Below are positions 1-32,299 of a stretch of DNA of 32,299 nt, in pieces; the first letter of the stretch is position 1; every line of letters begins with the position of its first letter. A model generated the notes under the pieces. The model searched no databases. It was not told the DNA's origin and saw only the letters and a list, made by a program, of their open reading frames with translations. The DNA comes from Clostridiales bacterium (GTDB lineage Bacteria; Bacillota; Clostridia; Saccharofermentanales; Saccharofermentanaceae): contig JAFZPJ010000011.1 in assembly GCA_017550385.1 (NCBI GenBank), positions 1 through 32,299 of the forward strand. Direction: 5' to 3'. The translations under genes and the position numbers were made by a program.

Positions 1-42
1 ACATTGAGTACTACAACAAAGAGAGAATCCAGGTCAAACTGA

Positions 43-79
43 AAGGACTGACTCCTTGCCAGGCAAGGAATCAGTCCTT
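43..79 (-). terminator. Long hairpin downstream of thiC, probable operon terminator
   Basis: An almost perfect inverted repeat (arms of 18 nt with one mismatch, running into a very short loop around CCAGG) lies about 90 nt after the thiC stop. On the minus strand it is followed by TTTCAGTTTG, and on the plus strand by a looser T-rich stretch, so it could stop transcription from either side. It is much stronger than a typical intrinsic terminator stem, but the T-tract is imperfect. Confidence 0.55.
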
Positions 80-165
80 ATACTCGTTTTAAGCCGTCCA
101 ACTTTGTGGGTTCACTTCAGTAAACCCCGGGCTTTATCTTTGTTCCCAATTCTATTTATTCCACA

Positions 166-1473
166 TCAGAGTATATCTATGTATTCTCCCGCGAGCGCCT
201 TGTTCATGCTCCTTACCGCGCAGAACTTGCCGCACATAGAGCATGTATCGTCGTGCTCGGGAGACCTTGAATCGCGGATGGCTTTGGCGGTCTCCGGATC
301 GATCGCGCACTCCCACTGGGCGTCCCAGTCGAGCACTCTTCGAGCATCTCCCATCTTGTTGTCGATGTCTGTGGCGTGAGGGATGCCTTTCGCGATATCC
401 GCTGCGTGCGCTGCGATCTTGGATGCGATTATGCCCTGCTTGACGTCGTCGACGTTCGGCAGTGCGAGGTGCTCTGCGGGCGTTACGTAGCACAGGAAAG
501 CAGCGCCCGAAGCTGCAGCGATCGCACCTCCTATCGCGGAAGTGATGTGGTCGTATCCCGGAGCGATATCGGTAACGAGAGGTCCGAGCACGTAGAACGG
601 CGCGCCCATGCAGATGCTCTGCTGGATCTTCATGTTCGCCTCGATCTGGTTCATCGGCATGTGGCCGGGGCCTTCGACCATGACCTGCACGTCCTTCTCC
701 CACGCGCGCTTGGTAAGCTCGCCGAGCCTTACGAGCTCTTCGATCTGGCACACGTCTCCGGCGTCAGCGATGCAGCCCGGACGGCACGCGTCGCCGAGCG
801 AGATCGTAACGTCGTACTCTCTGCAGATATCGAGGATCTCGTCGTAGTATTCATAGAAAGGATTCTCGTTGCCGGTCATGCACATCCACGCGAAGATGAG
901 CGAGCCGCCGCGCGAGACGATGTTCATCTTTCTCTTATGCTTCCTGATCTGGTCTATCGTGTGCCTCGTGATGCCGCAGTGCAGCGTTACGAAATCAACC
1001 CCGTCCTCAGCGTGCAGCCTCACCACGTCGATCAGGTCTTTTGCTGTGAGCGTCGCAAGATCTCGCTGGTAGTGGATGACCGAATCGTACACCGGAACCG
1101 TGCCGATCATCGCGGGGCACTCTGACGTGAGCTTCCTTCTGAACGGGATCGTATCGCCGTGCGAGGACAGGTCCATGATGGCGTCCGCACCGAGGTCCAC
1201 CGCCGCCTGCACTTTCTTCATCTCGACGTCGTAATCCTTGCAGTCGCGCGACACGCCGAGGTTGACGTTGATCTTCGTCCTGAGCATCGAGCCGACGCCG
1301 GCGGGGTCGATGCACTTGTGGTTTTTGTTCGCGCAGATGGCGACCTTGCCTTCCGCGACCCACTGCCTGATCTCTTCCTCGGTGCGGTACTCCTTCGCCG
1401 CAACCGCCTTCATCTCGGGCGTTACGATGCCTTTCCTCGCTGCTTCCATCTGTGTCTTGTAAGTTCTATCCAT
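166..1473 (-). CDS. thiC: Phosphomethylpyrimidine synthase ThiC
   Basis: ThiC is a radical-SAM enzyme that rearranges aminoimidazole ribotide into HMP phosphate, the pyrimidine half of thiamine. The 435-aa protein is the short form without the long N-terminal domain of enterobacterial ThiC. The C-terminal cluster motif is C411-x2-C414-x3-C418 (CSMCGKFC). That is one residue tighter than the CX2CX4C usually quoted for long ThiC; I believe it is normal for short clostridial ThiC but could not check. ThiC resembles BzaF-type benzimidazole synthases; here the TPP riboswitch and thi neighbours decide for ThiC. It is last in the operon, 13 nt after thiD. The ATG has an AGGAG ribosome binding site 7 nt upstream. 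Confidence 0.95.
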
Positions 1474-1486
1474 GTGTTATCTCCTG

Positions 1487-2284
1487 TCAGTTTTTGTATC
1501 TTGTCTTAATGTCGTAGCCGTGATCCAAAGGGCCTCTTCCGTGCCCGAGATCAAGTCCTGCGGCAATCGCGCCCGTGACGTAATCCTTGGCTGTCTGCAC
1601 CGCATCCTGCATGCGCATCCCCTTGGCGAGGTTGCATGCAATCGCAGACGAAAGTGTGCACCCGGTACCGTGCGTGTTCGGGTTATCTATCCTTCTCGAA
1701 GGGAACTCATAGTACTCCCCCTTCTCGAAAAGCACATCGTCCGCACCGGCCGTCCCGTGTCCGCCTTTGACGAGCACCGCACATCCGCCCTTATCGCTGA
1801 TGATGCGCGCGGCTTCCAACTTGTCTTCGCCTGTTTCTATCTTCATCCCGGCCAGTACTTCCGCCTCGGGGATGTTCGGGGTGACGATTGCTGAGATCGG
1901 GAGCAATTCCCTCACCAGCGTGCTGATGCTGCCGCCGTCAGACAGTGCCGCACCGCTCGTCGCGACCATCACCGGGTCCGTAACAATGTTACAAGCCTTG
2001 AATTCAGTGAGTTTGCGGGCGATCACTTCTATCAGCGCCGCGTCGGGCACCATGCCTATCTTGACCGCGTCGGGAGTGATATCTGAGAGCACTGCGTCCA
2101 GCTGATCGGCCAGAAACGCCGGCGTTACCTTCTCGATCGAGGTCACACCTGTGGTATTCTGCGCGGTCAGAGACGTTATGACGGACATGCCGTAGCATCC
2201 GTTGGCGATCATGGTCTTAAGATCGGCCTGAAGGCCCGCTCCGCCTGAGCAATCGCTGCCTGCTATAGTAAGTACTGTCTTCAT
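1487..2284 (-). CDS. thiD: Hydroxymethylpyrimidine/phosphomethylpyrimidine kinase ThiD
   Basis: ThiD phosphorylates HMP and HMP-phosphate to HMP pyrophosphate, the substrate that ThiE joins to thiazole phosphate. The protein is 265 aa, full length for the ribokinase-like family. It starts MKTVLTIAGSDCSGGAGLQ, the N-terminal substrate-binding signature, and has the anion-hole motif HGTGCTLSSAIA near the C-terminus. The frame stays open upstream, but the ATG at 2284 is chosen because it overlaps the stop of thiM/thiE as ATGA and matches the family N-terminus. The overlap implies translational coupling within the TPP-controlled operon. Confidence 0.95.
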   Translation of the reverse strand: MKTVLTIAGSDCSGGAGLQADLKTMIANGCYGMSVITSLTAQNTTGVTSIEKVTPAFLADQLDAVLSDITPDAVKIGMVPDAALIEVIARKLTEFKACNIVTDPVMVATSGAALSDGGSISTLVRELLPISAIVTPNIPEAEVLAGMKIETGEDKLEAARIISDKGGCAVLVKGGHGTAGADDVLFEKGEYYEFPSRRIDNPNTHGTGCTLSSAIACNLAKGMRMQDAVQTAKDYVTGAIAAGLDLGHGRGPLDHGYDIKTRYKN

Positions 2285-3648
2285 TTGTCCCTCCTCAGGT
2301 CCAGAAAAGCCTTCTTCATGTCGGCAGCAGCGTCCTTCGGCGAGTCTGCTTTCATGATCGCGGACACTGCGCACACGCCTGATATATTGATGTTCTTCAA
2401 TATATTAAGATTACCCGCGTTAAGGCCTCCGATGGCATTCACGGGTATCGGAACCGCCTTGGTTATTGCATCCAGCGTAGTTATGGGCGTGAGCACTGTC
2501 TTTACTTTTGTCGTGGTAGGATAGATCGCGCCGCAGCCGATATAATCAGCGCCGTCTATATATGCTTTTTGTGCTGTCTCGACCGTTTTTGCCGTCGCGC
2601 CGAGGATCTTGCCTCGTCCTATCATGCGTCTGGCTATTGCCACAGGCATGTCTTCAGCGCCGACGTGCACGCCTTCGCAATCAGCTGCGAGCATTACTTC
2701 CACCCTGTCGTCAATGATCAGTGGCACTCCGAACTCCTGAGATATCGCATGCACCTTACGTGCGAGGTCTATGTATTCGTTCGTGGGTCTGGTCTTCTCT
2801 CTAAGCTGCAATATGGTAACGCCGCCTTCCAATGCGCTTCTCACCTTGGCAAGGAACACGTCTTCTTCAAGACCCGTGCTGTCGGTTATGAGATAGAGAG
2901 TCATATCGAGTTCTATCTTCGGCGATGCCAGGTTGTCCAGCAGGTTCACCATGAACGCGCCCGGACCTTCGGCCGTTGCTGCAGCCTCACCGCACTTCTT
3001 GAAGTATCTGCAGGCATTGATCACACTGTCTGCCGATGCCTCGCGCGCCAGGTATACCGCGATCACCGCACCCGACATGCAGCCCGTTCCTGTGATCGTC
3101 GAGAGCTGATCGGTACCGCCCGTGACTTCAGTTATAGCGCCGTCTGCGCCAACCAGATCCTTTCTGCCCGTGGCGATGACGATGGCGCCGGTATCTGCCG
3201 CCAGAGACAGCACCGCACTCTTTATCGTGTCTTCGTCCGCATCTGCCTTAGCATCTACTCCTGACGCGCTGTACTGACCGTCAGCGAGCGCCAGGATCTC
3301 AGAGTAGTTTCCTTTAATTACCGTGAAGCGCCCGATGTTCAGAAGTCCCTTCACAAAATCCCTGCGTAAAGACGAACACGCCGCACCGCAGGCATCGAGC
3401 GTCACGGGGATGCCGCACGCGTTTGCAGTCCTAAGAGAGATCCTCATCGACTGCATGCGCACATCCGTGATGTTGCCCAGGTTAAGGAGCAGCGACGACG
3501 CCGTGGACGTTATCTCTTCTGCTTCCTGCGGGTGCTCCGCCATGACCGGCCGGGCGCCAAGCGCGAGGATAGTGTTCGCCACCTGGTTGATCGATATCGG
3601 ATTGGTGATGCAGTGGATCAGATGGTCTTCTCGCTGTGCCTTTTCCAT
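2281..3648 (-). CDS. thiM-thiE: Bifunctional hydroxyethylthiazole kinase / thiamine-phosphate synthase (ThiM-ThiE fusion)
   Basis: One uninterrupted 455-aa frame holds two enzymes. Residues 1 to about 245 are ThiM, which phosphorylates salvaged hydroxyethylthiazole: HCITNPISINQVANTILALGA at the N-terminus and GTGC at 187-190 with the catalytic cysteine C190. Residues from M249 are a complete ThiE, which couples thiazole phosphate and HMP-PP: QLREKT at 281-286, a DDRVEVMLAADCEGVHVG segment near 313-330, and NAIGGLN near 404-410. The ThiM part begins some residues closer to its first motif than E. coli ThiM. The ATG at 3648 has a GGGAGG site 6 nt upstream, and the gene overlaps the end of thiW by 31 bp. 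The fusion puts product and consumer of thiazole phosphate in one chain. Confidence 0.93.
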   Translation of the reverse strand: MEKAQREDHLIHCITNPISINQVANTILALGARPVMAEHPQEAEEITSTASSLLLNLGNITDVRMQSMRISLRTANACGIPVTLDACGAACSSLRRDFVKGLLNIGRFTVIKGNYSEILALADGQYSASGVDAKADADEDTIKSAVLSLAADTGAIVIATGRKDLVGADGAITEVTGGTDQLSTITGTGCMSGAVIAVYLAREASADSVINACRYFKKCGEAAATAEGPGAFMVNLLDNLASPKIELDMTLYLITDSTGLEEDVFLAKVRSALEGGVTILQLREKTRPTNEYIDLARKVHAISQEFGVPLIIDDRVEVMLAADCEGVHVGAEDMPVAIARRMIGRGKILGATAKTVETAQKAYIDGADYIGCGAIYPTTTKVKTVLTPITTLDAITKAVPIPVNAIGGLNAGNLNILKNINISGVCAVSAIMKADSPKDAAADMKKAFLDLRRDK

Positions 3649-4163
3649 AGCGCACCTCCCTGTTCGATCTTGCGCTGCATCCTCGCGAGCACGCCGATGT
3701 GCTGGAGCCTGTAGAGCAGCACCGCCGCGATGCTTCCGCCGATCAGCGTTCCGCAGATGAATGACGGGACATAGAAGAACCAGCCGAGCCCTTCCCTGCC
3801 GCAGATGAATGCCATGACCGGGTAGGACACGATGGCGCCGATAATGCCCGTGCCGATGATCTCTCCCAGGACTGCCGCCCAGATCTTTCCGCGCGAAACC
3901 TTATACAGGATGCCGGACAGCGTTGCCCCGAAGACCGCGCCCGTCAGTGCCAGCGGCGGTATGCCCATCGCACACATGCGGATGACGCCGATCAGGACTG
4001 CGACCAGAAACGCGTCGACCGGTCCGAGCAATACGGCGGCGGTGATGTTGATCAGATGCGCCATCGGGCACATGCCCTCGACCCTGAGAAGCGGCGAGAT
4101 GACCACGCCAACCGCGATGAGCAGAGCCATTACGGTCAGGCGCAAGATGTTGTATTTACGCAT
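3618..4163 (-). CDS. thiW: ThiW, predicted thiazole-specific ECF transporter substrate-binding subunit
   Basis: A 181-aa very hydrophobic protein with about five membrane segments, starting MRKYNILRLTVMALLIAVGVV. It shows the ThiW pattern RVEGMCPMAHLINITAAVLLGP, followed by GVIRMCAMGIPPLALTGAVFGA. ThiW is predicted to be the S component of an energy-coupling-factor importer for the thiazole precursor. That fits its position directly before ThiM, which phosphorylates hydroxyethylthiazole. The ATPase and T components are not in this window and are presumably shared ones elsewhere. The start at 4163 has a strong AAGGAGG site, although the frame continues upstream into the riboswitch leader. Confidence 0.9.
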   Translation of the reverse strand: MRKYNILRLTVMALLIAVGVVISPLLRVEGMCPMAHLINITAAVLLGPVDAFLVAVLIGVIRMCAMGIPPLALTGAVFGATLSGILYKVSRGKIWAAVLGEIIGTGIIGAIVSYPVMAFICGREGLGWFFYVPSFICGTLIGGSIAAVLLYRLQHIGVLARMQRKIEQGGALWKRHSEKTI

Positions 4164-4184
4164 TTTTTCCTCCTTCGGGAATAC

Positions 4185-4216
4185 AAAAAGGGAGCCGCCC
4201 GATATTGGCAACTCCC
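4185..4216 (-). terminator. Riboswitch-controlled intrinsic terminator before thiW
   Basis: Read on the minus strand, GGGAGTTGCC and GGCGGCTCCC form a 10-bp stem (two G-T pairs) with a 7-nt loop, followed by five T. It lies between the TPP aptamer and the thiW ribosome binding site, which is the normal place for the expression platform of a transcription-terminating TPP riboswitch. Confidence 0.9.
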
Positions 4217-4238
4217 TTCAAAACACTTGCTGTGTTAA

Positions 4239-4320
4239 GCGTCCCTACGTTGGCATTATCCAAATCAGGTTCTCGGTCGAAGGTCACACCTTCCTCTCAG
4301 CCTGTCTACAAGCTCCCGTT
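4239..4320 (-). promoter_or_regulatory. TPP (thi-box) riboswitch aptamer
   Basis: The minus strand carries the conserved thi-box blocks in order: GGGAGC, GCTGAGAGG, then GAACCTGAT, GGATAATGCC and GTAGGGA. These are the pyrimidine-sensor and pyrophosphate-sensor helices of the TPP aptamer. With the terminator 20 nt downstream, high TPP should stop transcription of thiW-thiM/E-thiD-thiC. The ends of helix P1 are approximate. Confidence 0.97.
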
Positions 4321-4344
4321 AAGTATTCGATTGTCGGTAAGAAG

Positions 4345-4371
4345 ATTACACTAATGTATGTATTCTTGCAA
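4345..4371 (-). promoter_or_regulatory. Candidate promoter of the thi operon
   Basis: Upstream of the aptamer on the minus strand there is TTGCAA, a 15-bp spacer and TGTAAT. The -10 is good but the spacing is short, so the assignment is tentative. It would start the transcript about 20 nt before the aptamer. Confidence 0.35.
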
Positions 4372-4427
4372 GAGGGCTTTGGTGTTTTTTGCGCCGGCGG
4401 GTGGCTGTTGGATTGACCGGATAGAAT

Positions 4428-4745
4428 TTATAACTCTTTCTCAATATCCCGACCACCATAGAATATCCTGGTTACAATTACCTGCTGCAGTTCTTCGTTT
4501 ACCAGATAGAAGATGAGATAGTTATCAACCGGAACTCTATGCATTCCCATAGATAACCAAGGTTCCCAATCGACAGACGGATGTTTTGCGGGAAAACTAC
4601 CTAGTTTTCTGATCTTATTCCTTATACGGTCAACCTGCTTCTTGGCGATACCGGGTTCTGCAAGTTCATATGCAATGTAGCGATAAATACTCCGGAGGTC
4701 GTCTTTGGCTGCCGCGGAATATATGACCGGATAGTCTTTGGTCAT
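4428..4745 (-). CDS. RelE/ParE-family toxin
   Basis: A 105-aa small basic protein with the fold pattern of RelE/ParE toxins: YPVIYSAAAKDDLRSIYRYIA at the N-terminus, a central helix pair, and the C-terminal strand pattern MHRVPVDNYLIFYLVNEE followed by VTRIFYGGRD. The family includes ribosome-dependent mRNA nucleases (RelE) and gyrase poisons (ParE); sequence alone does not decide which. The start overlaps the antitoxin stop as ATGA, so the two are translated together, antitoxin first, as usual for type II systems. Confidence 0.88.
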   Translation of the reverse strand: MTKDYPVIYSAAAKDDLRSIYRYIAYELAEPGIAKKQVDRIRNKIRKLGSFPAKHPSVDWEPWLSMGMHRVPVDNYLIFYLVNEELQQVIVTRIFYGGRDIEKEL

Positions 4746-5047
4746 ACGCCAAACTCTTCGGCCAGTTCAGCATCGACTTCGTCGGCAGTGTATGTGTCAC
4801 CTGCCTTCATTGAATCGATGCCTTTCTTAAGCTCGATATCCAATTCTTCACGAGTCATGCCGCCGACAACTGTCGGCTTAGAATCAGGAAGACGGATCTC
4901 AAACGGCAGTCCTCGCTGAAGAATGATCTGTTTGTAGTACATGGCGATCGCGCTTGAAGCGGAGATCCCCAGCTCATCGAGAATCTTCTCAGCCTGTTCT
5001 TTTACTTCGGGTTCTATCCTTACATACAGGTTCGCTGTCTTGGGCAT
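4742..5047 (-). CDS. RelB/DinJ-family antitoxin
   Basis: A 101-aa protein beginning MPKTANLYVRIEPEVKEQAE, the ribbon-helix-helix DNA-binding region of RelB/DinJ antitoxins (about residues 4-42). An acidic C-terminal part (residues 65-101) would wrap the toxin. GISASSAIAMYYKQII and GLPFEI are typical DinJ/RelB spacings. It should neutralise the adjacent toxin and repress the shared promoter. An AAGGAG site precedes the ATG. The promoter just upstream holds a perfect palindrome, a good candidate operator. Confidence 0.92.
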   Translation of the reverse strand: MPKTANLYVRIEPEVKEQAEKILDELGISASSAIAMYYKQIILQRGLPFEIRLPDSKPTVVGGMTREELDIELKKGIDSMKAGDTYTADEVDAELAEEFGV

Positions 5048-5094
5048 GATGATGATCTCCTTGCAGAATGTTTGCGCTTTATTCTTATAGTATG

Positions 5095-5123
5095 ATTATA
5101 TGCATTTGTGCGCACATTCGCAA
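5095..5123 (-). promoter_or_regulatory. Promoter with embedded operator for the RelB/ParE-type pair
   Basis: On the minus strand TTGCGA (5118-5123) and TATAAT (5095-5100) are separated by 17 bp. The spacer contains the perfect 10-bp palindrome TGTGCGCACA (5107-5116). Predicted transcription start is near 5088, about 40 nt before the antitoxin ATG. The palindrome is a likely site for the RelB-like repressor. Confidence 0.65.
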
Positions 5124-5151
5124 TACATTCGAGGCAGTGAAACGTGCCGGT

Positions 5152-5736
5152 CTACTCCGCCAGAGATCTCGCCCCTTCATTCGCGAGCACTTCCTCGAGC
5201 GTCACGGGCGCCCAGTCGAAAAAACCGCACCAGCAGTTATAGAGATTCCCCTGATAGTCGAACCCCTCCGCGCGGCAGCGTTCCTTCATGGCCTTGACGG
5301 CTTCCTTCACCGCGCCGAACTCTATCGTCGTGTGGACATGCCCGTAGAACATGAGCGTCTGCGGATCGCTGTCGTTGTTGTATGAGATCATCGGGTAGTG
5401 GCTCATCACGATCTTGTACCCGTTGTCCCGCACGAACATCAAGGGCGCAGGCGGTTCGGCGAGCATCGCGAGGATGTCGTCAGGATACTTTCGAAGGTCG
5501 TGGTTGCCCTTGACAAGGTGCTTGCGGCCGCTGAGCTGCGGCAGGATGCGCCTCCAGTTCTCCGCGTGCCCGAAACAAAAATCCCCGATGATATACACAT
5601 CATCTTTAGCGCCGACCTTCCGGTTCCAGCGCTCGATCATGTCGGCCTCCATCGCATCGACATCGTCCCACGGCCTGCCGTCGTAGCTTATCGCTCTCGC
5701 GTGGCAAAAATGTGTGTCTGCTGTGTAGTAGTTCAT
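5152..5736 (-). CDS. Metallophosphoesterase
   Basis: A 194-aa single-domain calcineurin-like phosphoesterase with every metal-binding block in order: D7-T-H9, G51-D52 in IIGDFCFGH, GNHD at 77-80, SH at 112-113, and GHVH at 132-135. It should be a soluble two-metal hydrolase; the substrate cannot be told from sequence. It stands alone between two toxin-antitoxin modules. The start MNYYTADTHFCH is fixed by the first motif, yet no Shine-Dalgarno sequence is visible, only an A/T-rich run with TATAAT (5748-5753) 11 nt before the ATG. The transcript may therefore have almost no leader. Confidence 0.9.
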   Translation of the reverse strand: MNYYTADTHFCHARAISYDGRPWDDVDAMEADMIERWNRKVGAKDDVYIIGDFCFGHAENWRRILPQLSGRKHLVKGNHDLRKYPDDILAMLAEPPAPLMFVRDNGYKIVMSHYPMISYNNDSDPQTLMFYGHVHTTIEFGAVKEAVKAMKERCRAEGFDYQGNLYNCWCGFFDWAPVTLEEVLANEGARSLAE

Positions 5737-5764
5737 GTTTATTTATAATTATATTTATCAATTA

Positions 5765-6187
5765 TTAGCTTACGTTCAATTTTTCTTTTAAAGCATCTTG
5801 AAGAACCTGCGAGAAATTGATCCGTTCCTTAACGGCAGCATCGTTCAGCCACTCGGGAATAGAAAGCGTCTTCTTGACCGCTTTGGAACTGAACTTCCTT
5901 CTGTATCTGGTCGTATCGCAAACTATATACGTAACAAATTCGCGCTTCTTGAGCTTGATCTTATCGATAGGTGTTGCCTCGGGCGCAGAAATGCTTTTCT
6001 CTTCATAGTCGGTAAATACAGTAAGCGCCAGAGCATCTTCCGCCATCACCATTCCATCTTCCAGATTGTCTCCGCAGGTACAGCAGTTCTCAATATCAGG
6101 AAACCTTATCGAGAACATGCCGTTTGCTTCCGGCTTGAAAACAGCCGGATAAACATATTTGGGTGAATGAGTGTATGTTCTGCCCAT
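5765..6187 (-). CDS. hicB: HicB-family antitoxin
   Basis: A 140-aa protein with the partial RNase-H-like HicB fold at the N-terminus (YVYPAVFKPEANGMFSIRFPDIENCCTCGD, then LEDGMVMAEDALAL). A C-terminal ribbon-helix-helix follows (KKTLSIPEWLNDAAVKERIN, about residues 105-136) that would bind DNA. It neutralises HicA and should repress the operon. The start at 6187 is chosen for its GGAGG site and match to the family; the frame is open further upstream. It follows hicA after 49 nt, the usual toxin-first HicAB order. Confidence 0.92.
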   Translation of the reverse strand: MGRTYTHSPKYVYPAVFKPEANGMFSIRFPDIENCCTCGDNLEDGMVMAEDALALTVFTDYEEKSISAPEATPIDKIKLKKREFVTYIVCDTTRYRRKFSSKAVKKTLSIPEWLNDAAVKERINFSQVLQDALKEKLNVS

Positions 6188-6236
6188 GCTAAACCTCCAA
6201 AGAACAGAGTGATCGAGTCGGTTTTGAGTCTGTACT

Positions 6237-6422
6237 TTATAACAATCCTGCTTGCCTCTTGATCGACTTCTCTGTTCCTGTAGGCAATTCTTTCGAGTTG
6301 TGCCGAGGAACCGTAAACTGCCGCCCTGATTTTGGAGAATACCAAATCTCGTGGTTATCACCGTTCCTTATAAGGAAGCAGCCAAACTTTCTGAGAAGCT
6401 TCTTTAACTCAGAGACTTTCAT
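6237..6422 (-). CDS. hicA: HicA-family mRNA interferase toxin
   Basis: A 61-aa double-stranded-RNA-binding-like toxin, with MKVSELKKLLRKFGC, then GDNHEIWYSP carrying the catalytic His24, then FTVPRHNSKELPTGT and IKRQAGL. It cleaves mRNA when not held by HicB. It is the first gene of the operon. A GGGGAG site lies about 8 nt before the ATG. The -10 box sits so close that the predicted leader is only about 8 nt, so this site may be only partly present in the transcript. Confidence 0.93.
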   Translation of the reverse strand: MKVSELKKLLRKFGCFLIRNGDNHEIWYSPKSGRQFTVPRHNSKELPTGTEKSIKRQAGLL

Positions 6423-6436
6423 CTGTTTCTCCCCTA

Positions 6437-6465
6437 TTTATAATACGTAAGATACGTATTGTCAA
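6437..6465 (-). promoter_or_regulatory. hicAB promoter with palindromic operator in the spacer
   Basis: On the minus strand a perfect TTGACA (6460-6465) and TATAAA (6437-6442) are 17 bp apart. The interval is filled by a perfect inverted repeat, AATACGTA-AGA-TACGTATT (6442-6460). A HicB dimer bound there would block both boxes. The predicted start near 6430 leaves a leader of about 8 nt before hicA. Confidence 0.8.
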
Positions 6466-6481
6466 CTCAAAACAGTTGTTC

Positions 6482-6847
6482 TCAGGCGGGAGCTATCCGT
6501 CCTGCTTCCTGCTCATTCTTTACTTTGTAAGCGATCAGCCTGAGCAGATAATCCGGCATGAGCCTTCTGCCGATCTCCCATTCTTGCATCGTGCGGTACG
6601 GTATGCCGAGCCACTGTGCAAACTGGACGCGGTTCATCCCCGACTGAGTTCTAATCGCCTTTGTAAGGTAACTGTACAAACGTTTCTTACTCTGAGCTTC
6701 GGACTCACGGCCGCCCGTTCTCTCCATCTCGATCACGAGTTCAAGCCCTTCGATATAGCAAGCCACGACATCCGTTTTGTACCGTTTGTCCGAACGCACC
6801 ATCTCGAAAACGATCCCTGTCGATCCATCAACATAATCAATATTCAT
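6482..6847 (-). CDS. Helix-turn-helix protein, probable autoregulator
   Basis: A 121-aa protein of unknown role. Residues 1-65 resemble nothing I can name. Residues about 68-112 form a compact helix-turn-helix (MNRVQFAQWLGIPYRTMQEW, then EIGRRLMPDYLLRLIAYKVK), a pattern I associate with small XRE-like proteins of gut Clostridia. The ATG has AAAGGA 7 nt upstream. The gene has its own consensus promoter with two copies of a palindrome, so autoregulation is likely. It could be the antitoxin-like half of a pair, but no toxin partner is adjacent: hicA starts 60 nt downstream behind its own promoter. Confidence 0.75.
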   Translation of the reverse strand: MNIDYVDGSTGIVFEMVRSDKRYKTDVVACYIEGLELVIEMERTGGRESEAQSKKRLYSYLTKAIRTQSGMNRVQFAQWLGIPYRTMQEWEIGRRLMPDYLLRLIAYKVKNEQEAGRIAPA

Positions 6848-6869
6848 ATCATTTTCCTTTCCGGCTCTT

Positions 6870-6928
6870 TGTAGTCACTGCCTACATCATCATAGCCGTA
6901 TTATATGTAGTCAGTGCCTACATGTCAA
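6870..6928 (-). promoter_or_regulatory. Consensus promoter with two 17-bp operators for the HTH gene
   Basis: On the minus strand TTGACA (6923-6928), exactly 17 bp, and TATAAT (6900-6905) form a perfect sigma-70-type promoter. The spacer itself is the near-palindrome TGTAG-n7-CTACA (6906-6922). A second copy differing at one base (6870-6886) lies 36 bp away, between the predicted start and the ATG. The two sites suggest cooperative repression by the HTH protein. Confidence 0.8.
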
Positions 6929-7054
6929 TGGTCCATGCTGTATGAGAAGCGGTGCTAAGATGGTACGTGTTTGCGGTCAGTTTGCTTGCTATCCATAGAC
7001 AAGCGGCGATTTGTTATTTAAAATTGAGGTAATCTTATTTAAGGGAGGATTGAC

Positions 7055-7900
7055 ATGGCAAAGTTTTGTAGTAATTGCGGATCGCCGCTGAATCCGGGCG
7101 ATCGTTTCTGTGCTAACTGCGGCGGAATCGTTCCCGAGGCAGAGGCTGCTCCTGCAGCAGAGCCCGAGGCAACACCCGCTGAACCCGAAGCACCCGTAGA
7201 AGAGGCTGCACCCGCAGAAGAGGCTGCACCCGCAGTCGAAGAACCGGCAGCTGAAGAACCCGCTATCGAAGAGGCACCTGCGGTTGAAGAGCCCGCCGTC
7301 GAGGCAGAGCCCGAAGCTGCACCTGAAGCCGAGGCTGCTCCCGTGGTCGAAGAACCCGCAGCTGCAGCAGTTGTTGCTGAGCCCGCACCGGCAATCGAAC
7401 CGGAGCCTGCTCCTGCAGTTGAGCCCGCGCCGGCACCTGCACCCGCTCCCGCACCGGAGCCCGTACCTCAGCCTGCTCCGATACCCACTCCCCCGCCGAC
7501 ACCCGCACCCGCTCAGGTCTACCAGCCTGCACCGGCACCGGCATATCAGCCCGCGCCTGCTCCCGCGCAGCCCGTATATCAGGCCGCACCCGCAGCAGCT
7601 GCAGCTCCCGCTGTCCAGCCCGGCGTAAGCGGAATGTGCGTCGCAGGATTCATCACGGCACTCCTGTGCCTGTTCCCGTTCAACTGGATCTTCTCCATCG
7701 TCGGCATCCACGCCTGCAAGAAACACGGCAAGCGCGGCAAGGGCCTCGGAATCTTCGGTCTGATCTGGAGCATCATCACGACCCTGATCTTCATCGCGAT
7801 CGTCGGTTGCGGCATCGTTGCGATCAACAACTTCAGTTCTGACTTTGACGTCGACGAGTTCGAAGACGTCATGCAGGAGATCATCGAAGAGTACGACTGA
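7055..7900 (+). CDS. Zinc-ribbon protein with Pro/Ala/Glu linker and C-terminal membrane domain (DUF4190-like)
   Basis: A 281-aa protein in three parts. Residues 4-23 are a zinc ribbon (C5-x2-C8, C19-x2-C22). Residues about 27-185 are low-complexity, first Ala/Glu/Pro, then almost pure Pro/Ala with PAPAPAPAP runs and YQPAPAP repeats. Residues about 190-257 hold two membrane segments separated by a basic loop (ACKKHGKRGKGLGIFGLIWS), resembling DUF4190, and an acidic tail ends the protein. The role is unknown; related proteins are common in Clostridia as presumed envelope or sensing proteins. The start has a GGGAGG site. An intrinsic terminator follows. Confidence 0.85.
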   Translation: MAKFCSNCGSPLNPGDRFCANCGGIVPEAEAAPAAEPEATPAEPEAPVEEAAPAEEAAPAVEEPAAEEPAIEEAPAVEEPAVEAEPEAAPEAEAAPVVEEPAAAAVVAEPAPAIEPEPAPAVEPAPAPAPAPAPEPVPQPAPIPTPPPTPAPAQVYQPAPAPAYQPAPAPAQPVYQAAPAAAAAPAVQPGVSGMCVAGFITALLCLFPFNWIFSIVGIHACKKHGKRGKGLGIFGLIWSIITTLIFIAIVGCGIVAINNFSSDFDVDEFEDVMQEIIEEYD

Positions 7901-7920
7901 TAACAGTGCAAACAAGTTCA

Positions 7921-7957
7921 AAGGGGCTGCCTCGGCGTTGAGACAGCCCTTTTTCTT
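7921..7957 (+). terminator. Intrinsic terminator of the zinc-ribbon gene
   Basis: GGGCTG (7924-7929) pairs with CAGCCC (7944-7949), with inner CTC/GAG pairs and a short loop, followed by TTTTTCTTTT. Confidence 0.88.
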
Positions 7958-7961
7958 TTGG

Positions 7962-8270
7962 TTGTTACTACGGGTGTACTGCGCTGCGGAACAGTAGTAG
8001 TGCTTTTCGCGCCGAAAAGGGCCGTTTGTTACTACAGCTGTACTACACGGCGGAACAATAGTAGTGCTTTTCGCGCCGAAAAGGGCCGTTTGTTACTACA
8101 GCTGTACTGCGCTGCGGTACAGTAGTAGTGCTTTTCGCGCCGTAGTGCCCGCAATTCACCGCAAAATACACTGCTATGCGGTACATTTGCAGTGTATTCT
8201 GCCTCCCCGAAAACGTTTTACACTGCAAAATACACTGCACTGCGGTACATTTGCAGTGTATTTTTCCCGC
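7962..8270. repeat. Five-unit tandem array with exact 64-bp period
   Basis: An anchor GCGG(A/T)ACA recurs at 7986, 8050, 8114, 8178 and 8242, always 64 bp apart. Units 1-3 share TTGTTACTAC near the start, AGTAGTAGTGC after the anchor, and the hairpin CTTTTCG-CGC-CGAAAAG (units 1 and 2). Units 4-5 keep the register but use other arms: AATACACTGC (8165) with GCAGTGTATT (8189-8198), and a 12-nt perfect version at 8227-8238 with 8253-8264. Direct doublets occur inside units (CACTGC at 8221 and 8233; TACTAC at 8030 and 8041). This fills most of the gene-free stretch 7901-8384. No protein-coding potential is evident in it. Confidence 0.9.
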
Positions 8271-8384
8271 CCCCAACGCGCCCCGACAGTTTACAATTCG
8301 TTATCCGTTCTTTAATCCGCCTTAAACACGCGCGCTATATTATTAAGTTGTAGTAACACACGACTTCAACGCGCGGAGGCAGGC

Positions 8385-9548
8385 ATGCAGATCGATTACA
8401 CTATGTTCTACATCGAGGCGAATATCGTCTGCATCATACTGTTCGCGATCATGCTGTACCGCGAGGCGGCGACGGTCGGCCGACAGGCGAAGCAGGTCGT
8501 TTTCATCAACCTGGCGATCAGCTATATCCTCTACTTCTCAAGCGACATCATCTGGGTGCTGATCCTCGGCGAGGTCATCCCGCGCACGCAGTTCACGGCG
8601 TCGCTCGTCAATTACTCAAACGCGATACTCCTCAGCGCCATCACCGCCTGCTGGTTCATCTATGTCGAGCTTTCGCAGGGTGTCTCATACATCACAATAT
8701 TCAAGAACAGGATCATCGCGTTCATACCGGCGATGGCGGAAGTCGTCATCATGGCGGTGCTCTTCATCTTCTTCCCCGGCCTGGCCCTCACCGCGGACTA
8801 CGAGATGAGCGATCTGTACTACGTCTTCTTCATCACGATACCGACGCTGTACATCATCGCGAGTTCGATCCGCTCGTTCACGCGCGCTTTCAAGAAAGAG
8901 AACTACGCCGTCAGGACGCAGTACATCCTGTGTGCGGTATACCCCGTAGTGATCACGATCTTCGGTATCATTCAGACGATGTGGCTCGAGGCGCCGGTGT
9001 TCTGTTTCGGCTGCACGATAATGATGGTGTACATCTACATCATCTCGCTGAACGACCAGGTCTCGATCGACGAGCTCACGCGCCTCAACAACCGCACGCA
9101 GCTCACCAAATACGTCATGAGCGAGCACACGCGTCCGGGCGGTGACCGCGCCACGCATTACGTGCTCATGATCGATCTCAACAAGTTCAAGCAGATCAAC
9201 GACGTCTACGGTCACGTCGAGGGCGACATGGCGCTCCGCCGCACGGCAGATGCGCTGAAGGTCGCTTGCGCCGGCCTGACCATCCGTTCGTTCATCGCGC
9301 GTTACGGCGGCGACGAGTTCATTGTCATCCTGAAGACCGACGACGAGCCCACGATCACCGCGCTGTGCACTTCGATCAAGAACACGCTCGTCAAGATGAA
9401 CTCCGATGCGGCGGCGGCGTACGAACTCACCGCGAGCGTCGGCTACGCCAGCTACGTCGGCGACATCAAGGAATTCCAGTCCGCGGTCGCGAAAGCGGAC
9501 GAGGCCCTGTACGAGGACAAGAAGGCCGGCCGCGCAGGGCAGAAGTAA
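8385..9548 (+). CDS. Membrane-bound diguanylate cyclase (GGDEF)
   Basis: A 387-aa protein with about six to seven N-terminal membrane helices (residues 1-220) and a C-terminal GGDEF domain. The domain opens DELTRLNNRTQL and has DLNKFKQINDVYGHVEGD and the intact active site GGDEF at 308-312, so it should make c-di-GMP from GTP. The RxxD inhibitory site expected just before the active site is absent, so product inhibition is probably missing. The membrane part presumably senses something; it is not a domain I can name. A GGAGG site precedes the ATG. An EAL phosphodiesterase is encoded at 16896-18701, so both halves of the cycle are nearby. Confidence 0.9.
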   Translation: MQIDYTMFYIEANIVCIILFAIMLYREAATVGRQAKQVVFINLAISYILYFSSDIIWVLILGEVIPRTQFTASLVNYSNAILLSAITACWFIYVELSQGVSYITIFKNRIIAFIPAMAEVVIMAVLFIFFPGLALTADYEMSDLYYVFFITIPTLYIIASSIRSFTRAFKKENYAVRTQYILCAVYPVVITIFGIIQTMWLEAPVFCFGCTIMMVYIYIISLNDQVSIDELTRLNNRTQLTKYVMSEHTRPGGDRATHYVLMIDLNKFKQINDVYGHVEGDMALRRTADALKVACAGLTIRSFIARYGGDEFIVILKTDDEPTITALCTSIKNTLVKMNSDAAAAYELTASVGYASYVGDIKEFQSAVAKADEALYEDKKAGRAGQK

Positions 9549-9570
9549 AGGTAGCCCTTGGCACCCGAAG

Positions 9571-9612
9571 TTACTGACAAACATACTGCATATGCAGTAA
9601 CTTTTGCAGTAA
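9571..9612. repeat. Miniature co-centred double inverted repeat
   Basis: TTACTG (9571-9576), 7 nt, TACTGC (9584-9589), 4 nt, GCAGTA (9594-9599), 7 nt, CAGTAA (9607-9612). Both pairs share the same centre. It lies between the GGDEF stop and its terminator and has the doublet design of the larger elements at reduced size. Confidence 0.7.
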
Positions 9613-9622
9613 GTCCACAAAG

Positions 9623-9655
9623 AAACTCCCGGGGGCTGCCCGGGAGTTTTGTTTT
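9623..9655 (+). terminator. Intrinsic terminator after the GGDEF gene
   Basis: AAACTCCCGGG (9623-9633) and CCCGGGAGTTT (9639-9649) form a perfect 11-bp stem with loop GGCTG, followed by TGTTTT. The A-rich start could make it work for the minus strand as well. Confidence 0.92.
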
Positions 9656-9664
9656 ACTCAAAGC

Positions 9665-9777
9665 TGTTCCAAAACCAGTAGCGTTTTGGCTCCAATCACT
9701 ACTGGAAAAACTACTGCCGGCCGGATAGTTGAATTTATAGTAGCGTTTTGGCGTAATCCGCTACTACAAAAAGAACA
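9665..9777. repeat. Eight-block palindromic element, copy A
   Basis: Blocks: GTTCC 9665-9669; AGTAGCG 9677-9683; CACTACT 9697-9703; ACTACT 9710-9715; AGTTGA 9727-9732; AGTAGCG 9739-9745; CGCTACT 9759-9765; GAAC 9773-9776. The middle three pairs centre on 9721 (AGTAGCG/CGCTACT perfectly, CACTACT/AGTAGCG with one mismatch); the outer pair is off by one. AGTAGCGTTTTGGC also recurs directly with a 61-bp period. It fills the space between the converging GGDEF and histidine kinase genes. Confidence 0.75.
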
Positions 9778-9791
9778 CCCCGTCGCGGCAC

Positions 9792-11423
9792 TCACTTCTT
9801 CGATATCTTCGCCTCGAACACGCCGCCCTTGATCGCGGTCGTCAGCTTCAGCTTGTGCTGCTCCAATATCCTGCCCGCGATCGCGATGCCTGTGCCGGGT
9901 GTGAACGTATCCTTGTCGGTCTTGTTCGTGATGACGATCGCCGCAGGGGTGATCTTGACCACGACCGGGCGCACCGTCTTGTACTTGGAAGCATTGTCGA
10001 TGAGACACGTCAACGCCTGCGCGAAATACTCCTTATCCACCGCCAGCACCGCGTCGCCCTCGACCTCACAATCCGCGCCGACGGCCTGCACCACCTGATC
10101 CACGATCTCCCGCACGGAAGTCTTCACCAGTACCGGATTGCTCTTCTCGGCAGTCTTGAGGATCGCCTCTATCCCGGCATTCATTTCGGCGGCCTTCTCG
10201 AGTATGCGGTCGGCGTAACGGTCTTTCTCGGAAGCGCCGTCGACATCCTTCAGGTTTTCCGCGTAGCCTCCGAGTATCTGCAGCGGCGTCTTGAGGTTGT
10301 GTGCGAGCGAGTCGATCAAGTTGTTCTTGAAGAGATTGTTTTCGTAGGCCTTCTTGTATTGGCGGTACGGACGCAGCGCAGTAAGCATTGGGATGCCGAT
10401 GAACACCAGTACCAGGAAGATGCCGTAGACGATCATGAAGGGCGTATAGTATTCCGTGAACGACTGTGCGGTGATGATGCCCTCGTATAGATATCTGTGT
10501 CCGCCGGTCTCGTATATCCTGAGAGTGCCGAAGGTCTTGCGCCCGTCAACGGTAAGCGTGGTCGAGTAATAACGTTCACCCTCCTCCATCTTGCCGCTCG
10601 CATATATGCAGGACAGCTGATCCTGCATGAAAACGTCGTCTTCCTCTGCGAGGAACTCGTCAGGTCTTACGGGAACGCCATAACAGATGCTTCCGATGAA
10701 CGGATCATCCCTTGTTGCCTGCAGGTACTTGTCCTTATCGGCTGCGGCCGTGAAATCCCATTTTTTGGCGAACGGAAGTTGCGATATGCCCCTCCTCACC
10801 AGACCCAGGTGCAGGGTGTCGCCTTCAGTGTAATAAGACAATATGTCCAGGCACGGAAAGCAGTTGTTGCCATAGATCTCAGAGACGAGGAAGAACGGAT
10901 CCAGTTCGCTGACATACCATCCTTCGGAGAAAGCCAACAGGTTGTACGAATTGGTCATATACGTGTCCAGAGACTCTGCCGGTTCCCAGATCTCGTCGCA
11001 CTTGAGATACTTTATGTTCAGTTCGAACGCACTCGGATTCGGCTGCTTGCAGTCGAGCTCGGTTCCTGCGAGCGCATCGTCACGCGTAACATAGTACCAT
11101 TCGTGGATGCTGGCGGAGACCGGGACTATCGAGTAGTCCGTCTCGAAGATGGGCTCTATCTTACCGCTGTCATCTATCTTGGAGATGCGCAGATAATCCA
11201 TCTGGTAGAAGTTGGCCATCATGCCGATGAACTCCGGCGTAAGCTCGCCGTCATCGTACATGTCGATCATCCTCTGGTACTTGTCGAAATAAGCGGTATT
11301 GCCGCTCTGCAAAGTAGCATCATAACGATACTCGAACACCATGGTGGTGAACCCGAACAGGAGCAGGCCTATCAACAGTCCTACTGCCACGCGCGGAAAT
11401 GCAAAATCCCTGTACTTTTTCAT
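9792..11423 (-). CDS. Sensor histidine kinase
   Basis: A 543-aa membrane kinase. A first membrane segment (about residues 8-30) is followed by a roughly 300-residue extracytoplasmic sensor region unlike any I know, a second membrane segment (about 337-358), then the catalytic core. The phospho-acceptor is His375 in DSLAHNLKTPLQILGGYAENL. The ATP-binding part has the N-box LTCLIDNASKYK and a single G-box GTGIAIAGRILEQHKLKL; the ATPase domain is compact. It partners the response regulator just upstream, 60 nt away on the same strand. The ATG at 11423 is preferred over an in-frame start 27 nt upstream because GGGGG lies 9 nt before it and the membrane helix follows directly. Confidence 0.92.
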   Translation of the reverse strand: MKKYRDFAFPRVAVGLLIGLLLFGFTTMVFEYRYDATLQSGNTAYFDKYQRMIDMYDDGELTPEFIGMMANFYQMDYLRISKIDDSGKIEPIFETDYSIVPVSASIHEWYYVTRDDALAGTELDCKQPNPSAFELNIKYLKCDEIWEPAESLDTYMTNSYNLLAFSEGWYVSELDPFFLVSEIYGNNCFPCLDILSYYTEGDTLHLGLVRRGISQLPFAKKWDFTAAADKDKYLQATRDDPFIGSICYGVPVRPDEFLAEEDDVFMQDQLSCIYASGKMEEGERYYSTTLTVDGRKTFGTLRIYETGGHRYLYEGIITAQSFTEYYTPFMIVYGIFLVLVFIGIPMLTALRPYRQYKKAYENNLFKNNLIDSLAHNLKTPLQILGGYAENLKDVDGASEKDRYADRILEKAAEMNAGIEAILKTAEKSNPVLVKTSVREIVDQVVQAVGADCEVEGDAVLAVDKEYFAQALTCLIDNASKYKTVRPVVVKITPAAIVITNKTDKDTFTPGTGIAIAGRILEQHKLKLTTAIKGGVFEAKISKK

Positions 11424-11483
11424 TCCTAATAACCCCCTTTGCGGCCGCACACGAAGGCCGTCCGTCCCAACACGATAACAAGG

Positions 11484-12152
11484 CTAATCGAATCTGTACC
11501 CGACTCCGATAAGCGTCTTGATGCGGGCGCCTTCTTTCTTAAGTTTCTTGCGGAGGTTCTTCACGCGGTTGTCGATCACGCGCTCGGTTATGAACGAGTC
11601 GCCGTTCCAGCAGGCAGCGAGCAGGAGCCGTCGTGTGACCGCAGTCCCCGGATGTTCCATCATGTACTTGAGGATCAGATACTCTTTGGGCGGCAGATCG
11701 ATGATCTCGCCTGCGACCGTCACTTCGAACTTGGCAGGGTCGAGCGTGATCTGTCCGCTCGAGAGCACCTTGCGGGGGACCCTCTCTTCCGCCGTACGCT
11801 CTAAGATGGCAAGCAGCTTGCTGTACAAGACCTTGATCGAGAAAGGCTTTACGATGTAATCGTCGGCACCGAGTTCGTAGCCGTAGAGCACATCTTCCTC
11901 CCTGACCTTACCCGTCAGGAAAACGACCGGAACGTCCGACCTCTTCCTTATGATCTTGCAGAGCTCAAATCCGTCGATACCGGGCATCATTATGTCAAGA
12001 ACAATAAGATCATACTGACCGTTAAGTATCTTGCTCAGGCCTATCTCCCCATCCGCGGCGAGGTCAAGCTTGATCTTATCGCGCCTGGCAAAAAAGTCCC
12101 CGATAACTTCTCTGATCTGAATGTCATCTTCAACGAGCAGAACGTTGTACAT
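11484..12152 (-). CDS. OmpR/PhoB-family response regulator
   Basis: A 222-aa two-domain regulator. The receiver has acidic E8-D9-D10, phospho-acceptor D53 in LIVLDIMMPGID, the switch threonine in VVFLTGK, and the conserved lysine in DYIVKPFS. The C-terminal winged helix (about 125-222) has LPPKEYLILKYMMEHPGTAV, the recognition-helix region ERVIDNRVKNLRKKL, and ends GVGYRFD. GGAGG stands 6 nt before the ATG. Upstream there is a pair of direct repeats with an 11-bp period that fits an OmpR-family binding site, so the kinase/regulator operon may activate itself. Confidence 0.95.
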   Translation of the reverse strand: MYNVLLVEDDIQIREVIGDFFARRDKIKLDLAADGEIGLSKILNGQYDLIVLDIMMPGIDGFELCKIIRKRSDVPVVFLTGKVREEDVLYGYELGADDYIVKPFSIKVLYSKLLAILERTAEERVPRKVLSSGQITLDPAKFEVTVAGEIIDLPPKEYLILKYMMEHPGTAVTRRLLLAACWNGDSFITERVIDNRVKNLRKKLKKEGARIKTLIGVGYRFD

Positions 12153-12172
12153 GAATCTCCTCCGTCAAAGTG

Positions 12173-12204
12173 ATATTACCCGTCCCGTGTATCGTTTGTG
12201 TATC
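12173..12204 (-). promoter_or_regulatory. Candidate autoregulatory site of the response regulator
   Basis: GTGTATC occurs at 12187-12193 and 12198-12204, a direct repeat with an 11-bp period, the spacing used by OmpR/PhoB-type dimers. A minus-strand -10-like TAATAT is at 12173-12178. The repeats cover the place where a -35 box would sit, and no good -35 is present. That is the layout of an activator-dependent promoter. Confidence 0.5.
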
Positions 12205-12214
12205 ATTACATGAA

Positions 12215-13192
12215 TTACTGCCAGCTGTTGAGACGAACTCTCTCGGAGAGAGGTTTCTTGCTCGGCGCGTGGAACTCGTCCGCGGCTTTGCCAACGGGCA
12301 GCAGGCACACCACGTCGTACTCATCCGGCACGCTTAAAATGGACGCGATCTTATCGCAGATCCTGTCCTCATCCGTGATGTGTCCTTCGTACCAGCAGCT
12401 CTGATATCCGAGCTCGACTATCGCCAGTAGCATGTTCTCGATCGCAGCGGAATAATCCTGTATCGCGAAACACCTGTCCCTGTACGCATTGATCCTTCTT
12501 GTCAGGACCACGATAAAAGCAGGTGCCGTCTGCGCTACGGGCGGATCGATCACGCCCTTGATCTGCGCGAGCACTTCAGGGTCGTTTACTATGACCACGT
12601 CCGTCGTCTGCTTGTTGCATCCGGAAGGCGCGTCGATGCCTGCCTTGGCGATCGTTATGAGATCAGCTTCAGGCACGCTCCCGGGCAGGAACGCACCGCG
12701 GTAGCTGTGACGCGCAGCGATCGTATTGACCGCACTCTTAAGGGACATCACGTAGATCTGGCAGGGGTTTAACTCGTCCCAATAATCCGGCAGCACTTCG
12801 AGCTCTTTGAACCCCAGGCTCTTGTAGAACTCGTTGGTGATATCGTAGTCTTCGTACATGCCGCTTCTGACCGTCTTGACCTGGATGAACTCGTAGCCAT
12901 GCACGGAAGCATAATCTCTTGCCGCGGCGAAAAGCCGTCTTCCGACACCCTTCCTGTGGCACTCCTTCCTCACGCCCATCACGGCAAGCTCCATAGTCTC
13001 TTTGCCGGTCTCCTTCAGACAGAGAAAACCTTCGACAACGTCTCCGTCAACGGATGCCCAGAAGGGCTGGTCTGCCGACTCTCTTATGTACTGCTCTCTG
13101 CTCTCCTCGACCTCGAACCACTCGGTAAGAGACTCGAGGATCTGCCTGGAGATCTCCTTGCGTTCTTCTGCGTTTTCTATAAATCTGATCAT
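12215..13192 (-). CDS. GNAT acetyltransferase-nitroreductase fusion protein
   Basis: A 325-aa two-domain protein. Residues 1 to about 150 are a GNAT N-acetyltransferase with the acetyl-CoA loop RKECHRKGVGRRLFAAA and the late motif NEFYKSLGFKE. Residues from about 155 are a nitroreductase-like FMN domain, with AARHSYRGAFLPGSVPEADL, AGIDAPSGCNKQTTDVVIV, DYSAAIENMLLAIVELGYQSCW and a proline-rich VCLLPVGKAADE tail. Both domains appear complete; substrates are unknown. The ATG at 13192 follows the flavin reductase stop by 2 nt (TGAGAATG) and has GAGGAG upstream, so the pair is coupled. The flavin reductase next door fits a flavin redox role. Confidence 0.88.
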   Translation of the reverse strand: MIRFIENAEERKEISRQILESLTEWFEVEESREQYIRESADQPFWASVDGDVVEGFLCLKETGKETMELAVMGVRKECHRKGVGRRLFAAARDYASVHGYEFIQVKTVRSGMYEDYDITNEFYKSLGFKELEVLPDYWDELNPCQIYVMSLKSAVNTIAARHSYRGAFLPGSVPEADLITIAKAGIDAPSGCNKQTTDVVIVNDPEVLAQIKGVIDPPVAQTAPAFIVVLTRRINAYRDRCFAIQDYSAAIENMLLAIVELGYQSCWYEGHITDEDRICDKIASILSVPDEYDVVCLLPVGKAADEFHAPSKKPLSERVRLNSWQ

Positions 13193-13194
13193 TC

Positions 13195-13767
13195 TCAGCT
13201 CCTCTTCTTCATCGGTTCGCCCCATGCGCCGAGGTCCTTGCCCTGATAGCTAAAGTAATGCTTGCAGGTGGTCTTGACCGGCGCGATGCGCATGAGCTTC
13301 TGCTCATAAGTCTCATCACCGGAAGACAGCGACTCATCCTGCAGGACGTTCCTCATCTTGCAGAGCATGATGGTGCCGTCGTGCTTATAGATGAAGTCTG
13401 TTACTTCCAGTTCGAAGTTCACCGGCGAAGCGTTAATGATAGGGACGTCCAGTACCTCGCCCTTGCCGATATCAAGATCGATGTTCATCTTATCGGGATT
13501 ATTGCCGCTTACAATGCCGAGATGATCAGCGACGGGAAGCAGTTCTTCCGTCACCAGGTTGGCAGAGAAGATCTTATTGCGCTTGATGTTACGCACAGTG
13601 GTCTTATCGCCGCCGATGGCGCACATCACGCCCATCTCGCCGTCCCAGAGATAACTGAACCAGCAGAACAGTCCGAAATCCGGCGTGCCGTCCTCATTAT
13701 ATGTTCCGTACATGAACAGCGTCTGCGGACAATAATCGTTATAAGGCTTAAGGCTTATCTTCCCCAT
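13195..13767 (-). CDS. Flavin reductase family protein
   Basis: A 190-aa FMN-binding split-barrel protein of the flavin reductase-like type (MGKISLKPYNDYCPQTLFMYG, VRNIKRNKIFSANLV, the C-terminal CKHYFSYQGKDLGAWGEP). Such proteins either reduce free flavin with NAD(P)H or simply bind FMN. It is the first gene of a unit with the GNAT-nitroreductase fusion, to which it may supply reduced flavin; that is inference. A GGAGG site precedes the ATG. Confidence 0.88.
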   Translation of the reverse strand: MGKISLKPYNDYCPQTLFMYGTYNEDGTPDFGLFCWFSYLWDGEMGVMCAIGGDKTTVRNIKRNKIFSANLVTEELLPVADHLGIVSGNNPDKMNIDLDIGKGEVLDVPIINASPVNFELEVTDFIYKHDGTIMLCKMRNVLQDESLSSGDETYEQKLMRIAPVKTTCKHYFSYQGKDLGAWGEPMKKRS

Positions 13768-13861
13768 ATGGATCCTCCGTCACTTTATATTCCCCTTTTG
13801 GTCTGTGTTTTTATTATAATCTTAAGTGCAACACTTTATTTATATAAACTGTATTGAGTAT

Positions 13862-14668
13862 ATGAGAAGAAGATTACTGACAATTCCGGTACTGATGATG
13901 ATGGTCCTGACGGCGCTGCTCGCAGGATGCAGCAAATACGGCAAAAAGATATTCTATTGCGACAGCGATAACCACATCGGCCTCGAGGCGATTTTCGTTT
14001 CCTTCGGCGGCCGCATAACCATCCGTCTTGATGAGGATTATGCCGTAGACGGAGAGTACCCTTACGGCCAGTTCAAGACGCTTTTCGAGGAAGAAGAATA
14101 CCCTGAAGATAAGACGATAACAGTTATCGCCAAGAACGGTACCAAGGCAGAGATCGATGCCGATGACATTACCATAGACGGCGATGAATATACCATCAGC
14201 TTTATCGTCGAAGGCATAGATCCAAAGGACATCAAGATCATCAGGCTGTATTCGACTATAGCCCAGTATTCCGAGATCAACCTCGACAATATCTCGATCA
14301 AGACCGAGACAGGCGGCGGTGAAGCCACGACTTATGTCGTGCAGATTTATGACGTAAAAGATGATTTCTGGAATGATCTAGAGACCAATATCCAGACATA
14401 TTCATACTTCGAGATATCGGACGAAGAACCTGCTGCGGTTGCCACATGGGAGTACTTCGAGACACTGGACAAGGATAACACGGGCCTTGACCAGATCGTT
14501 GAAGACATCGGCGGATACGGCATAGAAGGCTCCGGCATACTGTATTACGTATGGAATCTCAAAGACGGTTCCAAAGCCAAGGTGGTCTTCGACAGCAACG
14601 GCAAGATCGTCAGGATCTACATTGAAGAAGGCTACGAGTCCGAACTGATCTACAAGCGCGAGTATTAA
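13862..14668 (+). CDS. Lipoprotein of unknown function
   Basis: A 268-aa secreted lipoprotein. The signal peptide MRRRLLTIPVLMMMVLTALL ends in the lipobox LLAGC, so it should be anchored outside the membrane. The mature part is rich in acidic residues and beta strands with no family I recognise. The start at 13862 is chosen for the signal peptide; the frame opens 36 nt earlier. No Shine-Dalgarno is visible. TATAAT occurs at 13815-13820 and TATAAA at 13843-13848, either of which could be the -10. It is followed after 19 nt by another plus-strand gene. Confidence 0.8.
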   Translation: MRRRLLTIPVLMMMVLTALLAGCSKYGKKIFYCDSDNHIGLEAIFVSFGGRITIRLDEDYAVDGEYPYGQFKTLFEEEEYPEDKTITVIAKNGTKAEIDADDITIDGDEYTISFIVEGIDPKDIKIIRLYSTIAQYSEINLDNISIKTETGGGEATTYVVQIYDVKDDFWNDLETNIQTYSYFEISDEEPAAVATWEYFETLDKDNTGLDQIVEDIGGYGIEGSGILYYVWNLKDGSKAKVVFDSNGKIVRIYIEEGYESELIYKREY

Positions 14669-14687
14669 CAAAGGTACGGTAACCGGC

Positions 14688-15365
14688 ATGAAGGTCGAAG
14701 CAGACGAGAACGGCATCCATATAGGCAAACTCTTCAAGAAGATAACCATCCCCTACGGCGACATCTCTAAGATAGTGGTCACGTCAAGGGACGATACCCT
14801 CATCACGATCAAGGACGGCGAAGAATACAAGACGACCATGCTCTACGGGCTTACTTTCAGCTACCCCGTCGTCATGGACAAGATCGTCTCACTCAACATC
14901 GCGTTCGAAGACAAGGCGATCATGTCGGATTCCATGGACAGCATCATCGACGAGTCCGAGGTGCAGGGATACATAGATAACCTCTTGGCTGAATTCACGG
15001 AAGACGCGCGCTCCGTCATCAAGAACAGGCTCGGCGACAGGCACGACTTGGAGCTCGAAGTGCTGGACATCCACGGCGAGAAAGTCCTCTCCATGCGCCT
15101 TCTCCGTGACGGCAAACTCGTCTCGGACTTCTCTTATGCCGTGACCAAATACGATGACACGGAGATCCCCGTATCTTTTGAAGCGCAGAGCCTGCTCATG
15201 CTCTGCACCTGGAATCCCGCGTTACGCAGCGGCACGTATGTCGTCATGCTGGACGCCGACTCTTTCCCCCAGGGCAACAAGAACGCACTCATGGAGCTCG
15301 TCAACGAATTCTGCGACAGCTACCTCGAGGCCAACAGCAGAGAATACCTGGATTCCTTGCCGTAA
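14688..15365 (+). CDS. Hypothetical protein, cytoplasmic
   Basis: A 225-aa soluble protein without signal peptide or membrane segment. The first 60 residues (GIHIGKLFKKITIPYGDISKIVVT, then TLITIKDGEEYKTTML) resemble a small PH-like beta domain. The rest is mixed alpha/beta, with a middle helix rich in acidic residues. I do not recognise the family. It follows the lipoprotein gene by 19 nt and probably shares its transcript. Only a distant AAAGGT is seen as ribosome binding site. Downstream there is no ordinary terminator, only two repeat elements. Confidence 0.7.
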   Translation: MKVEADENGIHIGKLFKKITIPYGDISKIVVTSRDDTLITIKDGEEYKTTMLYGLTFSYPVVMDKIVSLNIAFEDKAIMSDSMDSIIDESEVQGYIDNLLAEFTEDARSVIKNRLGDRHDLELEVLDIHGEKVLSMRLLRDGKLVSDFSYAVTKYDDTEIPVSFEAQSLLMLCTWNPALRSGTYVVMLDADSFPQGNKNALMELVNEFCDSYLEANSREYLDSLP

Positions 15366-15375
15366 GACCGGGCGC

Positions 15376-15486
15376 GTTCCTTTTTCCGTTCCAAAAAGGT
15401 TCAAAACGCTACTGCCAACACTACTAGATGGCAATTAGTTGAATTTGCAGTTGCGATTTCCGCCAAAACACTACTGCTCCGGGAAC
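15376..15486. repeat. Eight-block palindromic element, copy B
   Basis: Blocks: GTTCC 15376-15380 and 15388-15392; GCTACTG 15408-15414; ACTACT 15420-15425; AGTTGA 15437-15442; CAGTTGC 15448-15454; ACTAC 15470-15474; GGAAC 15482-15486. Outer GTTCC/GGAAC and GCTACTG/CAGTTGC (one mismatch) share the centre 15431. The second pair is not complementary in this copy. Total 111 bp. Copy E begins 22 bp further on. Confidence 0.8.
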
Positions 15487-15508
15487 AGCCCCGCCTCCGC
15501 GCACCCGG

Positions 15509-15620
15509 GCTACCATTTTGGCTACCGGATTCCCGATATTGGTAGCCTGACCGGTAGCTTTCGGCAAAAAACTACCAATACGGCTACCAAAACTCCGAAA
15601 ACGGTGGCCTGTTTGGTAGC
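15509..15620. repeat. Eight-block GCTACC/GGTAGC element, copy E
   Basis: Hexamers at offsets 0, 12, 32, 44, 62, 74, 94 and 106: GCTACC 15509 and 15521, GGTAGC 15541 and 15553, ACTACC 15571, GCTACC 15583, GGTGGC 15603, GGTAGC 15615. The 112-bp element can fold as one long co-centred hairpin or as two side-by-side 50-bp hairpins. With copy B it fills the gene-free stretch 15366-15696 between converging genes. Confidence 0.88.
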
Positions 15621-15643
15621 CTCCGCGCAACACCAACCCCAAA

Positions 15644-15674
15644 CAAAAAAGAGGGCCGCCACATCAGGCGACCC
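15644..15674 (-). terminator. Intrinsic terminator of the XRE membrane regulator gene
   Basis: On the minus strand GGGTCGCC and GGCGGCCC form an 8-bp stem (one G-T pair) around TGATGT, followed by TCTTTTTTGTTT. Confidence 0.88.
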
Positions 15675-15696
15675 CCGTCAGCACAAAAACTCAAAC

Positions 15697-16680
15697 TTAC
15701 TTCTTCGGAGCACCGACCGTCTTCAGCACGATCACAAGTCCGCCGAACAGCACGCCTGCTATCGGCCATACGACCCAGGTGGTGTTCCAAGCATTCGTCA
15801 GGAAGCTCCAGCCGAGATAGATCGCGGTAGCGACGAGCCAATACACGGGAGTAACGATCTTCAGCAGCTTGTTGGACTTGTTCTCCCTGGTGTAGTCGCC
15901 TTCCTGCAGCATCTTCTCAAAGCCGTCCTTGATGATGCCCGCATGGATGATCACGAAAGCACCGCACGCGATGCACGCCAGCATTCCGGCAAGGAGCAGC
16001 ATGCACAGGGGCTCGTTGTTCTCGTCGATGACTGCACCGGTAATGAGCGCGATGACACCCAGAAGGATGATGACCGTGCCGCCGGTGATCGACTTAATGA
16101 AGGTGGGGTTGAACTTCTCGGCCTTGTCGCGGAGCATGCCTTCCACGCCGTACTCGCTGTCGAAAACATCCTCTTCCAGCCACTCCCACTTCGAAGCGGC
16201 AATGCCTGCGGGAATGAAGAAGATCAGGGATACTGCCACGATCGCGAGGAGCATCACGATGCCGAGCGCTCCTGCACGGTCCTCAGTGAGAGGAAGGGTG
16301 CCCATCTTCGAGAGTGCGACCATCACGATCATGGGGATGGGGCAGAGAATGCTGATCAGCGCACCGAGCGAGATCTTGCCCGCGAACATCCTGTTGAAGC
16401 TTAAGAAAGTGTTCGCGTCTTCCATGGTCACGCGGCGAACTTCGGTCTCGTCCGAATCAACCGCATCTACCGCCTCGCGCACCTCGGAGTCCTTTAATAA
16501 GTAATCAGTACTTACACCGAATAACTTGCTGAGCTCCAATACTCTCTGGAGGTCGGGCACGGACTGCGCGCTCTCCCACTTACTCACGGACTGGCGTGAT
16601 ACGCCGAGCTTGTCTGCCAGGTCCTCCTGGGACCATCCGTTCTTTTTTCTCTCATCAATAATCTTGTCTGCAAGGATCAT
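15697..16680 (-). CDS. XRE-family regulator with C-terminal membrane domain
   Basis: A 327-aa protein. Residues 6-62 are a classic XRE helix-turn-helix (KNGWSQEDLADKLGVSRQSV, then SKWESAQSVPDL). After an acidic linker, residues about 100-320 contain about six membrane segments. Membrane-tethered XRE proteins of this kind are common in Clostridia and presumably tie envelope state to transcription; the signal is unknown. The ATG has a modest AGAGGT site. A promoter with TATAAT lies just upstream and an intrinsic terminator follows the stop. The EAL gene lies upstream on the same strand behind its own terminator, so this is a single-gene unit. Confidence 0.88.
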   Translation of the reverse strand: MILADKIIDERKKNGWSQEDLADKLGVSRQSVSKWESAQSVPDLQRVLELSKLFGVSTDYLLKDSEVREAVDAVDSDETEVRRVTMEDANTFLSFNRMFAGKISLGALISILCPIPMIVMVALSKMGTLPLTEDRAGALGIVMLLAIVAVSLIFFIPAGIAASKWEWLEEDVFDSEYGVEGMLRDKAEKFNPTFIKSITGGTVIILLGVIALITGAVIDENNEPLCMLLLAGMLACIACGAFVIIHAGIIKDGFEKMLQEGDYTRENKSNKLLKIVTPVYWLVATAIYLGWSFLTNAWNTTWVVWPIAGVLFGGLVIVLKTVGAPKK

Positions 16681-16701
16681 AATCTATACCTCTACTGTCA
16701 T

Positions 16702-16730
16702 ATTATAGTCGACATTCGTGCACCTGTCTT
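16702..16730 (-). promoter_or_regulatory. Candidate promoter of the XRE regulator gene
   Basis: Minus-strand AAGACA (16725-16730), 17 bp, TATAAT (16702-16707). The predicted start leaves a leader of about 15 nt. A palindrome CAACTG-A-CAGTTG lies further upstream at 16790-16802, too far to overlap the promoter. Confidence 0.45.
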
Positions 16731-16812
16731 ATGCCAATATTCTCCCAAAAGGCGCGGTTACCTGCCATCAAGCGCGCTTGTAAATCTGTCAACTGACAGT
16801 TGCAACCATAAG

Positions 16813-16833
16813 AAAACCCGCCAATCGGCGGGT
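16813..16833 (-). terminator. Intrinsic terminator of the EAL gene
   Basis: On the minus strand ACCCGCC-GATT-GGCGGGT, a perfect 7-bp stem with a tetraloop, runs into TTTTCTT about 60 nt after the EAL stop. Confidence 0.92.
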
Positions 16834-16895
16834 GCGATCATAGCTTTTCAGCCTAATAGACAAATACTGAGTTAAGGATCACGACCGGCTCATAG

Positions 16896-18701
16896 TCAAT
16901 TCAGATACTTGTTTTCGTATTCTTCGATCGGCATCGGTTTGCTGTAATAGTATCCCTGGATAACGTCGCAGCCGAGAGCTCTGAGCTCATCGATCTGGCT
17001 CTTATTCTCGGCACCTTCGGCAAGACATATGAATCCCAATTCTTTTGCAAGGGAGATGATGTGCCTGATGACAAAAAAGTCTTCTTTCATCTCGTTGTCG
17101 ACGCCGACTTTATCCACAAAACTCTTATCGATCTTAAGAGTATCAAGAGGCATCTGGGTGAGGAGCGAAAAGGATGAATAACCGGTTCCGAAATCGTCCA
17201 TCGAGATGCGGAAGCCCCGGTCTCTCAGTTCGTTAAGAACATGTATCATCTGCTCCGTATTATCGTATGAAGCGCTCTCGGTAAGCTCGAAATCGATCAG
17301 GTCATGATAGACGCCGTACGAATCGACGATGTCCGTCAGATGCTTTACAAGATTATTGTCGTAGAGACGGTCGCGCGACAGGTTTACGGAAACGGGGTAA
17401 AGGATCTTCCCTTCCTTCCGCCATTTGGCCATAGTAGCGCAGACTTTCTTAAGGACTATGTCATCGATCTTGCCGATCGAACCGTCTCTTTCAAAAAACG
17501 GTATAAACTTACCCGGATAAAGGAATTCCTTTTTCTTATAATTCCATCTTATCAATGCCTCGGCGCCCTTGATCTTCTCGGTCTTTATATCGAATTTGGG
17601 CTGAAGGTAAACGACGAATTCATCGTTCTCGATGGCGGTATCAAGATAAGCTTTGATGTAATTGCCCCACAGGATATCTTCATGCATCTTGTCCGTGAAA
17701 ACCGTGATCTCGGTCGTGTTGTGCTTAACGCCCAATGCCTGGGCCATCTTTCCGGCATCCGCGACCCTGTTGCCGGAGAGCATGGAATGCTGCATCGGAA
17801 CGAAGCCGCATCTGAAATAGATCCTGTAGTTCGGGTCTTCTTCGAGATGTGATAATCCTTCAAAGAATTCAGTTAATCTCGCAATGGTCTGTTCTTCAGG
17901 CATGTCCTTGATTATCATCGCGAAATTATCGTTGTGGCATCTCGCGCTGGTATAAACAAAATCAGATTCGTTCATGGCCTTAACAACATTGCAAAGGACT
18001 TTGTTGCCTGCTATGTGGCCATAGACTTCATTGATCACCCTGAATTCTTTTATGTCGAAATGGACAAAGGCGTAATCCTTTATACCGTAGTCCATCGGCA
18101 TCTCAAGGAAAGGAACGAGATGGTTCCAGTTATAGTGATTGGTAACGTGATCTGTAAATGCCTTTTTGTAAAGCTCCTTCTTATCGATACTCTCATAATC
18201 ATCTTTTATGATGTTTACGGCACGGTCTTCATCGACTCTCATGTCGCAGAGGATCCTGACCTTTTTGCCGCTCAGGAACATGCATATAACATCCGGGTCT
18301 TTCTTGATCGACAGGTCGCTGCAGGCTCTGTGAGCATCGTCGTCATCTCTTATCTTACTGAAGAGCTCATGTATGGAACCGATGTTGATCTCAATATCAT
18401 TATCGATCTCTATCGAATAGAAAAATGCCCCCTCCAGAACAGTTGACTGAAGGTCATCCGGATAAGCGATATTCTCATCATCTTCCCTGAATTCGATCCC
18501 TAAAACCGCTTTGCCTAACGACTTAATATAATAGATCCCGGGATGGTCATAAGCGCCAAACGCGTCAGCATAACGGTTAACTGCATCAGAGATCTTACCA
18601 TTGCGGAAATCAGCGATCAGAGCATCATCCGCATCCGTGTAATAAAGGATCCTTTGGGGTTTATAGAGCTGGTTCAGTTTGTTTATAAACATATCTGTCA
18701 C
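16896..18701 (-). CDS. c-di-GMP phosphodiesterase with degenerate GGDEF domain (GGDEF-EAL)
   Basis: A 601-aa soluble protein. Residues 1-200 are an unidentified N-terminal region. Residues about 205-355 look like a GGDEF domain, but the active-site loop reads CHNDNF (255-260), so it cannot be a normal cyclase. Residues about 365-600 are an EAL domain with all key parts: E381 in GAEALIRW, the asparagine in VSVNLSRD, FELTES, D502-D503 in MDDFGTGYSS, LKIDKSF, LAEGAENKSQ and QGYYYSKP. It should therefore hydrolyse c-di-GMP; the GGDEF remnant may bind GTP as a regulator. AAAGGTG precedes the ATG. No membrane segment is seen. Confidence 0.92.
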   Translation of the reverse strand: MTDMFINKLNQLYKPQRILYYTDADDALIADFRNGKISDAVNRYADAFGAYDHPGIYYIKSLGKAVLGIEFREDDENIAYPDDLQSTVLEGAFFYSIEIDNDIEINIGSIHELFSKIRDDDDAHRACSDLSIKKDPDVICMFLSGKKVRILCDMRVDEDRAVNIIKDDYESIDKKELYKKAFTDHVTNHYNWNHLVPFLEMPMDYGIKDYAFVHFDIKEFRVINEVYGHIAGNKVLCNVVKAMNESDFVYTSARCHNDNFAMIIKDMPEEQTIARLTEFFEGLSHLEEDPNYRIYFRCGFVPMQHSMLSGNRVADAGKMAQALGVKHNTTEITVFTDKMHEDILWGNYIKAYLDTAIENDEFVVYLQPKFDIKTEKIKGAEALIRWNYKKKEFLYPGKFIPFFERDGSIGKIDDIVLKKVCATMAKWRKEGKILYPVSVNLSRDRLYDNNLVKHLTDIVDSYGVYHDLIDFELTESASYDNTEQMIHVLNELRDRGFRISMDDFGTGYSSFSLLTQMPLDTLKIDKSFVDKVGVDNEMKEDFFVIRHIISLAKELGFICLAEGAENKSQIDELRALGCDVIQGYYYSKPMPIEEYENKYLN

Positions 18702-18773
18702 CTTTGGGCTGAATTATAAAGACAGCGGCCTGTGTTTTTTTATACTGCTATTTTATCGCATAATCCTAAGCGA

Positions 18774-18779
18774 TATAAT
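18774..18779 (+). promoter_or_regulatory. -10 box immediately before the solute-binding lipoprotein gene
   Basis: TATAAT ends 6 nt before the ATG at 18786, so transcription would begin at or next to the start codon. No Shine-Dalgarno is present and the -35 region is weak (TTTTAT at 18751-18756). This is a candidate leaderless transcript. Confidence 0.45.
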
Positions 18780-18785
18780 GTCGTT

Positions 18786-21221
18786 ATGGGGAGAATTAAA
18801 ACATCACACACTATCCGAGTATCCGCACTCGCGCTGGTGACTGCTCTGACAGCAGCAGCGGTACCCGGGTGCAGCCTTCTTGCTAAGCAGAACGTATCCG
18901 ACAGCCTCGAAAATATCTCGGGAAATACGCCCTGGTACGATACATCCGTTTATGACATCGATGCGCAGTACTCCGGATCACAGTATGACAAGGTAACGAC
19001 GGAATACCTCGGCACCATAGGTGGAGATAGTGCTTATAAAGTAAGCGAGACCTCTGTCTACCCTTCAGACTTTGACTGGGATAACGGAGATTATTCATCC
19101 TACAGCTATGTTCACGTTGATCTATACGGCAAGGACGGCACACTTACCAAGAGCATCGATATCCGCGAGAAGGTTAACCCGCTACTGACCGAACTCGGCA
19201 TTCCCGATGCCGCATATTCATACAGCATTATCAACATCTGCGGCGACAAACTGGTATATGGGTTTCCCGGACAGACTGATTCAGGCTGGCATGAGATATT
19301 GATCGATCCGGGCAGCGGCGAGGCTGAGCTGCTCGAAGAAATCGCAGCGCCAAGTTCGTCCATGACTTGCTACGACAGCAAATACTGGACGTTCGGAGAC
19401 GATACTATCGCAGTATACGAATACCTGGGATACATGCTGGACGGCGGAAGCGACATGGTGCTCGCGACAGGCATCGGAAACAGCGTTAAGACCGTAAGCT
19501 TTGCTAAGCAGACTTCCAGATCCGAACTGTCCGATATAGAGTGGATGATCAAGATTACAGGCAGCGAGTATCTCTTCAAGGCCTGCGCACCGTATGGGCT
19601 TCGTTCAGACCTCTTCATACTGAATACGAGCGATATGACAGTCAAGACCGCCGGCGATACATATGCTTGGTTAGACTCATATATAGATACTTCAGTGATG
19701 ACCCTGTCATACGATAAGGAACTTGGAACTATCGTGAGCGACAGATATGGTCTGGCTACTCTAGACTTCGACAAACAGCAGGCAGAATACATCTTCAGGT
19801 TCGATTACTGCAACGTCAACAGATACGACGTGCCGCAACTTAGTGTCGTGTCGTATAGTGATGAGCAGATCGTTTTCGCAGGAAGCATAGACAGAAGTCC
19901 TGTGGATTACGTTACATACAATGATGCTCAAATCGTCGTATTGGACCGCGCCGACACCAACCCTAACGCCGGAAAGGACATCATCAAGGTCGCAGTTATC
20001 GGGCAGCTTGACTACGCCACAGCTCAGGCCTGCTATGAGTACAATGCTGCCGGCAACGACTGCTACGCAGTGCTGGATGAGAGATACATAGTACGCGCTT
20101 CGGCAGATGATACCGATGCATATCTGACAGAACTCGCCGAAGTCGAGAAACTCCTTACCGTCGACATGAACGCCGGTGACGGTCCGGACATCATTCTGAA
20201 TGCTATCGGAATGCAGCAGCTGAGCAGTTCAGACTATCTGGTGGATCTGTCTTCGTGCGTGCCTGATGAAGCATACTTTGAGAACGCATTCAATGCAGTG
20301 AGATCCGGTGACGGTGCAATCTATCAGATGCCTCTCACATGCGGCATCGCAGGCATAAGCACGGATAGTAAGAACGTTGACACGACAGCAGGCTCGGGGC
20401 TCACTTACGACGAATACCCGGCATTCGTTGACAATGTATGCAACGGCGACGATCCGTTCGATCTTACGCGCCTCGACATGTTCTGCCTCTGCCTCGAGAA
20501 TATGAGCGACTGCTTCTACTCCGAAGGAGATGTAACATTTGATAACGACGAGTTCAAGGATCTGGCAGCATTTGTTAACGACAATCTGAGTGATCCTCTA
20601 ATAGATCCGAACGAGTCTTTGGGCGAAGAGATAATGCGTTTGGCCGAGACCGTCACTGACCACCCCGCATGCTACACAGAGATCACTTCATTTGCAGGAT
20701 ATCTCCAGGACTACAAATATAAGAACATCAACCCTGCGATTCTCGGCATGCCTTCACCTGACGGCAGAGGACCGGCACTGGTAATCTCAAACTCGGCTGC
20801 AGTCAACGCTAAGTCAAAGCATACAGATGCCTGCTTCGCGTTCGTCTCAGTTCTCCTGAGCCCATCCATACAGTCCTGCTATGCTCTGGACAACAAGACT
20901 CCCGTCAGCATTACTGCCTTCGAGGAGTCAGCTATCGCAGCCATGGATGCATTCAATCTTGAATTGGACCACACGGCTTCTGCTATGTCTGATACTGACT
21001 TGGCAATGAGCGGTCTCAATATGGATTATGTTACTGAAGAGGACATAGCATACTATGGATCACTGATCGCATCAGGTGATCATCTGCCCTATTCAGACAG
21101 CAGCGTAATGCTCATAGTCCGCGAAGAGATCCAGCCCTACCTGGCCGGTCAGAAGAGCATTGACGAAGTCATCGGTATAATCGAGAACCGCGTGGCCACG
21201 GTGATGAATGAGCGAGGGTAA
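18786..21221 (+). CDS. Large lipoprotein with C-terminal extracellular solute-binding domain
   Basis: An 811-aa secreted lipoprotein; the signal peptide ends AAAVPGC. The first about 400 mature residues are strand-rich and resemble a propeller-like sensor more than a transporter. The remainder, from about IIKVAVIGQLDYATAQACYEYN, resembles a family-1 ABC solute-binding protein, with PDIILNAIGMQQL, an acidic middle, and the typical C-terminal YLAGQKSIDEVIGIIENRV. No permease genes are nearby, so it may be a sensor or surface binder rather than a transporter part. The ATG at 18786 is chosen for the signal peptide; GTG at 18732 is the only upstream option. Its stop lies 1 nt from that of the converging gene. 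Confidence 0.82.
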   Translation: MGRIKTSHTIRVSALALVTALTAAAVPGCSLLAKQNVSDSLENISGNTPWYDTSVYDIDAQYSGSQYDKVTTEYLGTIGGDSAYKVSETSVYPSDFDWDNGDYSSYSYVHVDLYGKDGTLTKSIDIREKVNPLLTELGIPDAAYSYSIINICGDKLVYGFPGQTDSGWHEILIDPGSGEAELLEEIAAPSSSMTCYDSKYWTFGDDTIAVYEYLGYMLDGGSDMVLATGIGNSVKTVSFAKQTSRSELSDIEWMIKITGSEYLFKACAPYGLRSDLFILNTSDMTVKTAGDTYAWLDSYIDTSVMTLSYDKELGTIVSDRYGLATLDFDKQQAEYIFRFDYCNVNRYDVPQLSVVSYSDEQIVFAGSIDRSPVDYVTYNDAQIVVLDRADTNPNAGKDIIKVAVIGQLDYATAQACYEYNAAGNDCYAVLDERYIVRASADDTDAYLTELAEVEKLLTVDMNAGDGPDIILNAIGMQQLSSSDYLVDLSSCVPDEAYFENAFNAVRSGDGAIYQMPLTCGIAGISTDSKNVDTTAGSGLTYDEYPAFVDNVCNGDDPFDLTRLDMFCLCLENMSDCFYSEGDVTFDNDEFKDLAAFVNDNLSDPLIDPNESLGEEIMRLAETVTDHPACYTEITSFAGYLQDYKYKNINPAILGMPSPDGRGPALVISNSAAVNAKSKHTDACFAFVSVLLSPSIQSCYALDNKTPVSITAFEESAIAAMDAFNLELDHTASAMSDTDLAMSGLNMDYVTEEDIAYYGSLIASGDHLPYSDSSVMLIVREEIQPYLAGQKSIDEVIGIIENRVATVMNERG

Positions 21222-21222
21222 G

Positions 21223-21654
21223 TTAACTTCCGGTTTTTTCTTTGAAACCTTGGATTAGCTTCAACATGTAGCCGTCAGCTACCGCATGGTTCATAAGGCT
21301 GCCGTTATTAAAGTGATCTGCTCTGAATTGGTATGCAATACAAGCAATGATCTGCATTTTGGTGAGACCGGCAATGAATTCGGCATCAGGTTCGTATACT
21401 TTATGTTCGTCCAGGCCGCCTTCTTTCAAGACATCGAAATAGTTATTAATAACGATGCCCATATCATAGGCTTCACGCATGAACTCTTTATAAATCAATA
21501 TATCTATACGCTCATGCTCTGTCGGTCTTGAATATACGGAATAGTGCTCACACCACTCTTTAAGATCGGGGTCTTCATACAAAAGACGGAGCACGGTTTC
21601 GTACTTCTCGCAGAACTTATGACAATTAAATAGTAATTCAACTTCTTGATTCAT
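21223..21654 (-). CDS. DUF6508-like hypothetical protein
   Basis: A 143-aa soluble acidic protein. The C-terminal segment (LTKMQIIACIAYQFRADHFN, then NGSLMNHAVADGYMLKLIQGF) recalls the DUF6508 pattern with a conserved R-x-DHF and a following G-L-like helix; the match is from memory and moderate. Function is unknown. The ATG at 21654 is the first real start; no Shine-Dalgarno is visible. Its stop lies inside the palindrome AAGTTAACTT that also contains the stop of the opposite gene. Confidence 0.65.
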   Translation of the reverse strand: MNQEVELLFNCHKFCEKYETVLRLLYEDPDLKEWCEHYSVYSRPTEHERIDILIYKEFMREAYDMGIVINNYFDVLKEGGLDEHKVYEPDAEFIAGLTKMQIIACIAYQFRADHFNNGSLMNHAVADGYMLKLIQGFKEKTGS

Positions 21655-21717
21655 ATGCAATAATCACTTTATTAGTATCAGCTTCTAATCCGCCTCTCCT
21701 CACAGATCTTAACAGCT

Positions 21718-22179
21718 TTAATCCCATAAGATCATATTCTTAGGATCAAAGCTGAGTTTCTCACCGCATTCCGGACACACAAGTTTTCCGTTCATAAGAT
21801 CTTCCGGGAAATCGACTATCCTCATATCACCGCCACACGAACACTTGTGATCGTAGTCAAACTGCTTGTCATAGCCTTCAAGATCATTAGCCATTACATA
21901 AGCAGGTGCTTCTGCGCATCCATCCTTGGGAAGATATGCTGACATATTAGGCAATACCTTCAGACAATTGCATCTGGTACATACCGCTATTTCTCTCTCG
22001 CAGTTAACTACTGCATTGTTATGTGATCTGAAGAGATCTTGGATTCTCTTACCATAGTCACCATTTCTAATGGCCTCCACAGTTCCCGCATACTCGGACG
22101 GGAAGCGCATTCCAATACCAAGCAGAGCTTCAAACTCATAGCTGCACTTATTACATTTGATCTGATAACCTTTTCCCAT
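21718..22179 (-). CDS. Zinc-ribbon protein of unknown function
   Basis: A 153-aa protein with several cysteine knuckles: CNKC near residue 9, CTRCNC near 85, CSCGG near 124 and CPECG near 144, enough for two zinc sites. No other domain is recognised. The start MGKGYQIKCNKCSYEFEA has a strong AGGAGG site 5 nt upstream, although the frame remains open 36 nt further. It may be part of a transcript with the gene downstream on the same strand (63 nt gap). Role unknown. Confidence 0.75.
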   Translation of the reverse strand: MGKGYQIKCNKCSYEFEALLGIGMRFPSEYAGTVEAIRNGDYGKRIQDLFRSHNNAVVNCEREIAVCTRCNCLKVLPNMSAYLPKDGCAEAPAYVMANDLEGYDKQFDYDHKCSCGGDMRIVDFPEDLMNGKLVCPECGEKLSFDPKNMILWD

Positions 22180-22344
22180 ATTCTCCTCCTTATCTTCATG
22201 TCTTGCTTTTTCCATTTACTTTCTTGTTCAGATTCTATCAAGGTATCTGTCCGTTTATTATCCCTGATCAAAAGTGTACCGGTGGTAACACTCACACTTC
22301 CGTAATGCTATAATCACCCTATCAACATTCCGAGGTGACTAATA

Positions 22345-22653
22345 ATGGTAAGGCACGTAATCGTTTGGACGCTTAAGGACGAATATTCTGACAGTGAGAA
22401 GGCTGAGATCAAAGCCGGCATCAAGTCAGGGCTGGAAGGCCTCTTGGACAAGATCCCCGGACTTGTTGAGATCAAGGTGTATACGGAAGGTCTGGAGAGT
22501 TCGTCCGGAGATGCGATGCTGGATTCGGTTTTCGAGAGCGCGGAAGCCCTGAAGGAGTACAGTTCCAACCCTGCGCATGTTGAGGTCGCCACCACGAAGG
22601 TAAGGCCTTTCGTGAAGGTAAGAAGCAGCTACGACTATGTTGTGGAAGACTAA
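22345..22653 (+). CDS. Dabb-family (stress-responsive alpha/beta-barrel) protein
   Basis: A 102-aa protein with the dimeric ferredoxin-like Dabb pattern: MVRHVIVWTLKDE at the N-terminus, a central VEIKVYTEGLESSSGDAMLD strand, and SNPAHVEVATTKVRPFVKVR near the end. Members are small, often stress-related proteins or cyclases of unknown substrate. A GAGGTG site lies before the ATG. The stop overlaps the next start as TAATG, so it is coupled to the membrane protein downstream. Confidence 0.9.
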   Translation: MVRHVIVWTLKDEYSDSEKAEIKAGIKSGLEGLLDKIPGLVEIKVYTEGLESSSGDAMLDSVFESAEALKEYSSNPAHVEVATTKVRPFVKVRSSYDYVVED

Positions 22654-23225
22654 TGGGTAACATAGTACTTAAGAACATATCGGTAAGAGGGCTCGTGTTC
22701 TCGGCAGTCTTTGTGGTGGTCGGCATGATCATCACCGCCATCGGTGTCAGAGAGACCGTGATCTACCATTCACAGCCCGTGAGCGCAGACCGGCTGCAGA
22801 GTTCATTCGAGGATAATACGCGCGTTAAGCTGACGGACTACCGCGTGGCGGGCGTGATCGACATGAAGGGGTATTCCTACTTCATCATAGAATACAGCGA
22901 GGGCAGATATTGCCTGGTCGAGACCACCAAGGACAAGTATTTCTACAACCGGCTCAAGGTGCAGGACAAGAGAAAGATAACCGGGCAGGATCTCGTGATC
23001 GACGGCTATCTGTATCACCTGGAGGATTACCAGCTGGACAGCATACGTGAGGCTCTGACCAAGAGCGGGATAGATTCGTCCCAGATAGATATCATGGGCG
23101 GGCATGCCGTGAAGATCCTGACGGAAGAGTATACGTTCCTCGTCATCGGGCCGGTGTTGATACTGATGTCGGTCGGGGCTTATGTTTTGAGTAAGAGGCT
23201 GTTTGGGAGTCAGAGAGATCAGTAG
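22653..23225 (+). CDS. Small membrane protein of unknown function
   Basis: A 190-aa protein with one membrane segment near each end (about residues 12-32 and 160-180) and a central extracytoplasmic domain of about 125 residues rich in charged and aromatic residues. No family is recognised. Start and stop overlap with the Dabb gene (TAATG) implies joint translation. Confidence 0.8.
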   Translation: MGNIVLKNISVRGLVFSAVFVVVGMIITAIGVRETVIYHSQPVSADRLQSSFEDNTRVKLTDYRVAGVIDMKGYSYFIIEYSEGRYCLVETTKDKYFYNRLKVQDKRKITGQDLVIDGYLYHLEDYQLDSIREALTKSGIDSSQIDIMGGHAVKILTEEYTFLVIGPVLILMSVGAYVLSKRLFGSQRDQ

Positions 23226-23235
23226 AGCAAACAAA

Positions 23236-23258
23236 AGCCCCGCCGTTGAAGCGGGGCT
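23236..23258 (-). terminator. Intrinsic terminator of the Hsp20 gene
   Basis: AGCCCCGC (23236-23243) and GCGGGGCT (23251-23258) form a perfect 8-bp stem. The T-run (TTTTGTTTG) follows on the minus strand, so it serves the Hsp20 gene. The hairpin may also slow the converging plus-strand unit. Confidence 0.88.
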
Positions 23259-23279
23259 CGTGTATCATTCCTTTGGCGC

Positions 23280-23702
23280 TTAGCCTTCGATGGCTATGGT
23301 GTTGTTCCCGGGCAGGGCCTTGAGATCCTTCTTGGGGATGGATAGCTTCAGAACGCCGTCTTCAAGCTTAGCCTTTACGTCCTCCCGCTTGACGGCTTCA
23401 CCTACGTAGAAGCTGCGCTGCAGGGTGCCGGCATATCTCTCCTGACGGATGAGCTTGCCGTGAGTGTCCTTCTTGTCTTGTTCCTGATCCCTGGCAGCAC
23501 TGACGGTCATGTAACCGTTCTCGAGCGTGATGTTGATCTGGTCTTTCTTGAAGCCCGGGAGGTCCATATCAAGCTCATAGCCTTCCTTGGTCTCGAGGAC
23601 ATCCGTGTCCATCACGTGGTCGTTGATGTTTGCCAGCTCATGCGTCGGGAAACCCCAAAACTCATCAAACAAATCTTCTCCAAATAATCCGGACATCAAC
23701 AT
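23280..23702 (-). CDS. Small heat-shock protein Hsp20
   Basis: A 140-aa alpha-crystallin-type chaperone that holds unfolding proteins. The alpha-crystallin core (about residues 30-130) has ETKEGYELDMDLPGFKKDQI, a central RQERYAGTLQRSFYVG segment, and the strand KAKLEDGVLKLSIPKK. The C-terminal tail has a short hydrophobic TIAIEG motif. The ATG at 23702 is chosen because AAAGGAG stands 9 nt before it; an ATG 9 nt upstream abuts that site. A perfect CIRCE element overlaps the promoter, so HrcA repression and heat induction are expected. Confidence 0.95.
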   Translation of the reverse strand: MLMSGLFGEDLFDEFWGFPTHELANINDHVMDTDVLETKEGYELDMDLPGFKKDQINITLENGYMTVSAARDQEQDKKDTHGKLIRQERYAGTLQRSFYVGEAVKREDVKAKLEDGVLKLSIPKKDLKALPGNNTIAIEG

Positions 23703-23791
23703 AATTATCATCTCCTTTGAATGTTGTTATCCGAGCATTAGAGCGGAGGTCTGATCTTCTATTAGAGATCTTCGTTCCTTTGTTCTCACTC

Positions 23792-23833
23792 ATTATAGTC
23801 CTGCCGTTAGCACTCGCAAGAGGAGAGTGCTAA
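23792..23833 (-). promoter_or_regulatory. HrcA-controlled promoter with perfect CIRCE element
   Basis: TTAGCACTC-n9-GAGTGCTAA (23807-23833) matches the CIRCE operator exactly. On the minus strand it overlaps a promoter, TTGCGA (23814-23819), 16 bp, TATAAT (23792-23797). HrcA bound here would cover the -35 box. The predicted leader to the hsp20 ATG is about 80 nt. The remaining 23834-23956 shows no gene. Confidence 0.97.
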
Positions 23834-23956
23834 TCAATTGTAACCATTTTGCGGGGTGCGTTTTGTGCAGATTTTGATGAGCCGTGGGCGGCGGAGGGGA
23901 CTATAATGATGGGGGCTTGCAAATTTGGGGGCGGGTGAGCAATTTCTTTTATAGCT

Positions 23957-24544
23957 TTATAGAATGAATTTTCTTAATAAATCTCGAAGATAATCAACAA
24001 CTCCATTCGCGGATTGAATGGTAGCAATCATCAATTCATCGGTATCTATAGTCGAGAAATTAATGTCATGCCCACTATGACGTATCAATTGAGTCAAAAA
24101 GACTCTTTGTGTTCTTCCGTTTCCTTCTCTAAATGGATGAAGCATATTTGTATTACAGTAAAATTCAACTATAGAATCCAAATAATGATCGTCATCATAC
24201 CCGATATAACAATTCGCTTTCTGTAGTCCTGTAAAGATCCTGTCAGCGAGTGTATCGATAGATTCCGGCAAAGTAAAAACAGTTCCTTTCTTTGATATAG
24301 AAACGGTTCTTACCTCACCTGCCCAATCATAAAGGTCATCGAAAATATACTTGTGTATGGACTTATAATGATCAAAGCCAAAATCGCCATTAATAGGCTT
24401 AATCTCTAATTCTTTACACTTGGCAGTAGTAATGAGAGTTTCCATCTGCGAGAGTTTTTTCTCATCTTTAATACCGAACTTGTTTATAAGACAAGTCGTA
24501 CCCTCATAACAATCATCTGGAATAGGATCAATACTATAGCCCAT
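23957..24544 (-). CDS. Fic-family toxin (AMP transferase)
   Basis: A 195-aa Fic protein that would transfer AMP (or a related group) to a protein target. The active-site motif is intact: HPFREGNGRTQR at 136-147, with catalytic His136. The flap lies around KKGTVFTLPESI (85-96). No inhibitory S-x-x-x-E-G motif is found in the protein itself. It lies instead in the small upstream partner, making this a class I Fic system like VbhT/VbhA or FicT/FicA. The start overlaps the antitoxin stop by one base (TAATG). The A/T-rich composition differs from neighbours, hinting at acquisition. Confidence 0.93.
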   Translation of the reverse strand: MGYSIDPIPDDCYEGTTCLINKFGIKDEKKLSQMETLITTAKCKELEIKPINGDFGFDHYKSIHKYIFDDLYDWAGEVRTVSISKKGTVFTLPESIDTLADRIFTGLQKANCYIGYDDDHYLDSIVEFYCNTNMLHPFREGNGRTQRVFLTQLIRHSGHDINFSTIDTDELMIATIQSANGVVDYLRDLLRKFIL

Positions 24545-24708
24545 TATTCTTGCTCATTTACAAGCTCAAGTGCTTTATCGAGGAACTCACTCCAGCTAAG
24601 TTCATTGTTGGAATACCGGCGGCACAATTCATAGCCTTCATCGCTAAGATAAAGACCTTCCATCTGTACAGACGCTATGGCATTGGCTAAAGCCAGATCA
24701 TTAGACAT
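24544..24708 (-). CDS. Fic antitoxin (VbhA/FicA-like)
   Basis: A 54-aa helical protein, MSNDLALANAIASVQMEGLY and onward. It carries S13-V-Q-M-E17-G18, an exact match to the S/T-x-x-x-E-G/N inhibitory motif whose glutamate blocks ATP in the Fic active site. The C-terminal half (about 30-54) resembles the antitoxin VbhA-like tail. The ATG at 24708 has a GGAGG site; the frame is open upstream without support. It is translationally coupled to the toxin. Confidence 0.9.
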   Translation of the reverse strand: MSNDLALANAIASVQMEGLYLSDEGYELCRRYSNNELSWSEFLDKALELVNEQE

Positions 24709-24727
24709 AGGTACCTCCAACATTGAC

Positions 24728-24736
24728 AGTATACCA
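24728..24736 (-). promoter_or_regulatory. Extended -10 promoter candidate for the Fic module
   Basis: Minus-strand TGG-TATACT is an extended -10 (TGn plus TATACT). No good -35 lies at the right distance. The predicted start would give a leader of about 13 nt before the antitoxin ATG. Confidence 0.4.
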
Positions 24737-24787
24737 TAGGCCCATGTCATTTGAGTGGATTATTAGGGTCAAAGGACACCTTGTTAA

Positions 24788-25357
24788 TTAATACCCGAGC
24801 ACATCTTCCATGACCAGCTCTTCCAACTCCGAAGCATTCTCCAGCACGTAATCCTTGAGGTAAGAATTGTCGGTGGAGCCGCCTCCGGTCAGAACCCACT
24901 CACCATTCTCATCTTCTGCCCAGTAGCCTTCGCCCCAGATATTCAGCTCTACGATTATGATGACGTTATTCTGCAGATATACCATCGAATCTATGGTCGC
25001 ATCGCACACGCCGGGAGTCTCCCCTATAAACCAGTTCAGGCCTTCTTCATCCAGACCGCAGTAGTTCTGATAGCTATCCTTAGTGGCATAAAAAGCCTTT
25101 GCTGCTTCGGGGGCGGAATCAAAGACTTTGAACCAGCATTTCTCTTCGGGATCCTTGGAACCGCTATGCCAGACGTCCAGATATATCTGGTCGTTATGAT
25201 CGCGCTTGCAAACACTCCATCCGTCATATACATCGTATTCGGCAGCGCCTGCCTCGAGATCATAATCCGTCGCATATTGCTTGCACGAAGTCAATCCGCC
25301 CAATGCCATTACCACCGCGATCCCTATCGCTGCCAGTTTCTCCAGGATAACACTCAT
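24788..25357 (-). CDS. Lipoprotein of unknown function
   Basis: A 189-aa secreted lipoprotein with signal peptide MSVILEKLAAIGIAVVMALG ending in the lipobox GLTSC. The mature domain is acidic, with pairs of tryptophans and cysteines (CWFKVFDSAPEAAKAFYATK) and an acidic helical tail. No family is recognised. A GGAGGTG site precedes the ATG. It is upstream of the Fic module on the same strand, separated by about 80 nt. Confidence 0.8.
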   Translation of the reverse strand: MSVILEKLAAIGIAVVMALGGLTSCKQYATDYDLEAGAAEYDVYDGWSVCKRDHNDQIYLDVWHSGSKDPEEKCWFKVFDSAPEAAKAFYATKDSYQNYCGLDEEGLNWFIGETPGVCDATIDSMVYLQNNVIIIVELNIWGEGYWAEDENGEWVLTGGGSTDNSYLKDYVLENASELEELVMEDVLGY

Positions 25358-25473
25358 ATCTACACCTCCGCCGCCTGTTACGTTTGAACTAATACCTTCT
25401 ATACAGGCATAGGCGGGGGAATGTTGCAGGGCGTGTTCCAGCGCGGCACTCTGCGCACCCTCTTCGCACCCCG

Positions 25474-25585
25474 GCTACCAAATTGGCTACCAAATTCGCG
25501 AAATCGGTGGCCTGATCGGTAGCATTCGGCCCAAATCTACCAAACCGGCTACCAAAATCACGAAAACGGTAGCCTTTTTGGTAGC
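25474..25585. repeat. Eight-block GCTACC/GGTAGC element, copy F
   Basis: Hexamers at offsets 0, 12, 32, 44, 62, 74, 94 and 106: GCTACC 25474 and 25486, GGTGGC 25506, GGTAGC 25518, TCTACC 25536, GCTACC 25548, GGTAGC 25568 and 25580. Length (112 bp) and every offset equal those of copy E, 10 kb away, in the same orientation; both are followed by CTCCGC. Copy C starts 23 bp further on. Confidence 0.88.
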
Positions 25586-25608
25586 CTCCGCAAGTTAAGT
25601 TCGCGTCT

Positions 25609-25719
25609 GTTCTTTTTCCAGTAGTGAATCCGGCGTTTTCGCTACAAAGAACACTGCTATTTACCGGTTAGTAGTTTTCTCAGTAGCATTATCTTCAAAA
25701 ACGGAACAGCATTAGGAAC
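25609..25719. repeat. Eight-block palindromic element, copy C
   Basis: Blocks: GTTCT 25609-25613; GTAGT 25621-25625; GCTAC 25641-25645; ACTGCT 25653-25658; AGTAGT 25670-25675; CAGTAGC 25681-25687; GGAAC 25703-25707 and 25715-25719. Centre 25664, length 111 bp. The right part (25681-25709) is identical over 29 nt to copy D at 27081-27109. With copy F it accounts for most of the gene-free stretch 25358-25785; the remaining 25358-25473 shows nothing I can name. Confidence 0.82.
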
Positions 25720-25727
25720 ACCGGCAA

Positions 25728-25760
25728 TAAAAAAACCCTCGGGAGCTTAGTCCCAAGGGC
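25728..25760 (-). terminator. Intrinsic terminator of the alanine dehydrogenase gene
   Basis: On the minus strand CCCTTGGG and CCCGAGGG form an 8-bp stem with one G-T pair and loop ACTAAGCT, followed by TTTTTTT. Confidence 0.9.
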
Positions 25761-25785
25761 TTGATTAACTGCATTGTCGATCGGA

Positions 25786-26895
25786 TCAGATAAGCGACTC
25801 GAGTTCCGTGAATTCGTAGCCCAATGCATCTGCTACGTTCTTGTTCGTGATCTTGCCGAGGTAGCAGTTGACGCCGGTCGCGATGGCCTGGTTTGCGCAA
25901 GCGGACTCGAGGCCCTTGCCTGCGATCTCGAGACCGTATCTCAGAGTAGCGTTCGTCAGAGCGATGGTTGAAGTTCTCGGTACCGCACCGGGCATGTTGC
26001 CTACACAGTAGTGGACTACGCCGTCTTCGATAAAGACAGGCTCATCGTGGGTGGTGACACGGGAAGACTCGCCACAGCCGCCCTGGTCGATGGCAACGTC
26101 AACAAAGACTGCACCGTCCTTCATCTCGGGCAGGTACTTCTTCTTGAAGAGCTTGGGTGTGGAGCCGCCGGGGATCAGTACGGAACCGATCACCAGGTCT
26201 GCTTCCTTTACGACGCGCTCGATGTTGGAGTCGGTGCTGACCAGTGTCTGGATGTGTGCGCCGAACATGTTGTCGAGCTCCTCAAGGCGCTTGAGGTTTA
26301 TGTCCAGGATCGTTACGTTGGCACCCATGCCTACTGCGATCTTGCAAGCGTTCATGCCGACTGTGCCGCCGCCGAGGATGACGACGTTTGCCTTAGGCGT
26401 ACCGGGAACGCCGGCAAGAAGGATGCCCTCGCCGCCGAACTTCTTTTCGAGATACTTGGCGCCTTCCTGGATGGAGAGACGGCCTGCGATCTGGCTCATG
26501 GGAGCGAGGCAAGGAAGGGACCTGTCCTTCTCCTGCATTGTCTCGTAAGCGACCGCCTTAACCTTGCCTGCGAGCAGCGCGTCCGTCTGTGCCTTGTCTG
26601 CAGCGAGGTGAAGGTATGTATAGAGGATGAGGCCCTCGCGGAAGAGCGGATACTCGCTTTCGAGAGGCTCCTTGACCTTGACCATCATGTCGACCAGATT
26701 CCAGACGTCGGCAGCATTGTCGATGAGGCTGGCGCCCGCGTCAACGTACTCGTTGTCCGTAAAGCCCGAGCCGATGCCCGCACCTTTCTCGATGTAGACG
26801 TGGTGTCCGGCGGCAACATATGCTTTGACGTTGTCAGGCGAGAGGCCTACGCGGAACTCATTGTTCTTGATCTCTTTAACGCATCCGATCTTCAT
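25786..26895 (-). CDS. ald: Alanine dehydrogenase
   Basis: A 369-aa NAD-dependent enzyme converting L-alanine to pyruvate and ammonium, or the reverse to store nitrogen. The N-terminus MKIGCVKEIKNNEFRVGLSP is typical. R15, K75 (in MVKVKEP) and H96 (in YTYLHLAAD) match the pyruvate-binding and catalytic residues. The nucleotide fold has VVILGGGTVGMNACKIAVGM, and VDVAIDQGGC and NMPGAVPRTST follow. Length is normal for the family. AAAGGA lies 11 nt before the ATG. It is a single-gene unit with its own promoter and terminator. Confidence 0.97.
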   Translation of the reverse strand: MKIGCVKEIKNNEFRVGLSPDNVKAYVAAGHHVYIEKGAGIGSGFTDNEYVDAGASLIDNAADVWNLVDMMVKVKEPLESEYPLFREGLILYTYLHLAADKAQTDALLAGKVKAVAYETMQEKDRSLPCLAPMSQIAGRLSIQEGAKYLEKKFGGEGILLAGVPGTPKANVVILGGGTVGMNACKIAVGMGANVTILDINLKRLEELDNMFGAHIQTLVSTDSNIERVVKEADLVIGSVLIPGGSTPKLFKKKYLPEMKDGAVFVDVAIDQGGCGESSRVTTHDEPVFIEDGVVHYCVGNMPGAVPRTSTIALTNATLRYGLEIAGKGLESACANQAIATGVNCYLGKITNKNVADALGYEFTELESLI

Positions 26896-26923
26896 AGTGG
26901 TGTGTCCTTTCTGTTTGTGGTTG

Positions 26924-26973
26924 TGTTGAGCGTCAACAAATCTACTTTACTAACTGGAGGGGGGCTGTGTCAA
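26924..26973 (-). promoter_or_regulatory. Candidate ald promoter with downstream operator-like palindrome
   Basis: On the minus strand TTGACA (26968-26973), 18 bp, TAAAGT (26944-26949). Just downstream, at the predicted start, is the perfect inverted repeat TGTTGA-GCG-TCAACA (26924-26938). A repressor bound there would block initiation; which one is unknown. Confidence 0.45.
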
Positions 26974-27008
26974 ATATTAATGACAATGCGGGCGGGATGT
27001 GGTGAGGT

Positions 27009-27119
27009 GTTCCTCGGGGCGTTCCCAAAATGCTTAAAACGCTACTGAGAAAACTACTGTCCGGGGAATAGTAGTGTTTGCAGTAGCATTATCTTCAAAA
27101 ACGGAACAGATCTTGGAAC
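27009..27119. repeat. Eight-block palindromic element, copy D (best formed)
   Basis: Four nested inverted pairs share the exact centre 27064: GTTCC 27009-27013 with GGAAC 27115-27119; GTTCC 27021-27025 with GGAAC 27103-27107; GCTACTG 27041-27047 with CAGTAGC 27081-27087; ACTACT 27053-27058 with AGTAGT 27070-27075. The blocks of each doublet are 12 bp apart (11-12 in the inner right doublet). It occupies most of the gene-free stretch 26896-27208, beside the promoter of the plus-strand lipoprotein. Confidence 0.92.
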
Positions 27120-27148
27120 AGATAACGTCGTAAGACTGCAGGTGCGAA

Positions 27149-27177
27149 TGGACATGGAACGAGACAAATAATATTAT
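27149..27177 (+). promoter_or_regulatory. Candidate promoter of the small lipoprotein gene
   Basis: TGGACA (27149-27154), 17 bp, TATTAT (27172-27177); each box matches the consensus at five of six positions. The predicted leader is about 25 nt. Confidence 0.5.
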
Positions 27178-27208
27178 AAGGTTAAAGTGTCAGGAGGAAT
27201 GTGGGATC

Positions 27209-27610
27209 ATGAAGAAGACCGTCGCACTTGTACTCAGTATCGTTTTTTGTTTGCTCATGTTTTGTGCCTGCGGGAGGAAGACTGATCAGGATGGCAATAC
27301 GCTGATCACGTCTGATTGGACGTATGTCTCGTTCACGGTAAACGGCACACAGACAAAAGCCGACGACATTCCGTTTTATATGCGGATATTCACTGATAAG
27401 GATGATCCTAAGTTTAAATGCGATGACGAGGGAAACTTCACGATCACTATCCTGCAGAAAGAGCGCACAGGCACATTAACTGTAAGCGATGACGGAACGT
27501 ATGTGCTGACAGGTCAAAACGGCTCATCACTTTACGCGAAGATCGAAGGAAACACTCTCACGGTCTATGATGACCAAGGCAAGATGGAGATAGTCTTCGA
27601 GACAAGCTGA
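27209..27610 (+). CDS. Small lipoprotein of unknown function
   Basis: A 133-aa secreted lipoprotein. The signal peptide MKKTVALVLSIVFCLLMFCA precedes the lipidated cysteine in CACGRK. The mature part reads like a small lipocalin-like or DUF5640-type beta domain: DWTYVSFTVNG, GNFTITILQKERTGTLTVSD, YAKIEGNTLTVYDDQGKMEI. AGGAGG lies 11 nt before the ATG, rather far. It faces the TIR gene, 41 nt between the stops, with no clear terminator. Confidence 0.8.
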   Translation: MKKTVALVLSIVFCLLMFCACGRKTDQDGNTLITSDWTYVSFTVNGTQTKADDIPFYMRIFTDKDDPKFKCDDEGNFTITILQKERTGTLTVSDDGTYVLTGQNGSSLYAKIEGNTLTVYDDQGKMEIVFETS

Positions 27611-27651
27611 GAGATCGCAAAGAATGTAATGAGCAAGTGAGCTCGGGAGCG

Positions 27652-30081
27652 TTATTCCAGACCGTATCTTTCTTTGACTTTATCGTCGGGGACGTAACCG
27701 TCAAGATATTCATCGGCAGCGCTGATCAGCTCGCTGTATGTAACAGGACGGATCAGGTAATAATACGGCGTCTCTCCACTGTACTTCACGACTACGGGAT
27801 AACCGGTCTCAGGATCGATGCCTGCAAGACTGCAGTCCGGTATCTGATATATGTTCCTGAAATCCTCATCGTATACTTCAGTATTGTTCGTTCCGATGTA
27901 GTAGCATTCTGTTGAACTGTCGTAATAGAAACACCTGGCATATCCGTCCAATGCGTAGATCGTCTTTATGGCTTCACCGGTGTCTTCATCGTAGATATTT
28001 ATGGTTCCATCGTCCAGCTGCACAAGGAAGATATCCGCATTATCGCAAGGGATGATCTGGAATATCTGGCTCTCATCCAGTTTCGGGATGTTTTCCGATA
28101 TGAATTCTTTAAGCTCTGCGATCTGCGGATCGCCTTCGTACGGGAAATATAAAAACTCGGGTGTTTCATAGTAAGCGGAAATATAATCTGACTGCTGATT
28201 TGTATAAGTGCTGATAATGTTCTCTCCGTACTTTGCAGCATAGAAAACGCCATTACTGTATGACCTGCTCCAGGAGTATTCATTATTGGTTTGGAATGCC
28301 ATCTCATGGAATTCACAGATTCCGTCCCTTATTACGTAGAATCCGGTGGTTCCTTCTATAAGGACAATGCAGCCGTCTGATGCGGTGATCTCAGTACTCT
28401 GCTGGCTGATGGTCTCTGTAGTCAGTATCTCAAGATCACTGTCTAGCACATACAGATAATCCGCACTGACAACGACGACAGTGTTGCCCGAAGACGCCAT
28501 GCTTACGGGTATCTCATCAATGTCTATGCTTACTGTTGAATTGGTATTCAAGTCTTTGCGGTATACGCAGGTGGGATAGGTGTAGATGGTAAACAGGATA
28601 CTGCTCTCGTCGGCGAATAAAGACAATACCAACCCGTTATCAGGGATCGAGACCGGTGATACGGTTCCGCTGTTTATGTTAACGTCGAATATGTACGATG
28701 TCAGTTTATCGAAGTCTTTTACATTGATAATGGTATGGTCACTGTTGGCTGAATATACAACATCAATATCATGGTTGCCGCTCAGATCCGGGATCTCGTT
28801 ATAAGCATAAAACGCGAAAACGGAATCCGTCCCTCTTCTGAGATCCACTATGCCGTTATCAATGTAGGCGTATCCCTGTCCATACGGATTCTGACGGAAG
28901 ATACCATAATCTGTCGACAGGTCCGTGATCTTACCTGACGACAAGTCGTAATACATGTAGTTCCCGTTTTCCTCCTGGAAAACAAAACCGTCCTCTCCGT
29001 CAAAACCGAAATACGAATACTCTTTCTGGGCATATGAGAATATCAGTTCGTCAGTTCTCAGATCCAAGATGTATCTTAAGCCATCAAGTCCCAGAACACT
29101 GATGTAGTTGCCGTCAGGAGACAATTCAAATTCATCGGCCGCACAAGGAAGAGTTATGTCATCTCCTGCCGAGAACTCGTCAGGCAATGAATAAAGACCC
29201 AGAGCATTTACCAGAGCCTTATAGGCCAGTTCGCTGTAGTCGTCGGTCTCCTCGTCCGGGAGCGCAAGTCTTGCCGCATAGACCGCGGCGCTTCTGTTGC
29301 CGTCATGCAGGAGACTGTCTGAGGTTGCCGCGAGAGAATCCGCATATTTCTGTGTAATGATCTCATTTTGAAGAGCGATCTCCTGGTTCTGCTGTTCGAT
29401 CTCTCTGTTTTTGCCGACGATCATGACGATGAAGAACAGGCAGATCGCGATCACAAGCCCGAGTATGGCAAAAGCTGCTAATGTGCGGTTTCTCTTCCGG
29501 GTCTGGACTTCTTTTTTGTGCCTCTGCTGCAGATCGTCAAAACGGATGCCCATTATCGCGGCAACCAGACGGATCACGGCGACGTCGATCTTCTCTTTGC
29601 GTTCTTTGGATGTCTCGCCTCTGCAGTCAGCGGCAAGAGGTTCTTTGTATTCATAGGACTTCGTTATTCTCCCGTCAGCGTCGGCAGAATAAACAGTCTC
29701 ATAGAGCAGCATCTCGGGGAATGCTTTTTCCGGTTCGCCGTCAGCCAGTACGAGCAAGACTTTCTTCCTGTCGTTGTACTGAAGGAAGGTCTGTATCTCC
29801 CTCATGCACCATTTGGATTTGAGATACTCGGGAGAACAGATCGTTATAAGATAATCGGAATTAAGAAGAGCAGCACTCAGCTCTACAGACAGATCATCTG
29901 AGACAGAGAGTTCGGTCTCATCAAGGAAAACGCTCTTAAGTCTTGTCCTTCCGGTCTTCTTTGCAAAATCCTTCGGAAGCCTGAAAGACTCCAGTTTCTT
30001 TTGCAGTCTTGAAGCGATCTCGCTGTCCGGGAGACAATGTCTGTAGCTTATAAAAGCATCGTACTTCTCATGATCTGACAT
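27652..30081 (-). CDS. TIR-domain transmembrane protein with C-terminal beta-propeller-like region
   Basis: An 809-aa protein. Residues 5-130 are a TIR domain: YDAFISYRH near the N-terminus, SVFLDETELSVSDDLSVEL, YLITICSPEYLKSKWCMREI with E95 at the position of the catalytic glutamate of NAD-cleaving TIRs. A membrane helix (about 200-223) is followed by a short coiled coil (REIEQQNQEIALQNEI). The remaining about 550 residues are repeats of short strands typical of a propeller, presumably outside the cell. The role could be NAD-based defence or surface sensing; that is inference. GGGGA lies 7 nt before the ATG. Confidence 0.88.
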   Translation of the reverse strand: MSDHEKYDAFISYRHCLPDSEIASRLQKKLESFRLPKDFAKKTGRTRLKSVFLDETELSVSDDLSVELSAALLNSDYLITICSPEYLKSKWCMREIQTFLQYNDRKKVLLVLADGEPEKAFPEMLLYETVYSADADGRITKSYEYKEPLAADCRGETSKERKEKIDVAVIRLVAAIMGIRFDDLQQRHKKEVQTRKRNRTLAAFAILGLVIAICLFFIVMIVGKNREIEQQNQEIALQNEIITQKYADSLAATSDSLLHDGNRSAAVYAARLALPDEETDDYSELAYKALVNALGLYSLPDEFSAGDDITLPCAADEFELSPDGNYISVLGLDGLRYILDLRTDELIFSYAQKEYSYFGFDGEDGFVFQEENGNYMYYDLSSGKITDLSTDYGIFRQNPYGQGYAYIDNGIVDLRRGTDSVFAFYAYNEIPDLSGNHDIDVVYSANSDHTIINVKDFDKLTSYIFDVNINSGTVSPVSIPDNGLVLSLFADESSILFTIYTYPTCVYRKDLNTNSTVSIDIDEIPVSMASSGNTVVVVSADYLYVLDSDLEILTTETISQQSTEITASDGCIVLIEGTTGFYVIRDGICEFHEMAFQTNNEYSWSRSYSNGVFYAAKYGENIISTYTNQQSDYISAYYETPEFLYFPYEGDPQIAELKEFISENIPKLDESQIFQIIPCDNADIFLVQLDDGTINIYDEDTGEAIKTIYALDGYARCFYYDSSTECYYIGTNNTEVYDEDFRNIYQIPDCSLAGIDPETGYPVVVKYSGETPYYYLIRPVTYSELISAADEYLDGYVPDDKVKERYGLE

Positions 30082-30134
30082 ATTTGATCCCCATGGTTAA
30101 TTAACTGACAAAGACAGTATAACACGCAAGAAAG

Positions 30135-30154
30135 CCTTCCGTATGTGCGGAAGG
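30135..30154. other. Hairpin upstream of the TIR gene
   Basis: CCTTCCG (30135-30141) and CGGAAGG (30148-30154) form a perfect 7-bp stem with a 6-nt loop. Only short T-runs follow on either strand. It may be a weak terminator for the minus-strand genes upstream or part of the TIR leader. Confidence 0.4.
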
Positions 30155-30217
30155 TTTGGGAAGCGGATTGAGTGACGGGCTGATGCTATAATATGGCAGT
30201 TAGATCATGAACTATTT

Positions 30218-30529
30218 ATGGAACATAATGTTTTGAAGGAACATAAAGCGTTATATATTATTGCGGCAATCATATCATTGCCTGTATGTGCGTTTGCCAT
30301 ATAAATGAAAATATGGCTTTTAGTGGCTGTTTCAGCCTTGGCTTTTGTATCCATCTTAGCAGGTTTCATTTTATTGGCTATAAAAGAAAAACGATTAAAA
30401 GAAGCAGATTCAAAACACAGCGAGGAATTCAAACGGATCAAAAGTGCCGGCGACAACGGTTATGAATATGCTTTTACCGAATACTATAACCATGGTTTAA
30501 GTCAGATTCTTTATCAGCACAATCTATGA
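30218..30529 (+). pseudogene. Small membrane-protein frame split by an in-frame TAA
   Basis: ATG at 30218 opens a 28-aa hydrophobic peptide (HKALYIIAAIISLPVCAFAI at its end) that stops with TAA at 30302-30304. The same frame restarts at once with ATG at 30305 and runs 74 aa: a membrane helix (residues 4-26) and a charged helix (KEKRLKEADSKHSEEFKRIK). Joined, they read as a two-helix membrane protein. It may be one gene broken by a stop codon, two tiny coupled genes, or chance. No Shine-Dalgarno is visible. TGC-TATAAT at 30184-30192 could be an extended -10. The last 56 nt overlap a better-supported minus-strand gene. Confidence 0.35.
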
Positions 30530-30728
30530 TCACCTTCATACATTTTCTGCATAGAAGTGCCTTTACCGCTGAACCTTTCATTAATGACAGTTTAGAAAGA
30601 ACTATTGAATCTTCATGGAATCCGGCCCTTCCGAATATCGGTCGTTTGATTCCTTTTTTCCATGAAAGCTCCTGTGAACTTTGTATTATTCCTTCTTCCA
30701 TCACATTCTTGCAATACGGACATGTCAT
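30474..30728 (-). CDS. DUF6487-like zinc-binding small protein
   Basis: An 84-aa protein starting MTCPYCKNVMEEGIIQSSQE, with a second cysteine pair in LLCRKCMKVIIDCADKES. This is the pattern I associate with DUF6487 (CPYC, then EEG-I-QS, then C-x-x-C near the end), a small zinc-ribbon family of unknown function. The ATG at 30728 has GAGGTG 6 nt upstream; a GTG 9 nt further up is less likely. Confidence 0.75.
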   Translation of the reverse strand: MTCPYCKNVMEEGIIQSSQELSWKKGIKRPIFGRAGFHEDSIVLSKLSLMKGSAVKALLCRKCMKVIIDCADKESDLNHGYSIR

Positions 30729-30761
30729 TGCTTTCACCTCGTAATTATTACCTCATCGATA

Positions 30762-30854
30762 TCAAATGGTTTGCTTATATAGTCGTCTGCACTAAGGGCA
30801 TTTCTTTACAGATAGATCGTACTGTTTACCGCAAGCCTTACAAACCTTATACAT
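30762..30854 (-). pseudogene. Zinc-ribbon micro-ORF interrupted by TAG inside the cysteine knuckle
   Basis: ATG at 30854, with GGGGAG 7 nt upstream, opens MYKVCKACGKQYDLSVKKCP; then TAG (30792-30794) falls exactly where the middle of a C-P-x-C knuckle is expected. The frame continues CRRLYKQTI to TGA. The first knuckle C-x-x-C is intact. The good ribosome binding site and motif suggest a real small zinc-ribbon gene inactivated by a nonsense change, or a 20-aa peptide that is itself functional. Confidence 0.5.
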
Positions 30855-30984
30855 AATTAATCTCCCCATAAATATGTATTTACAAGAACGATTATAATCA
30901 GCTCGACTTTCTGAAAGATTATGCTTTCTTTAACATAACCTTAAACTATATACTCTGAAGCACCGAATCTTTGGATGGTTTAGT

Positions 30985-31422
30985 TTATAGACTTTCCAAG
31001 TGCTTTTTTAAACAAAGCCTTGCTTCTATCTTCGGATAATTAGCCAAAACAATATTAGACAATAGCCATAATACAAAAGTAATTAAGGCAGGTATTGAGC
31101 TAGGGTCCTTAACAAAATACTCTCTAAAAAGAAATAAAAGGAACATCGCATATGAACATAGAAGTGTCGGAAACACTATGTAAAACCAATCAAGAAACTT
31201 GTATTTCATTCTGTATTTGCCATTATCCCGTTTCACGAAGGTATATTCGTGATAAGACCATGGAAACCTACGAATTGGACTGGACCAAACAAAAACTGAA
31301 ATCGAAACATAATAACCCTTATTCTCTTGAACATACGGCGGGTGCTTTTTGGAAATCAACACCCTGATAGCTAAAGATATTACGCCCATTAGTATAAATG
31401 CTAATGCAACCAGATATTCCAA
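30985..31422 (-). CDS. Membrane protein of unknown function
   Basis: About 145 aa with three membrane segments: one at the N-terminus (LVALAFILMGVISLAIRVLI), one in the middle (WFYIVFPTLLCSYAMFLLFLF) and one near the end (IPALITFVLWLLSNIVLANY). Between the first two is a domain with many aromatic residues. No family is recognised. There is no suitable ATG. TTG at 31422 is preferred because AAAGGA lies 6 nt before it; another TTG at 31443 follows a stop and lacks a ribosome binding site. The gene is A/T-rich compared with the thi and ald regions. Confidence 0.55.
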   Translation of the reverse strand: MEYLVALAFILMGVISLAIRVLISKKHPPYVQENKGYYVSISVFVWSSPIRRFPWSYHEYTFVKRDNGKYRMKYKFLDWFYIVFPTLLCSYAMFLLFLFREYFVKDPSSIPALITFVLWLLSNIVLANYPKIEARLCLKKHLESL

Positions 31423-31479
31423 TTTGTTTCCTTTCTTCCTCAATGACTACAGGGCATCATTTTTCGACGCTTTTTCTCC

Positions 31480-31722
31480 TCATGCCTTTTCACGTGCTCT
31501 CACGATCGAACATACTTCGACCACATCAATGAAATCAGGCTCCGGGATGCAAAGTTCCTTCAGATCCGGTAGAACTGTTGCCTCATAAAGGTCCAAGGCA
31601 TCTTTCGATACTTCCTTAATAATTACATAAGTACGAGCATAATCAAAGACCGGCGGCGCGATCCTGGCATTCATCCAGTCGATTATCTTAAATCCGCTCT
31701 TTTGAGCGATTGATATCAGAAG
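31480..31722 (-). pseudogene. C-terminal remnant of an aminoglycoside/choline-type phosphotransferase
   Basis: The frame, open from 31722 after a TGA, reads LLISIAQKSGFKIIDWMNAR and continues FDYARTYVIIKEVSKDALDL to a normal C-terminus. IIDWMNA followed by D-x-ART is the metal-binding IDW segment and following helix of APH-family kinases. The upstream half, with the HGD-H-N catalytic loop, is missing: the sequence before it is the intergenic region and the serine hydrolase gene. An ATG at 31674 could start a 64-aa fragment, but it would have no activity. Confidence 0.65.
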
Positions 31723-31751
31723 TCAATTATATTGCGATAGTCTGTACGAAG

Positions 31752-32299
31752 TTACTCAACTGCCAATCCGTTATTGATCAGCCATTCAACTCCGGATCCT
31801 GACTGCTCTACCCCCGGATTCCGATTGACCATAACAACGGCAGCTTCACCTGTGCGGTAATTGAACTTCAATCTCGATTGACCGTTCTCGCCCCAACCGC
31901 TAATGCTGAGCTTGTTCTTGCCATCCATGAAAATGCCAAGGCCTGCCCAGGGGAATCTCTCTGAAGGAGTAGCCATTTCCATAGCGGTTTTTGCCTGAAG
32001 CAAGGCGCCATCTCCATTACATGCTTTTGTGAATTCTTTTGCGATCACGAGAAGATCTTTCGGAGTTGACCACAGTCCTGATGCCGCGAGATCGGGCATT
32101 TGCGGGTATTTCCCCGGAATAACCTGACCGTTCTCATCATATCCTGTTGCCATGATGTTTTTCTGCTCGTAAAGAGAGAGATTCGCGAGTGATGCAAAGA
32201 ATGTATTGTTCAGACTTAATGGTCTAAAAACAGACTCATAAGCAATAACTTCATATGGCTTTTGCTTGAGGTCTTCTAACAGTATTTGCAAAACGCAGA
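31752..32299 (-). CDS. Serine hydrolase (beta-lactamase-like), C-terminal part
   Basis: The frame enters from the right edge and ends at 31752; about 182 residues are visible. It matches the second half of class C-type serine hydrolases: LQILLEDLKQKPYEVIAYES, VFRPLSLNNTFF, MATGYDENGQVIPGKYPQMP, AASGLWSTPKDLLVIAKEF, and a late WAGLGIFMDG. The catalytic S-x-x-K and Y-x-N motifs would lie outside the window, so activity cannot be judged. Members cleave beta-lactams, peptides or esters. Confidence 0.85.
   Translation of the reverse strand, partial: CVLQILLEDLKQKPYEVIAYESVFRPLSLNNTFFASLANLSLYEQKNIMATGYDENGQVIPGKYPQMPDLAASGLWSTPKDLLVIAKEFTKACNGDGALLQAKTAMEMATPSERFPWAGLGIFMDGKNKLSISGWGENGQSRLKFNYRTGEAAVVMVNRNPGVEQSGSGVEWLINNGLAVE

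Follow-up and report, generated by a model that had tools for sequence, protein, structure and literature searches.

Eight-block elements in the intergenic DNA of a rumen bacterium

In the 32,299-nucleotide stretch of rumen bacterium DNA analysed here (‘the window’), four type B (CTACTG-type) and two type A (GCTACC-type) elements of 111–114 bp each raise the question of what is conserved in such repeats, the sequence words or the distances between them, and what might read it. Each element is built of two tandem units, and each unit is a dyad of four half-sites, in which a short word occurs twice in direct orientation, the copies roughly one helical turn from each other, and then twice more inverted. 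The features are given below with their coordinates in the window.

9571–9612: type C single unit, TTACTG N6 TACTGC .. GCAGTA N6 GCAGTAA, an exact quad (defined below) at spacing 12
9665–9777: eight positions, type B, in the gap between two convergent genes and 14 bp beyond the minus-strand stop
15376–15486: type B, lying 10 bp beyond the stop of the plus-strand gene
15508–15621: type A (GGCTACC/GGTAGCC), with its eight blocks at offsets 0, 12, 32, 44, 62, 74, 94 and 106, counted from 15509
25473–25586: type A; taken together with its flanks (133 bp), this copy has 83% identity to the one at 15508
25609–25719: type B element, between the preceding type A element and a hairpin of the next gene that looks terminator-like by eye
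27009–27119: type B, located between divergent genes, with outer blocks GTTCC twice and GGAAC twice, inner blocks CTACTG twice, then TAGTAG and CAGTAG

All six elements of the original prediction were found where it had placed them, with the predicted block offsets in type A and blocks within 2 bp of the predicted positions in the four type B copies, and the two type A copies aligned with no internal gap. Left and right blocks, claimed to be inverted partners, were so throughout type A and, in type B, for the inner four and the outermost blocks, but not for type B blocks 2 and 7: block 2 was GTTCC or CAGTAG and block 7 GGAAC or CTACTG, chosen independently over 11 aligned copies and of non-matching kind in 6/11 (alignment read by eye). 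The claimed location between genes held for all six on our gene reading, although some are overlapped by mechanical frames (for example 15424–15642, 72 aa; 9658–10008; 26011–27048). Position 7962, taken in the prediction as the start of the family's span, belongs instead to a 64-bp tandem array whose layout is not that of the eight-block lattice. A linked gene as partner of the elements was considered and rejected: 12 of 20 flanking proteins had matches to various Pfam families, with no transposase among them, and the other 8 had no match.

Block spacing is strongly non-random

Spacing was measured by counting quads, in which an exact word w, w is followed by its inverse w′, w′. Within the window, 12 4-mer quads fell at spacing 12 against 0–1 at other spacings up to 24, and 6 5-mer quads against 0; over 30 dinucleotide shuffles of the window, the mean at spacing 12 was 0.13 for 4-mers and 0 for 5-mers. 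A total of 413 kb of the window's own genome (G000) gave 21 5-mer quads at spacing 12, 9 at spacing 18 and none at any other spacing between 6 and 24. Around a gene that we take to encode an alanine dehydrogenase-like protein, 80 loci of other genomes (889 kb) held 5 clusters at spacing 12 in 4 loci, at least one of these clusters being a run of T, against 0–3 at other spacings; the regions around this gene in the isolates AB4001 and YAD3003 gave no lattice match. Samples of other families had their 4-mer maximum at spacing 12 (10 versus 1–6 elsewhere), with none for 5-mers. Families with an 11-bp spacing were present in genomes G006 and G109, so 12 bp is not universal and a rule of ‘only 12 bp’ is weakened.

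A CTAC pattern matched the own genome 10 times forward and once read backwards; across genomes, it matched 7/79 (own included) and the backwards pattern 21/79, with 1–5 matches each, so that pattern counts alone prove little. A longer version, in which such end pairs would enclose genes, was set aside. Pairs of ends up to 5 kb apart gave 22 matches at spacing 12, compared with 4, 2, 1 and 1 at spacings 10, 11, 13 and 14; of the 22, 11 lay 89–96 bp apart, the ordinary eight-block layout, and 11 lay 317–3900 bp apart. Among viruses, the type A pattern had 0 matches, a CTACT pattern 8, mostly coding-repeat-like by eye, and a GTAAAC pattern 2 in apparently non-coding DNA.

The same geometry recurs in relatives with other words

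The block order >><<>><< recurred in relatives with the words GTAAAC, CTACCTA, AGAGACA, TCTTCA, GTTCTA and GTACAAG. The GTAAAC spacing in G018 was identical to the base pair to that of type A GCTACC elements in G000, with one chance word match ignored and one mismatch per block allowed. In G093, where 6 of 9 places were read, the common steps were 12, 21, 21, 16, 12, 21 and 21; two of the six places were in the other unit orientation, one step was 22, and two places had extra upstream word matches. Inner and outer words were unlike in G109 and G045, with inverted partners kept. Further copies, to which the original prediction had looked, were found for both types: a type A model matched 8/85 genus genomes and a type B model 2/85, own genome included. 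A type A match in G101 showed no eight-block layout by eye and was set aside; one in G109 (C22) was an A-type copy, left out of the type A statistics below (covariation, spacer pairing, G+C profile and periodicity).

No indel was seen among the 11 aligned type B copies, although closest paralogues differed by 19–35% (65–69% identity, 80–81% for three), in a comparison that leaves out reverse complements and three G006 rows (6_C1, 6_C6b and 6_C5), all out of register; in non-coding DNA, G000 and G006 differed by 0.19 indels per substitution. One orthologous type B copy in these two genomes, the only pair compared, differed at a single one of its 112 bp, where 13.2% would be expected, and the repeat adjoining it was also conserved. 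Two other element sites were empty in G006; one of them (C26) was mis-aligned by MAFFT and is read as empty from its BLAST coordinates. The original claim of selection on geometry is thus well supported, both by the same order at nearly the same spacing with other words in relatives and by aligned copies without internal gaps.

Pairing alone does not explain the layout

Predicted RNA folds were very stable for type A elements (z −7.2 and −8.5) and strong for those of G018, single units of G001 resembled hairpins with a T-run by eye, and 11/25 type A or B rows sat 1–26 bp past a stop codon by crude gene calls. Such features would suit a long hairpin, in RNA or as a cruciform, with the blocks as its helices, which would be read by shape and accept any word with a complementary partner, possibly as a 3′-UTR stabiliser or terminator. 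The inverted partners kept in G109 and G045 despite unlike inner and outer words point the same way, as does covariation of inner blocks (2–7, 6–7) between species in type A. However, type A co-variation was strongest for direct copies 2 and 6, two blocks unable to pair, and direct copies covaried at least as much as inverted ones (in this alignment the G045 row has slipped out of register, and block 1 is missing from two G109 rows). Within type B, 0 of 15 pairs changed on both sides, and the covariation score lay below that of shuffles. The covariation that the original prediction had proposed as a check is therefore missing within type B and present between species in type A, though in direct as well as inverted copies.

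Nor did the spacers pair: matches over 6-bp spacers came to 33/108 in type A (39.4 when shuffled) and 38/66 in type B (38.6 when shuffled). The scan for nested inverted pairs covered 1.83 Mb of DNA from the same genus, some of which had been retrieved on account of earlier matches, and dropped any pair in which over half of the spacer was paired. At spacing 12, 17 clusters had like direct neighbours, 2 had direct neighbours with two mismatches and 3 had unlike ones; at spacings 13–16, 0 clusters had like and 5–9 unlike direct neighbours. Nested pairs whose inner and outer words differ were not over-represented in this DNA. Since the spacers lack covariation, type B lacks compensation and the nested excess is confined to like direct neighbours, pairing alone is no explanation. 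The asymmetric spacing of G093 (12/21) and the one copy between divergent genes add to the case against, and a structured RNA or cruciform, which the original prediction had offered, is not the better reading and seems to us unlikely.

A match to a known repeat or RNA family would have counted against the prediction. Searched over the whole window at gathering score, Rfam yielded none for the elements, its only match being a TPP riboswitch at 4224–4327. Below gathering score, the regions 9540–9800 and 25460–25730 had five matches to miRNA, His leader and sRNA models.

Possible mobility and candidate transposases

Dispersed copies, patchy distribution among the 85 genus genomes, the two sites empty in G006 and a type C copy elsewhere in RUG12736 (L120; 87% identity over 45 bp, with flanks that do not align there) would all be expected of REPIN- or MITE-like miniature mobile elements, whose lattice would be a mere transposase footprint with no host function. 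Against this, Y1_Tnp (RAYT) had 0 matches in G000 (85% complete), G001, G006, G018, G024 and G030, and RAYT-driven REP was not supported; the gene was present in 12/45 genus genomes, the sample covered by that search. Among the other transposase families searched, rve, DDE_Tnp_1 and IS110 likewise had no support as mobilisers, with no match in the type A carriers G000, G006, G109 and G093; rve did occur in G030, G018, G001 and G024, and two of these genomes, G030 and G001, also had IS110. Serine recombinases had no match in G000, G109, G001 and G024 and were present in G006, G093, G030 and G018, and tyrosine recombinases occurred in all 8 genomes, the two that were read looking by eye like ordinary XerC/D-type genes. 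Type B ends were TGTTCC..GGAACA in most copies, yet no direct repeat of ≥5 bp flanked them in 11 copies (one of 4 bp, two of 3 bp). The gap-free alignment of such divergent paralogues and the single change in the orthologous copy also speak against this reading, which we consider improbable.

G+C phasing

Spacer centres were G+C and their flanks A/T in types A and B and in G093. G+C counts at spacer centres versus flanks were 69/80 versus 29/200 and 37/40 versus 12/80 in type A; 32/44 versus 16/55, 36/55 versus 3/77 and 29/55 versus 6/88 in type B; and 17/32 versus 9/96, 16/32 versus 13/96 and 7/20 versus 0/24 in G093. The mean G+C spectrum of type A peaked at 10.5 bp over the 112 bp, a height reached by 0/1000 column permutations, and the period in G093 was 10.2; in type B, peaks at 5.6, 6.9 and 7.6 bp were higher than the one at 10.5 bp, for which p was 0.066, and no significant 10–11 bp signal was seen in six single elements of other families.

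For E. coli gyrase, a 130-bp motif whose flanks have a 10.75-bp G+C periodicity has been described, with cleavage sites over-represented in BIME-2 (PMC6379681). That likeness, the type A period and the one clearly divergent intergenic region among those read would fit gyrase or nucleoid-protein wrap sites positioned downstream of genes to deal with supercoils, the words being relics of spread; but nothing seen about gyrase requires eight copies of one word, the periodicity is weak in type B and not significant in the six single elements, and we regard this as very unlikely.

Discussion

Of the readings first offered, the best fit is an array to which a multi-domain DNA-binding protein would bind, the protein itself being putative. 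We put at about even the chance that the elements are non-coding, dispersed DNA arrays gripped by a putative oligomeric protein complex of shifting specificity and fixed architecture, REP/BIME-like in habit, without RAYT or a constant GTAG. An oligomeric, sequence-specific protein would sit on the half-sites of double-stranded DNA that is bent or wrapped; from family to family it would change in specificity but keep its architecture, and hence the spacing; and the elements would spread and persist in the manner of REP/BIME, often just downstream of genes. One difficulty for such a protein array is that several specificities would be required wherever one genome carries several block families.

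A bolder form, possible but on balance doubtful, is a genus-wide chromosomal ruler, in which fast-diversifying DNA-binding proteins of constant architecture would wrap DNA on eight-site lattices, mostly of 61–62 bp period, each species having its own words on a kept geometry; this would be a new class of chromosome element, unrelated to REP, MITE or CRISPR. Bacterial intergenic repeats are usually recognised by sequence, whereas here spacing is the conserved thing, so sequence searches miss this class. The elements offer a testable case in which a DNA-binding architecture persists as its specificity changes, and may be a class of site at which a group of rumen bacteria wrap the chromosome or insulate genes.

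Bacterial MITEs and ERIC/RU, as described in PMC2759123 and PMC2229807, are likewise intergenic repeats of 100–170 bp, and our elements vary in presence between relatives; unlike them, these have no clear target-site duplication, no parental transposon was found, and the internal design is of eight blocks. BIME-2 and other gyrase sites, as presented in PMC6379681, share palindrome arrays between genes and, with type A, helical G+C periodicity over >100 bp; the exact word lattice sets the present elements apart. REP/REPIN sequences with RAYT, in the accounts of PMC3116915 and PMC3733652, are likewise short, extragenic, palindromic and dispersed, have lineage-specific words, and form doublets as units and ordered tandem clusters. 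Those are hairpins with a GTAG/CGTC tag, whereas here there are eight half-sites, the two genomes G000 and G006 have no Y1 transposase match, the spacers run A/T–G+C–A/T with no pairing signal, and the words GTAAAC, AGAGACA, TCTTCA, CGCTG and GTTCTA carry the block order without GTAG.

Geometry and repeat families in the genome

All six elements that the original prediction placed in intergenic regions were located in the window. They are eight-block elements of 111–114 bp, either type A (GGCTACC/GGTAGCC blocks) or type B (CTACTG inner, GTTCC/GGAAC outer blocks), and stand with a single unit, type C:

9571–9612: type C unit
9665: type B
15376: type B
15508: type A
25473: type A
25609: type B
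27009: type B

The block geometry, claimed to be fixed, is real by exact-word spacing counts in the window and in 413 kb of its own genome (G000), where a word was required twice directly and then twice inverted, at equal spacing. At spacing 12 the window gave 12 matches with 4-mers and 6 with 5-mers. The remaining spacings up to 24 yielded 0–1 and 0, respectively, and 30 shuffles of the window averaged 0.13 and 0. In the 413 kb, 5-mer matches numbered 21 at spacing 12 and 9 at spacing 18, and were absent at every other spacing from 6 to 24.

Model searches of the whole G000 assembly (1.85 Mb, 61 contigs, completeness 85%, contamination 6%) found type A at four full places, reported on both strands, and one half place (4/5 with a B copy ≤60 bp away), and type B at 12 places, four in the window and four on contig C8. 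A second type C unit lies at L044:6180. Type D consists of ACAGC blocks arrayed at a 64-bp period; such ACAGC/GCTGT arrays (L036:7379–7545, L037:797–965, L038:18973–19130 and L043:15640–15860) apparently form a separate repeat family, one whose inner loop is shorter. Window positions 7962–8272 hold three 64-bp tandem units (TACTAC..TACTGC..CAGTAGTAG), then a different hairpin (ATACACTGC..GCAGTGTAT) present as two units, likewise 64 bp apart; a 50-bp piece of this array has a 94% identical match in a relative, G006 (L288).

The lattice in relatives

A CTAC-core pattern led to same-genus relatives with CTACCT, CTACAA and CTACAC blocks, spaced as in the window. It matched 7/79 genomes (own included), all of one genus, those in G013 and G014 being chance-like by eye, and 0/32 genomes of other families. 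The reversed pattern, as a control, matched 21/79, so the genome count by itself is weak proof, and a block-free geometry test is the stronger evidence. In 20 first-contig stretches from the genus (291 kb), chosen irrespective of hits, exact 5-mers gave 11 matches at spacing 12, all from G002 and G018, and ≤1 at others; 20 other-family stretches (285 kb) gave none at spacing 12. With 4-mers, spacing 12 gave 20 matches in the genus and 10 in other families (elsewhere 0–7 and 1–6, respectively). With six further blind stretches added, the total came to 3 clusters at spacing 12 in 392 kb, indicating that most blind stretches lack the lattice and that species differ in its density. Across 80 loci (889 kb) around a gene whose product we take to be alanine dehydrogenase-like, spacing 12 gave 5 clusters in 4 loci, and other spacings 0–3. 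Rumen Clostridia genomes are among the best-matching named records for this protein: Ruminococcaceae bacterium RUG12736 (98% identity), Clostridiales bacterium Firm_16 (91%), AB4001 (89%), Saccharofermentans sp. Tb.RUG.504 (88%) and YAD3003 (88%).

Block order and steps between block starts, read word by word (> direct, < inverted; one mismatch tolerated in words >5 letters)
GCTACC: >><<>><<; 12,20,12,18,12,20,12
GTAAAC (G018): >><<>><<; 12,20,12,18,12,20,12, identical to GCTACC, ignoring one chance hit
CTACCTA (G030): >><<>><<; 12,16,12,22,12,16,12
TCTTCA (G030): >><<>><<; 12,19,12,19,12,18,12
AGAGACA (G030): >><<>><<, without first block
GTTCTA (RGIG2713): >><<>><<; 12,21,12,16,12,21,12, one chance hit ignored
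GTACAAG (RUG12736): >><<>><<, without one block

The left to far-right pair distance was 89–96 bp in G000, G030, G018 and RGIG2713. Steps in G093 were 12,21,21,16,12,21,21 in either unit orientation, with one step of 22 (6/9 places read), and G109 and G006 have families with 11-bp steps. Block order is constant and the metric can vary, with steps of about one or two helical turns.

The wider search for copies that had been proposed yielded further places both in G000 and in the genus. The type A model matched 8/85 genus genomes, own included (G006 at 3 places, G109 at 4, G093 at 9, and one weak match each in G030, G087, G045 and, with no layout to be seen, G101); the type B model matched two, G000 and G006 (5 places). 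In stretches that look non-coding, three IMG/VR contigs (L304:683–732, L306:3973–4020, L307:1504–1554) carry direct copies of a word (CTACTG; GTAAAC) spaced 12 bp apart, along with inverted partners. In G001, a single CTACAC/CTACAT unit 3′ of a gene (L061:17610–17680) ends in a T-run and looks, by eye, like an intrinsic terminator.

Pairing or word reading

The layout had been ascribed either to a structured RNA or cruciform or to an array read by a protein. Were pairing alone to matter, inner and outer words would be free to differ. In 1.83 Mb of same-genus DNA, partly fetched owing to earlier hits and with pairs dropped where more than half the spacer was paired, nested inverted pairs at spacing 12 formed 17 clusters with like words, 2 with two mismatches and 3 with unlike words; spacings 13–16 gave 0 like and 5–9 unlike, and spacings 9–11 gave 12–22 unlike, off-register copies of spacing-12 elements included. 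Covariation, suggested as a check, divided by type: in type A the inner blocks change jointly between species, with best agreement between direct copies 2 and 6, while none of 15 named type B pairs over 11 rows showed a two-sided change, the covariation score falling below that of shuffles. Spacers paired no better than shuffled ones. Against this, predicted RNA folding is very stable for A and G018 elements (z −7.2 to −8.5, compared with −2.1 and −2.7 for type B), and G109 and G045 keep inverted partners though inner and outer words are unlike. We read the balance as favouring a DNA-level, sequence-reading mechanism, by a putative reader protein.

Spacer sequence varies while composition is constant, with G or C centres and A or T flanks in types A and B and in G093. 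Averaged over ten A copies, the G+C profile peaks most strongly at 10.5 bp (periods 3–30), and four G093 copies peak at 10.2. In type B the 10.5 peak (permutation p 0.066) is exceeded by those at 5.6, 6.9 and 7.6, and in single elements of other families (n=6) a helical period was not significant. The natural reading is that the element DNA is bent or wrapped by the putative protein. E. coli gyrase sites are described as having a 130-bp motif with a 10.75-bp pattern (PMC6379681), a comparable periodicity that makes gyrase a rival candidate for the wrapping partner.

Constraint and turnover

Neither the alignment of six A copies (three species) nor that of eleven B copies (all G000) contains an internal gap. 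The B copies are 65–69% identical to their closest paralogue (80–81% for three C8 copies). Non-coding DNA of G000 and G006 differs by 0.132 substitutions/site with 0.19 indels/substitution (7,922 columns), from which drift predicts several indels per element pair. The one B copy orthologous between them, flanked by proteins 85% and 95% identical, differs at 1/112 positions (probability 2e-6 at the local rate, for one pair whose adjoining repeat is conserved too). That ~67-bp intergenic repeat (L034:4972–5038) has five other matches, of 88–98% identity, in the G006 sample.

B copies have been either gained or lost between the two genomes. The copy on contig C26 lacks a counterpart in G006, 203 bp of G000 facing 6 bp between aligned flanks, and C8d is absent between aligned genes. 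C8b, and C8c with its A neighbour, were not seen in G006, where only the left and right flank, respectively, could be aligned. The type C copy in RUG12736 is at a different place.

Known families and genomic setting

No Rfam family reached gathering score over the elements, and the statement that no described repeat has this layout held in the parts of the literature on REP, REPIN, MITE, ERIC/RU and similar repeats covered by a limited search, where the eight-block lattice was not found. Matches were absent for Y1 transposase in G000 and G006, and for rve, DDE_Tnp_1 and IS110 in these, G109 and G093; flanking direct repeats of at least 5 bp occurred at the ends of 0/11 B copies. We judge the elements to be dispersed palindromic intergenic repeats, new in conserving geometry and not sequence, with a putative reader protein.

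By crude gene calls, 11/25 A or B rows sit 1–26 bp past a stop codon, the remainder after terminator-like hairpins or more distant; the 27009 copy is one clear divergent-region case. Among 20 flanking proteins scanned, 12 matched a mixed set of Pfam families (diguanylate cyclase, histidine kinase, HTH regulators, RNase J, LytTR regulator, solute-binding protein, GNAT, pseudouridine synthase, deaminase, CAAX-protease-like). By eye, a terminator-like segment (CGCAGATTCC..TTTTTTATTG) occurs three times within 5.5 kb of L035 (near 1990–2030, 7250–7290 and 7465–7490), twice immediately 5′ of a B copy and once ahead of an A copy. Elsewhere the window holds:

4224–4327 (−): TPP riboswitch, adjoining genes thiamine-like by eye
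4428–5047 (−): two small overlapping genes, RelE/ParE-type toxin and antitoxin look-alikes by eye
7055–7900: protein whose zinc-ribbon-like start and membrane-like end, by eye, are separated by a long Ala/Glu/Pro repeat
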